Positions 1-64,000 of a stretch of DNA of 64,000 nucleotides are shown piece by piece; position 1 is the first letter of the stretch, and each line of letters starts with the position of its first letter. The notes below the pieces were generated by a model. It was not told the origin of the DNA, searched no databases, and saw only the letters and a program-made list of their open reading frames with translations. The stretch spans positions 124,001-188,000 of the forward strand of contig NZ_CP099398.1 of assembly GCF_024721175.1 (NCBI RefSeq), read 5' to 3'. A program made the translations under genes and the position numbers. Origin of the DNA: Rhizobium sp. Pop5. GTDB lineage: Bacteria; Pseudomonadota; Alphaproteobacteria; Rhizobiales; Rhizobiaceae.

Positions 1-702
1 TTCGGGCTACGTGACGTCGCCATACGCCATCAATGGCGCGGCCAATCACGCGCAGGGCGGTGCCGAGATGGCGACGTGGCTGGCGGAAAAAATAGGAAAG
101 AAGGGCAATATCCTTCTCGTTTCTGGTATTCCCGGTTTCGCTTCTTCGGACAGCTTTGACAAAGCGGCTAAGGAAGCACTTGCTAAGTACCCCGACATAA
201 AGATCGTCGGTGAAGTTGCAGGGAAGTGGACCGACCAGGTGGCCCAGGTCGAAGTTCAGAAGTTTCTTGCGACGAACCCGACGAAGATTGATGGGATCCT
301 CACGCAGGGGGCCCAAGAGAACGGCGTTCTCAACGCAATGCTGCAGTCAGGTCGAGACATGATCCCGATTACTCTCGGGGGGAAGCTTCCGCCGCGTGCT
401 ACTGGCGCAAGAACCCCGAGTTTGTGGACAGGAGTTTCCATATTTGGCCGCCGCGTCGCGAGATGCAACAGATGTGGGAGATCATGCTCCGCACATTGGA
501 GGGACAAGGCCCTAAGGTTCAGTCCTTCCTTCGACCCGTCTTGCCTTACACCATCGATGAAGTCCGCGCGGCGATACCAGAAGATTGCGACTTGAACTCG
601 ACAGACTTCGTGGAGCCCAAGGCGGACGGGTGGTTTCCTGCTGCGATTGCTGCAGACTACTTCGAACGCCCGGCTGATCCCTGGAAGCCTGTGTCGAAGT
701 GA
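1..702 (+). pseudogene. Ribose-type ABC periplasmic binding protein, 5' partial, frameshifted
   Basis: C-terminal two thirds of a periplasmic sugar-type binding protein (RbsB/TorT-like fold); the start lies before the window. It is closely similar throughout to the binding proteins at 19277 and 33720: all share the blocks GFASSDSFD, GKWTDQVAQVEVQKFLA, WPPR and RTLEGQGPK. The frame breaks in a run of six G at 377-382; the paralogues read LGGEASAACYW here, and one extra G would restore exactly that continuation (E-A-S-A-A-C-Y-W) into the second frame, which ends at 702. It lies upstream of an ATPase and two permeases, so it is the expected solute receptor of that importer. Either a true pseudogene or a homopolymer error; no other lesion is visible. 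Confidence 0.85.
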
Positions 703-709
703 AACTGTT

Positions 710-737
710 CTGCCCGGTGGGTCTTGCCACCGGACAG
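710..737 (+). terminator. Intercistronic hairpin after binding-protein gene
   Basis: Inverted repeat CTGCCCGGTGG / CCACCGGACAG with a 6-nt loop and one mismatch, placed 8 nt after the stop codon of the binding-protein gene and before the ATPase gene. No T-run follows, so it is more probably an mRNA-stabilising or attenuating hairpin that keeps binding-protein message above transporter message than a full terminator. A hairpin of the same kind sits at the same place in the second importer operon (42455-42480). Confidence 0.5.
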
Positions 738-793
738 AAGTTTCTCTTGTGGGAGGACCGCCTCGCGCGGCCGTTGGGATTAGAGGATCTCCG

Positions 794-2347
794 ATGCAAA
801 ACCAAACTACGATCAAGTTGATCAATGTTGCCAAGTCTTTCGGCGAGACTAAGGCCTTAAAGAAGTGTGATTTTGAAGCCCGGGCCGGAGAAGTGCACGC
901 CATCGTCGGAGAGAATGGAAGTGGCAAAAGCACGATGGCGAAGATCATGTCTGGAGTGTTGCACCCAGATTCCGGGAGCGTTTCGGTCCTTGGAGAAGAG
1001 ATTTCGACTCCGACTGACGCCAAGCGCATCGGGCTGACAACGATCTTCCAGGAAGTGCTGGTGGCCGACGAGGCCAGTGTATTGGAAAACCTGTATGTCG
1101 GGCGCGACGGCATCTTCCGCTCGCAGGGCGGCAGTGGTCGGCGTACCGAGGCTGAGGAGATCCTGAAACGCCTCGTCGGCAAGCCCGTGGATCTCGATCA
1201 GAACGTTGGGGCATTGCCTCTGAGCGTCAAGCAATGGATAGTTATTGCGCGAGCGGTCTTGCGCAGGCCGAAGGTCCTCATCCTCGATGAATCGTCTGCG
1301 GCATTAGACCTCGATTCCACGATCCGCCTCCACGAGGAAATTGATCGTCTCCGTAGGGAAGGTGCGACCGTGCTGATCGTAACGCATCGGATCGCTGAAC
1401 TTGTCCGCATCGCCGATCGAGCCACGATCCTTCGCGACGGCGTCACCATTGGTACGCTCGAGAAGCATGAAATAACTGAAGAGAACCTGCTTTCAATGAT
1501 GACGCCCGCGGACCGAAACGCAAGCGACGCGAAGGCGTACGAATCAAAGCAAGTAGGCGCCGCCGCGCCGGCCGTGGTAGCGGTAAGAGACCTCGTTACT
1601 CACAGCGCGGCAGCGCCCTTCGATTTCGATCTACCGAAAGGAGCGATCATCGGTGTTGCAGGACTCGACGGGCAGGGGCAGGACGCTTTCGTACGCGCCG
1701 TTGCGGGTATCATCCAGCCTTTTGGTGGTAATGTCCAAGTCTGGTCATCCAGCACCGAGAGAATGAAAAAGGTCGCATCGCTCGAAGACGCTACCAAAGC
1801 AGGAATCTCGTATATTTCCGGCGACCGCAAGCGTGAAGGTATCTTCCCTCAGCAGAGCATCTTCGAAAATCTTGCCATCGGCGTCTATCGCAAGAACCTC
1901 GGTCCTCTTGGTATAATCAATAAGGCCGGCCTCAAACCCATGTTCAAACGCGAGGTGGATCGGCTCCGGATTAAGATTGGAAGTCCGGCGAACAAGATCA
2001 CCTCACTGTCGGGCGGAAATCAGCAAAAAGTTTTGATCGGCCGTGCCTTTGCAAACGAACCGTCCGTCATCGTCCTTAACGATCCCGCTCGCGGTGTCGA
2101 CCTCGGAACGAAGCGCGATCTCTACCGCGAACTGCGCCTGTTCACGGAGAAGGGTGGCAGCGTGATTTATCTATCAAGCGAAATCGAAGAGTTCATCGGC
2201 TTTGCGGACCGCGTCGACGTCTTCTTTGCTGGAAGGCTTTTCCGGTCGCTAGCAGGCGAGGACATAGCGGAAGAGCCAATCTTGGCCGCAATGTTTGGAA
2301 AATCGCCAAACGCCTCCATCGAGTTCGATCTGGAAAGGACTGCATGA
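794..2347 (+). CDS. Ribose-type ABC importer, fused duplicated ATPase (RbsA/XylG family)
   Basis: Cytoplasmic energising subunit of a sugar-type importer, 517 aa with two tandem nucleotide-binding domains, the normal length of the RbsA/MglA/XylG family. The first domain has Walker A GENGSGKS (about residue 38), Walker B VLILDES and a switch histidine in VTHR. The second has the degenerate Walker A GLDGQGQD and a good signature SLSGGNQQKV, the usual asymmetry of this family. The first signature is degenerate (LSVKQ). Start chosen at ATG 794, which follows GAGG; in-frame codons upstream run through the intercistronic hairpin. It overlaps the next gene by ATGA, so it is translationally coupled to the permeases. 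Substrate unknown. Confidence 0.93.
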   Translation: MQNQTTIKLINVAKSFGETKALKKCDFEARAGEVHAIVGENGSGKSTMAKIMSGVLHPDSGSVSVLGEEISTPTDAKRIGLTTIFQEVLVADEASVLENLYVGRDGIFRSQGGSGRRTEAEEILKRLVGKPVDLDQNVGALPLSVKQWIVIARAVLRRPKVLILDESSAALDLDSTIRLHEEIDRLRREGATVLIVTHRIAELVRIADRATILRDGVTIGTLEKHEITEENLLSMMTPADRNASDAKAYESKQVGAAAPAVVAVRDLVTHSAAAPFDFDLPKGAIIGVAGLDGQGQDAFVRAVAGIIQPFGGNVQVWSSSTERMKKVASLEDATKAGISYISGDRKREGIFPQQSIFENLAIGVYRKNLGPLGIINKAGLKPMFKREVDRLRIKIGSPANKITSLSGGNQQKVLIGRAFANEPSVIVLNDPARGVDLGTKRDLYRELRLFTEKGGSVIYLSSEIEEFIGFADRVDVFFAGRLFRSLAGEDIAEEPILAAMFGKSPNASIEFDLERTA

Positions 2348-3318
2348 TGTCTGGAATCGCATTCCGTCAAATCACCCAGGACCGTTCCCTCTTCGTGCCG
2401 GCCGGCCTATTCATTGTCCTTTTGGTCGCCGTTGCCCTACGCGGACACGGGCTATTCACGAACAACGGCCTCGCAGGTGCAATCCTTGTCGCCACGCCCT
2501 TGATTCTAACGGCGCTTGCCCTCACCCCCATTGTCATGGCGGGTCGTGGAGCAGTGGACCTTTCAGTTGGCCCCTTGATGGGGTTCATCAACGTTACCCT
2601 TATTACCTGGCTTGTGGGTAACGGAATTACCAACCCTATCGCAGTGATAGTATGGGCAGTCGGCCTGGGAGCGGCATTCCAGCTACTCCAGGCGCTGGTT
2701 ATCATTTATGTGCGTGTCGCTCCGATAATCGTTACGCTGTCGGGTTTTCTTGTCCTCTCCGGGTTGAACCTGATGGTGATGTCCCGACCGGGTGGAGTCG
2801 CGCCCGACTGGATGCTTAGCTGGGGGGCGGGGACCGACATCATGTCACCTGTTTTGCTGTTGCTGGTTGCAGCGTATGCATTATGGCTCCTTCTCAGGGG
2901 GACTATGTTTTACCGCAACCTTCGCATGACGGGTGCGGATGAGCGCATGGCGTATACGAGCGGCGTTCGAGTGGACGCAGTCCGCATCATCGCCCACGTT
3001 GTTGGTGGAGCATTCGCTGGACTTGCCGCCCTCAGCTACACGGCGCTGATCTCCTCTGGTGATCCGACGCAGGGCAGCACCTACACCCTTCAGGCTGTTA
3101 CGGCCCTGGTTCTCGGAGGTGCGAGCCTCTCCGGTGGTCGTGGTGGAGCACTTGGATCTACGCTTGGCGCGATCAACATGTTCCTCATCTCCTATCTCCT
3201 CTCCACCTTCAACTTCGGCACGGTTTCGGGGTTCGTTACCCAGATGGCATTCGGCTTAATCCTCGTCGGATCACTTCTCGTGAACGTCTTTGTCATCAGT
3301 CGCCGCGCGGTTGTGTAA
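2344..3318 (+). CDS. ABC importer inner-membrane permease (RbsC family)
   Basis: Integral membrane subunit, 324 aa, with about eight to ten hydrophobic segments and the BPD_transp_2 family hallmark late in the protein (TALVLGGASLSGGRGGALGS), typical of ribose/xylose/AI-2 permeases. The start ATG overlaps the stop of the ATPase gene (ATGATG). Paired with a second, different permease immediately downstream, so the channel is probably a heterodimer rather than the RbsC homodimer. A paralogous pair occurs at 44047-45992. Confidence 0.92.
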   Translation: MMSGIAFRQITQDRSLFVPAGLFIVLLVAVALRGHGLFTNNGLAGAILVATPLILTALALTPIVMAGRGAVDLSVGPLMGFINVTLITWLVGNGITNPIAVIVWAVGLGAAFQLLQALVIIYVRVAPIIVTLSGFLVLSGLNLMVMSRPGGVAPDWMLSWGAGTDIMSPVLLLLVAAYALWLLLRGTMFYRNLRMTGADERMAYTSGVRVDAVRIIAHVVGGAFAGLAALSYTALISSGDPTQGSTYTLQAVTALVLGGASLSGGRGGALGSTLGAINMFLISYLLSTFNFGTVSGFVTQMAFGLILVGSLLVNVFVISRRAVV

Positions 3319-3329
3319 GGAGCAAGATA

Positions 3330-4349
3330 ATGGTCGCGACAGTTATGAATTCCGAAATCAAATCGGCTCAGAAGTCTAACCCGCTCAAGGCTCATCGGAG
3401 CATCGTCATTGGCTTTGTTCTTCTGGCCTCTCTCTTAGCACTCGGTGCATTGCTGGTCCCCGGCTTCGTATCATCCCAAAACGCGCGTTCAATCCTTCTT
3501 CTCGCAGCGTTTCTGGGGCTTGCCTCCATTGGCCAGACCCTGTGCGCTCTGGTCGGTGCGCTCGATCTTTCGATACCATATATTATTGGAGGCGCGAACA
3601 TCCTCCTTCCCAGCCTTATGGTCGCAGGTATTCCCGCTCCCCTCGCGATGCTGGTTGTCATGCTCCTCGGTGCGCTTGTCGGGGCCGCCAATGGCGCCCT
3701 GAGCTTCCGTCTCCAAGGGCAAGCGCTGATCATGTCGCTCGGAGTTGGCTTCGCGGCCGTCGGTGCGGTCCAGATCTACACCTCACTCGGCTCGGCGTTT
3801 GGTGGTACAGTGTTTGCTCCGGTACCCGAATGGCTGAGGAACATTTCGGCGTTCAACGGAAAGTTTTTCGGCCTGTCGCTGCCTCCGGTCATCGTGATCT
3901 GGGCTATCGTCGCCATCGCGCTTGGATGGTTCATGTACAACACCTGGTTTGGCCGCAGCATTTACGCCGTCGGCGGAAGCCGGACGGCGGCCGCCCGCCT
4001 CGGAATCTCCGAATTCAAGGTCTGGACCGTCATCCATAGCGTCAGCGGTGCCATGTCTGCAATCACGGGCATGCTGCTACTAGGGTTTTCCGGTGGTGGC
4101 TTCGTCGGCGTGGGCGACCCTTATCTTTTCACCACCGTAGCAGCGGTGGTGATTGGAGGGACGTCGCTTCTTGGTGGGGCGGGCGGCTATGGCGCGACAG
4201 TGCTCGGTGTTCTTGTCCTGACTGTACTGACCTCGCTTCTAGTTGGCCTCGGACTGAACTTTCCGGCGCAGCAGGCTGTCGTCGGTCTGCTCATCGTTCC
4301 GATGGTCGCGATATACGCACGGTCACCACACATTCGAAATCAGATATGA
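3330..4349 (+). CDS. ABC importer inner-membrane permease, second subunit (RbsC family)
   Basis: 339 aa, polytopic membrane protein with an N-terminal cytoplasmic stretch of about 25 residues and the late family motif VVIGGTSLLGGAGGYGATVLG. Start ATG 3330 follows AAGGAG with good spacing, 11 nt after the preceding stop. Its order (binding protein - ATPase - permease - permease - dehydrogenase) indicates one operon. Family assignment is secure, substrate unknown. Confidence 0.92.
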   Translation: MVATVMNSEIKSAQKSNPLKAHRSIVIGFVLLASLLALGALLVPGFVSSQNARSILLLAAFLGLASIGQTLCALVGALDLSIPYIIGGANILLPSLMVAGIPAPLAMLVVMLLGALVGAANGALSFRLQGQALIMSLGVGFAAVGAVQIYTSLGSAFGGTVFAPVPEWLRNISAFNGKFFGLSLPPVIVIWAIVAIALGWFMYNTWFGRSIYAVGGSRTAAARLGISEFKVWTVIHSVSGAMSAITGMLLLGFSGGGFVGVGDPYLFTTVAAVVIGGTSLLGGAGGYGATVLGVLVLTVLTSLLVGLGLNFPAQQAVVGLLIVPMVAIYARSPHIRNQI

Positions 4350-4372
4350 TCAATGCATAGAAAGGAAGATCC

Positions 4373-5860
4373 ATGGCAATCTCCAGCACCCTGCTAGGCC
4401 GTTTAAAGGACCAGACTCTCGTTCGCGAGCAGATGCTGGTTGGAGGAAAGTGGTCGAGCGAAGGGGTAAACGGCACACGCATCAACGTGCTAAACCCCTC
4501 CACGATGGACGTCCTTGCCTCTTTGCCTAGCGCTGGCCTTGCTGAAGTGCGAGCCTCTATCGATGCTGCAAAGGCTGCACAGAAGAAGTGGGCTAAGGTT
4601 TCGGCGAAGGAACGCTCGCTGATCATGCGGAAGTTCTACGAAGAGGTGGTAGCTAACGCTGAAGACCTGGCCGTAATTCTGACATCGGAAATGGGCAAGC
4701 CACTGGCGGAAGCGCGTGGCGAGATTGCTTACGGCGCTTCCTACATCGAATGGTTCGGTGAGGAAGCCAAGCGTGTCTATGGTGACACCATTCCAGGTCA
4801 CCAGGCCGACAAGCGACTGCTTGTCATCAAGCAGCCGGTTGGCGTTGTGGCCGCCATCGCTCCTTGGAACTTTCCGTCGGCGATGGTGTGCCGCAAGATC
4901 GCGCCGGCGCTCGCGTCCGGCTGCGCGATCGTATTCAAGCCTGCTGCCGAGACTCCGTTATCGGCGCTTGCATTGGCGATCCTCGCGGAGCGTGCCGGAA
5001 TACCCGATGGCTTGTTCAGCGTCCTCCCGACGGATAATGCAAGAATGTTTGGCGAGGAGGTCTGCTCCAACCCGGTCGTCAAGAAACTGACCTTCACCGG
5101 TTCGACCGAAGTTGGCCGTATCTTGATGGCGCAAGGCGCCCAGAAGATCATGAAGCTGAGCCTGGAACTCGGCGGCAATGCGCCGTTTATCGTTTTCGAC
5201 GATGCAGATCTCGACCAGGCGGTCGAGGGGGCTATGCTTTCTAAGTTTCGTAACGCGGGTCAAACCTGCGTGTGCGCGAACCGTATTTACGTACAGAGCG
5301 GGATCCATGACAGGTTCGTCGAGAAGCTGGCAATGCGCGTGAGTGCCTTGCAGGTTCTTGACGGGTTTGAGAGCGGGGCGACGATCGGCCCGTTGATCAA
5401 CGATGAAGCGGTAGCAAAGCTCTATGGTCATATCGATGACGCTGTGACCAAGGGTGCGACTGTCGTGGTTGGTGGTGACCGCGATGCTCGCGGAGGCACG
5501 TTCGTCCAACCAACGCTTCTCTCGGGTGCCACAAAGGATATGAAGGTTGCGCGTGAGGAAACCTTCGCGCCTCTGGCTCCGGTGTTCAAGTTCGATACTG
5601 TCGAGGAAGTCATCGAACTCGCGAACGATACGGAATTCGGCTTGGCAGCCTACTTTTTCGCCAACGACCTCAGGAACGTTTGGAAGGTCACAGAGGCGCT
5701 GGAATACGGCATGGTTGGCGTGAACACGGGTCTGATTTCCACCGAATTAGCGCCATTCGGCGGCGTCAAGCAATCCGGCTTCGGCCGAGAGGGCTCAAAG
5801 TACGGAATGGATGACTTCTTATCCATGAAATACGTCTGCATGGGCGGGATCGGCGCATAG
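4373..5860 (+). CDS. NAD(P)-dependent aldehyde dehydrogenase, succinate-semialdehyde type
   Basis: 495 aa ALDH-superfamily enzyme oxidising an aldehyde to the acid in the cytoplasm. The general-base glutamate is in LELGGNAPF and the catalytic cysteine in GQTCVCANR; APWNFPSAM and FTGSTEVG are the cofactor-binding blocks. The sequence is closest in style to GabD-type succinate/glutarate-semialdehyde dehydrogenases (first residues of the fold EQMLVGGKW, end LSMKYVC). ATG 4373 follows AAGGAAG. It is the last gene of the importer operon, 23 nt after the permease, so the imported or derived compound probably passes through an aldehyde. The exact substrate could be another semialdehyde. Confidence 0.9.
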   Translation: MAISSTLLGRLKDQTLVREQMLVGGKWSSEGVNGTRINVLNPSTMDVLASLPSAGLAEVRASIDAAKAAQKKWAKVSAKERSLIMRKFYEEVVANAEDLAVILTSEMGKPLAEARGEIAYGASYIEWFGEEAKRVYGDTIPGHQADKRLLVIKQPVGVVAAIAPWNFPSAMVCRKIAPALASGCAIVFKPAAETPLSALALAILAERAGIPDGLFSVLPTDNARMFGEEVCSNPVVKKLTFTGSTEVGRILMAQGAQKIMKLSLELGGNAPFIVFDDADLDQAVEGAMLSKFRNAGQTCVCANRIYVQSGIHDRFVEKLAMRVSALQVLDGFESGATIGPLINDEAVAKLYGHIDDAVTKGATVVVGGDRDARGGTFVQPTLLSGATKDMKVAREETFAPLAPVFKFDTVEEVIELANDTEFGLAAYFFANDLRNVWKVTEALEYGMVGVNTGLISTELAPFGGVKQSGFGREGSKYGMDDFLSMKYVCMGGIGA

Positions 5861-6389
5861 CGATCGCCCAAGGGTCGCTCGCCGACTGAACTTAAAGGGG
5901 GAGAGGTCTGTTGAATAGAGGCAGGACAGCAACATCCTCTCCGCCGGTTGCGAGGTCTCAAAAGGCTGGACTTTTCTAGAGGTTTCGCGGGAGCTGTCCT
6001 ACGGATCTTCCCTTCCGACCCCTTCTGGGGCCGGCCTTGCAGACGAGATTTCTGCCTGTCTTTTCGATTGTCGATCCTTCCGCCAATGCCCTACAAGGTA
6101 AGTCTTTCCCAGATAGCTTGTAGCCTTCGAAGAGGTAACACGACATGAACGAGCTGTTGCACCGTGGCGTTGTCGTTTCAACGTATCGGAGTCCTGAGCA
6201 GGAGCATGATCACCACCCGATCGATGCACGCGTTCGTCCTGAAATCGATCAGGCCGACGATGCTGCACGTGCCAGCGTGGAGGGTCAAGCGAAAGCCATT
6301 CGCGTCAACCAGCGACGCGTCAAGGTGTAGTTGTCGGCGGCCGCACCCTCAGTGTCGGTTTGACGTAGCCGCCGATCTTCGCCGGCGCC
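5861..6389. other. Intergenic, no gene recognised
   Basis: Non-coding stretch between the dehydrogenase and the mobile-element region. Short open frames on either strand lack a credible start, composition or family resemblance. The right part adjoins the truncated group II intron reverse transcriptase and is probably scar sequence of earlier insertions. Confidence 0.5.
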
Positions 6390-6900
6390 AGGCCTTTATG
6401 GTAGATCCGGATGCGTCCGGGTCATCCAGACGTCAAACGCGTAATGCAGGAAGAGATTCGATAGGATCGGGCTGACCACGCCCCCTTGCGGGGTACCACG
6501 CATCCGCTCAATGACTTCTCCGTTCTTTTCCATAGGCGCGGTCAACCATCTTTCGATGTAGAGCAGAGCCCAGTTGCATTTAACGTCTTTTCTGACCGTC
6601 TTCAGCAAGAGATCATGCGGAAGATTGTCGAACAGCTTTGATGTCGGATTCCGGATCAATCATCTGCTTGACCACCATCTGCGCGATCCGATCACTGACC
6701 GCCGGTTCCAGATCTTGTAGAGATTTCTCGCAAGGTCTTTGTCAAACATCTCCAGGGTCTCACCGTCCACCCGGCTGCACCACGGTTGGCTTTGACCGCT
6801 TTGTAAGCTTCGTACACTTGCCGCTTCTCAATCCGAAACGGCTTGTCTGTCGTACCTATCGAAGTCATCCTGTTTCCAGTTGTTCCAAACAATACGACCA
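6390..6900 (-). pseudogene. ltrA: Group II intron reverse transcriptase/maturase remnant
   Basis: Remains of an intron-encoded protein. The N-terminal piece (about 6692-6870) carries KRQVYEAYKAVKANRGAAG, the start of RT domain 0, and the second piece (6396-6659) carries LFDNLPHDLLLKTVRK, ALLYIERWLTAP and RGTPQGGVVSPILSNLFLHYAFD, which are RT blocks around the conserved RGTPQGG motif. The central part of the finger domain between them is deleted, reading frames shift, and the gene is cut just before the YADD active-site block (after TRTHPDLP). It cannot encode an active enzyme. The structured 5' part of the intron RNA continues at 6901-7170 and, beyond the IS21 insertion, at 9469-9660. Confidence 0.85.
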
Positions 6901-7170
6901 CCTGATCCGATCCCTTTGCTCCGGCCCCATTACAGGGCCCTCAACGCTCATACGGATCGGTCCGCCCCAGTCTCCTGCATCGGTACTCTCGCCTTACGGT
7001 TTCTCCGCTTGGGCTTCTCCCTTGGCATCAGGAGCCTGGTTCCTGCAGTTCCGGGTGAAAGCCTGTGTCCAACTCACGCCCCCTCTACGCCGGTCGCCGC
7101 CCGCCCAATCATCAGGCACCCGGCGGACTTGTCCCAGGATTGTCAGTACCGGAGCAATACTCCTCATTAG
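6901..7170 (-). ncRNA. Group II intron RNA, part of domain I (remnant)
   Basis: Read on the minus strand, this non-coding stretch upstream of the reverse-transcriptase remnant has the look of a bacterial group II intron leader, including a stretch ending TACCGATGCAGGAGAC and the block TGTAATGGGGCCGGAGC just before the encoded protein. Such segments are conserved between introns that carry this class of maturase. It is cut by the IS21 element at 7171, and the missing 5' end appears to lie on the other side of that element. Non-functional, since the maturase and 3' domains are missing. Confidence 0.55.
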
Positions 7171-7199
7171 TGCCGTTTGAATCTTCCCCAGGTGCTGCG

Positions 7200-7239
7200 G
7201 CCGCCGGTCTTCCGGGGCGCGCCCCGGAAGACCGGCGGC
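7200..7239. repeat. 40-bp perfect palindrome in the IS21 leader
   Basis: Two 20-bp arms with no spacer, centred between 7219 and 7220, GC-rich (left arm GCCGCCGGTCTTCCGGGGCG). Located about 30 bp inside the left end of the IS21 element and upstream of istA. As RNA it would form a very stable hairpin that could block read-through from outside promoters into istA; as DNA it could be a transposase or host-factor site. Confidence 0.9.
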
Positions 7240-7263
7240 GCGTCATCGCCGATACTCCTTCCG

Positions 7264-9422
<2,159 letters not shown>

Positions 9423-9468
9423 ATGGGGAATTTTACTTCGGCACTTCTGAGGAAAATTCACGCGGCAT

Positions 9469-9660
9469 TGACAAGGATGACGAAACAGTCCTGGTTTCGA
9501 CGACGCTTATATTCATAACGGCGCGTCTTCGGAGGGTTCACTTTCGTTCGTCTTCGGACACGCACCTGCTCGGATCTCGTCCGAACTTTTCATCCGGCGC
9601 TCACCACCACGGCTCTTTACCGCAGCAGCTCGGACTGGTTTGAGACCCGCTCCTGAAAGC
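9469..9660 (-). ncRNA. Group II intron 5' segment beyond IS21 (remnant)
   Basis: Read on the minus strand this stretch holds ACGAACGAAAGTGAACC and, before it, GTGGTGAGCGCCGGATG, the kind of sequence found in the first 200 nt of bacterial group II introns. Together with 6901-7170 it suggests one intron RNA that was interrupted by the IS21 element. The 5' GUGYG boundary is not certain. No protein-coding gene is seen here. Confidence 0.45.
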
Positions 9661-9710
9661 CGATCCCGGAGGGCCATCCTCCATCATTCACGCAGCTTCA
9701 CGTTACGGGG

Positions 9711-10205
9711 TTAGCTCACACTGAACTCCTTCCGTGCCTCTGCAGCACACTTTCGTCGATGAAGATCAGTTTCTCCGGATCGAGGTCCAATTGACCATCG
9801 AACCAGGCGCGCCGGCGCTTCAGGACGTCCGGTCGGTCCTGCTCCAGTGCGTGTGCGGTCTTTTTTAAAGGTCCACCCACGGCTTCGAAGCCAAGCGCCA
9901 AGTGCGCTGCGGCTGATCTTCACCTGCCGCTCGACGGACAAGCGCTCAACCATCTCATCGAGCGTCACATCCCTACGCTCGTTGATCAACGCGACAACGA
10001 ATTCCTCGTGTGCATCCACTGCCGAAGGTCGTCTCCAGCCCTGTGGCCGAGCAGTCAGCTCACCCTCTTTCGCTCTTGCAATCCAGCGGATCGCCGTCGA
10101 AATCCCAACTCCGAAACGAGCCGCAGCCTGTCGAGCCGACATGCCCGCCGCAGACGCTTTCAAAACCCGTATTCGAAGATCATCGCTCAGGGCCTGTCCC
10201 ATCAT
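9711..10205 (-). pseudogene. IS630-family transposase remnant
   Basis: N-terminal half of an IS630 transposase: MGQALSDDLRIRVLKA, helix-turn-helix SARQAAARFGVGISTAIRWI, then RGWTFKK. The frame is lost at an A-run (TTTAAAAAAGACC on the coding strand), the family continuation KTAHALEQDRPDVLKRRRAWFDGQLDLDPEKLIFIDE being in another frame (9716-9901). The protein then stops soon after FIDE, so most of the DDE catalytic half is absent. The slippage could be programmed frameshifting in a live element, but here the truncation makes it inactive. Confidence 0.85.
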
Positions 10206-10600
10206 CCACCTCTTCTCTGTGGAGTTGAATCAGCTTCGATGGACGCCGTCACATCACAATCGATTCATCGATCGCAGGACTTGCTCTAGGTCGCTCGTGG
10301 CGGGGCGAAACTCGGTTGCTGAAAACGATGATGCTCTTCGAACGGCGCCAAATAAAATTTTGCCGGCTGCATCCTCCTTGTAAGCGCGGACGATCCATTG
10401 GACGCCTGACTATCCTTAAAACGTCGTCTTTTTGCATTCGAGACGGGCAGGAAAGGCTTCATTAACCAACGCAACCAATAGGTATTCTCAGCTATGTCAC
10501 AGACCCACAAGATTGATCTGCCGTTCGAATGAATGAAACGGCAATTGGAAGATTTGAGTAGACAAGTCGATCGTCCACCTCACCTAAAAGGTTTGCCTTT
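10206..10600. other. Intergenic, no gene recognised
   Basis: Stretch between the IS630 remnant and the first chemoreceptor gene. No coding frame is convincing. The right-hand third must hold the promoter of the chemoreceptor gene; no clear sigma-70 hexamer pair or repeated operator was identified. Confidence 0.5.
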
Positions 10601-12610
10601 ATGCCCAAGTCCATTAGACTCGCTTTATCTTTGATATTTGTTCTGCTCTCTCTTCTCGCGGCGGGCCAGGGCATCGTGAGTATCGTCAAGCTGCTGTCCA
10701 TTAGGAGCAATATATCCGAAGTTGCCAGCAACTGGCTGCCATCGATCGATGTGATAAATCGGATCAATACGATCACCGGGGACTACCGCATCCTGCAGTT
10801 CAGGCTGGTGACAAACTCATCAGATTCGACGAGCCTTGCGCATAATATCACCACCTTCCGCCAGAAGATGGAGGATCTCGCGAATGCCCGTGGTGAATAT
10901 GAGCCGATGGTGACATCCGGCGAGGAGCGTCAGGCCTATGACGCGTTCTCCGCTTTGTGGACGCAATATCAGGAGGATGGCGAGCGGATTGTTAAACTAA
11001 TGCAGGCAGGCAAGAAGGATGAAGCATTTGCTCTTCTAACGAGTGACGCCACGACGAAACTGTATAATGATAGCGGAGCGCTCCTTGACCAGGATGTCGC
11101 AGTTAACAAGCGTGGTGGAGTCGCGGCCGTCGGAAACACGATGGGCGCCGTTTCATCGACGGTTTTGGTCACCATTCTTGCCATGGCGCTGGCAACTACG
11201 ACGGGCATTATAGCCCTGCTTTACTGCATCCGGAAGATTACCGATCCGATCTCGCGGTTGACTACCACGATGGGCGTACTGGCAGATGGTAATCTCGACA
11301 CTGAGGTTCCTTTCGCAATGCGCGCCGACGAAATCGGCAAGATGTCGAGAGCCGTTGAGGTATTCAAGCAAAACAGCATCAAGGCCCGCGATCTGAACGC
11401 GCAGGAGGCCGCGTTGCAGGCCAAGAGCGCCGACTTGCAGTCGAGCATTGCCGAGGTGGTGTCAGCCGCCGTAGCCGGTGACTTCACCCATCGCATCACC
11501 AAGAAATACGGCGATGCGGCTCTCGACCGTTTTGCAGGAAGCGTCAACGAGCTGGTCACCTCTGTTGACCGGGGCATCGCCGAAACTCGCCGAGTTATCT
11601 CAGCGCTTGCCGATGGGGATCTGACGGAAAACATGTGCGGCGAGTTTCAGGGAGCCTTTGGTGAACTGAAGAGTAATGTCAACGCCACCATGGCAGCCCT
11701 TCGATCCGTATTAGGCGAGGTTCGCTCCGCCGTCGACACGATCAACGGCGGAGCCGGCGAGATGCGCATCGCCTCAGGCGACCTTTCAAAGCGCACGGAA
11801 CAGCAAGCCGCGGCCCTGGAGGAGACCTCTTCGGCGCTTGAGGAAATCACGGTGGCGGTAAAAAGCTCGACAGAAAGAGCCACGGAAGCCAGCCATATGG
11901 TCGATGAGGCACGCAGAAGCACCGAGCAGTCGAGCGCGGTTGTCAAAGACGCGGTCGCCGCCATGGGCCGCATCGAGCAGGCCTCGGATGAAATCGGCCA
12001 GATCATTAACGTCATTGACGAGATCGCCTTCCAGACCAATCTTTTGGCCCTTAACGCCGGCGTCGAGGCGGCGCGTGCGGGTGACGCTGGAAAGGGTTTC
12101 GCCGTTGTGGCTCAGGAGGTGCGTGAACTGGCACAGCGCTCCGCCACTGCCGCCAAGGATATCAAGGCGCTGATCAACCGGTCCGGCGACGAGGTCAAAA
12201 CTGGGGTCAGGCTGGTAACGGCCACAGGCGATGCCCTTGGTCTAATCCGAGGCCACGTGATCAAGGTGAACGAGCACGTTCATACGATCTCGACGGCGGC
12301 ACGAGAGCAATCGACCGGGCTGGCGGAAGTCAGCACTGCGGTCAACCAGATGGATCAGACGACCCAGCAGAATGCGGCGATGGTGGAAGAATCGACGGCG
12401 GCCACCAACCGGTTGGCGGATGAGGCTTCCAATCTGGCGCGGCTTATTGCGCGCTTCAGGCTCGACGGTTCGACTGTTGTACGGCGTGTTGCCCACCAGA
12501 ACGGTAAGCCGGCCGCCTCGCCAGCGCGTGCCCTCTCCCAGAAGCTTGCCGGCGCCTTCGGCGGACGTACTACAGCCGCTGTCGCGACTAAGGAATGGGA
12601 AGAGTTTTAA
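10601..12610 (+). CDS. Methyl-accepting chemotaxis protein with CheR/CheB-tethering tail
   Basis: 669 aa transmembrane chemoreceptor. TM1 at about 7-30 ([16 protein letters not shown]), a periplasmic four-helix-bundle-like region (about 35-185), TM2 around 190-215, HAMP from about 215 ([11 protein letters not shown]), a second HAMP-like unit around 290-370, and the methyl-accepting/CheA-coupling hairpin with the near-invariant tip [39 protein letters not shown] split between residues 470 and 510. The last residues are EWEEF, matching the xWxxF pentapeptide that tethers CheR/CheB, so it is a self-sufficient high-abundance type receptor. Ligand unknown. No che gene lies nearby, so it would feed a chromosomal pathway. 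Confidence 0.93.
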
Positions 12611-13131
12611 TGAATCATGTCATAATTCACCGCAGGATATTATCGGTTTCCATCTGGCAGCCAGCAGTTCTGCATGAAGACGACGTTGATCCCGGAAATC
12701 CGGGGGTTAGCAGAGGCGACGCCGCTGCCCCTAACGCATGTTCTCGGTTCAGGGATCTGCCGGTTCTGTCATTCCGGTGATAGAGCTTGCTGCCGAGATA
12801 ACCAATCCCATCGGTCTAGCCACAGCGCCATTGTCGTCGTTGAGGTAGCAGATGGTATCATCGGCCCGGTCGTCGATCAGGTCTCTGGCATTCTATCGAT
12901 CAACGGCGATCGGATCCAACCGGTTCGGACTTAGGCGCGACTTCGACCCAACCTTCAGCTACGGAATCACTCCGCTTGAACAAGGGATGGAATGCTTCCT
13001 TAGTTTTGAGCAAAGGTTTGGCACCAATCAGGACGCATCGCAGCTGCCTAGCAGACTTTTGCTTTTTCACCTTCCGCGACTGTCTTCCTTCAAGACGCGG
13101 AGTATTAACGAAATTCAACGAGAGTTCGAAG
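12611..13131. other. Intergenic, no gene recognised
   Basis: About 520 bp between the chemoreceptor and the small helical protein. Several short open frames occur, but none has a ribosome-binding site and plausible protein composition together. No repeat or hairpin stands out. Confidence 0.5.
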
Positions 13132-13317
13132 ATGTCCAAAGTTATCGCAATCAATTTCGGGCAACAGGCTAAGACAGATACCCACTTAGAAAGCCACGAA
13201 GATGCACAGTCGCAGCGCCTGGAGCAAGAGCGGCTGCAAATGATCCAAATCACCAATCACCTTGAAGCACTGTACGCTCGGCTGCTGACCGTCTGTGGCG
13301 ACAGACCGAAAAATTAA
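13132..13317 (+). CDS. Small helical protein of unknown function
   Basis: 61 aa: a short hydrophobic start (MSKVIAINFG), a polar linker, then one amphipathic probably coiled-coil helix (RLEQERLQMIQITNHLEALYARLL). ATG at 13132 was chosen because upstream in-frame codons have poor composition; a weak purine-rich stretch (CGAGAG) precedes it. It resembles in plan the small protein at 55875 (start MQKLIPF, helix ending LEALCESY), and both lie near a chemoreceptor and an AraC gene. No function can be assigned; it could be a small adaptor. Confidence 0.45.
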   Translation: MSKVIAINFGQQAKTDTHLESHEDAQSQRLEQERLQMIQITNHLEALYARLLTVCGDRPKN

Positions 13318-13387
13318 GGGCGCAGCGATGGTATAGCCCGGTGGAGCGCTGCGAACCACAGCGCCATCGCGAAGGGCTATTTCCGGG

Positions 13388-14421
13388 TCAGCTTTCGGGC
13401 GGAGAGGCCTGCGAAGCACACATAGATCGCCTATGCGGCAGAACATCGCTCATATGCACTGTTTTAGATGGCAGTTCGCCGTAACGTCTCTTGTACTCTG
13501 CAGCAAAACGGCCGAGGTGTGTGAAGCCCCACTTAAGCGCTATTTCCGAAACGCTGATTTTAGCGCCGTTTTGCAGCAGTTCCTGTCGAGCTGCGCACAT
13601 ACGCAAGTCTCGGAGGTGCATTGTGGGGCTGGTATTACGAAATTGTCGGAAGCCGTGCTGCAAAGTCCGCACGCTGACCTTGGCCGCAGCGGCGATATCG
13701 TTAAGGGAAATGGGTTGAGCCATATGCTCTTCCATAAACTCCATTGCCCGTTTCACGTGGCGAGGCGTGGGAGACGGAGACGGACGACGAAGTTCATCGG
13801 TATAGCGATGCATACAGCTTTCGATCAAAAGGTACTCTATCGCGTCGAGGAGCGAGCTATAGGCCGACGGGCATTGTCGCAGAGCCCCCCGGCACTGAGG
13901 CCGCGATGGGCAGACAGGGCTAGTTCTCGCATGAGCGTTCCCGCGCTCGATGCAAGATCAAGGGTCGGCTGAATTTGCAGATTTCCGCTGATCGTCCGAT
14001 CGAGCATGCGAGAAAGCTTGTCACGCAAGGATTGCGTATCGATCGTCAATGACAGTTGAGATCTTATGCCATCTTGTCGGGCATTCAGCGGAGCATTTGC
14101 AACATGCGGCGACTCTACCTGTTGCCCAGACCAATGAAAGACTGCATTCCCGGACGCCGGCAGGAAGACCGTTACGACGTCAACTGGGGAATCTATCATG
14201 ACCGAGAACGCCCCTTCATGATGGGCATCCGCAACGCCAAAACCATCAAGGGAAATTCGACTGCAGCGAGAGTTAAGCGATCTACTGTCGTGTTGAGCAA
14301 GGTCAGAGGACGCCAGGGGCGATGATATCAAAGGCAAAAGACGTTCGGGATCGGAGCCCTCGATAAAGTTGTCTTTCACTAAGGTCCCTTCATCGGGCTT
14401 GCTGAACAAACTTTCGGTCAT
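13388..14421 (-). pseudogene. AraC-family transcriptional regulator, frameshifted
   Basis: The N-terminal part (14421-13837) is an AraC-type sensory domain and the C-terminal part (from about 13880 down to 13388) the two helix-turn-helix motifs of HTH_18: ISLNDIAAAAKVSVRTLQHGFRQF and ISVSEIALKWGFTHLGRFAAEYKRRYG. The frames part at a run of six C on the plus strand (13885-13890, six G in coding sense); one added base gives a continuous 344-residue protein of normal length. It resembles the intact AraC protein at 49098 (323 aa), including the FRNTSP/FRNTTP block. Either a recent pseudogene or a base-calling error. It probably controlled one of the nearby signalling or binding-protein genes. Confidence 0.85.
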
Positions 14422-15463
14422 CCAATATAAACCTATCTATGAACACCAACTCGCACATGCCGGGACTAGTTTTCCAAACCTTCAAAGCTCGAGACCGGAT
14501 GGCGTGCGAGCGATTTTGATCGCGTACATGACCGATTCGGACCTTTGTGGAGGCCGGTTGAATCTCTCATTCCCTAGGCTTTCGTCATGGCGGATCATCA
14601 CCAGCACCGACATCCACGTTCTCCCGCTCGAGATGGCCTCCTAGTTTTTCAGCGCTGCAGTTGGGAAGCCTCTAATGATGCGATGACTGGCTTCCACAAG
14701 CCTCGAACAGATTGACAGATTGTCTGATATACGTTAATGCTATTCCTGATCAAAGGCAAGGCAGCATCAGGGAAATCTGCCACGGTTCTAGTGGAGTTCC
14801 CGCACGGCAAATCAATCTAAAGATGCCTCCCAAGGCGAGGGGTGACGGGCTGCTTTCGATCGCAGCCCGTCACGGGAAGGGTGGGAGTGCTATGAGTGGG
14901 AGAGAACCTACGCCAACCGACCTTGGAGGCCGTTGAGTCGACACGGAGAAAAATGATTGTGCTGTAGGATGGCCCCACGATTTCGCCACACGCTGGTCCT
15001 CTTAACCTGCGCATCAGCATACTTCGGTTATGACGTATAAGAGAGGCACGCTCCAGGCTCAACACTCGGAGACGCAAAGACGTCGACGAGTTCTTTTGGC
15101 CTACTAAGCGAGGCGGTCGCGGCAAATATCAATGCGTAAGCCGCGCCTCGTCGCATTGAGTTGACTTTGCGCTCTTCTTAGCGGGTACGGACTCCGGGCG
15201 TCTGATTGGGCAAAAGAAGAGCTTAAGGACGAAACCTGATGATGGTCAAACAGCTTGTGCTGCCATAGGCGTGCTGTTGTCTGTGCCGCGCGAACGCGAA
15301 AAGCGCGATCAAATCGGAACGTGGCGGCGAGAGAAGACTAACAGGAAAGACCACATCAAACTCAACCGGGTGTCGGAATACCGATGCTTACGGCATTGCG
15401 TGCATGAGGCCTCAAAATGACGCCGGTCTCGACATGTGTCCGCCGAAAATCGCAAAAAAGGAA
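14422..15463. other. Gene-free region with an orphan operator-promoter
   Basis: About 1 kb with no credible coding sequence on either strand; the longest open frames have compositions unlike neighbouring proteins and no ribosome-binding sites. It does contain, at 14712, one of the window's repeated TTGACA-operator promoter units pointing right. The region may be the scar of a deleted gene of the same regulon or encode a small RNA. Confidence 0.55.
14712..14740 (+). promoter_or_regulatory. Promoter with 17-bp operator, orphan copy
   Basis: TTGACA (14712-14717), then the operator copy AGATTGTCTGATATACG starting on the last A, then a weak -10 (TAATGC at 17-bp spacing, or TTAATG at 16). The left half-site AGATTGTC is perfect against the consensus; the right half is degraded. 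Points towards gene-free sequence, so either the target gene is lost or the transcript is non-coding. Confidence 0.65.
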
Positions 15464-15494
15464 TTGACAGATTGTCGGACAAAAATTTTACTAT
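15464..15494 (+). promoter_or_regulatory. Promoter with 17-bp operator upstream of SDR-like gene
   Basis: TTGACA (15464-15469) followed by the operator AGATTGTCGGACAAAAA, in which TTGTC-G-GACAA is a perfect inverted repeat. The -10 may be TTTACT (17-bp spacing) or TACTAT (19-bp). It lies about 125 bp upstream of the GTG at 15618. Confidence 0.75.
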
Positions 15495-15617
15495 ATCGCC
15501 CGCGCATTGCTTGTTCGCGGGAGACGCAGCGACGGACCGGGAGTTATAAGTGCTAAACTTGGCCAAAAATGCACAAATTGTCGACCTTCTTAATCTGCCG
15601 GAAGCGGCGACCGGCGC

Positions 15618-16367
15618 GTGATACAAGCGTCTCTGACTCACAAGGCGTGTCATACTCCATCGACCGAGGTACTGGTTGAACGTGACAGTGACGCCAACAT
15701 TTCTCCTGGGGAAAAAGTCTGTGTCTTGATAGGCGCGTCAAATCCTGTTGGTCTTTGTTTGGCGCGCTCATTTATAGAAAAAGGCTATCGGGTCGCCGTA
15801 GGCGACGCCAATCCCGCCGACTTCGCCTCCCTGGCTGAAGGCCAGGGAAACAATTTTTTACCGGTCAAAGTCAACCCGAACAGAGACGTTTACGTCAACT
15901 CAATGGCTGACCAGGTGTATTTGCGCTGGAGACGGGTCGACGTTCTGGTGAACATAGTTTTCCGCAGAAATGAAACAACCCAAACTGTAACGGGATCGCT
16001 ATCCAGCGCGAATCTGGGGCTTGATGCCGTATCCAATCTAATCAGAGTTACAGGTGCCTTTAGCTCTCGACTTCAGGGCGCGGAGCTTGCCGTAGTGGAC
16101 GTCGCATGGTTCGAAGAGACGACCTCGCTGGAAGCAGAAGCCGTCCTTCAAGCGGCGTTGCGCACTACTACCTCCGCAATTGCTAGGCAATATTTCGGTT
16201 CCGGGCTGAGGATAAATGCTGTACACGCCAGCGATGTGAACTCTACGTCTTCAAGCGAAAATGACGTGCTTCGAACAGTGATCCACGCCGTGCAATTCCT
16301 GGCGAATTCGGAACTGTCCGGAAAGCTGACAGGGAACGTGCTGGAGATCGATCCTCGGTGCAGATAG
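15618..16367 (+). CDS. Divergent short-chain dehydrogenase-like protein lacking the catalytic dyad
   Basis: 249 aa Rossmann-fold protein. The order of elements is that of an SDR: a nucleotide-binding loop VLIGASNPVGLCLARSFIEKGYRV (usual TGxxxGIG replaced by GASNPVG), VDVLVNIVFR where NNAG should be, and LRINAVHASD for the usual RVNAVAPG. The active-site YxxxK is absent, so classical dehydrogenase chemistry is unlikely. GTG 15618 is the assumed start; no strong ribosome-binding site is seen and no early ATG exists. Preceded by the operator-promoter at 15464. It may be a decaying enzyme or have become a ligand-binding protein. Confidence 0.6.
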   Translation: MIQASLTHKACHTPSTEVLVERDSDANISPGEKVCVLIGASNPVGLCLARSFIEKGYRVAVGDANPADFASLAEGQGNNFLPVKVNPNRDVYVNSMADQVYLRWRRVDVLVNIVFRRNETTQTVTGSLSSANLGLDAVSNLIRVTGAFSSRLQGAELAVVDVAWFEETTSLEAEAVLQAALRTTTSAIARQYFGSGLRINAVHASDVNSTSSSENDVLRTVIHAVQFLANSELSGKLTGNVLEIDPRCR

Positions 16368-16578
16368 ATCCACTCCCACGTTCTGATCCGGCAAATCTGC
16401 AGGTATTAACCTTCCGTTAAGTTTCTCGAAAGACGCAATGGGTAAGAGGTCAAATCCTAACAACACGTAAAAAAGTTTCGATTGTTTTAGTGAAACTCTT
16501 ATCCATGTTCGTTCAGGCTCAAACATTACTATTCCAAAAGCGAGGCCCCAGCACCGTTTGAGCCCTTTGGAGGTAAGT

Positions 16579-19092
16579 ATGTTCGTCGATCGCCTGTTAT
16601 CCACCTTTACCATAAGAGCAAAGGTGTTATTGGTACTTGTACCCTTGATCCTGATATTGGCGGCAGTTGGTGGGGTCGGCTTAAAAGCAACTGGCTTGCT
16701 TCAGTCTCGTCTTCGGCTTTCAAATGAGGTTCTTCAGACCTTGAGCGGGTTTCGAAGTGTCGCGGAAAGCATGAACCGCTTTTTGGCGCAAAGCTCAACG
16801 GAGTACCGAGATGAGGCGCTGACAAGTTTAAACGGGCAGAGCGCAACCATGCAGTCGCTCCAGGAAGCGGCGGCAGGTAGCGGGAGCGAAACTGGTGCGC
16901 TCGAAAACAGTGTATCGGCAATGTCCGTTATCTCGGGCAGCATCGGCCGCATGTGGTCTTTGCATAATGACGAGGAATCCGTTCGCAGCGACATTGTTTC
17001 CAACTTGTCGAAGATCAAGGAGGTCGGAGGCGCCCTTAAATTGGCTGCGGTTGATGTGCGCTCACAAGTACGCAATCAGGAGAACTCCGGGAAAACCATG
17101 CTCCGGGAGGCTACCCGCTCACTCGATACGGCATCAGTTATGCAACACATGGCGGAAGACTTGGTGAGCTTGCCGGACGGAGCGAAGCAGCCTCCGACTG
17201 TCGCCCAGCAAGGGCTTGTGATCAAAAAGTCGCTAAAAACAGTTAAGCGGGTAGTCTCGACTGCTGACGAGCAGGCCGTTACTAAAATTGAGAGGACTAT
17301 CGCCAAGCTAATCGCCAACCCCGAATTTGTCGACCCTTCCACACGGCTTGCCGGCTCTGACCTACAGAGCTTTGCGACGAACCTGCGAGTGGATGCGATC
17401 CAGCACATGATTGAAGGAACAAATGCGATCCGGGCGTTGGATAAAGCGTTGACGGATTCCGAAATGCTTGTTGCGACGGCGACAACGATCGGCCAGGACG
17501 CCGATTCGATCGAAATCGAAATCAATAACCTGTTCCGTACAGCCAACGCAGAGAATCAGCAGCGCCTCGTTGAGCAACTTACAAAATTGGCGCGTGACAC
17601 CGTGGCAGTTGGAGGCGTTGCCAGCTCGATATCTGGCTTCGATAAAATGCAGGAAGATCTATTCGCCCAGGTGGATTCTATCCAAGAGAACACAGAGAAG
17701 CTGGTCAAGATAGCGGAAGCCCGCCAAGCGCAATATTCTGAGGCGGACAAAACCGGTCAGGAGATCTGGAAAAACCTCGTAACTTTTGCAGCAACTCAGG
17801 AAAACGATGCTCGCAATGAAAGCAATCTTGCCCGCTTGCTGTCAACTATCGCCACAGTGTCCGGCGTCTTGGTAGCCTTGGCGGCTGGCGCCGGCCTGAT
17901 GGCGACACTTCGCGCCCCGATCGAACGGATCGCGAAGCGCATGCAAGAGCTGGCAAAGGGCGATCTTCGATCGCAGATTGTCGGACGTGACCGGAGAGAC
18001 GAAATAGGTGAAATGGCTCGCGCACTCGAGGTTTTCCGTGAAAATGCTGTCTCGAAGATGGACATCGAGACACGAACGGAAGCCGATAGGAAAACCGTTG
18101 AACAGGAGCGGATGGATCGTGAACGCGAACGCGCTCAGATGGAGGAGGAGGTCGCAACTGCCGTCACCATTCTAGGAGAGGCGTTATCTCGATTGGCGCG
18201 TGGCGACATCTCTCAAGAAATTGACCGCCAATTCCATCCCAATCTTGAGCCGCTGAGGCGCGATTTCAATCACTCGCTTTCGATCCTGAGAGAGACAGTG
18301 TCTCATATCGACGAGAATACCAATCAAATTCAATGGGGAACCAGCGAGCTTTTCAAAGCCTCAGATGATCTGTCGCGGCGAACTGAATTGCAAGCCGCCT
18401 CACTGGAGGAGGCTGCGGCCGCCGTCGAACAGGTGACGGTCACGGTCAGAAAATCATCCGAGAATGCCTATGAAACCCAGGCTTTCGTGTCCGTTGTTAA
18501 AGAACACGCCGAGGGTGCGGCAACCATTGTGACCGATGCGATCAACGCAATGGGCAGAATAGAAGACGCGTCCCACAAGATCGGCCAAATCATTGGTTTG
18601 ATCGATACGATTGCGTTCCAGACAAATCTTTTGGCACTAAATGCTGGTGTCGAGGCGGCTCGTGCTGGAGATGCCGGAAAGGGTTTTGCAGTCGTAGCCC
18701 AGGAAGTGCGCGAACTTGCCCAGAAATCATCAGCTGCAGCCCGCGAGATTCGCCACCTGATTTCGGAATCCTCTTCGGAGGTGGCGATCGGCTCAGATTA
18801 CGTGGGGAAAGCAGGTGAGGCGTTACACAACATAACGGCGTCGATCTTGAAGATTTCCGATCGGATTGATCAAATCGTCAATTCGAGCCGCGAGCAAGCG
18901 GCGTCCCTCGCCGAGATCAACAATAACGTCAATGTACTTGACCAGGGAACACAACAAAACGCTGCCATGGCCGAGCAGACAAATGCCGCGGCAAAGACTC
19001 TCTCGGATCAGACTAACGAACTCAGCGAGCGGCTCGCTTCATTCAAATTGACCGAAGATAAGTCGACGCGTCGGGTTAGGTTAGTGGCGTAA
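16579..19092 (+). CDS. Methyl-accepting chemotaxis protein, large periplasmic helical domain
   Basis: 837 aa chemoreceptor. TM1 at about 15-37 (VLLVLVPLILILAAVGGVGL), then an unusually long periplasmic region of about 390 residues with helical, heptad-like composition, TM2 around 420-445 (VSGVLVALAAGAGLMATL), HAMP (APIERIAKRMQEL), a charged linker (ERMDRERERAQMEEE), and the conserved signalling tip [17 protein letters not shown]. It ends RRVRLVA without a CheR-binding pentapeptide. ATG 16579 follows GGAGG; an earlier TTG overlaps that site. The gene is followed 185 bp later by an orphan periplasmic binding protein, a pairing that suggests indirect sensing of a bound sugar-like ligand (inference). 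Confidence 0.92.
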   Translation: MFVDRLLSTFTIRAKVLLVLVPLILILAAVGGVGLKATGLLQSRLRLSNEVLQTLSGFRSVAESMNRFLAQSSTEYRDEALTSLNGQSATMQSLQEAAAGSGSETGALENSVSAMSVISGSIGRMWSLHNDEESVRSDIVSNLSKIKEVGGALKLAAVDVRSQVRNQENSGKTMLREATRSLDTASVMQHMAEDLVSLPDGAKQPPTVAQQGLVIKKSLKTVKRVVSTADEQAVTKIERTIAKLIANPEFVDPSTRLAGSDLQSFATNLRVDAIQHMIEGTNAIRALDKALTDSEMLVATATTIGQDADSIEIEINNLFRTANAENQQRLVEQLTKLARDTVAVGGVASSISGFDKMQEDLFAQVDSIQENTEKLVKIAEARQAQYSEADKTGQEIWKNLVTFAATQENDARNESNLARLLSTIATVSGVLVALAAGAGLMATLRAPIERIAKRMQELAKGDLRSQIVGRDRRDEIGEMARALEVFRENAVSKMDIETRTEADRKTVEQERMDRERERAQMEEEVATAVTILGEALSRLARGDISQEIDRQFHPNLEPLRRDFNHSLSILRETVSHIDENTNQIQWGTSELFKASDDLSRRTELQAASLEEAAAAVEQVTVTVRKSSENAYETQAFVSVVKEHAEGAATIVTDAINAMGRIEDASHKIGQIIGLIDTIAFQTNLLALNAGVEAARAGDAGKGFAVVAQEVRELAQKSSAAAREIRHLISESSSEVAIGSDYVGKAGEALHNITASILKISDRIDQIVNSSREQAASLAEINNNVNVLDQGTQQNAAMAEQTNAAAKTLSDQTNELSERLASFKLTEDKSTRRVRLVA

Positions 19093-19276
19093 GCTACGCA
19101 TCGAACGGGACTGCCACGCGTCGGATGGCCACTGTGATAGCGGCGTTCTACTGAAGGGAAATCCGCTTACGGAAGCGAAATCCGGCCTTAGGCTCTTGGT
19201 CTCCCTTTCGCCGCCCGTCTGACTGTAAAAAACCCACCTAGAGCCGATCAACCTTCAAGAGATCAACTGCTTTGCA

Positions 19277-20476
19277 ATGCTCAGAGACACGAGAGGTATC
19301 AAATCCGTGCGCATACGTGAAATTACAAGAGCCATTATTCTAATCACCGGCTTGGTGATCCCTTCTGTAGCGGCCGCCGGTGGCCTTACGGAATTGCCGC
19401 GGGAGGAACGAAAAACCTACGAGTTGCTCGATCCAAAGTTGCCTACAGGTGAATCTGTCTTCCGCACGTTTAAGGCACAGCGAGCACCGCCGTGGAAAAT
19501 TGGGTACGCATCGACATATGCTGACAATTCTTGGCGTGCGAGTATTCTTGATGAGTTCACAAACAAGATTGTTCCAGCTTTCAAGAAAGCGGGGCTGGTC
19601 TCCGAGTTCATCGTCACCCAGTCAAATCTTGAAGACGCTGTCCAGATCAGGCAGATGCGGCAGATGGTAGACGACGGCGTTGATGCAATTATTATCTGCT
19701 GTTCGAACCTCACGGCGCTTAATCCTACGATAGAGTATGCGTATTCAAAAGGAGTGCCTGTGTTCTCGTACTCTGGTTACGTAACATCGCCGTTCGCCGT
19801 CAACGCAACTGAGAACAACATGCAAGGCGGGTTTGAGGCGGCGAAGTGGCTCGCTGAAGAAATCGAAGGAAGTGGCAATGTGCTTCTCGTTTCGGGGATC
19901 TCCGGCTTTGCCTCCTCGGACAGCTTTGACGTCGGCGCAAAGAAGGCTCTGGAGTATTATCCCGAGATAAAGATCGTAGGTCATGTCGACGGGAAGTGGA
20001 CAGACAAGGTCGCGCAGGCCGAGGTGCAAAAATTCCTTGCAGCGAATCCCGGTCGAATTGATGGTATTATCGTTCAGTCGGGAGCTGAGAATGGTGTTAT
20101 CAACGCGGTGCGCCAGTCCGGGCGCGACATGATCCCAATCGTTCTAGGGGGCGAAGCTTCGGCAGCCTGTTACTGGCGACGGAACCCCGACTTCGTAAGC
20201 AAGAGTTTTCATTTCTGGCCGCCGCGCTCTGAGGCGGGTTTCGTATGGGACGTAATGATGCGAACTCTTGAGGGACAGGGCCCCAAAATTCAGACAATCC
20301 TGCGGCCAGCAATTCCCAGTACCATAGAGGATGTAATGGCGGATTTGCCAGCTGATTGCGATCCTAACTCTGAGGATTGGATCGAGCCGAAGAATACAGC
20401 TTGGTGGTCTGCCAGCGCTGCTGCTAAATATTTCGATAACCCAGCGGATCCGCTCTCCTGGAAGCCGGCCGATTGA
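19277..20476 (+). CDS. Orphan ribose-type periplasmic binding protein
   Basis: 399 aa exported solute receptor of the RbsB/TorT type with no transporter genes beside it. N-terminal signal sequence AIILITGLVIPSVAAAGG with likely cleavage after AAA. It is colinear with the binding proteins at 1 and 33720 (WKIGYASTYADNSWRAS, QIRQMRQMVDDGVDAI, GFASSDSFD, GKWTDKVAQ, SFHFWPPRSEA). The start could be ATG 19277 or GTG 19307, the latter giving a signal peptide of normal length. Location between a chemoreceptor and a c-di-GMP protein suggests a role in taxis, or as an alternative receptor for one of the two ABC importers in the window. Confidence 0.88.
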   Translation: MLRDTRGIKSVRIREITRAIILITGLVIPSVAAAGGLTELPREERKTYELLDPKLPTGESVFRTFKAQRAPPWKIGYASTYADNSWRASILDEFTNKIVPAFKKAGLVSEFIVTQSNLEDAVQIRQMRQMVDDGVDAIIICCSNLTALNPTIEYAYSKGVPVFSYSGYVTSPFAVNATENNMQGGFEAAKWLAEEIEGSGNVLLVSGISGFASSDSFDVGAKKALEYYPEIKIVGHVDGKWTDKVAQAEVQKFLAANPGRIDGIIVQSGAENGVINAVRQSGRDMIPIVLGGEASAACYWRRNPDFVSKSFHFWPPRSEAGFVWDVMMRTLEGQGPKIQTILRPAIPSTIEDVMADLPADCDPNSEDWIEPKNTAWWSASAAAKYFDNPADPLSWKPAD

Positions 20477-20907
20477 AGATCGCATGCGGGGTCTGTGTGG
20501 AATGCGGTGCCTTCATGATCGGCTCTCGTGCAAGGTAGGCTGCGCTAAGGAATGACAGTTCAAATTGGGAAATGCCCGGGTCGCCTCAGGAGACATGAGA
20601 CAAGCGATCCGGTTCCAACGAACATATTTGCTCCGCGGTAGCATTCTTCCTCCGGCCCTCCTCTCGCCAAACGGGACAACATACTCATTGCGCCTTTCAA
20701 TCTACGTGCTGCCGCGAAGGTTGTTGCTTCGAATGTGAAAGCAAAGTTCATTTCCGACCGCACTATCCGGCTCAGGCCGACGCGCGGTTCGACGCCTTAC
20801 TGACATATCTGCATCAATTTGTTGCTCGAATGATTTGGGTGGCGTTCCCGGAATTCCTGATCGGATGGATGATGCATCTGTCTTGGCCCTCGGTAAGGAG
20901 CTTCACG
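20477..20907. other. Intergenic, no gene recognised
   Basis: Contains the leader of the following GGDEF-EAL gene. No copy of the GntR-type operator, no clear hairpin and no credible small gene were found. Confidence 0.5.
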
Positions 20908-23466
20908 ATGAATTCGACTTTACAACCGCTTTGGCAACGCTCCTTTTTTCAGAAAAGGCGCAATCGCCGGAGAGACGAAGCGCTGCATCATGATACCTCA
21001 GCCGACCGAGGAGCGCTGCTTGAAGCATTGATCGGCGTGTTGCCCCTCCCAATTTTCTTCAAAGATCTGCACGGTCGCTATGTCGGTTGCAACAAGGTTT
21101 TCGAAGATCTCCTCGGTCGCTCGCGCGACGAGATCATCGGGAATACAGATTTTGATCTCAGTTCAACGCAACTGGCGGAAATTTATTCTATTGAAGAGAA
21201 AGGCCTTCTTGAAAGGGGTGGAGCCCAAGTCTCCGAGCGTAAGATCGCTCTCGCAAACGGCGCCATCCTGGATGTTGTCTGCAACAAGGCAGTTTTCAGA
21301 GGTCACGACGACGAGCCCGCGGGTCTGATTGGCGTTATCATCGACATAACCGAACACAAGTTGGCGGAGCAGGAACTCAAAAACGCTCTCGAACTAGCCC
21401 AAGGGATCGTCACCGCTATTCCAGACGTTCTGTTTGAGGTCGACGAGGATGGGCGATATCTTCAGGTCTGGACCAGAAATCCCGAACTACTAGCCCAGCA
21501 GCGGGAAATGCTACTGGGTAGGACGGTCGACCAAGTTCTTGCGCCTGATCAAGCGGCTATTGCAATGGAGGCGCTTCGAACTGCAAGCAGTGAAGGAGTT
21601 GCCTACGGTCGATGCATTAGCGTATCCTTGCCAAACGGCGAGACCCGATGGTTCGAGTTGTCGGTGGCTAGACGACCAAGCGCCGATCCTGACGCCGCCA
21701 CCACGCTCCTGGCATTTTCGCGTGATGTCACGGAACGAAGGCAGGCGGAAGACGCCATCAACTCCGTGCGGACGCAATTGCTAAGTGTGCTGCAAACCAT
21801 TCCTGACATGGTTTGGGTAAAGAATGTCGATGGCGTACACCTGTTGTGCAATCATGCATTTGAGCGGCTGACCGGGAAATCGGAGGCGGAGGTCGTTGGA
21901 AAAACGGACCTTGAATTGTTCGGGGCTGAGAGAGCTCACATTTCCGGAAAATCTGATGAGGCCACGATCGAAGCCGGTGGCATACTTATCGACGAGAATT
22001 GGGTGGTTTCCCCGGAGAACGGTCAGTCCATTCTTCTCGAAACACGTAAACTTGCGGTCCTCGGCGCCGGGGGAGAGGTTACAGGAGTCCTCGGGGTCTC
22101 TCGCGATGTCACGGAACTGAACGCCTCGCGGGAAAAAATCAGGCAAATGGCCTTTTACGATCCGGTGACTTCTTTGCCGAACCGCTTGCTGTTTAACGAG
22201 CGATTGCAAAAGGTCGTCAGTGACGCGTCGTCTCAACGTCGGCGGACAGGGGTAATGCTGATTGACATCGACCATTTCAAAGTCGTGAACGATACGATGG
22301 GTCACCCTGTGGGTGATCAACTACTCTGCCAGGTCGCTACCCGGCTTAAGAAATCTGTCCGCGATCTCGACACGGTTGCGCGTCTCGGCGGCGACGAGTT
22401 CGCGATTCTGTTGCCGGAAATCCAGACAACCGACGATCTCGATTGGGTTGCGTGCTCGATCCTCGAGAGATTCAAGGAATCTTTCCTATTGGATGGCAAG
22501 GAAGTCTACGTGTCATGCAGTGTAGGCATCGCGATCTCGCCCGACGACAGCACAGATGTCAACGATCTGGTGAAATACGCCGACTCTGCGATGTATCTTG
22601 CCAAACGCTCGGGGAGAAACAGTTTTCGCTTTTATTCGAAGGATTTGACTGTGGGCGTGGAGGAGCGCATGCAGTTGGAATCTGAATTGCGCCGCGCTAT
22701 CGAGCGCGAAGAATTGGAGCTGCACTACCAGCCCAAGGTGCTTCTGGACAGCGGCGTAATGATAGGATCGGAAGCGTTGTTGAGATGGCCTCATCCCGAG
22801 ATGGGCATGATTCCGCCGGTTCGATTCATTCCGGTCGCTGAGGATACCGGGCTGATCGTTGAACTCGGGCGATGGGTGCTGCGTGAAGCGTGCAAGACGG
22901 CGAAGGAGCTGAACGCCGATTGCCACCACCTGCACAAGATTGCAGTCAACCTTTCGGGTAAGCAATTCCAATGCTCACGGTTGGTAAACGAGATCGCTGC
23001 AATCCTCGGTGAAACCGGTTGCCGCGCGGAATGGATCGAAATCGAAATCACGGAGAGTCTGCTTCTCGATCGGAAGGGCGAGACCCTGCAGACGCTTCTT
23101 AAGCTGCGTCAAATGGGATTTTCGATTGCTATCGATGATTTTGGCACCGGTTACTCGGCGCTCAACTATCTAGCCCGCTTCCCGATCGACACGCTGAAGA
23201 TCGATCGGTCATTCATAAATAGCTCGGACAAAAGGAACGAAGAATTGGTCAAAGCGATTCTGTCCATTGCACAATGTCTTGGGCAGGACGTGGTGGCGGA
23301 AGGTGTTGAGACCGCCGAGCAGGCAGCATTTCTCGCAGCGAACGGATGCGGTTCGGCGCAAGGCTTCTTTTACAGCAAGGCCCTGCCGAAGATGGAATTG
23401 ATCGCTCTTTGGGTGCGCGCGTCCGCCACCGGCTTCGTTTCAGATCGTTACGCCGCTTCGCGATGA
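20908..23466 (+). CDS. PAS-PAS-PAS-GGDEF-EAL cyclic-di-GMP turnover protein
   Basis: 852 aa cytoplasmic sensor enzyme. Three PAS repeats (about residues 40-160, 165-290, 295-410; for example PIFFKDLHGRYVGCN and MVWVKNVDGVHLLCN), then GGDEF (RLGGDEFAILL) with an upstream RxxD inhibitory site (RDLD), then EAL (GSEALLRW, EITES, DDFGTGYSAL, AEGVE). Both catalytic motifs look intact, so it could both make and hydrolyse c-di-GMP. ATG 20908 follows AAGGAG; a longer in-frame extension to 20830 has no such site. It is paralogous along its whole length to the protein at 52798. Confidence 0.93.
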   Translation: MNSTLQPLWQRSFFQKRRNRRRDEALHHDTSADRGALLEALIGVLPLPIFFKDLHGRYVGCNKVFEDLLGRSRDEIIGNTDFDLSSTQLAEIYSIEEKGLLERGGAQVSERKIALANGAILDVVCNKAVFRGHDDEPAGLIGVIIDITEHKLAEQELKNALELAQGIVTAIPDVLFEVDEDGRYLQVWTRNPELLAQQREMLLGRTVDQVLAPDQAAIAMEALRTASSEGVAYGRCISVSLPNGETRWFELSVARRPSADPDAATTLLAFSRDVTERRQAEDAINSVRTQLLSVLQTIPDMVWVKNVDGVHLLCNHAFERLTGKSEAEVVGKTDLELFGAERAHISGKSDEATIEAGGILIDENWVVSPENGQSILLETRKLAVLGAGGEVTGVLGVSRDVTELNASREKIRQMAFYDPVTSLPNRLLFNERLQKVVSDASSQRRRTGVMLIDIDHFKVVNDTMGHPVGDQLLCQVATRLKKSVRDLDTVARLGGDEFAILLPEIQTTDDLDWVACSILERFKESFLLDGKEVYVSCSVGIAISPDDSTDVNDLVKYADSAMYLAKRSGRNSFRFYSKDLTVGVEERMQLESELRRAIEREELELHYQPKVLLDSGVMIGSEALLRWPHPEMGMIPPVRFIPVAEDTGLIVELGRWVLREACKTAKELNADCHHLHKIAVNLSGKQFQCSRLVNEIAAILGETGCRAEWIEIEITESLLLDRKGETLQTLLKLRQMGFSIAIDDFGTGYSALNYLARFPIDTLKIDRSFINSSDKRNEELVKAILSIAQCLGQDVVAEGVETAEQAAFLAANGCGSAQGFFYSKALPKMELIALWVRASATGFVSDRYAASR

Positions 23467-23745
23467 TGAGCGCGAATAAGGGAAAATGTCACCTGTCTGA
23501 TGGACGGTGATGCGGTGCGCGCTGTGAGACAACTCAACTTGAGCCTCGTCAATCTCTGAATGTCTGCGGTTTTTCGCGGAACAGGGGGCAACGCTGGGTC
23601 AACGACCATGCGTTGTGCGGCCCCGCGAGCCGCATTCTCGAATGCTCTGCTCCTACTGCGCGGCATTCGGTAGGCCGGGGAAAACGCGGTACACCGGCTC
23701 CTAAAGCAAGGCAGTCGCTCTCGATATGGCTTTCTTCAAAAATAT
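23467..23745. other. Intergenic before the MBL-ADH-MBL operon
   Basis: No gene recognised. The right edge is the operator-promoter at 23746. Marks the left border of the compact catabolic island. Confidence 0.5.
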
Positions 23746-23774
23746 TTGACAGATTATCATACAATCTGCCAAAA
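23746..23774 (+). promoter_or_regulatory. Promoter with best-conserved 17-bp palindromic operator
   Basis: TTGACA (23746-23751) overlapping by one base the operator AGATTATCATACAATCT (23751-23767), in which AGATT-GT/AC-AATCT arms match in nearly every position. This copy defines the palindrome AGATTGTC-N-GACAATCT. The -10 is poor. Lies 40 bp before the first hydrolase gene. Confidence 0.8.
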
Positions 23775-23806
23775 ATGTCGCCAAGCACCTGATGGGAGGA
23801 AAATCA

Positions 23807-24703
23807 GTGTCTCTTAGTATGCATCACCTGGCCAAGCTTCCGTATTTTTATCCGTTCGAATTTGGCGATGGAAAAATCACGGTACTGTCCGACGGGCCGT
23901 TAGAGCTAGGAGATCCTCGCCTGAACTTCTTGGGGGTAGAGCCACGCACGGTCAGCCTGATGCTAGAGGACAATTTCCTGCCAACGAACAAAGTTGTACT
24001 CGAGCAAAACGTGCCGCTTGTTGAGATAAATGGAAGAACAATTCTATTTGATACCGGGATGGGGTCTTCCAAAGCTTTCGGGCCCACCACAGGTCGACTC
24101 CTAGCCAGCCTGAGAGAGGCAGGTCGAGATCCGACGGAGATCGATGCGGTGGTTCTGTCGCACGCCCATATCGATCATATCGGCGGTCTGTGCGATGGCA
24201 ATGGAAGGTTAAATTTCCCGAACGCCGACATCTTCATCAGTGAGCGAGACTTCACGGACTGGACGGACGGGTCGTCGATCGATTCTTCATTTCAATTTCA
24301 AATCGATAACGCTCGGCGAAACCTGCTTCCCCACAAGGATCGGACCTTCTTTTTCAAAGACGGCGAGGAGTTCTTGCCGGGCGTTCACGCGATTTCGGCC
24401 CCCGGCCACACGCTCGGTCATCATTGTTTTATGCTGCAGTCGGGAAACGATCGCCTCTGTTTTCTCGGCGACCTTACGCACCATCATATCCTGTTGATGG
24501 AGAGGCCGATGATGGAATTCCGATACGACACGGACCCGAAGCTGTCAGCTAGATCCCGCACGCGCGTGCTTGATATGCTGGCGACAGATCGCATTGCGGT
24601 AATGTCCTATCACTTCGCATGGCCAGGTGCCGGGCATGTGGTGCGAAACGGAGACGGATTCCGCTATATCCCCTCTCCAATGCAGTTGCTTGCACATCGA
24701 TAA
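23807..24703 (+). CDS. Metallo-beta-lactamase-fold hydrolase
   Basis: 298 aa zinc hydrolase with the binuclear metal motif SHAHIDHIGG, a second histidine region SAPGHTLGHH and the aspartate in FLGDLTHHH. GTG 23807 is preferred: GGGAGG precedes it by 7 nt, whereas the ATG at 23792 overlaps that site. First gene of a tight operon with a zinc alcohol dehydrogenase and a second, different MBL protein, under the operator at 23746. A lactone or ester substrate is plausible, but the fold covers many chemistries. Confidence 0.88.
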   Translation: MSLSMHHLAKLPYFYPFEFGDGKITVLSDGPLELGDPRLNFLGVEPRTVSLMLEDNFLPTNKVVLEQNVPLVEINGRTILFDTGMGSSKAFGPTTGRLLASLREAGRDPTEIDAVVLSHAHIDHIGGLCDGNGRLNFPNADIFISERDFTDWTDGSSIDSSFQFQIDNARRNLLPHKDRTFFFKDGEEFLPGVHAISAPGHTLGHHCFMLQSGNDRLCFLGDLTHHHILLMERPMMEFRYDTDPKLSARSRTRVLDMLATDRIAVMSYHFAWPGAGHVVRNGDGFRYIPSPMQLLAHR

Positions 24704-24715
24704 GGAATTTCAAAG

Positions 24716-25843
24716 ATGCAGATGCGTTCGGTAATCCTCAGGGAGTCGGGTCTGCCGAAGCCCTATTCAAATTCGAAACCTCTTAAGATTGAGCTTGTGG
24801 AACTGACGCCGCCTGGCCCCATGGAGGTGTTGGTCAAGATCAAGGCTGCCGGTGTCTGCCACTCTGACCTGTCCGCAATCAATGGGGACAGACCGCGTCC
24901 GCTTCCAGTCGCTCTAGGCCATGAGGCATCTGGCGTCGTCGCAGCAATCGGACCGAGTGTCGAGAAGGTTGAGGTTGGTGACCATGTAGTCATGTCATTT
25001 CTGCCGGTTTGTGGCCATTGCTCATATTGCGCTGAAGGCCGCGCCAGCCTCTGCGAACCGGGCTACCAGGCCAATGCTGCAGGAACGCTTCTATCCGGCG
25101 GCAAGCACATCCGTTTGAGAGGATACGAAATTAACCACCATAGCGGCGTTTCTGCGTTTTCCGAATATGCTGTCGTGTCGGCGAGCTCGGTAGTCAAAGT
25201 GACCAAAGATATCGATTTGGCGACAGCTGCTCTCTTCGGCTGTGCCGTTATGACCGGCGTTGGAGCTGTGATGAACACGTGTGGGGTCCGCCCAGGCCGT
25301 AGTGTGGCGGTAATCGGGCTCGGCGGCGTAGGCCTTTCGGCGATACTTGGCGCTGTTGCGAGCGGTGCAAGCGATATCGTGGCGATCGACCTAATCCAAG
25401 CGAAGCTGGATCTTGCCAAGGAGCTGGGAGCGACGAAGACTTTTTTGGCCACCTCGCCGAATATTGTTGCCCAAGTAAAAGGCGCGACAAGCGGCGGGGT
25501 AGACTACGCGATAGAGATGGCTGGATCCAAAAAGGCATTCGAGCTTGCATATGAGATTACCCGGCGCGGAGGGATGACCGCTACGGCCGGACTGGCCAGC
25601 GCAAATTCCCGTTTCGAGGTTTCGCCCTTGCCGTTGGTCGGAGAGGAGAGAACGATCAAGGGCAGCTATATGGGTTCCTGCGTGCCATCGCGCGACATAC
25701 CCCGCTATATCGACCTTTACCTCAAAGGTAAGCTGCCAGTGGACAAATTGCTGTCGAGCACTGGCCCCCTTGATGAGATCAATGAGGTTTTCGACCGTCT
25801 TGACAGGGCCGAGATCAATCGACACCTAGTCTTGATGGACTGA
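24716..25843 (+). CDS. Zinc-dependent alcohol dehydrogenase (MDR superfamily)
   Basis: 375 aa. Catalytic zinc residues in GVCHSDL (Cys) and GHEASG (His-Glu), the structural zinc lobe CGHCSYCAEGRASLC, and NAD-binding loop GLGGVGLSAILGA. Domain order and length are those of class III-like/AdhC-type enzymes. It oxidises an alcohol to an aldehyde, or the reverse. Starts 12 nt after the hydrolase; its stop overlaps the start of the next gene (TGATGG), so the three genes form one operon. Differs clearly from the aryl-alcohol-type paralogues at 39005 and 46051. Confidence 0.92.
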   Translation: MQMRSVILRESGLPKPYSNSKPLKIELVELTPPGPMEVLVKIKAAGVCHSDLSAINGDRPRPLPVALGHEASGVVAAIGPSVEKVEVGDHVVMSFLPVCGHCSYCAEGRASLCEPGYQANAAGTLLSGGKHIRLRGYEINHHSGVSAFSEYAVVSASSVVKVTKDIDLATAALFGCAVMTGVGAVMNTCGVRPGRSVAVIGLGGVGLSAILGAVASGASDIVAIDLIQAKLDLAKELGATKTFLATSPNIVAQVKGATSGGVDYAIEMAGSKKAFELAYEITRRGGMTATAGLASANSRFEVSPLPLVGEERTIKGSYMGSCVPSRDIPRYIDLYLKGKLPVDKLLSSTGPLDEINEVFDRLDRAEINRHLVLMD

Positions 25844-26637
25844 TGGCGGGGAGAATTCTCTTGAACGAGTGGACAGTGCTCGCCATCCATTACGGCACCG
25901 CGCAAAGACCAGTAAGTGACCTGATACTAGAGACGAATGACATTCATGATCGTCCATCACAAATCGACTACTTCGTGTGGCTGATCCGTCTCGAGGACCG
26001 ATTAATTCTTGTTGACACTGGTTTCGAAGCCGGAGAGGGCGCGGCCAGAGGGCGGACCCTCTTGATCCATCCGGTGGCAGCACTGAGCAGCCTTGGCATC
26101 AAATCCAGCGAAATTACTGATGTCGTTGTGACACACCTGCACTACGATCACGCCGGAAACCTCCCGGCCTTTCCTAACGCCACTTTTCACATTCAGGATC
26201 GGGAGATGGCGTATGGAACGGGGCGGTGTATGTGCCATGAGCGAATGCGTCGGCCTTTTGCTACAGAAGGTGTCGTCGACGCGGTCCGGCTCGTTTTTCA
26301 GTCACGGGTACGGTTCCATGATGGGGATGGGGAAATTGTTCCTGGATGCAGGGTGCATCTGGTTGGCGGTCACTCGAAAGGTTTGCAAGTTGTTACGGTG
26401 GCAACAGGCGGCGCTTTGCTGGTTATCGCTTCCGACGCGCTTCATTTCCAGCACTATCTTGAAAATGACGGCGCGTTTCCCCTGTTTGCAGATTACCTAG
26501 AGGTCATCGAGGGTTACAACAAGCTCCGCGTCCTTGCCGGAGCAAACGGACTCATCATTCCGGGTCATGACCCTGAGGTGCTACAGAAATTTTCTCCCCT
26601 TGCGCCAGACCTCCAGTTCGCTAGAGTTCTCCTGTGA
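25843..26637 (+). CDS. Metallo-beta-lactamase-fold hydrolase, lactonase-like (AttM/BlcC type)
   Basis: 264 aa. Metal-binding motif THLHYDHAGN, then FPNATFHIQDREM, GGHSKG, an aspartate in IASDALH and a final IIPGHDP; this set is typical of the N-acyl-homoserine/gamma-butyrolactone lactonase family. Start codon overlaps the stop of the alcohol dehydrogenase. In Agrobacterium the blc operon pairs a lactonase of this type with an alcohol dehydrogenase and a semialdehyde dehydrogenase; here a similar enzyme set exists, but under a GntR-type operator and with a semialdehyde-type dehydrogenase 20 kb away. Quorum-signal cleavage is an alternative. Confidence 0.85.
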   Translation: MAGRILLNEWTVLAIHYGTAQRPVSDLILETNDIHDRPSQIDYFVWLIRLEDRLILVDTGFEAGEGAARGRTLLIHPVAALSSLGIKSSEITDVVVTHLHYDHAGNLPAFPNATFHIQDREMAYGTGRCMCHERMRRPFATEGVVDAVRLVFQSRVRFHDGDGEIVPGCRVHLVGGHSKGLQVVTVATGGALLVIASDALHFQHYLENDGAFPLFADYLEVIEGYNKLRVLAGANGLIIPGHDPEVLQKFSPLAPDLQFARVLL

Positions 26638-26674
26638 CCCACAATAAACCGATTGAAATTTTTTGCTGTTTGCA

Positions 26675-26689
26675 GACAATCGGGTTGTC
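26675..26689. promoter_or_regulatory. Inverted repeat upstream of gntR, candidate autoregulatory operator
   Basis: GACAA-TCGGG-TTGTC, 70 bp before the regulator gene. On the minus strand it reads GGACAACCCGATTGTCTGC, so it holds the GATTGTCTG core found in the other operators, in the opposite orientation. Likely lets the regulator control its own gene. Confidence 0.5.
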
Positions 26690-26757
26690 CTACGAAACGC
26701 TCCGGCAGTATATTGATTCTGTGCGTCACTAGAAATTTCATCGAAGGTTTGTTGTGA

Positions 26758-27447
26758 ATGGGAACGATCGACCTCCAGATTAGACGTCAAAACGCCTCTC
26801 TTCGAATCCTTGTTGAGGATAAGCTCCGGCAGGCTATTTCAAGTGGCCGTTTCAAGCCCGGGCAGCGGCTGGTGGAGCGCGAGTTGTGCGAACTTATCGG
26901 GGTTGGCCGAACTTCAGTTCGCGAGGCGCTACGCCAGTTAGAAGCTGAAGGGCTTATTACTAGCTATCCGCATCGGGGGCCGGTTGTCAGCACTATCAGC
27001 TACGAGGAGGCTAGGCAGCTTTATAGTGTACGCGCGCTGCTTGAAAGCTTTGCCGGCCAGGAGTTCGCCGAGAACGGTTCGAATGAAGAGATCGTTGCTC
27101 TCCTCGAGACCGTGGAAGCGTTCGAAGCCGCAGCCAAGAGCGGTTCCGGAACGCGGATCATCGAAGCCAAGACCGCTTTTTACGATTGTTTGATGACCGG
27201 CAGCAAGAACGTGTTTGTGAAGCAAATGCTCACGTCGTTGCACAACCGGGTCACATTGTTGCGGATGACATCGATGACCCAGCCAGGGCGGCTGCAGAAC
27301 AGCGTTTTCGAAATAAGAGAGATTGCGGCCGCTATTGCGTTGCGTGATGGCGACAGGGCAGCCGCGCTTTGCAAGCGCCATATCGAAATCGCGGCTAAGG
27401 TGGCGTTGGACTACTTGAGCAAGAACCCCGTCGAAACCTCCGAGTAG
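26758..27447 (+). CDS. GntR-family regulator, FCD subfamily, candidate master regulator of the island
   Basis: 229 aa DNA-binding protein. N-terminal winged helix (about 12-80: LRQAISSGRFKPGQRLVERELCELIGVGRTSVREALRQLEAEGLI) followed by an all-helical FCD ligand-binding domain; FCD family members often bind a metal and a carboxylate or sugar-acid effector. It is the only intact non-AraC regulator inside the island. The repeated operator between -35 and -10 elements implies repression relieved by an effector. It lies just after the MBL-ADH-MBL operon and before the hydrolase gene, both of which carry the operator. That this protein binds those sites is inference from location and from the TTGTC-N-GACAA look of FCD-type operators. 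Confidence 0.9.
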   Translation: MGTIDLQIRRQNASLRILVEDKLRQAISSGRFKPGQRLVERELCELIGVGRTSVREALRQLEAEGLITSYPHRGPVVSTISYEEARQLYSVRALLESFAGQEFAENGSNEEIVALLETVEAFEAAAKSGSGTRIIEAKTAFYDCLMTGSKNVFVKQMLTSLHNRVTLLRMTSMTQPGRLQNSVFEIREIAAAIALRDGDRAAALCKRHIEIAAKVALDYLSKNPVETSE

Positions 27448-27480
27448 TTCCACAAAACGAAGTTCAGGCGACGGCTAAGG

Positions 27481-27509
27481 TTGACAGATTGTCTGAAAAT
27501 CTGCTTACC
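27481..27509 (+). promoter_or_regulatory. Promoter with 17-bp operator upstream of alpha/beta hydrolase
   Basis: TTGACA (27481-27486), operator AGATTGTCTGAAAATCT (27486-27502; outer AGATT/AATCT arms perfect), -10 CTTACC at 17-bp spacing. Confidence 0.8.
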
Positions 27510-27576
27510 TCTCTTATGGGAGGTGAGACACAGGAAGTGCGGCTTCCCAACAACATCATTTTGTTAGGGAGGACGT

Positions 27577-28806
27577 ATGGGCGCCCATGCCGAGCTGATT
27601 AAACGCGTAACCCTGGCGATCGAAGATCCGGAGCTACCGCGACTGACCCCAGGTCTTACAACACGGATCTCGTTGCAAGTTGGACCAGAAAAGTCATCAC
27701 TTGCTGTGGGAGGCGGGATAGTCGCACTGGACGGCGCGGACGAAAATGCTGACGTCATACTGAGTGCCCCAGAAGGAGCTTGGGAAAAGGTTATGCAGGT
27801 GCCGCCGCCGGCAACCTACCATTCGTTCACCGCCTTTCAACTCGCTAACCCTGAGTTCACGTTATCTGGTTCGCCCGTAGCAATCGCTCAAGCGCGTCCC
27901 GCTCTGGAGCGACTGTTCGAAATCGTCGTAGCGTCTCCGCCCCTAGTTGCGCCGAAGGTCGATCGAAATATTGAACAGGTCACCGGACGCTATAAGCGGG
28001 TAGAGGTCGGCGGCGTAGAACACGATATCTTTTACGAGGAAGCCGGTGCAGGAACTCCTATCCTTTTCCTCCATACGGCTGGCGCAGACGGCCGTCAGTT
28101 TCTACCGCAACTCTCCGACACTGGGTTTGCGCGTACGAACCGATTGATCTCAGTTGATCTGCCGTTTCACGGACGTTCGATGCCTCCTTTAACTTGGGAC
28201 GGCTCGCCCTATCAACTCACAACGGATCTCTACCTGACCTGGTGCACGGCGATACTCGACCAGCTCGTCGGAGACAGAGCTATCGTCGTTGGAGGATCTA
28301 TGGGCGCGGCGATGTGCATGGTGCTGGCGGCGGAGCGACCGGAACGTCTAATGGGTGTAATTGCGGTCGAGCCGCCGTTGAAGTCAAAGGGCCGTCGCAA
28401 CCCCTTTCAACACAACGTCAACGTTCATGGGTCGCTTCATAACTCAGCCTATGTCCGCGGAATCATGAGCCCGCTCAGCCCGCAAGAAGAGCGACGCCGC
28501 GCCAGTTGGATCTACTCGCAGGGTGCTCCTGGAGTTTATCCCGGCGATCTTTCGTTCTACAGCGACGAGTTCGACGGTGCCGTCGTCGGTCCGAAGATTG
28601 ATGCCAAGCGAACACCGACCGTTCTTCTCTCCGGGACCTATGACTACTCTGCGACGCCTGCAGACGGAGCAGCGCTAGCGGCCCTCATTCCTGGCAGCCG
28701 TCATGTCGTTATGGAGGGGCTTGGGCACTTTCCGATGTGCGAAAATCCTGACTATTTCCGGAGCTTCTTGCAAGACGCTATTCGGTTCGTCGAAGATAAC
28801 GGCTGA
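27577..28806 (+). CDS. Alpha/beta-hydrolase with N-terminal SCP2-like extension
   Basis: 409 aa. Residues about 1-125 resemble a sterol-carrier-type lipid-binding unit (RISLQVGPEKSSLAVGGG, then FTLSGSPVAI), and about 140-409 form an alpha/beta hydrolase. The oxyanion region is LHTAGADGRQ, the nucleophile elbow GGSMGAA, the acid LSGTYDYSATP and the histidine GLGHFPM, so the triad is complete. ATG 27577 follows GGGAGG. Single-gene unit under the operator at 27481. By analogy to the Rut pathway (monooxygenase, flavin reductase, alpha/beta hydrolase) it may cleave the product of the monooxygenase at 32475; this is inference. Confidence 0.87.
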   Translation: MGAHAELIKRVTLAIEDPELPRLTPGLTTRISLQVGPEKSSLAVGGGIVALDGADENADVILSAPEGAWEKVMQVPPPATYHSFTAFQLANPEFTLSGSPVAIAQARPALERLFEIVVASPPLVAPKVDRNIEQVTGRYKRVEVGGVEHDIFYEEAGAGTPILFLHTAGADGRQFLPQLSDTGFARTNRLISVDLPFHGRSMPPLTWDGSPYQLTTDLYLTWCTAILDQLVGDRAIVVGGSMGAAMCMVLAAERPERLMGVIAVEPPLKSKGRRNPFQHNVNVHGSLHNSAYVRGIMSPLSPQEERRRASWIYSQGAPGVYPGDLSFYSDEFDGAVVGPKIDAKRTPTVLLSGTYDYSATPADGAALAALIPGSRHVVMEGLGHFPMCENPDYFRSFLQDAIRFVEDNG

Positions 28807-28835
28807 TCACAAAGCAACCGCGTTGGCCATTTACC

Positions 28836-30146
28836 GATCGTGTCCCAGTACGTGGCGTAGGTGACGGTAGGGAGTAAAGCCGAGCGCCCGCGCGCTTCTC
28901 GTTGCGCTGTAGCGGGTGATCGGCTTTGCGGGCGGCCATCAGTGTTTTCCGCTAGGGTCGGGTTGTTCAAGACCAACCTGACGGAAAGATCACCGATGAC
29001 CAATGACATGATGAACGTGCGCTCCCTTGTTGAGAAGAGTGCCGATGCAGATTTGTTGCGTGAGATGATTGGCTTTGCCGCCGAGCGGCTGATGGAGTTG
29101 GAGGTCGGCTCGGCTACGGGTGCTGACTTCGGTGTGAAGAACCCCATGCGGCTCACTCAACGCAATGGCTACCGTGACCGCGATTGGGAGACGCGGGCTG
29201 GCACCGTCGAGCTTCGCATTCCGAAGCTGCGCAAAGGCAGCTACTTTCCGAGCTTCCTTGAACCGCGCCGCATGGCAGAGAAAGCTCTGACGGCCGTTAT
29301 CCAGGAAGCGTATATCCAGGGAATCTCGACTCGTTCTGTCGACGACCTGTGGTGGATGCGACCTATCTCAAGGTCCGGCGTGGCGGCCGCATCGTCTCAG
29401 TCGCCGTCATTATCGCGGTCGGCGTCAATAACGACGGTCGGCGCGAGGTCCTGGGTATGGAAGTTGGCACCTCGGAGGCCGAACCGATCTGGACGGAATT
29501 CCTGCGCAGGCTAACGCGCCGCGGTCTACGCGGGGTGAAGTTGGTTGTCTCTGATGCACATGAGGGCATCAAGGCTGCCGTTTCCAAGGTTCTCAATGCC
29601 ACTTGGCAAAGGTGCCGGGTTCACTTCATGAGGAACGTGCTCGCGCATGCTGGAAAGAGCGGCAGGCGGGTCGTATCCGCCTTCATCGCGACGGCCTTTG
29701 CCCAGGAGACCCCGGAGGCAGCAAGCCGCACAATGGCGCAGTGTCGCCGATCAAATCAGGCCGAAAGTGCCGAAGCTTGCCACCATCATGGACGACGCTG
29801 AAGAGGACGTGCTCGCCTACATGACCTTCCCGAAAGAGCACCGGGCAAAGCTGCACTCGACGAATCCAATTGAGCGTCTCAACGGCGAAATCAAGCGACG
29901 CACCGAGGTCGTCGGCATCTTTCCGAACGACGAAGCCATCGTCCGTCTCGTCGGCGCACTGCTGCTCGAACAGAATGACGAATGGGCCGTTCAACGCGCC
30001 AAGTATATGACGCTTGAGACCATGGCCCAAATGAGATGAGCCCCAAATCAGCCTGCCCCGCTGTGGCACGCTGATATCCCCTTCCGACCCATGTCGGGAA
30101 AGCACGGCCATCAGCCGCGACCTACACCACCTCCCGGGACACGATC
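28836..30146 (+). mobile_element. IS256-family element, degraded
   Basis: Bounded by imperfect inverted repeats GATCGTGTCCCAGTACGTGG (28836) and, read inwards at the right, GATCGTGTCCCGGGAGGTGG (ending 30146). Contains one broken transposase gene. It sits between the alpha/beta hydrolase and the SDR and so interrupts the regulon island without visibly damaging its genes. Confidence 0.75.
28996..30039 (+). pseudogene. IS256-family transposase, internally deleted and frameshifted
   Basis: Recognisable as a Transposase_mut protein: [37 protein letters not shown] is split over the N-terminal part, then [19 protein letters not shown] and VVSDAHEGIKAAV from the catalytic core, and STNPIERLNGEIKRRTEVVGIFPN near the end. 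Around 29346 roughly 40 codons normally preceding the first catalytic aspartate are missing and the frame changes; a second frame change lies near 29735 (one extra base). Inactive. Confidence 0.88.
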
Positions 30147-30522
30147 GTATCACCTTGTATTCCGGACTAAACTTATGCCGACAGCGTTGCGATAGAGGGC
30201 ATTCGGAACCAGCATGCGGCTATTCCGGAAGGTCGGCACTCGCATGACGTCATCTGACCGACATCGTGGGGTTATTCGACAAAAATTGCGAAATGTCCTT
30301 GATCCAGTTTCCGCTGTTAGATCTCGTTGTCGCCGGCAGTCCTTCTCCTTCTCTATCATATTTGCTGGAGCGTGCCGCAAGTCCGACAAGAGCTGCGCCT
30401 AGGCCAACAGCTCTGTGCTGTCATTGACGGGTTAGGAACACGTCAATGATCAACGAGGCTGGAGCCTTATACCCGGTGTTCCTGCCTCAAATGTAAGGGC
30501 ATGACGAGTGCCGCCCTTTCCT
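30147..30522. other. Intergenic, no gene recognised
   Basis: Between the IS256 remnant and the convergent end of the SDR gene. Short minus-strand frames look random. No operator copy present. Confidence 0.5.
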
Positions 30523-31290
30523 TCACTTGACCAGGTGGTTTCCGATCGAGGAGCCGCCATCGACCGTCAGAATGCTACCGGTCGCGAACCTCGAACGATC
30601 GGACGCAAGAAAAAGCATTGCTTCAGCAATCTCTTCAGCTGTCCCCATCCGATCCATGACGGCACGGGCGTTGAAATCGCTGCGAAGCTTCGCGGGGTCC
30701 TTCGCTTCGGCGAAGATTTTCGTGAAGTAAGGAGAGTCGATTGTCCCTGGAGCGACCGCGTTGACACGAATTCCCTCTTTCGCATGATCCATGGCCATCG
30801 CGCGCGTCAGCGAAGATATTGCTCCTTTCGATGCTACGTAGGCAGTCCTGTCCGCGATTGCTGAGGTTGCGGTGTAGGAAGTCGTATTGATGATCGAACC
30901 TCCGCCGTTCCGTCGCATAACAGGAATGACGTACTTTGAGCAAAGGAAGATCCCTTTGACGTTTACGGACATAATCCGGTCCCAAGTTTCTTCAGGAATG
31001 GTCACCACATTCCCCGTCGTTCCGAACCCGGCATTATTGACGAGCACGTCGACCCGGCCCCACTTTGCGGTCGTCTTCTCAACCATGCTTTCCGCGTCCT
31101 TGGCGGACGAGACGTCGACGCGAACACCGAAAGCCTTCGAGCCGATCTCGTTCGCCACACGAACCGCGGCGTCTTCATTGACATCAGCAACAACCACATA
31201 GGCGCCGTTCTTTGCGAAAAGCTCGGCGGTCGCACGACCAATGCCGCTGCCGCCCCCTGTGACGATACAAACCCTTTGATTCAAATCCAT
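30523..31290 (-). CDS. Short-chain dehydrogenase/reductase
   Basis: 255 aa classical SDR: cofactor loop VTGGGSGIGRA, LVNNAGFG, catalytic serine and tyrosine-lysine in NTTSYTATSAIADRTAYVASKGA, and RVNAVAPGTIDSPY. ATG at 31290 is preceded by GGAGATGG; an in-frame extension to 31347 would run through the promoter. Transcribed divergently from the flavin reductase operon, with its own operator-promoter at 31319-31347. Role probably oxidation of a hydroxyl intermediate; substrate unknown. Confidence 0.92.
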   Translation of the reverse strand: MDLNQRVCIVTGGGSGIGRATAELFAKNGAYVVVADVNEDAAVRVANEIGSKAFGVRVDVSSAKDAESMVEKTTAKWGRVDVLVNNAGFGTTGNVVTIPEETWDRIMSVNVKGIFLCSKYVIPVMRRNGGGSIINTTSYTATSAIADRTAYVASKGAISSLTRAMAMDHAKEGIRVNAVAPGTIDSPYFTKIFAEAKDPAKLRSDFNARAVMDRMGTAEEIAEAMLFLASDRSRFATGSILTVDGGSSIGNHLVK

Positions 31291-31318
31291 CGACCATCTC
31301 CTCATTTTTGGGTGCCTT

Positions 31319-31347
31319 AGAAGACATTTTAGCAGACAATCTGTCAA
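31319..31347 (-). promoter_or_regulatory. Leftward promoter with operator (SDR gene)
   Basis: On the minus strand TTGACA (31347-31342) and operator AGATTGTCTGCTAAAAT (31342-31326). The -10 is weak (TCTTCT at 17-bp spacing). Its -35 lies only 14 bp from that of the opposite promoter, so one bound repressor pair could control both directions. Confidence 0.75.
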
Positions 31348-31361
31348 TTGTGAAAATCCAG

Positions 31362-31390
31362 TTGACAGATTGTCTGCTGATCTGTTTATC
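31362..31390 (+). promoter_or_regulatory. Rightward promoter with operator (monooxygenase operon)
   Basis: TTGACA (31362-31367), operator AGATTGTCTGCTGATCT (31367-31383, outer AGAT/ATCT arms perfect), and -10 TTTATC (31385-31390) at exactly 17-bp spacing. The strongest-looking promoter of the set; drives the flavin reductase gene and probably all genes to 36594. Confidence 0.82.
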
Positions 31391-31424
31391 TAGGCTCGAT
31401 CGAATTTGGCCGTGGGAGGACAAT

Positions 31425-31934
31425 ATGGCCGATACCAGCACTGAGGCGCAGTTGGCTTTTAAGGCAGCTATGCGTCGGTTCACATCAACCATCTGCTTGA
31501 TCACGACCGAACTCAACGGGGTCCGTCATGGCATGGCCGCCACCGCGGTCCAGTCGGTTACCGCGGACCCACCAACTGTTCTTGTCTGCATCAACCAATC
31601 GGCTTCGGTGAATCAGCCTTTGAAGATCTCCGGGAAGTTCGCCGTGAACATGCTGCATCTTTCACATGCCGATCTTGTGCCGCTGTTCAGTGGGCAATTG
31701 AAGGGTGAAGAGCGCTTTCATTACGGCGAGTGGCTGTCTCTCGACGGCATGCCGGTCCTGTCCGATGCGCAGGCGGCGTTTGTCTGCAAGCTAAAAGATG
31801 TCGTTCACGTTGGAACGCATGATGTTGTGCTCGGAGAAGTGCTCGAAGCACGGTTCATCGAGTCAATCGCGCCGCTTCTCTACGAAAACGGTCAACTCGT
31901 CAGGTCGTCGTCCATCAGTGGATCGGCCGCATAG
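31425..31934 (+). CDS. Flavin reductase domain protein (monooxygenase partner)
   Basis: 169 aa single-domain flavin:NAD(P)H reductase of the HpaC/RutF family: FKAAMRRFTSTICLITTE at the start, then GMAATAVQSVTADPPTVLVCIN and KFAVNML. Such proteins supply reduced FMN or FAD to a separate oxygenase. ATG 31425 follows GGGAGGAC. First gene of the rightward operon, followed by a PcaC-like protein and a luciferase-like monooxygenase, its likely oxygenase partner. Confidence 0.9.
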   Translation: MADTSTEAQLAFKAAMRRFTSTICLITTELNGVRHGMAATAVQSVTADPPTVLVCINQSASVNQPLKISGKFAVNMLHLSHADLVPLFSGQLKGEERFHYGEWLSLDGMPVLSDAQAAFVCKLKDVVHVGTHDVVLGEVLEARFIESIAPLLYENGQLVRSSSISGSAA

Positions 31935-31997
31935 TAGGTGGCTTTAACCACCAATCACATCACTCATCGAAAGCCCAAGGGCGGCAAGGAGAAAAGC

Positions 31998-32414
31998 GTG
32001 AGCAATATGGCACCCGCAAGAGAAATTCATGGACGTGAAGTCACAGAGCGCTTTGAGCGCGGACTAAAGACCCGGCGCGAAGTCTTGGGGGGGGCCTATG
32101 TTGATGCGTCGGTCAGCAAAGCCACCGACTTCAATTGGCCGATGCAAACCCTCGTCACGGAATACTGCTGGGACGCGATTTGGAATCGGCCGGGCCTGGA
32201 GCGCAAGCAGCGCAGCATCCTCAATCTCGGGATGATTTCGGCCCTCAATCGTCCGCATGAGCTGAAACTGCATGTTCGCGGAGCAATCAACAACGGTCTT
32301 ACCAAAGAGGAAATTCGGGAGGTTTTCCTCCAGGTTTCGATTTACTGCGGTGTTCCTGCGGCCATCGACAGCTTCCGCGTGGCAGCGGAAGTTTTCGACG
32401 AGATGGGCATCTAG
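31998..32414 (+). CDS. Carboxymuconolactone decarboxylase (PcaC-like) family protein
   Basis: 138 aa, length and sequence close to protocatechuate-pathway PcaC: RFERGLKTRREVLGGAYVDAS, then EYCWDAIWNRPGLERK, LNLGMISALNR, ELKLHVRGAINNGLT and VSIYCGVPAAIDSF. GTG 31998 is chosen since AAGGAG lies 6 nt before it; the next ATG (32007) is too far from that site. PcaC removes CO2 from a muconolactone acid, but the wider family includes peroxidases. No other protocatechuate genes are present, so a different lactone or acid substrate is likely. Confidence 0.88.
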   Translation: MSNMAPAREIHGREVTERFERGLKTRREVLGGAYVDASVSKATDFNWPMQTLVTEYCWDAIWNRPGLERKQRSILNLGMISALNRPHELKLHVRGAINNGLTKEEIREVFLQVSIYCGVPAAIDSFRVAAEVFDEMGI

Positions 32415-32474
32415 TTATTCAACGCATTTGAGTGGGCTGAGCATCATCCGTTGCCAGCCCGAGGAGGGACTACA

Positions 32475-33596
32475 GTGACCGCACAAGACGATTTCCGCGC
32501 TGCCGGAAACCCAATGTTCAATGATAACAAGCTCAAGCTCGGCGTATTTGGCACGAATTGCTCGAATGCATGCGCGATTACGCTCGCTGAGACAACGTTC
32601 GAACCTACCTTCGACCACAACGTCGAGATTGCAAAGAAGCTTGAGGCAGCCGGTTGGGAATGCATGGTGCCGATTGCACGCTGGCGTGGTTTTGGCGGTC
32701 CTTCAAACTTCAATGGCGTGAACATGGATACGTTCACCTGGGCGGCCGCTCTCGCGGCGGTCACCACGAAGCTCCAGTTCTTCTCAACGACTCACATTCC
32801 GACGCTAAACCCGATTGTTGCAACCAAGATGGCGACAACAATCGATCACATCTCGAAGGGTCGATACGGCCTCAATCTCGTGACCGGCTGGTTCACTCCC
32901 GAAATGGAAATGTTCGGAGTTCCTATGATGGAGCACGACACCCGCTATGAATACGCCACTGAATGGATGGATATCGTCGAGACGCTCTGGAAACGCAATG
33001 GCGTTACCTTCGAAGGCGAGTTCCTCAAAGTCAAAGACGCCTTCAGTGAACCCAAACCCTACAACAAGGCGGGTCGCCCGCTCCTGATCTGCGCCGGCGC
33101 CTCGGGCAAGGGACTGCATTTCACCGCCAAGTTCTGCGACTTCAACTTCGGCTTCATGCAAGACATGGAATCCGGCGCTGCCTGGGTCAAAAAGGTGAAG
33201 GACCTGGCGCGTACTGAATATAACCGTGATCTTGGCACATTCACAGCTTGCCCCGTTATCGTTCGCGAAACGGAGAAGGAAGCAAAGGAATACTACGACT
33301 ACTACGTCAACCAGAAGGGTGACTGGGAGGCATGCGAGAACATCTGTGAAGTTCTGCAGGTGCAATCTCAAAACCATTCTGCCGAAATGTATCAAAAATT
33401 CAAGGAACGCTTCGTCGCTGGCTGGGGTGGATACCCGATCGTCGGCAATCCAGAACAAGTCGCCGACAAGCTCGTGGATCTCAGCAATACAGGCGTCAAC
33501 GGCGCCTTGCTGACAATGGTCGATTACAACGAGGAACTTCCCTTCTTTAACGACCGTGTCATGCCGCTGCTCAAGCAAGCCGGTCTGCGCAACTGA
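32475..33596 (+). CDS. Luciferase-like FMN-dependent monooxygenase (RutA/SfnG-like)
   Basis: 373 aa TIM-barrel monooxygenase of the bacterial-luciferase superfamily. Blocks shared with pyrimidine oxygenase RutA include RWRGFGG, TKMATTIDHISKGRYGLNLVTGW, the FMN-phosphate region ICAGASGKGLHFTAKFCDFNF and a C-terminal GALLTMVDYNEELPFFNDRV. GTG 32475 follows GAGGAGG by 8 nt. It would insert oxygen into its substrate using reduced FMN from the reductase at 31425. Similarity to RutA is in the cofactor and fold blocks; the rest of a rut operon (amidohydrolase, RutC, RutE, uracil permease) is absent, so the substrate is probably not uracil. Central catabolic enzyme of the island. Confidence 0.9.
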   Translation: MTAQDDFRAAGNPMFNDNKLKLGVFGTNCSNACAITLAETTFEPTFDHNVEIAKKLEAAGWECMVPIARWRGFGGPSNFNGVNMDTFTWAAALAAVTTKLQFFSTTHIPTLNPIVATKMATTIDHISKGRYGLNLVTGWFTPEMEMFGVPMMEHDTRYEYATEWMDIVETLWKRNGVTFEGEFLKVKDAFSEPKPYNKAGRPLLICAGASGKGLHFTAKFCDFNFGFMQDMESGAAWVKKVKDLARTEYNRDLGTFTACPVIVRETEKEAKEYYDYYVNQKGDWEACENICEVLQVQSQNHSAEMYQKFKERFVAGWGGYPIVGNPEQVADKLVDLSNTGVNGALLTMVDYNEELPFFNDRVMPLLKQAGLRN

Positions 33597-33604
33597 ACCA
33601 GTCC

Positions 33605-33653
33605 TCGGGACGGCGATTGCCGTCCCGACACGAACTCTGCCAGATTCTGGCAG
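33605..33653 (+). terminator. Two tandem hairpins before the binding-protein gene
   Basis: First: TCGGGACGGC-GATT-GCCGTCCCGA, a perfect 10-bp stem (33605-33628). Second: CTGCCAG-ATT-CTGGCAG (33637-33653), followed by GATTTTC. They lie in the 123-bp gap after the monooxygenase gene, inside what looks like one operon. Likely partial termination or mRNA-end protection, separating enzyme from binding-protein expression. Confidence 0.6.
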
Positions 33654-33719
33654 GATTTTCGCGGCTGGCGGCCAAAGGGGCCGGCGGTTGAGCGGAACCA
33701 CAAGGGGAGGAGGCCCTGA

Positions 33720-34889
33720 ATGCTGAAGAAAATCGTTGCAGCGCTTTTTACGCTGTCGAGCCTTTATCACATGAACGGCGTGGCGAAGGCTGACGGCCTC
33801 GATTCGTTGCCGCCGGACCAAAAGGCGCTTTACGAGAATATCGATCCCGCCATTCCGCTCGGGGGGACGGTGTACAAGGATTTTGTTCCAAAACGTCCAC
33901 CGCCGTGGAAAATTGGTTATGCATCCACATATGCCGGTAATACCTGGCGCGCGAACATCCTGGACGAATTCACCAACGTATTGCTTCCGAAATATAAGGA
34001 AGCAGGCCTAGTCTCCGATCTAATCGTCACGCAGTCTGACCTCAAAGACGCTGTCCAAATCCAGCAGATGCGGCAGATGGTTGACGACGGTGTTGATGCG
34101 ATCGTCATTTGCTGCTCGAACATTACCGCACTTAACAAGACCATAGAGTATGCTCATTCGAAAGGCGTGCCAGTCTTCTCAGTCTCGGGCTATGTCACAT
34201 CACCCTACGCAATCAATGCCACAGAGAATAACACCGACGGTGGCTACAAGGCTGCTGAATGGCTTGCCAAGGAAATCGGTGAAAAAGGCAACGTCCTGAT
34301 GGTATCGGGCATCCCCGGTTTCGCATCATCGGACAGCTTCGACATCGGCGCGAAGAACGCGTTCGATAAATTCCCCGGTATCAAAATTGTAGGCACGATA
34401 GCTGGCAAATGGACCGACCAGGTCGCCCAGGTTGAGGTTCAGAAGTTTCTTGCCACCAATCTTGCTGAGGTTAATGGCATTCTCGTTCAGTCCGCTTCAG
34501 AAAACGGTGTCGTGAACGCAGTACAGCAATCCGGCCGCGACATGATGCCTATCGTGCTCGGGGGTGAGGCTTCGGCAGCCTGCTACTGGCGTAAGAACCC
34601 TGATTTCATAAGCAAGAGCTTCCATTTCTGGCCGCCGCGGTCTGATGCCCGCCTTGTGTGGGACGTCATGATGCGAACGCTCGAAGGCCAGGGACCAAAG
34701 ATCCAGTCGATTCTTCGTCCTGCGCTTCCTTACACCATTGATGACGTGAAGGAAGTGCTGAAGGAAGATTGCGATCCCAATTCCACGGATTGGATCGAGC
34801 CGAAGAACAACGGCTGGTGGCCTGCAGACGTCGCTGCAAACTACTTCGAACGTCCTGAAGATCCGTTAGCTTGGCGGCCGAAGAAGTAA
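33720..34889 (+). CDS. Ribose-type periplasmic binding protein
   Basis: 389 aa exported solute receptor. Signal peptide about 1-25 (MLKKIVAALFTLSSLYHMNG, cut after AKA), then the RbsB-like fold (WKIGYASTYAGNTWRANI, DDGVDAIVICCSNITALNKT, KWTDQVAQVEVQKFLATN, SKSFHFWPPRSDAR). ATG 33720 follows GGGGAGGAGG. Very close to the binding proteins at 1 and 19277, so all three may bind the same or related ligands. No transporter genes adjoin it; it may serve the importer at 794-4349. Its TAA stop overlaps the next start codon (TAATG). Confidence 0.92.
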   Translation: MLKKIVAALFTLSSLYHMNGVAKADGLDSLPPDQKALYENIDPAIPLGGTVYKDFVPKRPPPWKIGYASTYAGNTWRANILDEFTNVLLPKYKEAGLVSDLIVTQSDLKDAVQIQQMRQMVDDGVDAIVICCSNITALNKTIEYAHSKGVPVFSVSGYVTSPYAINATENNTDGGYKAAEWLAKEIGEKGNVLMVSGIPGFASSDSFDIGAKNAFDKFPGIKIVGTIAGKWTDQVAQVEVQKFLATNLAEVNGILVQSASENGVVNAVQQSGRDMMPIVLGGEASAACYWRKNPDFISKSFHFWPPRSDARLVWDVMMRTLEGQGPKIQSILRPALPYTIDDVKEVLKEDCDPNSTDWIEPKNNGWWPADVAANYFERPEDPLAWRPKK

Positions 34890-36184
34890 TGAATGTTCTC
34901 CGGAAGGAGACCTCCCAGCCTCCCGCGTCGGTTTCTATAATCGGCGCGGGAGGTATCTGCGATTTGATTGGAAATAGTGTGCTGGACTTTCACAGAATTC
35001 AACGTTTGCCGCCTTATGTTTTCGAACAGGTCAACCGTTTGAAAGCAAGCGCGCGAGCGGGCGGCGCCGATATCATTGATCTCGGCATGGGAAACCCTGA
35101 CCTTCCCACTCCTCAGTCGATCGTCGACAAGCTGTGCGAGGTCGTGCAGGATCCGCGCACCCACCGCTATTCCTCCTCCAAGGGCATTCCGGGGCTGCGC
35201 CGTGCCCAGGCCGCCTATTATGCCCGCCGATTCGGCGTCAAGCTCAACCCGGATACCCAGGTGGTCGCCACCTTGGGCTCCAAGGAAGGCTTCGCCAACA
35301 TGGCGCAGGCGATCACCGCGCCCGGCGACGTGATCCTCTGCCCGAACCCGACCTATCCGATCCACGCCTTCGGTTTCCTGATGGCGGGCGGCGTGATCCG
35401 CTCGATGTCGGTTGAGCCGGATGAGAGCTTTTTCCCGCCGCTGGAGCGGGCGGTCCGACATTCGATCCCGAAGCCGTTGGCGCTGATCCTCAACTATCCG
35501 TCGAACCCGACGGCCCTCGTCGCGACGCTCGATTTCTATAAGGACGTCGTCGCCTTCGCCAAGAAGCATGACATCATCGTGCTTTCCGACCTTGCCTATT
35601 CCGAGATCTACTTCGACGGCGCTCCGCCGCCATCGGTTCTCGAAGTGCCTGGTGCAATGGATGTGACCGTCGAATTCACCTCGATGTCGAAGACCTTTTC
35701 CATGCCCGGCTGGCGCATGGGCTTTGCCGTCGGCAACGAGCGGCTGATCGCGGCGCTCACCCGCGTCAAGTCCTATCTCGACTACGGCGCCTTCACGCCG
35801 ATCCAGGTGGCCGCGACCCATGCGCTGAACGGCGACGGTTCCGACATTGCGGAGGTTCGCAACGTCTACAAGCGTCGCCGCGACGTCATGGTCGAAAGCT
35901 TCGGCAAGGCCGGCTTCGACGTGCCGCCGCCGGCTGCCACCATGTTCGCCTGGGCGAAGATCCCGGAAAAGTTCCGTCATCTCGGTTCGCTTGAATTTTC
36001 CAAGCTGCTGGTCGAGAAGGCCGACGTCGCCGTTGCACCGGGTATCGGCTTCGGCGAAATGGGCGACGACTACGTCCGTCTGGCGCTCGTCGAGAACGAA
36101 CACCGCATCCGCCAGGCTGCGCGCAACATCAAACGCTGGCTTAGCGGCGACGAGAAATTTGAAATCAACGTAATGAATCAGTGA
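34889..36184 (+). CDS. PLP aminotransferase, AlaC-like (glutamate-pyruvate type)
   Basis: Class I/II aminotransferase. Substrate and PLP blocks: IIDLGMGNPDLPTP, SSSKGIPGLRRA, LNYPSNPTAL, LSDLAYSEIYFDG, the lysine in SMSKTFSMPGWRMGF. The core from about residue 31 (DFHRIQRLPPYVFEQVNRLK) matches the normal start of rhizobial AlaC-type enzymes; the first 30 residues (to GNSVL) are extra and may be non-native. ATG 34889 overlaps the preceding stop; GTG 34976-34978 region is an alternative native start. The gene is more GC-rich and more regular in codon use than its neighbours, as if recently copied from the chromosomal core gene. Probably transfers an amino group to or from a catabolic keto acid. 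Confidence 0.9.
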   Translation: MNVLRKETSQPPASVSIIGAGGICDLIGNSVLDFHRIQRLPPYVFEQVNRLKASARAGGADIIDLGMGNPDLPTPQSIVDKLCEVVQDPRTHRYSSSKGIPGLRRAQAAYYARRFGVKLNPDTQVVATLGSKEGFANMAQAITAPGDVILCPNPTYPIHAFGFLMAGGVIRSMSVEPDESFFPPLERAVRHSIPKPLALILNYPSNPTALVATLDFYKDVVAFAKKHDIIVLSDLAYSEIYFDGAPPPSVLEVPGAMDVTVEFTSMSKTFSMPGWRMGFAVGNERLIAALTRVKSYLDYGAFTPIQVAATHALNGDGSDIAEVRNVYKRRRDVMVESFGKAGFDVPPPAATMFAWAKIPEKFRHLGSLEFSKLLVEKADVAVAPGIGFGEMGDDYVRLALVENEHRIRQAARNIKRWLSGDEKFEINVMNQ

Positions 36185-36195
36185 AAGGATACCCG

Positions 36196-36594
36196 ATGCC
36201 AATCTTCGGATCATGCCAATGCAAAGCGGTTACGTACCAGGTTCAGGAAATTGATGGACCCATGTGGAATTGCTTCTGTCAAACATGCCGGAAGTCACAC
36301 GCCGCTGATCACAATACCGCTGCGAAGGTGAAAAGCGAGCACTTCAAGATCCTTACAGGCCAAGATACGCTTCATAGCTTCGAATCGACGCCTGGAAAGC
36401 TGCGGTGGTTTTGTTCGGTATGTGGCTCGCACGTTTATGCGGAGCGGCCGGCCAGCCCGGAGCTCAAAGTCGTTAGAGCCGGCACGTTCGATACCGATCC
36501 TGGAAGTGTGCCGATGTCAAACGTATGGGTATCGCATGCGAAACCTTGGCTCGCCCATGATCCATCGAAGGCAAGCTCACCAGAGTTCCCGTAA
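36196..36594 (+). CDS. GFA/CENP-V domain zinc protein
   Basis: 132 aa. Pattern of zinc ligands GSCQCKAVTY, NCFCQTCRKSH and WFCSVCGSHVYAE is diagnostic of the glutathione-dependent formaldehyde-activating (GFA) superfamily. ATG 36196 follows AAAGGA; a GTG overlapping the aminotransferase stop is upstream in frame. Members include Gfa and many uncharacterised proteins; a thiol-adduct or formaldehyde role would fit an oxidative demethylation or ring-cleavage pathway, but this is not shown. Last gene of the rightward operon. Confidence 0.88.
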   Translation: MPIFGSCQCKAVTYQVQEIDGPMWNCFCQTCRKSHAADHNTAAKVKSEHFKILTGQDTLHSFESTPGKLRWFCSVCGSHVYAERPASPELKVVRAGTFDTDPGSVPMSNVWVSHAKPWLAHDPSKASSPEFP

Positions 36595-36952
36595 GTGACC
36601 GGGATACTACCTGTCGTAACTGAGGTGGAGCCACGGCGACCGTATATCAAGCGGCAACGCCTCATTCCGTGTCCAGGAGGTTCTAACGCAAACGTGCTGG
36701 GTCGGTAAAAGCGGCAGGGATTGCAGACAGTAGGTGCGCTTGCACGGCGAGCCCACCCATTGAGAGAATAAAGTCGTACGAGACAGAAGACTTCTGCGAA
36801 GCAATCCAGCCTTCGAGGTTGGGAAATTACGGGTTGTGAGGGCTCAGGACACCGCAGGACTATTTTTGCCCCCACGGGTCCTCAACGACCTCCATTGCGG
36901 TGAGTGAAAATTGTAAGATTGTCTTATGCGAGAATGTTGGGAGTCCTGTGAC
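36595..36952. other. Intergenic with weak operator copy
   Basis: No gene. Near its right end TTGTAA (36911) and AGATTGTCTTATGCGAG (36916-36932) give a half-conserved copy of the regulon operator, left arm AGATTGTC perfect and right arm lost. This is the only candidate promoter for the FMN reductase-ribBA pair. Confidence 0.5.
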
Positions 36953-37471
36953 ATGAAAGTTGTTGTAATAACGGGGAATTTATCGCGCCCCTCGAAAACC
37001 CGGGCCGTAGCAGACTTCATGGTGGATCGGGTGCGCGCGTCCGGCAACGAAGCAAGCTGCTGGGACCTTGTCGACCTTCATCCGCACCTTGGGGCAACAG
37101 TGTTGCCCTCCAGCGCCGCTGAGATTGTTAAAGCGGCACTCAACGATATTTTGGCTAGTGACGTGCTAGTTGTTGGTAGTCCGGTCTACAAAGCATCTTA
37201 CACTGGGTTGCTGAAGCATTTATTCGACCTTGTCGACATGAAAGCGCTTAAGGGCCGCTATGTGATCCCTTTTGCAACCGGTAAAGCATCGAGTCACAAG
37301 CCGCTCGTCGAAGCCTCGATGGAAGCCTTATTCGACTTTTTCGAAGCGCAAATACATAGCCGTTTCATTTTCGCTCTCGATGAAGATTTTCAGAACGATG
37401 CTCTTTCTGAGAACCTGCGCGCGCTTGTCGACAGAGAGCTCGATGCCGCGCGTCGCGCCGTCAGCCCATAA
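36953..37471 (+). CDS. NAD(P)H-dependent FMN reductase, SsuE/MsuE type
   Basis: 172 aa flavodoxin-fold reductase: VITGNLSRPSKTRAVADF at the phosphate loop, then VVGSPVYKASYTGLLKHLFDLVD, the flavin-contact block typical of SsuE. It reduces free FMN with NAD(P)H for a two-component monooxygenase. ATG 36953 chosen; an in-frame ATG 27 nt earlier lies within the half-operator region. A second flavin reductase type in the same island (the other is HpaC/RutF-like), followed 16 nt later by ribBA. Confidence 0.88.
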   Translation: MKVVVITGNLSRPSKTRAVADFMVDRVRASGNEASCWDLVDLHPHLGATVLPSSAAEIVKAALNDILASDVLVVGSPVYKASYTGLLKHLFDLVDMKALKGRYVIPFATGKASSHKPLVEASMEALFDFFEAQIHSRFIFALDEDFQNDALSENLRALVDRELDAARRAVSP

Positions 37472-37487
37472 TAAGGAGGAGGATTCC

Positions 37488-38768
37488 ATGTCTTTTTCGA
37501 GCATAGATGAGGCGATCGAGGCGATCGAAGCGGGCGAGATGGTTATCGTGGTCGACGACGAAAACCGGGAGAATGAAGGCGACCTAGTCGTTGCTGCCGA
37601 AAAAATAACAGCTGAGCACATCGCTTTCATGATGAAATATGCGAGAGGCCTTATCTGCGTGCCACTTCCAGCCGAACGTCTCGACAAACTCGAGATCCCC
37701 CTGATGGTCACACGTAATTCGGACTCACTGCAGACGGCATTTACCGTTTCCGTCGATTGCAAACACGGCACAACGACAGGGATTTCAGCCGAAGATCGAG
37801 CAGCAACCGTCAAGTCGCTCATCGATCCGCAGACGCGGCCGGAAGACCTATCGCGACCGGGTCACATTTTTCCTTTGCGTGCAAATCGTCTCGGTGTCCT
37901 GGGCCGTCCTGGCCACACCGAAGCTGCCGTGGATCTTGCACGACTTGCCGGCCTGGCGCCGGCTGGCGTAATCTGCGAGATCGCCAATGACGACGGAACC
38001 ATGTCTCGACTGCCAGATCTCGAGAAGTTCGCAATCGAACATGGCCTGCACATAGTAACGATCGACGCTTTGATTGAGTACTGCAGGAGTCGTGATACGA
38101 GGGTAAAGCGTTACGCGCAGTCCTTTATGCCAACGCGGTTTGGGGATTTCAAGGCAATTGCTTATCGCGATAGTTTGACGGGAACTGAACACTTAGCTTT
38201 GACACTTGGCGAGTTGTGCGAGAAGGAAGACGTTCTGGTACGGGTGCATTCTGAATGTCTGACAGGTGAGGCGTTCCGGTCCATGCGATGCGACTGCGGT
38301 CAACAGCTCGAAATGGCTCTTCGGGCGGTCCAGTTAGCGGGCGCTGGTTGCGTGATCTACATGCGTGGGCAAGAGGGGCGTGGCATTGGCTTAGGAAACA
38401 AAATTGCGGCTTACAGCCTGCAGGATCATGGTCGTGATACTCTTGAGGCAAATCGGGAACTCGGCTTCGCATCTGATTCCCGCGAATATAACGCAGCGGC
38501 GGATATCATCCGCGACCTCGGTATCGGCAGCGTTCGGCTTCTGACCAACAATCCTACAAAAATAGAGGCGCTGCGAACGTCAGGCGTCATCGTGTCGTCT
38601 CGCCAGAGTCTGATCGCCGCATCTAGCGCGTCCAACATCACTTATTTTAAGACAAAGCGCGATCGGTTTGGCCACCTGTTGGACCAGGACACGTCAGCTG
38701 AACACGTCGGCCGGAGCAACGTCTTTTCAGTGTTTGGCGCGCAGGTGTTCTCTGGACCCCTTGGATAA
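37488..38768 (+). CDS. ribBA: Bifunctional DHBP synthase / GTP cyclohydrolase II
   Basis: 426 aa. N-terminal 3,4-dihydroxy-2-butanone-4-phosphate synthase (DDENRENEGDLVVAAE metal and acid loop; RPGHIFPLRA) and C-terminal GTP cyclohydrolase II (HSECLTGEAFRSMRCDCGQQL zinc cysteines; RGQEGRGIGL; NNPTK). It makes both precursors of the riboflavin ring. In the cyclohydrolase half the residues before the end differ from usual (ASSASNITYFKTKRDRFGH), the family norm. ATG 37488 follows AAGGAGGAGG. Placement behind an FMN reductase in an oxygenase island suggests dedicated flavin supply; a chromosomal copy is expected elsewhere. Confidence 0.93.
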   Translation: MSFSSIDEAIEAIEAGEMVIVVDDENRENEGDLVVAAEKITAEHIAFMMKYARGLICVPLPAERLDKLEIPLMVTRNSDSLQTAFTVSVDCKHGTTTGISAEDRAATVKSLIDPQTRPEDLSRPGHIFPLRANRLGVLGRPGHTEAAVDLARLAGLAPAGVICEIANDDGTMSRLPDLEKFAIEHGLHIVTIDALIEYCRSRDTRVKRYAQSFMPTRFGDFKAIAYRDSLTGTEHLALTLGELCEKEDVLVRVHSECLTGEAFRSMRCDCGQQLEMALRAVQLAGAGCVIYMRGQEGRGIGLGNKIAAYSLQDHGRDTLEANRELGFASDSREYNAAADIIRDLGIGSVRLLTNNPTKIEALRTSGVIVSSRQSLIAASSASNITYFKTKRDRFGHLLDQDTSAEHVGRSNVFSVFGAQVFSGPLG

Positions 38769-38790
38769 CGGAGCCGCCCTCGCCACTTAC

Positions 38791-38827
38791 CTGCCGGTGA
38801 TTGTAGGGGGCCGCCTTTGACCGGCAG
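38791..38827. terminator. Possible hairpin between convergent genes
   Basis: CTGCCGGT ... ACCGGCAG, an 8-bp perfect stem with a 21-nt loop, 23 bp after ribBA and about 180 bp before the end of the converging alcohol dehydrogenase. No T-run. Weak support as a terminator. Confidence 0.3.
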
Positions 38828-39004
38828 AGTCCTAGAGCTTTTGCGTGGGCCCTGCCAGCACATCATTCGTGCAGGCCTATCGGAGTGATGTGGCCCGCGA
38901 TTGCATCGAAAGCAGCGTTCGACCATATCTCGTCTTGAGCACGGCTGTTCCGACGGATCGCATTTAATCGCGGTCCGTCTTGTCTTTCGAAAAGTCTCGC
39001 AAAA

Positions 39005-40111
39005 CTAATGCTTCATGCGAAGGATCGGCTTAATGACTTTGCCGCTCTCGGAATCAGCCATCGCCTCGTTGATCTGGTCGAGGTCATAGAACTGAACCAG
39101 TTTGTCGAACGGGAAAAGTCCCTGCTGCCAATACTCGATCAACTGCGGGACGAACTCGGACGGAACGCTTTGTCCTTCGACAACGCCGATCAATGTGCGG
39201 CCGAAAAGGAAGTTCCCGATATCGATCGTGCCTTCAGTGCCGAGAGCGGACGAGCCAACGAGACCGCATGTTCCCGGCGTACCAAGGCAGTCGACTGCCT
39301 GACGGAAAACTCGCGGCGAACTCGTGCATTCCAAGCTGAAATCAACGCCTGCGGGGACGATCTTCCTGATCGCGGCAACGCTGTCCAATTTGCGGGCATT
39401 TATCGTGTGCGTCGCCCCGAGTTCGCGCGAAAGTTCCAGCCGTTCATCGTTCAAGTCGATCACGATGATGGTCGCGCATCCGGCGATTTTCGCGGCCATC
39501 GTAGCCGCCATGCCAACCGCACCAGCACCGAACACTGCTATTGACGAGCCGGGCTTCGGCTTGAGGCAATTCAGTACCGCGCCAGCACCGGTCTGAAGCC
39601 CGCACCCGAGCGGTCCGATCAACTCGAGTGGAACATCCTTTGCAACCTTCACGGCGTTTCGTTCGCTGGCGATGGCGTAGGTTGCAAATGACGACTGCTC
39701 GAAGAAGCAGCCACTAATCTGTTTCCCGTGAGAATCATGGATCGGGCAGGTGCCATCCGGACGAGTGCCGCGGAAATTGCGACCGAAGAAGTCCTCGCAG
39801 TAGAAAGGTGTACCGGAAAGGCACTTTTCGCACTTGCCGCAATAGGCGTAGCTCAAAGCAACGTGATCACCGGGCACAAGATCTTTAACTGCGCTCCCGA
39901 CGGCCTCGACGACGCCAGAGCCTTCGTGTCCCAACACAACAGGTTGAGGTACGTCATATCCCTGGTCCCTGACCACCAGGTCGGTATGACATACCCCCGA
40001 TGCGACGATGCGGACCAAAATCTCGTCTGCACGAGGTTCCTCAATCCCTATGCACTCCAAGATCAAGGGCTTCGCCTTTTCGCGCGAGACCGCCGCATAT
40101 GCCTGCTTCAT
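39005..40111 (-). CDS. Zinc alcohol dehydrogenase, aryl-alcohol (XylB/benzyl alcohol) type
   Basis: 368 aa MDR enzyme: GVCHTDL and GHEGSG catalytic-zinc sites, structural zinc loop CGKCEKCLSGTPFYC, NAD loop FGAGAVGMAATMAAKIAG, and the family end DQINEAMADSESGKVIKPILRM. This set is typical of aryl- and allylic-alcohol dehydrogenases. ATG 40111 follows GGAGGAAC; the longer frame runs into the promoter. Read leftwards, alone, from the operator-promoter at 40150-40178. Paralogous to the enzyme at 46051. It suggests that an aromatic, furan or terpene-like alcohol occurs in the pathway (inference). Confidence 0.92.
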   Translation of the reverse strand: MKQAYAAVSREKAKPLILECIGIEEPRADEILVRIVASGVCHTDLVVRDQGYDVPQPVVLGHEGSGVVEAVGSAVKDLVPGDHVALSYAYCGKCEKCLSGTPFYCEDFFGRNFRGTRPDGTCPIHDSHGKQISGCFFEQSSFATYAIASERNAVKVAKDVPLELIGPLGCGLQTGAGAVLNCLKPKPGSSIAVFGAGAVGMAATMAAKIAGCATIIVIDLNDERLELSRELGATHTINARKLDSVAAIRKIVPAGVDFSLECTSSPRVFRQAVDCLGTPGTCGLVGSSALGTEGTIDIGNFLFGRTLIGVVEGQSVPSEFVPQLIEYWQQGLFPFDKLVQFYDLDQINEAMADSESGKVIKPILRMKH

Positions 40112-40149
40112 GTAACTGTTCCTCCAAGGCTCACAACGCAATTCGCGCG

Positions 40150-40178
40150 AACGTACTCATCGTCAGACAATCAGTCAA
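40150..40178 (-). promoter_or_regulatory. Leftward promoter with operator (aryl-alcohol dehydrogenase)
   Basis: Minus strand: TTGACT (40178-40173), operator TGATTGTCTGACGATGA (40173-40157; GATTGTC-T-GAC-GAT nearly perfect), -10 TACGTT (40155-40150) at 17-bp spacing. Confidence 0.8.
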
Positions 40179-40475
40179 TAATTACTCTATTAAATTAGAT
40201 CAGTTCAACCGGAGCAGGGCTGCATTTTTGCAAAGTCACGAGTGAACGCTGATTTGAAGTGATCAAAGGGTTCCGATGCATGTTCGAAAGGGAGCATGCG
40301 TCTTGTCCCGCTTTGGGCTGAAAGATCGGCAGACGAAAATTTAGTAGCAACGTGTGAGGCGAGCCGGATGGCGTCGCTTGCCGACGTCGAGCCGGTTCTG
40401 AAGGCTATCGACAGCTTCGAGACACCGGTATTGCCAAGTTCAACCGACTACAAACGATGCTACTGCCAGCCAGGC
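40179..40475. other. Intergenic, no gene recognised
   Basis: Between the -35 of the dehydrogenase promoter and the 3' end of the phosphoglycerate mutase paralogue. A short rightward open frame exists but overlaps the mutase gene antisense and has no ribosome-binding site. Confidence 0.45.
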
Positions 40476-41105
40476 TTAACAGACAGTACCAACCAGGACG
40501 TTAGTCTTCTCGATGATCGAGAGGTCCGACGCAATCCGGTATACAGTTGGCGCGGCGGTCGGTGACTCAATAGCGAGCGTATCCTGGATCGTGAGGCGTT
40601 CGATGCCCTGCTTTAGTGACCTGATCGTATTCCCGTGGGCCACCACAAGAACCGATTTCCCTCTCAACAAGGGGGGGAACACTTCGCTTATCAAAAAGGG
40701 CAGAACCCTCGCGCTTATGTCCCGTATGCTTTCTCCCCCAGGTGGTGGAGTGCTGTACGAGCGGCGCCAAACCTGGACAACATCCTGGCCCCACCGCTCA
40801 CGTGCCACGTTCTTGTTGATGCCGGTGAGCTGTCCGTAGTCGCGTTCGTTCAACTCGGTTCTCCTGATTGGCTCCAGCAGATCGCCGTTGGTTTCGTTCA
40901 AAATCGCTCTGCAAGTGTCGACTGTGCGCAAGAGGGCAGAGCTAAACGCAATATCGAACGAGATGCCGAGGTTCGCGAGCAGTGAGCCGGCTCGCCTGCT
41001 CTCAGACCAGCCCTCCTGTGTGAGCGGCACGTCGCTCGTACCCGTGAACTCCCCGCGCGCGTTCCCTTCGCTTTGGCCATGCCGGACAATCACCAGAGTG
41101 GACAT
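40476..41105 (-). CDS. 2,3-bisphosphoglycerate-dependent phosphoglycerate mutase paralogue
   Basis: 209 aa histidine phosphatase-superfamily enzyme: LVIVRHGQSEGN with the phospho-acceptor histidine, FTGTSDVPLT, LNERDYGQLTGINK, WRRSYSTPPPGGES and the second histidine in VVAHGNTIRS. These match GpmA, length included, so it is a true GpmA paralogue rather than a generic phosphatase. Its own operator-promoter lies at 41139-41167. In a catabolic regulon it may link a C3 end product to central metabolism or act on another phospho-sugar acid. Confidence 0.88.
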   Translation of the reverse strand: MSTLVIVRHGQSEGNARGEFTGTSDVPLTQEGWSESRRAGSLLANLGISFDIAFSSALLRTVDTCRAILNETNGDLLEPIRRTELNERDYGQLTGINKNVARERWGQDVVQVWRRSYSTPPPGGESIRDISARVLPFLISEVFPPLLRGKSVLVVAHGNTIRSLKQGIERLTIQDTLAIESPTAAPTVYRIASDLSIIEKTNVLVGTVC

Positions 41106-41138
41106 TCATAACCCTCCCATCGATTTAGCGAACACGAA

Positions 41139-41167
41139 TATTGTCGCACTATCGGACAATCCGTCAA
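41139..41167 (-). promoter_or_regulatory. Leftward promoter with operator (mutase gene)
   Basis: Minus strand: TTGACG (41167-41162), operator GGATTGTCCGATAGTGC (41162-41146), -10 ACAATA (41144-41139) at 17-bp spacing. Divergent to the next promoter, 65 bp away. Confidence 0.75.
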
Positions 41168-41231
41168 GTGCGACTATGTGCAAGTGAAAACAAAACGATG
41201 TCGAAAAAACAAACGTCGAAGTTTATATTTA

Positions 41232-41260
41232 TTGACAGATTGTCTGATAGCTCATACCAA
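41232..41260 (+). promoter_or_regulatory. Rightward promoter with operator (second importer operon)
   Basis: TTGACA (41232-41237), operator AGATTGTCTGATAGCTC (41237-41253), -10 TACCAA (41255-41260) at 17-bp spacing. About 100 bp upstream of the binding-protein gene; probably drives all genes to 48807. Confidence 0.8.
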
Positions 41261-41360
41261 TGCACTCCGCCGTATTGAGGAGAGTCCGGCACGGCTTGGG
41301 AAGGCAAGGCTCTCGCCTTAACAGACAATGCCGCCCAGAGCGGCCGGAGGAGGAATTTTC

Positions 41361-42449
41361 ATGAAGAGACGTACATTTCTACAAGCGAGCGGGGCAATTG
41401 CTGTAGCCGGCACGTTCGGAATGGCGGGGATTCTTCGCGCCGACGACGCGATCAGTCTCCTACCTGACACTTGGCCCTCCGAAGGCGCCAACCCAATTGT
41501 CGACGCGGGTAAGTTCAAGAAGTCAGGCCCGTGGAAGATCGGACACAGCCACTACGGCCTCGCTGGTTCAACGCATACCTACCAGACGGCGTTTGAAGCC
41601 GAATATGAAATAAAAAAGAACAAGGATCGGATCGCTGATTACCAGTTCCGGAGCGCTGATCTCAATGCCTCCAAACAAGTTGCCGATATCGAGGATCTGA
41701 TCGCCCAGAAGGTCGATGCGATCATCATCGCACCGCTAACCACCGGTTCCGCCGTCGAGGGCATCAAGAAGGCAAAGGCTGCTGGCATTCCAACCGTAGT
41801 CTATCTCGGACGCGTCGACACCGAGGAGTTTACGGTTCAGGTCCAGGGCGACGACTTCTATTTCGGGCGCGTGATGGCTCAGTTCCTCGTCGACAAGCTT
41901 GGCAACAAGGGCAAGGTATGGGTTCTGCGTGGCGTCGCCGGGCATCCCATCGATGCAGATCGTTATGCAGGCGCCATGGAAGTCTTCAGCAAGTCTGGAC
42001 TTCAGATCACGTCGACCCAGCACGGAAGCTGGTCTTATGAGGACTCAAAGAAGATCGCCGAAAGCTTGTATCTCTCCGACCCAGATGTCGCGGGCATCTG
42101 GACCGATGGAGCCAACATGTCTCTTGGCGTTTTGGATGCCTTGCAGGAGGCTGGCGCCTCAACGATCCCGCCAATCACGGGCGAAGCACTTAACGGCTGG
42201 ATGCGTCGTTGGAATGACGAAAAACTTTCCTCGATCGGTCCGATTTGCCCACCCGCTCTGTCTACTGCCGCGCTACGGGCCGCCTTCGCCTTGCTGGATG
42301 GGAAGCCGATTCAGCGTAACTGGACGAACCGCCCCAAGCCGATCACCGACGAGACGCTCTCCCAGTTCTATCGCGCAGATCTCACTGATGCGTACTGGGC
42401 GCCGACCGAAATGCCGAACGAAAAGCTCCTTGATTATTTCAAGGCTTGA
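41361..42449 (+). CDS. Tat-exported ABC periplasmic binding protein (TorT/RbsB type)
   Basis: 362 aa. The N-terminus MKRRTFLQASGAIAVAG carries a twin-arginine motif (RRTFLQ) and hydrophobic stretch, with likely cleavage near LRADD, so it is probably exported folded. The body is a type I periplasmic binding protein (GPWKIGHSHYGLAGSTHTYQ, DLIAQKVDAIIIAPL, GDDFYFGRVMAQFLVDKLG). It is only distantly related to the three other binding proteins here. ATG 41361 follows GGAGGAGGAA. First gene of the second importer operon. Confidence 0.92.
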   Translation: MKRRTFLQASGAIAVAGTFGMAGILRADDAISLLPDTWPSEGANPIVDAGKFKKSGPWKIGHSHYGLAGSTHTYQTAFEAEYEIKKNKDRIADYQFRSADLNASKQVADIEDLIAQKVDAIIIAPLTTGSAVEGIKKAKAAGIPTVVYLGRVDTEEFTVQVQGDDFYFGRVMAQFLVDKLGNKGKVWVLRGVAGHPIDADRYAGAMEVFSKSGLQITSTQHGSWSYEDSKKIAESLYLSDPDVAGIWTDGANMSLGVLDALQEAGASTIPPITGEALNGWMRRWNDEKLSSIGPICPPALSTAALRAAFALLDGKPIQRNWTNRPKPITDETLSQFYRADLTDAYWAPTEMPNEKLLDYFKA

Positions 42450-42454
42450 TGAAC

Positions 42455-42480
42455 TACGGGCACGATCACTCGTGCCCGTA
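42455..42480 (+). terminator. Intercistronic hairpin after binding-protein gene
   Basis: TACGGGCACGA-TCAC-TCGTGCCCGTA, a perfect 11-bp stem with a 4-nt loop, 6 nt after the binding-protein stop. Same position as the hairpin at 710-737 in the first importer operon. No U-run follows, which favours mRNA stabilisation or partial attenuation over full termination. Confidence 0.7.
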
Positions 42481-42504
42481 TCCCTGTCGAAGATGGAAAT
42501 TCCC

Positions 42505-44034
42505 ATGAGCACGCTTGTCGAGATGGTCGGCATCAACAAATCGTTTGGTTTCACGAAAGTCCTTTCGGACGTTCGCTTTTCCCTGGAACGTGGCTCCGTG
42601 CACGCTCTGATGGGGGAAAACGGCGCGGGGAAGTCCACCCTGATGCGTATTCTGGCGGGGGTATATCAGCCGGGCGCAGGAAGTGTTCGGCTCCGCGGGG
42701 AGGAAGTCAATTTCCGTTCCCCTAAGGAGGCACGGTTGGCGGGAGTGTCGACGGTGTTTCAGGAGTTTACCCTGATCCCCAATCTCACCGTTGCTGAGAA
42801 CATGTTCCTGGGCCACGAACCTCGTCGCATTGACGGTTCGATCGATAGCGTCGAGGTAGTGAAACGCGCTCGCGCTTTGCTGGCTGACGTATTTCCACAG
42901 CTCGACGCAACCGCGATCGTCGAGACACTGACTGTCGCGCAGCAGCAGGCAGTAGAGATCGCGAAGGGACTTACGTCGAACGCGGACGTATTCATCTTCG
43001 ACGAGCCAACGGCGGCGTTGAACTCGACCGATGTCGCGCATCTTTTCAAGGTTATCCGCGACCTTAAGGCTCAACATAAGGCTGTCGTCTACATCTCTCA
43101 TCGCATGAATGAAGTCTTCGAACTATGCGACACCATCACCGTCATGAAAGATGGCGCTTGGGTAAGGACTGCAAGAGCGCAGGACTTCAACTTGCAAACG
43201 CTGGTAGCGACAATGGTTGGTCGCGAACTTCAGAACTTCTTTCCGCCGCGCTCGCAGGCCACCGGAGCGGCAATGCTGGAGGTTTCGGACTTGCGCCTCG
43301 ACGACAGCAGCTCGACAGTCACTTTCGTTGTCAGAAAAGGTGAAATCATCGGGCTGGCAGGGCTCGAAGGACAGGGCCAGCGAGAGATAATGCGTGCCAT
43401 TGTGGGCGTTGAATCGCCAAAGGCCATCGCCGTGTGGCGTGCCGGCCCCGACAACAGCATGCACGTGGTGAATGTAGGGTCAGGGTTCGCTCGCGCGGTC
43501 GCATCAGGAATCGGTTTTATCCCTGAGGACAGGAAGCAGGAAGGGCTGTTCCTGCGCCTGCCTATCTACGACAACATCGCGCTGGGAAAACAGCTCAATC
43601 GGAATATGGCAAGCGTTGCGTGGCGATCGGTGTCGAGGGTCCGCGAGGTGATCAAGTCGTTACGAGTTGCGGCCGCCGATCCCAATGCGCCCGTAGGTAA
43701 ACTCTCGGGCGGGAATCAGCAGAAGGTGCTGCTGGGCCGCTGGTTGCTCTCCGGAGTGGACATCCTCGTTATTGAGGAGCCCACGCGCGGCGTCGACGTC
43801 GGTGCAAAGGCAGAGATTTACAGATTGCTGCGGGACTTCAGTGATCGTGGCGGTGCGGTCGTGGTTTCGTCGCGCGAGCACGCTGAGCTTATAGGGCTCT
43901 GCGACAGCATTTTGGTCGTTCATGACAGGAAGATCGTCGGGCAGATGTCCGCAGAGGGGGCGACCGAGGAAAGAATCCTCGAGACTGCGCTGGGGGCGAG
44001 TGCGTCACCGGATCCCCGTGCTGCGGTGCATTGA
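42505..44034 (+). CDS. Ribose-type ABC importer, fused duplicated ATPase
   Basis: 509 aa with two nucleotide-binding domains. First: Walker A GENGAGKST, signature TVAQQQAVEIAK, Walker B VFIFDEPTAAL, switch YISHR. Second: degenerate Walker A GLEGQGQRE, signature KLSGGNQQKVLLGR, IEEPTRGVDVGAK. Start taken at ATG 42505 with GGAAA upstream; ATG 42493 is possible. Part of the operon with the Tat-type binding protein and two permeases. Confidence 0.92.
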   Translation: MSTLVEMVGINKSFGFTKVLSDVRFSLERGSVHALMGENGAGKSTLMRILAGVYQPGAGSVRLRGEEVNFRSPKEARLAGVSTVFQEFTLIPNLTVAENMFLGHEPRRIDGSIDSVEVVKRARALLADVFPQLDATAIVETLTVAQQQAVEIAKGLTSNADVFIFDEPTAALNSTDVAHLFKVIRDLKAQHKAVVYISHRMNEVFELCDTITVMKDGAWVRTARAQDFNLQTLVATMVGRELQNFFPPRSQATGAAMLEVSDLRLDDSSSTVTFVVRKGEIIGLAGLEGQGQREIMRAIVGVESPKAIAVWRAGPDNSMHVVNVGSGFARAVASGIGFIPEDRKQEGLFLRLPIYDNIALGKQLNRNMASVAWRSVSRVREVIKSLRVAAADPNAPVGKLSGGNQQKVLLGRWLLSGVDILVIEEPTRGVDVGAKAEIYRLLRDFSDRGGAVVVSSREHAELIGLCDSILVVHDRKIVGQMSAEGATEERILETALGASASPDPRAAVH

Positions 44035-44046
44035 GGAGGATAACTT

Positions 44047-44988
44047 ATGAATTCATTTGCCAGTCGCCTGAAGCTCCCTTATCGCGCGGGAGCGATCGGG
44101 CTTTCCATTGGAACGCTCCTGGTGATGGTTGTCGCCTCGGTAATATTATTGCCGGACTTCATGGATCCGGAGAATTTGTCTAATCTCCTGGCGCAATCGA
44201 CGGTGCTCGTCATCTCGGCTCTCGGTCAGACGTTCGTCATTCTCACTGGCGGCCTCGACGTGTCGGTTGGGTCCGTCATCAGTCTAACGACGACGATCAT
44301 GACGCTTGATCTTCCTGAGATAACCCGCGTGCTTATCTGCATCGCGGTGGCGATGGGGTTCGGAGTAGCGAACGGTTACGGTGTCGCGCGCCTCAATGTA
44401 CATCCAATCATCATGACGCTGACAACAATGGGCATCGGCCAAGGTATCGCGTTGATCATTTTGCCAATCCCAGGCGGGCGCGTGCCGGAGTGGCTTTCCG
44501 GCTCGGTAGCCGGATCCATCGGCCCCGTACCTAACTCATTGTTTTGGTTGATCACGGCATCGCTCTTCGCATCCTGGATTCTCTATCGTCGTCCCTTCGG
44601 CCTCTACCTCTTCGCTTCCGGCGGCAATGACTTCAACGCACGGATGAACGGTGTTCCCGTCGAGCGCACCATCATCAAAGCGTATGTTCTTTCCGCTCTA
44701 TTCGCATGCGCTGCGGGGATGTTTCTTGCAGGTCGCCTTGCATCGGGTGATCCTAAGGGCGGCGCTTCATTCGGGATTGAGTCTGTAACGGCTGCAGCAT
44801 TGGGTGGGGTCCACCTCGCCGGGGGCATCGGAAGCATTGTGGGAACCGTCGTTGGCGCGGCGATCCTCGGGACAGTGAATAATGTGATGAATCTGGCCAA
44901 CGTCTCTGCATTTCTTCAGTCGGTCGTCAAGGGTGTGTTGCTTCTCGTACTCGTCGTTTCGCAGCGACGCAAAACAATCGGACTTTGA
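44047..44988 (+). CDS. ABC importer permease (RbsC family)
   Basis: 313 aa polytopic membrane protein with an early block QTFVILTGGLDVSVGSVISL and the late AAALGGVHLAGGIGSIVGT, both hallmarks of the BPD_transp_2 family. ATG 44047 follows GAGGAT, 12 nt after the ATPase stop. Forms the channel with the next gene product. Confidence 0.92.
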   Translation: MNSFASRLKLPYRAGAIGLSIGTLLVMVVASVILLPDFMDPENLSNLLAQSTVLVISALGQTFVILTGGLDVSVGSVISLTTTIMTLDLPEITRVLICIAVAMGFGVANGYGVARLNVHPIIMTLTTMGIGQGIALIILPIPGGRVPEWLSGSVAGSIGPVPNSLFWLITASLFASWILYRRPFGLYLFASGGNDFNARMNGVPVERTIIKAYVLSALFACAAGMFLAGRLASGDPKGGASFGIESVTAAALGGVHLAGGIGSIVGTVVGAAILGTVNNVMNLANVSAFLQSVVKGVLLLVLVVSQRRKTIGL

Positions 44989-44993
44989 AAGAA

Positions 44994-45992
44994 ATGGACT
45001 TCTCGATGACCACATCAGACTCGAAAACTGAAGCACCATCTCGCTCATTGAGGGGTAAGAGCGCCATTTCGTGGATACTCGGGCTACCGCCCGCATACTA
45101 TGTGCTCGCAATCCTGGTTGCGGTTGCTCCAGCAGTGAGCGCCACGCTCATAAATCCCAACTACTGGTTTGTAATCCTCAAGCAGTCAGCGCCGCTCGGG
45201 ATCGCGGTGCTCGCCCAGTCGCTTGTCATGCGGGTGCGATCCATCGATCTCTCTGTCAGCGGTATTTTCGCGTTCGCGATTTATCTGGCCAGCTCGGGCC
45301 AGCTCAACAACTATCCACCGCTAATGACCGTCCTCATGCCTGTTGTGATTGGGCTAGCTGTGGGGGGTGTAAACGGAATACTCGTAGCATACGTGCGCGC
45401 TTCTGCCGTTATCTCCACACTAAGTGTTTCGGCCATTCTGATTGGGATCGTCCAATACATGAGCGCCGGCCGCGCGCCCGGTTCAACGCCAAGCTGGCTT
45501 CGAATACTTACGAGCGGCAATATCCACGGCCTTTCCTATTCCGTGGTCCTGTGGATCGTCATCGCCGCCCTGATTTCTATCGCATTTCGCTTTCTCATCG
45601 TCGGGCGTTACTTCAGGGCCGTCGGCGACAATCCGAGGGCGGCGGAAACTACAGGAATTCCGTTGGCACGTACGATTTTTGTCTCGCACACGCTCGCGGG
45701 CGCCCTGACAGGCATCGCGGCCCTGGTCCAGGTATCCGCGTTGGCGGTCGGCACCATCAAGCCAGGCTTCGACACCTTCATGAATGCTCTCGCCGCCACG
45801 ATCCTCGGCGGTGTGACGTTCGGCGTCGACCGGGGCGGCGTCGCCGGGCCGTTCGTTGCCGTCGTTGCCTTCAGCTTCCTGTTCGCGATGCTGACCGTCT
45901 TCGGCATCCAGGAGCCGGGCAAGCTTATCGTCCAGGGCGTGATCATTGCATTTGCCGCAATCATCTACGGTGCGCGCGCGGGTCGCGTCTAG
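44994..45992 (+). CDS. ABC importer permease, second subunit (RbsC family)
   Basis: 332 aa polytopic membrane protein (GIAVLAQSLVMRVRSIDLSV early; NALAATILGGVTFGVDRGGVAG late). ATG 44994 lies 5 nt after the preceding stop; TTG 44985, overlapping that stop, and ATG 45006 are alternatives. A two-permease layout like that of the first importer. Confidence 0.9.
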   Translation: MDFSMTTSDSKTEAPSRSLRGKSAISWILGLPPAYYVLAILVAVAPAVSATLINPNYWFVILKQSAPLGIAVLAQSLVMRVRSIDLSVSGIFAFAIYLASSGQLNNYPPLMTVLMPVVIGLAVGGVNGILVAYVRASAVISTLSVSAILIGIVQYMSAGRAPGSTPSWLRILTSGNIHGLSYSVVLWIVIAALISIAFRFLIVGRYFRAVGDNPRAAETTGIPLARTIFVSHTLAGALTGIAALVQVSALAVGTIKPGFDTFMNALAATILGGVTFGVDRGGVAGPFVAVVAFSFLFAMLTVFGIQEPGKLIVQGVIIAFAAIIYGARAGRV

Positions 45993-46050
45993 TCCGTCGG
46001 GCCGATCAAGTCATTCCCGTAGCAATTGCGGGAGAACGCAGGAGAATATA

Positions 46051-47154
46051 ATGGTGAAAATCACTGCGGCTGTCGCCGTGAAGCCAAAGAGCCCGCTGGA
46101 GTTCCGTGAACTCGAACTGGCTGACCCCGAAGGCAACGAGATCCTGGTTCGCACGGTTGCGAGCGGGATCTGCCACACGGACTTGCTGCTTCGCGACGGT
46201 ATTTTTGGCCCGCCGGCACCGGTGATCCCGGGGCACGAAGGCGTCGGCGTCGTCGAGGCGGTCGGACCAGAAGTTCAGAGCCTCAAAGTGGGTGATCACG
46301 TCGCACTGAGCCAGAGCTCATGCGGATTCTGCGCCGACTGCCGCCGTTCTCACCCAATGAACTGCCAAAATTATACCCAGTACAATCTTACGGGGCTTCG
46401 TCCGAATGGTAAGAAGGCATTGCTCTGCGATGAAGTTGGCATTGGCAGCAATTTCGTGGGCCAGTCGTCCTTTGCGACGCATATCCTTGCGACTGAAAAC
46501 AATGCAGCGCTTTTGCCGAAAACAGACCTCGACCTTACCGACGCTGCGCCACTCGGGTGCGGCATGGCAACGGGTGCAGGAACAGTGATAAACGCGATGA
46601 AGCCGGAAATAGGGTCGACGATAGCCGTTTTCGGCGCAGGTGCTGTCGGCATGGCCGCCGTGATGGCCGCCAAAGTTCGTCGGTGCAGCAAGATTATCAT
46701 CATAGATCTGAATCAGCAGAGGCTAGACATGGCCATGGGGCTTGGTGCCACACATGCGATCAACGGCAAAGATCCCGACGTAGTCAACCAGATCCATGCG
46801 CTGACGGGCGGCGGTGCCGACTTCGCGATCGACGCAGTTGGCATCATTCCGGTTATTCTGAACTCGATCAAGTGCACCCGTGCCGGCGGGCACGTTGTCT
46901 TGCTCGGCCTCGACGCGCTCGGTAACGACATTCCCATCCCCCTCGATCTAATGGTGTTCAATCGCAAGATCCAGGGTGCGATCCTTGGTGATCAGATTCC
47001 ACAGCTGTTCATTCCGCAGATGATGGATCTTAATCAGGCTGGGCTTTTCCCCTTCCAAAAATTGATCACCAAGTATCCCTTCGAGAAGATCAACGAAGCG
47101 ATCGCGGACGCCGAAGCCGGGCGAGTGATCAAGCCGGTCGTCGTTTTCAATTAG
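46051..47154 (+). CDS. Zinc alcohol dehydrogenase, aryl-alcohol type
   Basis: 367 aa MDR enzyme with GICHTDL and GHEGVG (catalytic zinc), CGFCADCRRSHPMNC (structural zinc), FGAGAVGMAAVMAAKVR (NAD), and the family end EKINEAIADAEAGRVIKPVV. Colinear with the enzyme at 39005 (same family, clearly diverged). ATG 46051 follows a GGAGAAT; in the second importer operon, 58 nt after the permease. Co-expression with the importer suggests that the imported compound or an early product bears a primary alcohol or aldehyde. Confidence 0.92.
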   Translation: MVKITAAVAVKPKSPLEFRELELADPEGNEILVRTVASGICHTDLLLRDGIFGPPAPVIPGHEGVGVVEAVGPEVQSLKVGDHVALSQSSCGFCADCRRSHPMNCQNYTQYNLTGLRPNGKKALLCDEVGIGSNFVGQSSFATHILATENNAALLPKTDLDLTDAAPLGCGMATGAGTVINAMKPEIGSTIAVFGAGAVGMAAVMAAKVRRCSKIIIIDLNQQRLDMAMGLGATHAINGKDPDVVNQIHALTGGGADFAIDAVGIIPVILNSIKCTRAGGHVVLLGLDALGNDIPIPLDLMVFNRKIQGAILGDQIPQLFIPQMMDLNQAGLFPFQKLITKYPFEKINEAIADAEAGRVIKPVVVFN

Positions 47155-47166
47155 GAGCCAGCGCAA

Positions 47167-47478
47167 ATGACATCGAAGAAGTCAGAGGAACAGCACCTTG
47201 TCGTGGAATTCAAAACCACGTCCCAAAATCGAAATCGCGTAAAAGAACTCCTTCAGGAATTCATTGGACCCGCCCGCGAAGAGTCTGGTTGTCTCTACTA
47301 CGACCTCTACCAGCGGTCGGACGATCCGAACACTTTCATCATCTTAGACGGCTGGCAGAATGAGGCGGCTGTCGTTGGCCATGGCGAACATCCTAATGTC
47401 AAGCGGGTGCTGGAGCCTCTTCTTCCACTGTTGGTGAGTCCACCGTCGATTAATGTAAATACCCGTATCAGCGACTGA
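47167..47478 (+). CDS. ABM-domain (antibiotic biosynthesis monooxygenase-like) small protein
   Basis: 103 aa dimeric alpha+beta barrel domain: VEFKTTSQNRNRVKELL, the core EESGCLYYDLYQRSDDPNTF and FIILDGWQNEAAVVGH. The family includes cofactor-free quinol monooxygenases and detoxifying proteins (YgiN-type). ATG 47167 is 12 nt after the dehydrogenase stop. It may act on a quinol-like intermediate, matching the NADH:quinone oxidoreductase that follows; this is inference. Confidence 0.85.
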   Translation: MTSKKSEEQHLVVEFKTTSQNRNRVKELLQEFIGPAREESGCLYYDLYQRSDDPNTFIILDGWQNEAAVVGHGEHPNVKRVLEPLLPLLVSPPSINVNTRISD

Positions 47479-47541
47479 TCGGGCGCAATGGCCATTTCTA
47501 CGAGGCGCGCGCCCCGAGCGCGCAGGTTTGAGGGAGACGAA

Positions 47542-48807
47542 ATGGATACGCATCGAGTTGTCGTAGTCGGCGGTGGCTTTGCCGGACTCCAGTTAGCGAA
47601 GGACCTCAAGTGTCCCGACACTTCCATAACGATCGTCGACAGGCGCAACCATCACCTCTTTCAACCGCTCCTCTACCAAGTTGCCACGACTGTATTGGCA
47701 ACCTCGGAGATAGCCTGGCCCATCAGAGCATTGTTCAGAGGACGAAAGGATGTATCGACGCTGCTGGGCGAGGTTGTTGGCGTTGATACCGAGGCACGCG
47801 TAGTATCGCTCAAGGATGGGAATGCTATTCCCTATGACACGCTCGTTCTCGCGACAGGTGCAAGGCACGCCTATTTTGGCCGGGACGAGTGGGAGCCGTT
47901 TGCGCCCGGGCTAAAGGCACTCGAAGACGCGACGACCATCCGGCGGCGGCTTCTTCTCGCGTTTGAGAAGGCCGAATTGGAGGCTGATCCCGAACGGCGG
48001 AAGGCAATGCTCACGTTCAGCATAATCGGAGCAGGCCCGACAGGCGTGGAGATGGCTGGGATTATAGCGCAACTGGCCCAACGAACTCTTGTTGAGGAGT
48101 TCCGTAGCATCGACACCAGATCGGCGCGCATCCTTCTCATCGAGGCAGGTCCACGTGTCCTACCCGTGTTCCCGGAGGCACTTTCGAGATATGCCGAGCA
48201 GTCGCTAATCAAGATGGGCGTCGAAGTGAGAACAGGCATTCCCGTGACGGCATGCAACGAGAACGGCATCGCGATCGGAGATGAGTTCGTTTCAAGCCGG
48301 ACCGTCATCTGGGCTGCGGGGGTGCAAGCGTCGAACGCCGCCGCCTGGGTCGGTGCTGAAAAGGACAGGGCGGGTAGGGCGGTCGTGCAGCCAGATCTGA
48401 CTGTTGGCGGTAAGCCCGAGATTTTTATTATTGGAGATACTGCCTCCGTGAAGGCCGCTGATGGAACACCCGTCCCCGGAGTGGCTCCCGCCGCCAAACA
48501 GCAAGGCAAATATGTCGCTTCGGTAATTGAAGCACGACGTCTGGGTACACCCACTCCAAGTGCGTTCAGATATAGGCATCTGGGAAACCTGGCTACCATC
48601 GGGCCGAATTCGGCTGTTATCGACTTCGGGAAGATCCGGCTCAAGGGCGGAATTGCATGGTGGATTTGGGGGCTTGCCCATATCTACTTCCTGATAGGTA
48701 CGAGGAGCAGATTGGCAGTGGGACTAAGCTGGCTATGGATCTTTGTTTCCGGCCATCACTCCGCACGTTTGATCACGCAAAAAGAAACCTTAAAGGATGA
48801 GGTTTAG
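47542..48807 (+). CDS. Type II NADH:quinone oxidoreductase (Ndh family)
   Basis: 421 aa single-subunit flavoprotein. FAD loop VVGGGFAGLQLAK at the N-terminus, RRNHHLFQPLLYQVAT, NAD loop IIGAGPTGVEMAGI, FIIGDTA and GVAPAAKQQGKYVA, and a C-terminal membrane-contact helix (WWIWGLAHIYFLIGTRSRL). ATG 47542 follows GGGAGAC; an in-frame start at 47488 lacks one. End of the second importer operon. Would reoxidise NADH produced by the several dehydrogenases of the island. Confidence 0.92.
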   Translation: MDTHRVVVVGGGFAGLQLAKDLKCPDTSITIVDRRNHHLFQPLLYQVATTVLATSEIAWPIRALFRGRKDVSTLLGEVVGVDTEARVVSLKDGNAIPYDTLVLATGARHAYFGRDEWEPFAPGLKALEDATTIRRRLLLAFEKAELEADPERRKAMLTFSIIGAGPTGVEMAGIIAQLAQRTLVEEFRSIDTRSARILLIEAGPRVLPVFPEALSRYAEQSLIKMGVEVRTGIPVTACNENGIAIGDEFVSSRTVIWAAGVQASNAAAWVGAEKDRAGRAVVQPDLTVGGKPEIFIIGDTASVKAADGTPVPGVAPAAKQQGKYVASVIEARRLGTPTPSAFRYRHLGNLATIGPNSAVIDFGKIRLKGGIAWWIWGLAHIYFLIGTRSRLAVGLSWLWIFVSGHHSARLITQKETLKDEV

Positions 48808-49025
48808 TCGCTAGCGCGAGCACGCCCGAGTCTGCTGGGCCGTGAATGGAGACCATCAAAGGCCAGACATTTGGGAATCGGTTGCGAAGCGATGGTTGGC
48901 AGCAGGTAACAATTCTGTCGGAGTTCCATATATAACAATGATTGATCTTCGCACTATCAACTTAGGCGACTTCGACTGCGTCGAATTCACGGCGAGGACT
49001 GGCCGCGACAAGTCAATTGCCCTGT

Positions 49026-49049
49026 CCGCCTGTCGTTAGCGATAGGCGG
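49026..49049. terminator. Hairpin between ndh operon and AraC gene
   Basis: CCGCCTGTCG-TTAG-CGATAGGCGG, 10-bp stem with one G-T pair and a 4-nt loop. Located about 220 bp after the ndh gene and 50 bp before the AraC gene. No U-run; may end read-through or act in the AraC leader. Confidence 0.5.
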
Positions 49050-49097
49050 GCCTCATGCTTGAATACCGTTTCGGGAAGGAAGTGATGATGTGGAGAG

Positions 49098-50069
49098 TTG
49101 AGAGTGTCCCCCTCTAAGATTGACCATTTCTCGCTCAAAGGTACCTGCAGCGAGGAACTCGCGGCAGCGCTTTCGAGGCTTTCCCCGCAATCTGAAGCGC
49201 ATGTACATGGCGATAAGACGATCGCCTACGATGTACATGCGATTACCAATGGTCCGATTGCAGTTATTGCCGCGCACTACGAGGGCGACCTAACGGTCCA
49301 GCACCGGGGACCGGCGGAGGCAAACATCATCATGCTTCCACTACATGGGCGATCGGTCGTTACCGTTGACGGCAGACAAATCCCCTCAGAGGGAACGCGG
49401 GGCGTTTTCGTGAACAGTATGTCGGCGAGTACGACCCAATTCATTGGGCCCAGGAAACATTTGGGGCTTAGGATCGCCCATGATGAGCTGACGCGCCGTT
49501 TGGGATGTCGGCTCAATACGCCAATAAGAGGCAGCCTCGATTTTTCGCCAGAAATCGACCTATCGGTCGGGTTCGGCTCCCTTTTGGTTCAACTGGTACC
49601 AGTGCTGTATGCTGGATTACGAGACGGAACCCTCCTTCAATCACCGATAGCACTTCATCACCTCACTGAAACGACGATGGAGCTTTTGATTGAAGCTGCG
49701 CAGCATCGCTACTCATCTGAGTTATGCCGCGTTGCTGAATCACCCTTACCCAAGGCCGTTAAGCGGGCGGTCGACTATATGCGTGCCAATATTACTCGGC
49801 CGCTATCTCTTGAGGAAATCGCAACGGCTTGTGGCGTAAGCCGACGCACTCTTCAAAGCGGTTTTCGCAACTTTCGGAATACGACCCCTCTGGCATTCCT
49901 GCAGCACCTACGGTTGGAATTAGTGCATCAGGAACTGATGACAGGCGAACCTGGCCTCTCGGTCACGCAGGTCGCTCTGAAATGGGGCTTCGTGCATAGA
50001 GGCAGATTTTCTGCGGACTATCGCAAGCGCTATGGGGTACTTCCCTCGGAAACATTGCGTATATCATAA
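49098..50069 (+). CDS. AraC-family transcriptional regulator
   Basis: 323 aa. N-terminal ligand/dimerisation domain (about 1-200; IIMLPLHGRSVVTVDG) followed by two helix-turn-helix motifs, LSLEEIATACGVSRRTLQSGFRNF and LSVTQVALKWGFVHRGRFSADYRKRYG, with the AraC signature. The start is TTG 49098 or GTG 49104; no in-frame ATG is near. Close relative of the frameshifted regulator at 13388. It precedes a chemoreceptor and a c-di-GMP protein in the same direction and may control them. Confidence 0.9.
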   Translation: MRVSPSKIDHFSLKGTCSEELAAALSRLSPQSEAHVHGDKTIAYDVHAITNGPIAVIAAHYEGDLTVQHRGPAEANIIMLPLHGRSVVTVDGRQIPSEGTRGVFVNSMSASTTQFIGPRKHLGLRIAHDELTRRLGCRLNTPIRGSLDFSPEIDLSVGFGSLLVQLVPVLYAGLRDGTLLQSPIALHHLTETTMELLIEAAQHRYSSELCRVAESPLPKAVKRAVDYMRANITRPLSLEEIATACGVSRRTLQSGFRNFRNTTPLAFLQHLRLELVHQELMTGEPGLSVTQVALKWGFVHRGRFSADYRKRYGVLPSETLRIS

Positions 50070-50361
50070 GCAGATTGCGCCGACCGAGCTACGATCAGCC
50101 GGCACGCTCGACCGTCCTCAAGGCTTGCAGCAACAGCACTCTCCAGAAAAGCCGACTGCCTCGGCCCAAGATCTGTCTTGCAGTTGATCCCCTGAACGCG
50201 ACGATGTTCCGATCTGCGCAACGCAGTTCAAGACCACTACAGGGGTTAATCTTATAGTAATTATGCCGAGGTCATCTCACACATAGCGGTCAATGTCGCA
50301 ATGTTCTGGACCGCGTCGCTAATGGAAGCCGGTGTAATTTATAGTCGTCTATGAGGAACAT

Positions 50362-52622
50362 ATGTCGAGACTGCCGCTATCTCTACTTTTAATGATTTTG
50401 GCAATTATCCCGTTGACGGCGTTCGTAATCATCGGAGTATCAACATCACTGGGATATTACCGAGAATACTCTACCTTCCGCAGCGCACAAACAACGCAGC
50501 GACTTGGGCGGGAAGGCGGATTCCTCGCCCAAGCTATAGCGGCGGAAGCGTTTGCAGGCGCCGACGTGCGTCGGGCAAAGCAAGCTGCATCGGACAGGGC
50601 TTTTACAGCGGTCTTTTCCGCTTACGACTCTTGGAAAAAGGCATTCGACGATCCGGCCATAGAACGGGCGGTACAGATCATTCGTGAAAGGCGGGACAAT
50701 ATCGATAGCTTCCGCCGGCGCGTCGATGACGGAACGGCTAGCGAGGCGGAGGGAGCTGTTGCTTTGCGCCCGGCTGCCCTTGCGGGCTTGGAGCTCGTCC
50801 GTCGCACTGGGGCGACTGTCAATGATTTGGATTTAGCACGCCAAATTACCGGTTTTCACGCGCTCATGCAGATCACGGAAGCTAGTTTGCTGGAGATCAG
50901 GCCCGGCCGAGCCTACGTCAAAAATTCAGCCATGTCCGTCGATCTATTTTCGTCCCTCTTACAGTCAAAAAATCTAAAGCAGCTTTATGTGCCTGCGATG
51001 CAGGAATTTCTCCCCGCCGATCTCGTCAAATCTTATGACGACTTCGAGGCCAGCGCCGCAGGCAAGTTCATCGCGGGCGTTCGCGATCAGATGTATGCAA
51101 ACCAGCCAGGCGTTTCCTTCCCCCCGAGACGTTGGATCGATGGAATGAAATCACCCAACAGCGGGCTGCTTTGTTGACCGCACTCATTATGCGCACCGGC
51201 GACGAGTTGGACGAGATGGCATTTCAGCGTTACGCCGATCTTCGCAATGCCTTTATCGGCTACTCCGGCGCCACGCTTCTGATCATGTCTACGGTACTCA
51301 TTTTGTGCATTTCGGTCGTTCGGAGAATTTCAAGCTCCATTCGGACTCTGACAAGCCGAATGAAGGCACTCGCAGAAGGCGATACGTCGGCGCCGGTGCC
51401 CTTGACGATCCGACGCGACGAGATCGGGGACATGGCGCGTTGCCTTGAGTTTTTCCGCGGCGCGGCCATACAGAAAAGTAACCTGGAGACATCCGCGGAA
51501 GCTGAGCGCATTCGTTCTGACCAAGAGAAGCTGGATATTCAGGTAAGGGCGGAAAAAGAAGCAGAAGAGCGCCTCATCCGAGCGACGACGGCATTGGCAA
51601 CCGGGTTGAAGCGGATGGCGGATGGAGACTTGATTTATGAGATTGAGGAGCCGTTAGCGCCACAGTTTGAAAGTTTGCGCAGGGATTTCAACGCTTCCAT
51701 TCGTCAGCTCCGGGACGTGCTTGTTACCGTCGGCCATTCAGTCGAAACGGTCACGAATGGCAGCTCGGGCGTCTCGGCCGCATCTGAAAATCTTTCAAGA
51801 CGCACGGAGCAGCAGGCGGCTTCGCTCGAGGAAACTGCAGCGGCGTTGGAGGAGATAACCGTCAACGTTGCATCGACCACGAAGAGGACGGCTGAGGCGC
51901 GCGGAGCCGTCCAACAGATGCGAGATCATGCGGAAATGTCCGGTCGGGTTGTACGCGATGCTATCGGCGCCATGAATCGCATTGAAAACTCCTCCAAGCA
52001 GATTTCCCAGATCATCAGCGTCATCGACGCGATCGCCTTCCAAACGAACCTCCTGGCGCTGAACGCCGGCGTCGAAGCAGCGCGTGCTGGCGACGCGGGA
52101 AAAGGCTTTGCGGTTGTTGCCCAGGAGGTCAGGGAGCTTGCACAGCGCTCAGCGACAGCGGCAAAAGAAATCAAGGATCTCATCGGCAATTCAGCTCTTG
52201 CCGTCGACGAAGGCGTAAGGCTCGTGAGTGAAACCGGATCGGGCCTGAGAACGATTGAAGAGCTTGTGCAGGATGTAAATCTTCATATGGACGCAATCGC
52301 AACGGCCTCCCAGGAACAATCGTCGGGCCTGCGCGAGATCAACGGCGCGGTTAACCATATGGACCATGCCACTCAAGAAAATGCGAGCATGGTCGCGGAG
52401 ATGAATACTGCAGGATCGCACCTCGCTCAAGAGAGCCAAAGCCTAGCCGCACTGTTGAAACATTTCCACTTCAAAGACGAGAGCGGGAAGCCACAGAAGG
52501 TCACGGGCGAACTTGGGAAGAGCTTCCCGCCCGGTCAGACAATGGTTGACCGCGGAGACTATCCGATGCGCCGTGGTAACCTGGTGCTCGCGCCTTCGAA
52601 TGATGATTGGCAAGCGTTCTAA
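50362..52622 (+). pseudogene. Methyl-accepting chemotaxis protein with NIT-type sensor domain, frameshifted
   Basis: Two frames, 50362 to about 51125 and about 51126 to 52622. The first has TM1 (LLLMILAIIPLTAFVIIGV) and a helical periplasmic region of nitrate/nitrite-sensor (NIT) style; the second has TM2 ([17 protein letters not shown]), HAMP, the conserved tip [19 protein letters not shown] and a terminal DWQAF, an xWxxF CheR/CheB tether. The break is a run of six C at 51120-51125; a seventh C gives a single 753-residue protein reading [19 protein letters not shown] 50362 follows GAGGAA. True lesion or base-calling error; with one base it would be a normal receptor. Confidence 0.87.
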
Positions 52623-52797
52623 ATGATATGGGCGGCGTCGCCGACCACATGCAAATACACGTCTTTGATGATTCTGAATGAGAGCGATATCCCGGTGGGG
52701 TAGCGGCATGGTACTCCGCCAAATGACTTGTGCGGTCCTAACAAAATGCTGGCTTGACGGATGATTGCTCAGCCACGTGACAAAGCAGGACAGGCAC

Positions 52798-55596
52798 ATG
52801 AAACACGTACGTCAATCGGAACGCACATCCCGCCCCGAACAGCCTGTGGAAGTGCAGATGGCGACTGATGCTCAAATCGACCAGGGGCGTGGAGCCTTCC
52901 GCAACGCGGTCAATGCCAGCCCTCCGCTTGCCACGGGCACGGCCCCGCCATTTTCGGAAGCCTCCGTTGTCCGGCCATCGCACGGTCACGACGCAGATGT
53001 CGCAAGTCTGAAGCAACCGTTTGAGAAGGCTTTCCGGGCGAATCCCCGGCATCCTGCGACAAACGTCGACTTGCCATTCAACGCCGAAGAGATGTCCAGT
53101 GCCGTCGTACTCGACGCGATCCCGTTACCCGTCTTCTTCAAAAACAGAGATGGGATACACCTTGGTTGCAACAGGGCCTTCGAAAGCTTCTCCGGCCGCT
53201 CAAAGGGAGATATTATCGGAAAAACCGTTTTCGATTTGGTGCCCGCACCCATAGCCGAGACGTATGCCGCGTTGGACGAGGCGCTTTTTGCAAATGGCGG
53301 TGTTCAGCAATATGAAGCAAAGGCCACCACCGAGAATGGTGGTGTCGTTGATCTTTTACTCAGCAAGACCGCAATCACTGATATCGCTGGTAACAGGATC
53401 GGCTTGGTTGGCGTGATGTTGGACATCACAGAGCGAAAACGTGCGGAGCATGATCTCAAAGAGGCTCTTGAATTCGCAGAGGGAATTATTGCCGCCATTC
53501 CTGACGTTCTGTTCGAGGTAAATGCCGACGGTCGCTACCTGCAGGTCTGGGCAAGGAATCAGGAGATCCTGGCGCAGCGAAAAGAAGTGCTGCTCGGCAA
53601 GCTTGTCCGCGATGTGCTCCCTCCAGATCAGGCCGACATCGCTATGCTGGCTCTTGAAGAAGCCGATGAAACCGGCGCCTCCTACGGTCGTTGTGTCCGT
53701 ATAGCCCTACCAAACGGCGAATCCCGTTGGTTTGAACTGTCGGTCGCAAGGCGACCAAGCAGCAATCACTCAACCGTCACTTTTCTGGTGTTATCTCGCG
53801 ATATTACCGAACGAAAGCACGCCGAGGGCACGACTATTGAAGCTCGGGCTCGCCTCCTAAGTGTCCTGCAGACCATTCCGGATATGGTATGGCTGAAAGA
53901 CGTAACAGGCAAATATCTGTTGTGCAATCATGCCTTCGAAGAATTGGTCGGCAAGGCAGAAGCGGAAATCGTCGGGAAAACGGATTATGACCTGTTTACT
54001 CCCGAACTCGCCCAGTTTTTTCGTGACAAGGATGAGGAGGCCATGCAAGCCGGCCGTATTCTCATCAATGAGGAACGGTTTACCGCTCACGAGGACGGTC
54101 GATCAACGCTTTTGGAGACTCGTAAGGTTCCGGTATTCACGGGGGGAAAGCTGATGGGGATCCTCGGCGTCGCCCGCGATATCACCGAACTGGACACGTC
54201 CCGTAAGAAAATCCATCAGATGGCATTCTACGATTCTCTGACCGGCCTGCCTAACCGGACACTTTTCAATGAACGGCTACGCGAGATGATCGGGGACGCG
54301 GCTTCGGCGGGCCAGCGAGCCGGGGTGATGCTGATCGACATGGACCATTTCAAAGCGATCAATGACACTATGGGACATCCCGTCGGTGACGAGTTGCTGC
54401 GGCAGGTGGCGACACGCATGAAAAAAGGCGTCCGTGCCAGCGACACCGTGGCGAGACTCGGTGGAGATGAATTTGCAGTCTTGCTGCCCAATGTTCAGGA
54501 CAATGACGATTTGGCTCAAATTGCCAGCAGAATGCTTGCCGCATTCGGCGAACGCTTCATGCTTTCCGACAGGGAGATCTTTGTATCCTGCAGCATCGGG
54601 ATATCGGTATTTCCAAATGACGGCGACGCTCCCGACGATTTGGTGAAATATGCGGATTCTGCGATGTATTTGGCGAAGCGCTCGGGGCGTAGCAACTTCC
54701 GCTTCTACTCAAAGGATCTCACGATTGGGGCTGAAAAGCGCCTAGCGCTAGAATCAGACCTACGCCTAGCTTTGAAACATGAGCAACTTGAACTCCATTA
54801 TCAGCCAAAGGTCCTATTGGACAACGGAAAGGTGATCGGTTCAGAAGCACTGCTACGATGGCATCATCCGAAGATGGGAATGATCCCTCCGGGAGAATTC
54901 ATAGGTGTCGCCGAGGAAACGGGATTGATCATCGATCTTGGACGATGGGTGCTGCATGAGGCGTGTTGCACGGCTGCCGTCATGAATGCAGATGGACTGC
55001 CCCCGCACAAGATTGCGGTAAATTTGTCTCCTAAGCAGTTTCAATGCCCGCGTTTGTCGCAAACGGTGGCGGACGTATTGCAGGAAACCGGTTGTCGTGC
55101 GGAGTGGATCGAGGTTGAAATAACTGAGAGTCTCCTGCTCCATAACTGCGAGGGCGTTTCGACGACACTCTCTCAATTGCATGCGAGCGGAATTTCCATA
55201 GCGATCGATGATTTCGGCACCGGCTACTCATCTCTGAGCTATTTGGCTAACTTTCCCATTGATACCCTCAAGATTGATCGGTCATTCATCAATCGATCCG
55301 ACAAGCGAAGTAGAGAACTGGTCAAGGCAATTCTCTCAATTGCGCGCTGCCTAGGGCAAAATGTAGTCGCTGAGGGCGTGGAGACGGTCGATCAAGAAAA
55401 ATTCTTGGTTGAAAGCGGCTGCGCTGTGGCACAGGGGTTCTACTATAGCAAGCCCATCCCGAAGTCCGAACTTCTCGCTGCAAACGCAGTGCCCGAGTTC
55501 TCTCGCGGTGATTCCCATCTTACGCCGATGCCCGCAGAGGAAGGGGTGGCACTCATGCGCTTGCCGCCCGCAACTGTTGGGACCCGAACCGCGTGA
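52798..55596 (+). CDS. PAS-GGDEF-EAL cyclic-di-GMP turnover protein
   Basis: 932 aa, paralogue of the protein at 20908 with a longer unrelated N-terminal extension (about 80 residues). Three PAS repeats (PVFFKNRDGIHLGCN; FEVNADGRYLQVW; MVWLKDVTGKYLLCN), GGDEF (RLGGDEFAVLL, inhibitory RASD upstream), EAL (GSEALLRW, EITES, DDFGTGYSSL, AEGVE). Both active sites intact. ATG 52798 is chosen over an upstream TTG. Lies 175 bp after the chemoreceptor gene, repeating the order seen in the first signalling block. Confidence 0.92.
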   Translation: MKHVRQSERTSRPEQPVEVQMATDAQIDQGRGAFRNAVNASPPLATGTAPPFSEASVVRPSHGHDADVASLKQPFEKAFRANPRHPATNVDLPFNAEEMSSAVVLDAIPLPVFFKNRDGIHLGCNRAFESFSGRSKGDIIGKTVFDLVPAPIAETYAALDEALFANGGVQQYEAKATTENGGVVDLLLSKTAITDIAGNRIGLVGVMLDITERKRAEHDLKEALEFAEGIIAAIPDVLFEVNADGRYLQVWARNQEILAQRKEVLLGKLVRDVLPPDQADIAMLALEEADETGASYGRCVRIALPNGESRWFELSVARRPSSNHSTVTFLVLSRDITERKHAEGTTIEARARLLSVLQTIPDMVWLKDVTGKYLLCNHAFEELVGKAEAEIVGKTDYDLFTPELAQFFRDKDEEAMQAGRILINEERFTAHEDGRSTLLETRKVPVFTGGKLMGILGVARDITELDTSRKKIHQMAFYDSLTGLPNRTLFNERLREMIGDAASAGQRAGVMLIDMDHFKAINDTMGHPVGDELLRQVATRMKKGVRASDTVARLGGDEFAVLLPNVQDNDDLAQIASRMLAAFGERFMLSDREIFVSCSIGISVFPNDGDAPDDLVKYADSAMYLAKRSGRSNFRFYSKDLTIGAEKRLALESDLRLALKHEQLELHYQPKVLLDNGKVIGSEALLRWHHPKMGMIPPGEFIGVAEETGLIIDLGRWVLHEACCTAAVMNADGLPPHKIAVNLSPKQFQCPRLSQTVADVLQETGCRAEWIEVEITESLLLHNCEGVSTTLSQLHASGISIAIDDFGTGYSSLSYLANFPIDTLKIDRSFINRSDKRSRELVKAILSIARCLGQNVVAEGVETVDQEKFLVESGCAVAQGFYYSKPIPKSELLAANAVPEFSRGDSHLTPMPAEEGVALMRLPPATVGTRTA

Positions 55597-55874
55597 AGCC
55601 TACGGCTAACAGCGCGCAGGATCCACGCCACCTGCGGCGCTGTTTATACCGCACTCATCCAACGGAAGCCCAAACTACTCTGGGCGAATGGATAAAACGC
55701 GGACCAATAGGAACTACTGAAAACTTCAGGTGCTTTGATGTTCCGAAATATGCAAGCCCTGTACCGAATTGCGCGACGAAACATACGTTGACGTGTTTTC
55801 GCTTTCGATTGCCATTGCAAAGACTTGCCCAGTACAATCTACTATTCTGAGTCAATATCGTCAAAAGCATAACC
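55597..55874. other. Intergenic, no gene recognised
   Basis: Short AT-richer gap between the c-di-GMP gene and the small protein. Nothing recognised. Confidence 0.4.
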
Positions 55875-56081
55875 GTGCAAAAGCTCATCCCATTTCCCCA
55901 TCCGAATAGAAATTCTGCGGATTTGAAAAGTTCAACTGCGAATTCGAATGGCTCCGGACATTTCGACATCATCCAATCGCTGAAATCGGAACTTCACGAT
56001 TTGGCTAGTGCCGTAAATCAGTTGGAGGCGCTATGTGAGTCATACCGATCCCAAGCTGATACGTGCTCGCAACCTAACTGA
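55875..56081 (+). CDS. Small helical protein of unknown function
   Basis: 68 aa beginning at GTG: MQKLIPFPHPNRN, a serine/asparagine linker, then an amphipathic helix (DIIQSLKSELHDLASAVNQ, LEALCESYRSQ). Same plan as the 61-aa protein at 13132 (short hydrophobic start, polar linker, helix with LEAL near its end). No clear ribosome-binding site, so its reality rests on that resemblance. Confidence 0.35.
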   Translation: MQKLIPFPHPNRNSADLKSSTANSNGSGHFDIIQSLKSELHDLASAVNQLEALCESYRSQADTCSQPN

Positions 56082-56337
56082 ACGACTGAGCGTCCGCGCT
56101 TGTCATCGTATTCCCTATGACCCTCTCTGGGCGTGGCGGCCAGTGGTTCGTTGAATCTTGCCAAACGTTCCCGGATCCCACCACTTCCCGAACACGGGAG
56201 CTTCAATTCGATCAACTCGAAACTTTCGGCCATTTGAACGGGTGGCGGAAAAAAACGTCAGCGATTGCGCCGTGATTTCGTAATGGTTCTGCCTATTTGC
56301 TGAAGGCGGTCGGCCGATTGGAATGCTCCATCAGACC

Positions 56338-56603
56338 TCAACTTACCGGCAGCAAGGACTGCAGGTTCGATAGCTTCTTTTCGTGGATGAGGATATACGG
56401 ATCCTCGAACTCTACCCGCATCTTGTCCTGGTTGGCGACGAAGTAGGGGCTGAGGTACGGGTCGAATTGCATGCGCGCGAAGACTACGAGTTTGGTCTCG
56501 GCGGTCTTGGCTTCCTCGACGAAATGGCACTCTCGTTGCTAACCTTCTCCATTGCGTCGACGAGGAACGGCCGCGCAAGGTCGATGCCACGCTTCGGGTC
56601 CAT
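56338..56603 (-). pseudogene. Remnant of a conserved protein of unknown function
   Basis: Two overlapping minus-strand frames have protein-like sequence: DPKRGIDLARPFLVDAMEKV first, then, one base out of frame, [20 protein letters not shown] and [19 protein letters not shown] to a stop at 56338. Composition and continuity suggest one protein broken by a single-base change near 56535. I do not recognise the family. Confidence 0.4.
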
Positions 56604-56861
56604 CGATTCATCCCGGACGCTCCCGCCTTGCGTAATAGACTGGATTTTTCATTTCTGCCTGGGTTTCAAACCTGTCTCGCCGTGGTGTTGCTGCATCCCG
56701 TCCTGCCCCGGCTTTTGGTCCTGCCAGGCTCGCGCTGCCCGCAACGGCTTTGCCGTCCTTCACTTCGTTGCGGCCCTGCGGGTGCTGGCCGCACTTGCAG
56801 CCTGGCTTTTGGACCGCCGTAGCAGGTCGCGATGGCCGCGACCTCGAACGGAGGTTCAGAG
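56604..56861. other. Leader region of the ArdC-like gene
   Basis: GC-rich, no gene recognised. Ends in GGAGG before the ATG at 56862. No clear promoter. Confidence 0.4.
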
Positions 56862-57782
56862 ATGAACAGGCAGCAATCCAATCAACGATCCGATATCTAC
56901 AGCCGCATCACCACCAAGATCATCGCCGATCTCAAACAGGGCGTCCGTCCATGGACCAAGCCATGGACGACGGGAGGCTGGACAGCCGAGGTCAGCCGGC
57001 CACTGCGCCACAATGGCCAACCCTACACCGGCATCAATGCTCTGCTCCTCTGGTCTGAAGCCATCGCCCGCGGCTTTGCATCACCAAGGTGGATGACGTT
57101 TCGCCAGGCAATCGAGCTCGGCGGCGCCGTCCGCAGGGGCGAAACCGGCACGACCGTCGTCTTCGCCAGCTCTTTCATCCGCGCCGAGACGACGGAGACA
57201 GGCGCCGAAATCGAACGCGACATCCCCTTCCTCAAAACCTACACCGTGTTCAACACCGACCAGATCACCGGCCTTGATGGCCTTGCCCATTCCATCGCGC
57301 CTGACCAGGATTGGATGAGCCGCATCGGTGCTGCCGGCCGCTTCTTTGCCAATACCGGCGCCCTGATCCGCCATGGAGGATCGGCGGCCTATTATGCTGC
57401 TGCCCGTGACTACATCCAGATGCCGTGCTTCGACGCCTTCCGGGACGATGCATCCTATGTCGCCGTTCTCAGTCACGAGATGACGCACTGGACCGCTGCA
57501 CCGCGAAGGCTCGATCGGGATCTCAGCCGCTATGCGAAAGACAGGAGCGAACGCGCCCGCGAAGAGCTCATTGCCGAACTCGGCAGCTGCTTTCTCTGCG
57601 CCGATCTTGGTATCGTCCCCGAGCTCGAACCACGCCCCGACCATGCAAGCTATCTCGATGACTGGCTCAAGGTTCTCGGCAGCGACAAGCGTGCCATCTT
57701 TTCAGCGGCAGCTCATGCCCAGCGCGCGGTCGACTATCTGCATGACTTGCAGCCGGACCTCAACGAGGAGGAGGCGGCGTGA
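56862..57782 (+). CDS. ArdC-like antirestriction / ssDNA-binding zincin
   Basis: 306 aa. N-terminal ssDNA-binding domain of the ArdC/DUF1738 type (DIYSRITTKIIADLKQGVRPW, RHNGQPYTGINALLLW, TTVVFASSF) and C-terminal zinc metallopeptidase domain with HEMTHW and a later glutamate region (REELIAELGSCFLCADLG). Such proteins are carried by conjugative plasmids, where they are made early in the recipient and can protect incoming DNA from restriction. ATG 56862 follows GGAGG; an upstream in-frame ATG does not. Supports a plasmid or integrative-element setting. Confidence 0.9.
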   Translation: MNRQQSNQRSDIYSRITTKIIADLKQGVRPWTKPWTTGGWTAEVSRPLRHNGQPYTGINALLLWSEAIARGFASPRWMTFRQAIELGGAVRRGETGTTVVFASSFIRAETTETGAEIERDIPFLKTYTVFNTDQITGLDGLAHSIAPDQDWMSRIGAAGRFFANTGALIRHGGSAAYYAAARDYIQMPCFDAFRDDASYVAVLSHEMTHWTAAPRRLDRDLSRYAKDRSERAREELIAELGSCFLCADLGIVPELEPRPDHASYLDDWLKVLGSDKRAIFSAAAHAQRAVDYLHDLQPDLNEEEAA

Positions 57783-57794
57783 GCCGTCTCCTTC

Positions 57795-58076
57795 TTAGCC
57801 ACCCGGACGCCGCCCACTGCCGCGACCCGACGGCCGCAAGCTCCTATCCCGCGAACCGGCGTCTAAAATCGTCAGGCATTGACCTCGCGCAGCTAGTGGG
57901 GCGTGTTCACCGGCATATTGAAAGTGACGCGCGAAGTATTCCGACGGCGTCGTCATGCGGCCCGTGGTGAGAACCAGCGCATCCCCTCGACCGTCGATGC
58001 TGAAAATCACGCGACTGTGCAGGCTTGCAACCTCCTCCGGCAGATCCTCCCTTAGCATCGCGATGGCGGAAGCCAT
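57795..58076 (-). CDS. Hypothetical protein
   Basis: 93 codons, MASAIAMLREDLPEEVASLHS, then FSIDGRGDALVLTTGRMTTP and SEYFARHFQYAGE. The first two thirds have balanced, protein-like composition, and the reading frame continues upstream to about 58170 without a standard start (IVLVRPRRT before the ATG), so the true start may be non-ATG or lost. The tail after LTILDA is arginine-rich and may be read-through past a lost stop. Function unknown; plasmid-type neighbour. Confidence 0.4.
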   Translation of the reverse strand: MASAIAMLREDLPEEVASLHSRVIFSIDGRGDALVLTTGRMTTPSEYFARHFQYAGEHAPLAARGQCLTILDAGSRDRSLRPSGRGSGRRPGG

Positions 58077-58408
58077 CGTCCGCCGAGGGCGAACGAGAAC
58101 GATGTCCCGCGCGAACGAGTCGTCGTGCGTAGCATCGAGAGAAGCGTTGATGACAGCGGGTCGTCGGATGATCTATTTGGAACTAGCAAAAAATATTGCT
58201 TTGATAAATTTGCGCTGACAGCTTTGGCCGCGGCCTCAACACGAGCGGGTGCCTGCAGCCGCTGGCGCGCATTGGAAAGATGGAGGCGGACGGTTTGAAT
58301 GGATAAGTTTCAGTCTCCTATGGATAGCACCGTCACTATCGCCGTCGGATAAAAGCTACAAACAACGTCTTTCCTGTTTCGTCGTAAGCCTCCGGTGAAG
58401 GCCGCAGG

Positions 58409-58631
58409 TCAGGCCGCTTGAGCGTTGACGGTCGGCGGCGTCCAATTCCACGGACTGCTCCAGCCTGGTAATCGACGTATCAGCGATGCGGGCAAGAACG
58501 TCGGCCAGCCACACCTGCGGATCGATGTCGTTGAGTTTTGCCGTCATAATCAATGTGGCCATGAAGGCCGCACGATCTGCACCGCGGTCTGATCCGGCGA
58601 AGAGCCAGGATTTTCTGCCGAGCGCAATGCC
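58409..58631 (-). pseudogene. tnpC: IS66 tnpC, 3' part
   Basis: C-terminal end of the IS66 DDE transposase: GIALGRKSWLFAGSDRGADR, AAFMATLIMTAKLNDIDPQV, WLADVLARIADTSITRLEQ. It continues exactly the sequence lost at the end of the 5' part (NNAAERALRG at 61113), so the two halves were one gene before the insertion. A late frame change after RLEQ alters only the tail. Confidence 0.9.
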
Positions 58632-58633
58632 CC

Positions 58634-59110
58634 GTTCATTCTGCCCATGTCGGCGATGAAGTCGAGGTTCACTATCGCTGGCATCCATATTTTGGCCAGA
58701 AGGTTTCCATTCGTCGCGTCGAAGAACGAGCGACAGGCCGGTTTTTGAAGGTTCTGGGGCCGACAGGTGTCGTCATCGCGATCTCAGGGTGGATGATCGA
58801 TCCCGTGGTCTGCCGCGGCATGACCATGGGAACGCCACGCGTCGATCTTGCGACGCTAATCGAATTGAACAGGCTGGTCTCTGGCGGCAGCAAAGCGGCA
58901 CCCTTCCGAAGTGGACGTAGAATCACTCAGGAGGACCATGATGAGATCCCGCAATACGCTGGTGCCGGCGTCGGGCCGGCAGCTCGACCTGATATTCAAA
59001 ACTCGGATGCTCGACGGACTGAGCGACAAGGAACGCAAGAAGGCGATTTCAACGCTGGCTTGCCTGCTGATGCAGGCCGCAGGCCTCGTCGTCGAGGAGG
59101 TCAACGATGA
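58634..59110 (+). CDS. Y4iC-like short protein of the recombinase element (start unclear)
   Basis: Reading frame opening at the insertion edge: VHSAHVGDEVEVHYRWHPYF, GQKVSIRRVEERATGRFL, KVLGPTGVVIAISGWMIDPV, LIELNRLVSGGSKAAPFRS. No standard start codon exists between the edge and 58745 in this frame, so the protein is either truncated by the junction or begins elsewhere; a valine-coding GTT heads the frame. The 3' part overlaps the next gene in another frame. Function unknown; its conserved placement before this recombinase type is from memory. Confidence 0.45.
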   Translation, partial: VHSAHVGDEVEVHYRWHPYFGQKVSIRRVEERATGRFLKVLGPTGVVIAISGWMIDPVVCRGMTMGTPRVDLATLIELNRLVSGGSKAAPFRSGRRITQEDHDEIPQYAGAGVGPAARPDIQNSDARRTERQGTQEGDFNAGLPADAGRRPRRRGGQR

Positions 59111-59120
59111 CCAGCACTGA
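58941..59120 (+). CDS. Small protein preceding the recombinase
   Basis: 59 aa: RSRNTLVPASGRQLDLIFKT, LDGLSDKERKKAISTLACLL, then MQAAGLVVEEV. ATG 58941 lies 6 nt after AGGAGG (ATG 58938 is too close). Its 3' end overlaps the recombinase start by 14 nt, implying coupled translation. Possibly a recombination directionality or accessory factor; not shown. Confidence 0.6.
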   Translation: MRSRNTLVPASGRQLDLIFKTRMLDGLSDKERKKAISTLACLLMQAAGLVVEEVNDDQH

Positions 59121-61109
59121 TTTGATTCCGACAGCGCTGCTCGCGCGCAAGGCCGTCGTTTATGTGCGGCAATCCACGCAGTCGCAGGTTATAACCAATC
59201 TGGAAAGCCAGCGACGGCAGTATAATCTTGTTGACATTGCGCGACACCACGGCTTCAGCGACGTCGAGGTGATCGACGACGACCTCGGGCGCTCTGCCAG
59301 CGGAACCGTCGCCCGTCCGGGCTTCGATCGTCTCGTCGCCCTACTGTGCGCCGGCAAAGTTGGTGCCGTTTTCTGCTTCGATGCTTCACGGCTTGCGCGC
59401 AACGGTCGGGACTGGCATCACCTGCTCGAACTGTGCGGCCTGGTCGAAGCCCGCGTCATTGACATGACGGCGTCTACAATCCATGTCGACCCAACGATCG
59501 GCTGCTGCTGGGAATGAAGGGCAGTATCAGCGAGTTCGAACTGGGCGTGCTGAGAGCCCGGATGCTCGATGCCGCCAGGTCGAAGGCGCGCCGTGGCGAA
59601 CTGCGACTTTCCGTTCCGTTCGGCTACATTTGGCATCGGGAGGCCGGGCTTGGGCTCGATCCTGATCTGCGTCTGCAAGAGGTAATTCGATCCATCTTCG
59701 CCCGCTTCCACGACCTTGGAAGCGCGCGTCAGGTGCTGCTGTCGATGACGAAAGATCACATTCACTTCCCTCGGCCGTCGGATGAAGGGCGCATGACCAA
59801 CTTCGTATGGATGCCAGTACGTTATCGCAATGTGATCGGCATCCTCAAAAACCCCTTCTACGCCGGCGTTTACGTCTATGGGAAGAGCGAGAAGCGGACT
59901 GCCATCGTCGATGGACGGGCTCGGCGCAGTTACGGGCACGGCAAGCCCGTCGGTAGCTGGGAGGTGATGATCCGGGACCATCACGAAGGTTACATTAGTT
60001 GGGGCGAATACGAGCGTAACCAACAGCAACTGGCCCTCAATAATTATGGCCGCTCGGGTGGGACTAAATCGGGCCGCGGCGGCAAAGCATTATTATCAGG
60101 TCTCCTGACCTGCGGACGGTGTGGACGGCGACTGAGTGTTGCCTATACGGGAAATCCACAAAATCCTGTCTATCGCTGCTATAAACAGAACCTGATGATG
60201 GGCTTGCCCCGTTGCATGACGTTCGGCGGCTCGAAGGTCGATGCGGCGGTTGCGCGCGAGTTGTTGCGCGCGGTAGAACCATTAGCGATCGAGGCGACTT
60301 TTGAAGCAGAGCGGATGCACCGGGAGCGACAGGAAGACCAGCGCCACATTCACGATCTGGAGCTACAACAGGCCCGCTACGAGGCTAGCCTCGCCGAGCG
60401 CCGCTATGCGGCATGCGATCCCGACAACCGCCTGATAGCTGCACAGCTTGAGAAGAATTGGGAAACGGCGCTACGCCGCGTCCGTGATCTGGAAGTGCGC
60501 GGCCTACCGAAAGTCCTTCAACCATCGAAGTTGACCCAGGCACTTTCGCAAACCTCGCCGACAATCTGCAGGCGGCCTGGGAGTCGCCGGATGTCACCAT
60601 GCGCGTGCGCCAGCAACTGCTACGTACATTGATCGCCGACATTGTTGTCGATGTCGTGATGAGGTGCGCGACGTGGTGCTGACCATCCATTGGAAAGGCG
60701 GTCAGCATTCGGAGCTCAAGGTTCGCAAGCCCCAGACGGGTGAACACGGGTGCGCCACAACGGAAGATGCTTTGGCAGTGATGCGGAGCATGGCAGGACG
60801 CTGGTCCGATGAACATATCGCCGCGTCGCTCAATCGAATGGGAATGCCCACGGGGCAAGGAAAAACCTGGACTGCACACCGGGTCGCTTCCGTAAGGCGG
60901 GTCCGGGCCATTCACGCGTACAAATCAGCCGATAAAGAGGGCGAATGGCTGACCATGACAGAGGCGGCGGCGGTTTTGGGCGTGACCAACCACCGAATAC
61001 GCCACCTGATCAAGACGAACGTGTTGTCTGCCGAATTGCTGACACCGAGACGCTTCCAATGTTTACAGATACTTAAAGAGGGAGTGCACAATGACTCAGG
61101 TCCGGCAAA
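59107..61109 (+). pseudogene. Large serine recombinase, several frameshifts
   Basis: Resolvase N-terminal catalytic domain with the nucleophile in VYVRQSTQSQ and LESQRRQY, DDLGRSASG and FCFDASRLARNGRDW; then the recombinase domain (GILKNPFYAGVYVYGKSEKR), zinc ribbon (LLTCGRCGRRLSV ... CMTFGGS), coiled coil (ELQQARYEASLAERRYAACD) and a C-terminal HTH-containing part (WTAHRVASVRRVRAIHAY, TEAAAVLGVTNHRIRHLIK). Frames change near 59490, about 60530 and about 60652, each repaired by a single base. The C-terminus runs out at the insertion edge. Inactive as read, though the lesions are of the single-base type seen elsewhere in this sequence. Confidence 0.87.
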
Positions 61110-61112
61110 GCC

Positions 61113-62540
61113 TCTGAGCGCTCGCTCTGCCGCATTATTCGTCAGGCAAATCCGGCCGTCCTGCAGAAATGATGTGAAGCCATCCCAGCGCTTGAGCATG
61201 TAGTCGATCGCCTCCGCCACCGGAGAACTGCGTGAGAGCTTTGCCCGCTCGGTTTGAAGCCAGACCTGCAGATCATCGACGAGTGGCAGACAGTCTCTCC
61301 GGCGACGCTCCAGGCGTTGATCGGCCGGAAGCCCGTTGATCTCGCGCTCAATATCGAACAGGCCGTCGATCCGTTTGACGGCTTCGAGCGCCATAGGGGA
61401 GATCGGCGCGGCGTTCTTTCCACGCTTGGCATTTGCGGCAATGTCGGCGAGCACGAAGAACTTACGCCGCGAGTGTGCCCAACAAAACGCCTGCCTTAGA
61501 GGATTTGGATCGCGATCAACCTTGAACAGCGGATTGTAGCCGCCATAGGCGTCCGCCTGCAGAATGCCTTTGAAGGTCTTCAGGTGGCGCTCCGGATGCT
61601 CCTGCCGTCGGTCCCGCGAGGCATAGTAAAGGGCCGCCGGCGGAGAGAGCCCTCCGAACGGCCGATCGTCCCGGACATAGGTCCAGATGCGGCCCGTATC
61701 GGTCTTTCCCTTGGCCAGGATCGGCACGGTCGTGTCGTCGCCGTGCAGACGTTCGGCAGCAAGGACATGCGCCTCGATCAGGGAGTGAATGGGCTTCAAC
61801 GCCGCGGCACATGCTCCAACCTGATCGGCCAGCGTCGACAAGCTGAGGTCGACGCCCTCGCGGGCGTAGCGCTCGCTCTGGCGATTGAGCGGCTGGTGCT
61901 GGGCGAACTTCTCAAACAGGATCATCGCCAGCAGGTTCGGCCCGGCAAAACCGCGGGGTGTCACATGGAAGGGTGCGGGTGACTGCGTGATCTTCTCACA
62001 CTCGCGGCAGGTGAACTTCTCCCGCACCGTCTGGATGACCTTCCACTGACGCGGGATGACTTCCAAGGTCTCGGTAATGTCTTCGCCAAGCTTCGACAGT
62101 TTAACCGATCCACAACAGGCGCAATTCGTGGGAGCGGCGATTACGACGCGCTCACGCGGCAGGTGTTCGGGAAAGGGCTTGCGTGACGGACGCTTGCGCT
62201 CGAAGGCTTTGACGGCTGAAGCTTTGGCTGCGATCTCCGCCGCCAGTTCATCTTCACCGGCGTCCGCTTCCAACTCCTCGAGCTGCAGTTCCATCTGCTC
62301 CAGGAGCCGCGCCTTGCGCTCGGACCGGCTGCCGTAGAGTGCACGGCGAACCTTGTCGATCTCCAGCTTCAGCCGCGCGATCAGCGCCTCGGAATGCGAT
62401 ACGAGTGCCTTTGCGCTGGCGGCTTCTGCCTTGGCGGTCGCTGCTTCTGCTTCGGCTGCGACACGTCGAGCGCGTTCCTGGGCCAGCAGTGCAAGCGCAC
62501 TGGCAAGGTCGTCCGGAAGCTCTTCGGTCGCATTGCTCAT
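61113..62540 (-). pseudogene. tnpC: IS66 tnpC, 5' part
   Basis: About 476 residues of the IS66 transposase: coiled coil (LVSHSEALIARLKLEIDKVRR), zinc-binding CCGSVKLSKLGEDI, EFHxTPRGFAGPNL-type block (FHVTPRGFAGPNLLAMILFE), RLHGDDTTVPILAKG, and late LTNNAAERALRG. After that the frame runs into the inserted element for about 65 foreign codons (to 60912). ATG at 62540. Confidence 0.9.
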
Positions 62541-62585
62541 GACAGGATGGAATCATATTCGACCCTGTCATTCCAGTGTTTTTGG

Positions 62586-62933
62586 TTATCCGGCCGACGT
62601 CGGCCGCCAGGTCTTTTGCGGCATCCGCCAGTCGATACCTTCCAGCAGATAACCGAGCTGCGCAGGCGTGATCACCACCGTGCCATCGGCCGCTGATGGC
62701 CAGATGAAGCGGCCGCGCTCCAGCTTCTTCGTGAACAGGCAAGCGCCCTGGCCGTCATGCCAGATCACCTTGATCAGACCGCCACCGCGGCCGCGGAATA
62801 CGAACAGGTGTCCACACATCGGGTCGCGCTTCAGCGCCTCCTGCACCATCAACGACAAACCGGGGAAGCCTTTTCGCATATCGGTGTGGCCTGTCGCCAG
62901 CCAGACCTTCACGCCACTCGGAACCGGAATCAT
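62586..62933 (-). CDS. tnpB: IS66 accessory protein TnpB
   Basis: 115 aa of the IS66 Orf2 family: MIPVPSGVKVWLATGHTDMR, KGFPGLSLMVQEAL, GHLFVFRGRGGGLIKVIWHD. ATG 62933 overlaps the proper tnpA stop (ATGA), the standard arrangement; longer in-frame extension is tnpA territory. Required for transposition together with TnpA and TnpC. Confidence 0.92.
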   Translation of the reverse strand: MIPVPSGVKVWLATGHTDMRKGFPGLSLMVQEALKRDPMCGHLFVFRGRGGGLIKVIWHDGQGACLFTKKLERGRFIWPSAADGTVVITPAQLGYLLEGIDWRMPQKTWRPTSAG

Positions 62934-63315
62934 CGCAGCCCCAGCACGCAATCGAGAATCCGCCAAGGGCATCCGTATCGATGTCGCTATCCACGCGCAC
63001 GCGCCGACCCCGTCCAAGCTCGATTGTCACATCGCTACGCTTCCGACGAGGGTGGGATGTGGTGGGCGATTCCGGTTGAACGGGAGAGACTGTCGAAGCG
63101 GCCTCGGATACGATCACCGGCACCAAAGTCGCCGTATCAGACCTTGGCTCCTCGATCCGGCAAAGCTCTTTGCGCCAACGGAACAACTGGCTGACATGGA
63201 TGCCGGCCGCGCGGGCAATCTCGGAGATGACCGCGTCTGGCTCAAAGCACGCAGCGACAAGGCGCTCTTTATCTTCGCGTGACCAGCGCCGACGGCGCTC
63301 TACAGACGTGATCAC
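62930..63315 (-). pseudogene. tnpA: IS66 TnpA, frameshifted near its end
   Basis: IS66 Orf1 with HTH: WSREDKERLVAACFEPDAVI, SEIARAAGIHVSQLFRWRKE, then VTIELGRGRRVRVDSDIDTDAL. Near 62963 one base is missing: the normal end (RRILDCVLGLR and stop overlapping tnpB) is read only if one G is restored, and the length is then an exact 128 codons plus stop. As sequenced, the frame runs on into tnpB. Confidence 0.88.
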
Positions 63316-63443
63316 CTCAATTGGGTAAGCGACAAGCAGCCCCCGTCTGGCATTGATGGCGGCGATTCCGGTATTGCGGTGAGACGATTCACGAACTGTG
63401 AGCTTCTATGTCTGCGCCTAGCTCTGGAACTAGAAACTTCCAT

Positions 63444-63794
63444 ATGATCGAGGCCGTTCCGGAACGGCTTGAAGGTGCGCCGCGACAGTTTCGGCGGCGC
63501 TGGTCCGACGAATTCAAAGAACGGGCAGTGGCCGAGGCGATGGAGCCCGGCGCCAGTGTTTCGGCGATCGCACATCGCCTAGAGATACATCCCTCACAGC
63601 TATTTGGTTGGCGCCGTGATGCTCGTGACGGACGCCGATCTGCGCGGCAGGATCAGGCTACGGTATCGAGAACGACGTCAAGTGGTGCGCTTGCGGTGAT
63701 CGACGTGATCATCGGCGACGTTGTGATCCGGGCTGGCGCTGGGATCGATGAAGCACACCTGCAACGGGTTATCCGAGCGGTGCGCTCGGCATGA
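63444..63794 (+). CDS. tnpA: IS66 TnpA (element 2)
   Basis: 116 aa (ATG 63444; ATG 63408 also possible) with the Orf1 helix-turn-helix: FRRRWSDEFKERAVAEAMEP, SVSAIAHRLEIHPSQLFGWR, and the late motif DVIIGDVVIRAGAGIDEAHL. Its stop overlaps the tnpB start (ATGATC after GGC). Appears intact. Confidence 0.88.
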   Translation: MIEAVPERLEGAPRQFRRRWSDEFKERAVAEAMEPGASVSAIAHRLEIHPSQLFGWRRDARDGRRSARQDQATVSRTTSSGALAVIDVIIGDVVIRAGAGIDEAHLQRVIRAVRSA

Positions 63795-64000
63795 TCCCGT
63801 CGAACGTAAAGGTCTTTCTCGCGAGCCATCCAATAGACTTCCGCAAGGGGCCAGATAGCTTGCTATCGCTGGTTCGAGATGCCGGCAGCGATCCGTTCAG
63901 CGGATCTCTCTATGTCTTCCGGGCGAAGCGAGCGGACCGGATCAAGATTGTATGGTGGGATGGATCCGGGGTTTGCCTTTATGCCAAGCGGTTGGAAAAA
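63791..64000 (+). CDS. tnpB: IS66 TnpB (element 2), 3' partial
   Basis: First 70 codons of the Orf2 family protein: MIPSNVKVFLASHPIDFRKG, SLLSLVRDAGSDPFSGSLYV, FRAKRADRIKIVWWDGSGVC. Runs past the right edge of the window. Overlaps the tnpA stop as usual. Confidence 0.9.
   Translation, partial: MIPSNVKVFLASHPIDFRKGPDSLLSLVRDAGSDPFSGSLYVFRAKRADRIKIVWWDGSGVCLYAKRLEK

Follow-up and report, generated by a model that had tools for sequence, protein, structure and literature searches.

A short unit containing TTGACA recurs in front of genes for enzymes and transporters in the 64,000-nucleotide stretch of Rhizobium DNA analysed here (the window), which raises the question of what these units are and which protein reads them. 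We consider it likely, from sequence comparison, that they are operators shared by two FadR-type GntR/FCD repressors, which would govern about 34 genes for the uptake and breakdown of a bean-root compound.

Clustering of the repeated unit in one island

The unit had been predicted at nine promoter positions, and TTGACNGATTGTC is indeed present at all nine with at most one mismatch (Table 1), eight copies being exact and the one at 23746 carrying a single mismatch. Shuffled sequences held 0.38 matches on average and 3 at most, and none of 100 shuffles reached nine. Across the 6.74-Mb genome we found 11 exact copies, ten of which fall within C1:120476-165244, that is, in 45 kb (0.7% of the genome) of a single 455-kb replicon, with eight of them inside the window; a binomial calculation gave P of about 2e-21 for this clustering. 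With up to one mismatch, the genome held 30 matches versus 3 for a reversed-pattern control. The scan of replicon and genome and the clustering statistics together ruled out chance or a motif scattered at random genome-wide. Upstream of the window, the operator set continues with C1:120476+, 120682+ and 121704-. By our own count, about ten operons stand behind the operators and hold about 32 genes, which with two gntR genes makes about 34; the earlier estimate of about 20 genes was too low.

The island replicon is locally identical to R. etli plasmid p42d, in which an IS66-type transposase gene lies 167 bp downstream of the counterpart of the operator at 14712. We rejected as regulon members the copies outside the island, namely five one-mismatch ATGACAGATTGTCTGA copies, each on a separate contig; the one inspected among the five, at C1:78099, lies inside an IS30-like transposase gene, as judged from its translation. 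Rfam gave no match at the gathering score between window positions 10000 and 48000.

Table 1. Operators, regulator genes and predicted targets (window positions unless marked C1).
Feature	Position	Strand	Evidence or remark
Matches to TTGACNGATTGTC	14712+, 15464+, 23746+, 27481+, 31347-, 31362+, 40178-, 41167-, 41232+		
Module B before the window: gntR-B and three further sites	C1:119774-121704		
Module-B operon, 3' part: SBP, ABC ATPase, two permeases, SSADH	11..5860	+	
Operator, orphan without obvious gene behind	14712..14738	+	motif match, shuffles
Operator before SDR-like gene	15464..15490	+	motif match, shuffles
SDR-fold oxidoreductase, probable target	15618..16367	+	
Operator before MBL-ADH-MBL operon	23746..23772	+	motif, gene-anchored alignment
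MBL-fold hydrolase (lactonase-like), probable target	23792..24703	+	
Zn-dependent alcohol dehydrogenase, probable target	24716..25843	+	
MBL-fold lactonase-like protein, probable target	25843..26637	+	
Operator-like element GACAATCGGGTTGTC	26675..26689	+	about 80 bp ahead of gntR-A; relatives have counterparts upstream of gntR
gntR-A, GntR/FCD regulator	26758..27447	+	Pfam PF00392 and PF07729, structure model
Operator before alpha/beta hydrolase	27481..27507	+	motif, gene-anchored alignment
Alpha/beta hydrolase, probable target	27577..28806	+	
SDR family oxidoreductase, probable target	30523..31290	-	
Operator for SDR gene (divergent)	31321..31347	-	motif, gene-anchored alignment
Operator for flavin reductase-LLM operon (divergent)	31362..31388	+	motif, gene-anchored alignment
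Putative operon: flavin reductase, CMD, LLM monooxygenase, SBP, aminotransferase, GFA, FMN reductase, RibBA	31425..38768	+	within it, LLM monooxygenase 32475-33596 and sugar-type SBP 33720-34889
Decayed half operator TTGTAAGATTGTCTTA before FMN reductase	36911..36926 (36916)	+	3/16 mismatches
Alcohol dehydrogenase, probable target	39005..40111	-	
Operator TTGACTGATTGTCTGA for alcohol dehydrogenase	40152..40178	-	motif, gene-anchored alignment
Phosphoglycerate-mutase-like histidine phosphatase, probable target	40476..41105	-	
Operator TTGACGGATTGTCCGA for phosphatase gene	41141..41167	-	motif match
Operator before teuB	41232..41258	+	motif, gene-anchored alignment
teuB-teuA-teuC1-teuC2, bean-exudate uptake ABC transporter	41361..45992	+	TeuB identity, gene order
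Alcohol dehydrogenase, ABM-type monooxygenase, NAD(P)/FAD oxidoreductase, downstream of teu	46051..48807	+	

Operator architecture and promoter boxes

The repeated unit is half of a quasi-palindrome of up to 27 bp; TTGACA therefore forms an arm of the operator and may double as a -35 hexamer. The 17-bp palindrome first described, AGATTGTC-N-GACAATCT, held in its left half, which is constant, but the whole was within three mismatches at only four of the nine sites. For the core, -10 and flank analyses, we reduced 75 non-redundant sites to 63 by removing nine with two half-site mismatches, a near-duplicate (L047), a transposase copy (L004) and a distant chance match (L055:7995). Against TNGTNNNACNA, the GT-N3-AC operator consensus, the core was exact in five of the 63 sites, with one mismatch in 30, two in 27 and three in one. 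A second symmetry axis 4 bp leftward (CAGA-TTG-TCTG) fits too, though on the whole not as well and in part owing to the selected half, and there are thus two candidate dimer axes. Selection of the 63 sites on the left half biases the left/right asymmetry and the inner pairs of the second axis, and the flat flanks around the sites arose partly by construction, sites with similar flanks having been removed. The stronger half was promoter-distal in 24 of 26 non-tied sites, with five ties, in a hand count (sign test computed) over seven annotated loci that left aside five sites without clear target.

TTGACA is the consensus -35 hexamer. The proposal that the operator fills the -35/-10 spacer is plausible, with the reservations that the -10 is weak and that TTGACA belongs to the operator's own symmetry. 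A -10-like hexamer 17 bp past the -35 in most units was not borne out, as only two of the nine window sites had a match of at least 4/6 at spacers of 16-18. Over the 63 non-redundant sites, the best -10 match was modestly raised (3.05 vs 1.89-2.29 at control positions), and 17 sites reached at least 4/6 as compared with 0-6 in the control positions. A sigma-70 scan of 26600-42000 gave six promoters versus 6.5 expected by chance. The predicted promoter at 41167- takes the operator's own TTGAC as its -35, and the one at 41201+ stops just short of the 41232 operator. Those at 31354-, 26653+ and 26685+, the latter two before gntR-A, overlap operator elements but have their -35 elsewhere, and TTGACA therefore need not be the -35 for some genes.

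Two GntR/FCD paralogues with the same recognition helix

GntR-A, encoded at 26758, had been taken as the one repressor and the sole intact non-AraC regulator in the area. This is doubtful, since a second intact FCD paralogue, GntR-B, is encoded at C1:119774-120454, 3.5 kb before the window, and is 73% identical to GntR-A. Among 30 FCD matches in the genome, these two alone lie on this replicon. Both match PF00392, the N-terminal GntR winged helix-turn-helix (71.4 bits for GntR-A and 73.4 for GntR-B, cut-off 27), and PF07729, the FCD domain (94.6 and 92.2 bits, cut-off 24.3). Residues 48-66, which cover the recognition helix, are 100% identical between them, the DNA-binding domain 85% and the FCD domain 70%. 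The GntR-A model has helices at 11-28, 40-47 and 51-63 and a two-strand wing in its N-terminal part, at moderate confidence (pLDDT block means 50-75), followed by six C-terminal FCD helices (overall mean pLDDT 78.5). The element that both proteins are predicted to occupy is TTGACAGATTGTCTGAYAATCTG.

In an alignment with 7xp0, the Asp/Asn-His-His-His metal ligands of the FCD pocket are largely missing here, with Lys138, Tyr142 and Ile186 at three of the four places and His208 kept; the places were taken from the available text of PMC7797058 and general FCD motifs rather than from the site of 7xp0 itself. K138, Y142 and H208 are invariant across 18 homologues. The backbone of a tree of 31 GntR proteins was unresolved, and the A/B orthology therefore rests on gene context.

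That only one paralogue acts on the common operator, or each at its own module, the other having lost or shifted its binding, is possible but on the unlikely side. Modules A and B do have separate gntR genes, and some plasmids carry a single gntR copy; yet residues 48-66 are the same, the operators of the two modules have a common consensus, and both copies (two or more) are present in 25 of 25 GntR-positive Rhizobium genomes.

Co-occurrence and conservation link the operator to GntR

The GntR/FCD regulon of the original prediction is well supported by comparative evidence. In 120 genomes of the genus, TTGACNGATTGTCNGA was found in 25/25 GntR-positive and 3/95 GntR-negative genomes (one site each); among 363 genomes, the site was found in 26/26 with this GntR versus 10/337 without it (single sites in the 10). 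These counts, compared by Fisher tests, derive from protein searches that scored the best first-look candidates per genome only. Because the island passes on and transfers as one block, the genomes do not count as independent, and co-occurrence by itself does not distinguish GntR from the other genes of the island.

Gene-anchored alignments point to the same element. In all eight enzyme/transporter promoter groups, of which SDR and flavin reductase share one intergenic region, every top-scoring 16-bp window fell inside the operator, with 14-16 invariant columns versus 3-11 in the best outside window, even though minimum pairwise identity went down to 44-54% in six of the groups. Several rows are near-identical, and the CMD start in L057 was shifted 27 bp by hand. 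In the gntR promoters, TCAGACAATC was kept in 9/9 regions upstream of gntR-B and CAGACAATC in 6/7 upstream of gntR-A. The weaker copies described earlier do exist: that at 26675 is conserved upstream of gntR in relatives and probably serves autoregulation of gntR-A, and that at 36916 looks decayed. Beside gntR homologues 57-69% identical, operator-like sites gave three (L050), six (L051) and two (L063) matches versus 0-0.2 in shuffles, overlapping readings of one site being counted apart. In L049 the site lies 1.6 kb from gntR, and in L048 a second gntR, 41% identical, has the clearest site. On plasmids of Shinella and A. tumefaciens, GntR modules with a single copy carry the same operator.

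The site could instead be one at which GntR activates, or belong to another regulator, such as the island AraC, with GntR merely co-travelling. The island genes move together, AraC genes occur in several islands and repression is itself a prediction, but we regard this reading as quite improbable. AraC half-sites are unlike the long symmetric form of this operator, and in this strain a frameshift interrupts the AraC gene at 13388-14421. The core is similar to the FadR-subfamily consensus given in the available text of PMC4494728. The site adjoins gntR in the distant loci L050, L051 and L063, which have a partly common gene set, and two single-copy modules have no annotated AraC gene in the stretch, a third having one about 7 kb off. 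That the repeats are ends or relics of mobile elements or ordinary strong -35 sequences is extremely unlikely despite the transposases in the island and the consensus -35 in TTGACA, as the alignments, which were built without regard to the motif, pick out the element from unconserved flanks and plain -35 elements would not have GATTGTCTGA in common.

The teu operon and the association with bean

The operator at 41232 precedes teuBAC1C2. TeuB is identical to the annotated TeuB of CIAT 652 at 360 of 361 aligned residues, and the teu gene order also matches; TeuB is 92% identical in CIAT 899, on the plasmid stated to carry teu (PMC3557214, available text). The accessible parts of PMC3557214 and PMC4125696 describe teu as bean-exudate-induced and needed for nodulation competitiveness, the former stating induction of teuBAC1C2 by Phaseolus root exudate for R. 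tropici. In the R. phaseoli context of PMC8581550, likewise in part, an increase is stated for ABC transporter genes that had been described as induced by bean exudate in R. tropici. The system had been called apparently undescribed; this stood for its regulation, since a mostly listing-level literature search that included the string CAGATTGTCTG found no report of a teu regulator, operator or inducer, but not for its targets, one of which is the published teuBAC1C2.

Among plasmid records with two gntR places, to which the count of host labels is confined, 43/49 were labelled Phaseolus and 6/49 had no host, across Rhizobium and Sinorhizobium; in six such records inspected, both genes lay in the viewed stretch in four and one gene in two.

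Proposed mechanism and relation to known systems

The mechanism that we infer, in its binding, repression, shared use of the operator by both proteins, operon extents and inducer, would run as follows. A catabolic regulon dispersed over the symbiosis plasmid of a bean rhizobium would have the repeats as its operators. GntR-A and GntR-B, having the same recognition helix, would bind one common element, a TTGTC-T-GAYAA core extended to the quasi-palindrome by further TGTC/GACA half-sites, on one side or on both. Its stronger half would usually lie promoter-distal, a place in which TTGACA can also serve as the -35 hexamer, and the bound dimer would thereby block RNA polymerase. A bean-root compound or breakdown product would enter via the sugar-type ABC transporters, TeuBAC1C2 and that of module B, and the imported compound or product would bind the FCD pocket, upon which the repressors would leave the DNA. 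Their release would switch on the gntR genes and about 32 others, whose products would serve uptake, flavin-dependent monooxygenation (LLM enzyme, flavin and FMN reductases, RibBA), the hydrolysis of lactones and dehydrogenation.

In a bolder variant, which we think unlikely, the shared operator, intrinsically asymmetric (TTGTC-T-GATAA, one arm strong and the other weak), would be read jointly, by a heterodimer or by two dimers on overlapping axes, and the regulon would open only with two different bean signals, as an AND gate for recognition of Phaseolus as host; such signals could be, for instance, the compound taken up and one of its breakdown products. An obligate heterodimer as the sole mode was rejected, judged on the plasmid sequences: there is just one gntR place on four plasmid records, and the three inspected carry the same operator.

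Two repressors sharing one operator would have relatives among known systems. FadR-subfamily operators, by the rule in the accessible part of PMC4494728, combine a palindromic TKGT/ACMA core with extra half-sites. The present system resembles them in its winged-helix and FCD protein, in a core that approximates TKGT/ACMA with GT-N3-AC spacing in the left half, and in extra half-sites 7-12 nt from the centre; unlike theirs, its right half is usually GAT rather than GAC, its extra half-site is near-invariant on one side (on which the sites were selected) and its direction is mostly fixed relative to the gene. In C. glutamicum, GntR1 and GntR2 are two FCD repressors with one operator over a dispersed sugar-acid regulon (PMC2230225, in part). 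Our paralogous FCD proteins, predicted repressors, would share this arrangement, but whereas one copy there is absent from related strains, at least two copies are found in 25/25 GntR-positive Rhizobium genomes here. The teuBAC1C2 operon is that of R. tropici (Rosenblueth 1998, via the available texts of PMC3557214 and PMC4125696); unlike in those accounts, it here belongs to a set of about ten operons that the element precedes. Atu1419 of Agrobacterium fabrum, as far as PMC7797058 is available, is likewise an FCD regulator from Rhizobiaceae, with plant-compound catabolism (predicted in our case) and palindromes overlapping promoter boxes; unlike our system, it has a 10-bp ATGTATACAT site, and its zinc-binding Asn/His pocket is largely missing here.

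Induction of the teu genes by common-bean exudate has been cited since 1998, and two candidate repressors and an operator now make their regulation testable. The candidate repressors would provide a means to fish the active compound from bean exudate, and the operator would define which other genes handle the bean compound. Since plasmids with two gntR places are mostly labelled Phaseolus across Rhizobium and Sinorhizobium, the whole appears to be a transferable catabolic module specific to bean, of relevance to the competitiveness of inoculants.

Distribution of the operator

All nine promoters of the original prediction carry TTGACNGATTGTC with at most one mismatch, whereas shuffled sequence averages 0.38 such matches. 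The window spans C1:124001-188000. A scan of the whole genome (6.74 Mb, five contigs) found 11 exact copies and confirmed the expected clustering, as 10 of the 11 are confined to positions 120476-165244 of contig NZ_CP099398.1 (C1; 454,824 bp; binomial P ~2e-21). Beyond the window, there are two exact copies and a one-mismatch copy, 3' of a second gntR gene, gntR-B, inside its operon. The observation holds: its extent and conservation exceed the earlier account, although the -10 boxes and the palindromy within the window fall short of it.

A 2,107-bp segment surrounding gntR-A shows 100% identity both to the R. etli CFN 42 plasmid p42d and to many R. phaseoli plasmids. The sequence ATGACAGATTGTCTGA occurs within an IS30-like transposase gene on C1 and once on each of the four other contigs. 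One operator has no recognisable gene downstream, its target being perhaps lost. Chemoreceptor and GGDEF/EAL genes are among the island genes, and no operator match was found directly 5' of them in the five stretches between 10601 and 55596.

Features of the island and related loci (window positions unless prefixed; C1 and L-numbers, contig and compared records; targets, probable targets)
Feature	Position	Basis or remark
Operator copies	14712+, 15464+, 23746+, 27481+, 31347-, 31362+, 40178-, 41167-, 41232+	
One-mismatch operator	C1:121704-	
gntR-A	26758..27447 +	
gntR-B	C1:119774-120454	
Operator without recognisable downstream gene	14712-15463	
ATGACAGATTGTCTGA copy	C1:78099	
AraC-family gene	13388-14421 (-)	frameshifted
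Module-B transporter SBP gene	11-595; L002:13171-14595	apparently frameshifted near 3' end
GFA to FMN reductase interval	36595-36952	decayed operator
RibBA and FMN reductase	37488-38768	downstream of LLM monooxygenase
Chemoreceptor and GGDEF/EAL genes	10601-12610, 16558-19092, 20830-23466, 50362-52622, 52765-55596	
Third GntR clade	L017:18275, L018:18280, L038:18441	same operators
GH3 or beta-glucosidase gene	L059:46127-48571, L055:11500-13944, L069:47105-49549	flanks module A
Module B targets: HIBADH; CMD, hypothetical, hydrolase, SBP, ATPase, two permeases, SSADH		annotation
Target: SDR (one)		annotation
Target operon: MBL-ADH-MBL		annotation, inferred extent
Target: hydrolase		annotation
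Target: second SDR		annotation
Target operon: eight-gene flavin reductase-LLM-RibBA run		annotation, inferred extent
Target: ADH		annotation
Target: phosphatase		annotation
Target operon: teuB-A-C1-C2 and three further genes		annotation, inferred extent

Link between the operator and GntR

Among 120 Rhizobium genomes, this GntR was present (E ≤1e-60) in 25, all of which contain the 16-base pattern, as opposed to 3 of the 95 others with one copy each. Only one of 243 genomes from other genera has it (69% identical), with the site directly after the gene; seven GntR-negative genomes carry one site copy each. Altogether, the site is found in 26 of 26 genomes with GntR and in 10 of 337 without, counts in which the genomes are not independent because near-identical islands move on plasmids. 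Better evidence for a direct link than this co-occurrence comes from three distant loci (L050, L051 and L063; GntR 57-69% identical), where operator-like sites adjoin gntR and the gene set is common only in part (HIBADH-like dehydrogenase, CMD, hydrolase or MBL genes). The three loci have 3, 6 and 2 matches, respectively, with overlapping readings counted separately, versus shuffle means of 0-0.2. Locus L049 has a single site, separated from gntR by 1.6 kb (0.1 on average in shuffles), and the clearest site in L048 is 5' of a second gntR, 41% identical. The Pop5 genome has 30 FCD matches, of which only two are on the C1 replicon, both in the island.

Conservation and architecture of the operator

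Upstream regions chosen by gene, not by motif, were aligned in eight promoter groups, with four or five sequences per group drawn from p42d, CIAT 899, S. fredii GR64, A. salinitolerans, A. tumefaciens and Shinella. All top-scoring 16-bp windows were within the operator in all eight groups, with 14-16 invariant columns compared with 3-11 in the best window outside. In six groups the minimum pairwise identity was 44-54%; it reached 67-69% for SDR and flavin reductase, two groups that represent one common intergenic region; the effective number of rows is smaller because several are near-identical (up to 99-100%). The gntR upstream alignments were otherwise too loose for the window test, yet the core recurs as TCAGACAATC in 9/9 sequences for gntR-B and as CAGACAATC in 6/7 for gntR-A, which points to autoregulation. 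The weak copy predicted at 26675 proved to be part of the latter core.

Operator copies in relatives are often more complete than in the window, the fullest approaching a 27-bp quasi-palindrome, TTGACAGATTGTCTGAYAATCTGTCAA, so that TTGACA, originally read as a -35 element, is also the outer operator arm. FadR-subfamily operators are reported to follow the rule TKGT/ACMA, GT-N3-AC, with extra half-sites 7-12 nt from the centre (PMC4494728); the core TTGTCTGACAA fits this rule and the outer arms match the extra half-sites. The right half has GAT instead of GAC in most sites. Compared with TNGTNNNACNA, 5 of 63 non-redundant sites are exact, 30 have one mismatch, 27 two and 1 three. Position 17 is C in all nine sites with A at position 11, which is the same asymmetric core read on the opposite strand. 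The best-scoring symmetry axes, both candidates for the dimer axis, are at positions 14 and 10. The former scores higher; selecting sites on the left half favours axis 10. The stronger half was promoter-distal in 24 of 26 non-tied sites of annotated loci (5 ties; hand count, sign test), both exceptions being the module-B CMD promoter.

The site centre is in most cases ~40-140 bp upstream of the annotated start codon. A strict scan of 26600-42000 returned 6 promoters versus 6.5 expected by chance. One, 41167-, takes the TTGAC of the operator as its -35; a -10 match of at least 4/6 was found in just 2/9 window sites. Three others (31354-, 26653+ and 26685+) overlap operator elements using another -35, and one stops just 5' of the 41232 operator. 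Over the 63 sites (spacers 16-18), the mean -10 match was 3.05 against 1.89-2.29, with 17 sites at ≥4/6 against 0-6, a rise for which the right operator arm itself may be partly responsible.

Two GntR paralogues

The original interpretation names the right kind of system; the picture changes in that there are probably two repressors instead of one, the operator is longer, the gene set is larger and teu is connected. GntR-A and GntR-B are 73% identical overall (DNA-binding domain 85%, FCD 70%) and 100% identical over residues 48-66. The GntR-A model (mean pLDDT 78.5, with lower values over the DNA-binding domain) places the third helix of that domain at residues 51-63, a two-strand wing after it, and six helices in the FCD part. 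Lys138, Tyr142 and Ile186 stand at three of the four metal-binding positions of other FCD proteins, which predicts a pocket free of metal.

Each of the 25 GntR-positive Rhizobium genomes carries two copies, except for three that carry four. In 53 plasmid records the match covers at least 80% of gntR-B; two gntR places occur in 49 of them and one in 4. Three single-copy modules, single within the module itself, have the same operator, so one protein would probably suffice. In C. glutamicum, a functionally redundant FCD pair acts on one shared operator (PMC2230225). A third related GntR clade (support 100/100, 100/99 within) was found in three loci.

Probable target genes and the teu connection

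The proposed regulon of about 20 genes was too small: annotation places 32 genes behind sites, plus the two gntR genes, by our own count with inferred operon extents. In an NCBIfam scan of 20 proteins, the aminotransferase, RibBA and one SDR exceeded equivalog cut-offs and the phosphatase a subfamily cut-off. The frameshifted AraC-family gene is listed as one 1035-bp gene in p42d and CIAT 652, and a full-length SBP gene is listed in p42d. The interval between GFA and FMN reductase is without the module-A ABC ATPase and permeases that occur in CIAT 899, GR64 and A. salinitolerans.

Operator 41232 precedes teuB, the first gene of the bean-exudate uptake transporter operon; TeuB is identical to the annotated CIAT 652 TeuB at 360/361 residues and 92% identical in CIAT 899. 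The teu genes are reported to be induced by exudates of bean and Macroptilium atropurpureum, to be necessary for competitiveness, and to occur on sv. phaseoli pSyms while being absent from the sv. mimosae Mim1 genome (PMC3557214, PMC4125696); they are also said to reside on the smallest CFN 299 plasmid (PMC4971678). No report on a teu regulator, this region or this operator was found in a search that most subscription papers lay outside. Of the 49 two-place plasmid records, 43 are labelled Phaseolus and 6 have no host; none of the four single-place records is labelled Phaseolus.

RibBA and FMN reductase downstream of the LLM monooxygenase constitute a flavin supply, encoded on the plasmid itself, for an enzyme that depends on flavin. 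The GH3 or beta-glucosidase gene flanking module A in three islands hints at a glycosylated substrate. Together, the enzyme families (LLM monooxygenase, flavin/FMN reductases, RibBA, lactonase-like MBL, hydrolases and dehydrogenases) suggest that a cyclic or lactone-forming plant compound is oxidised.
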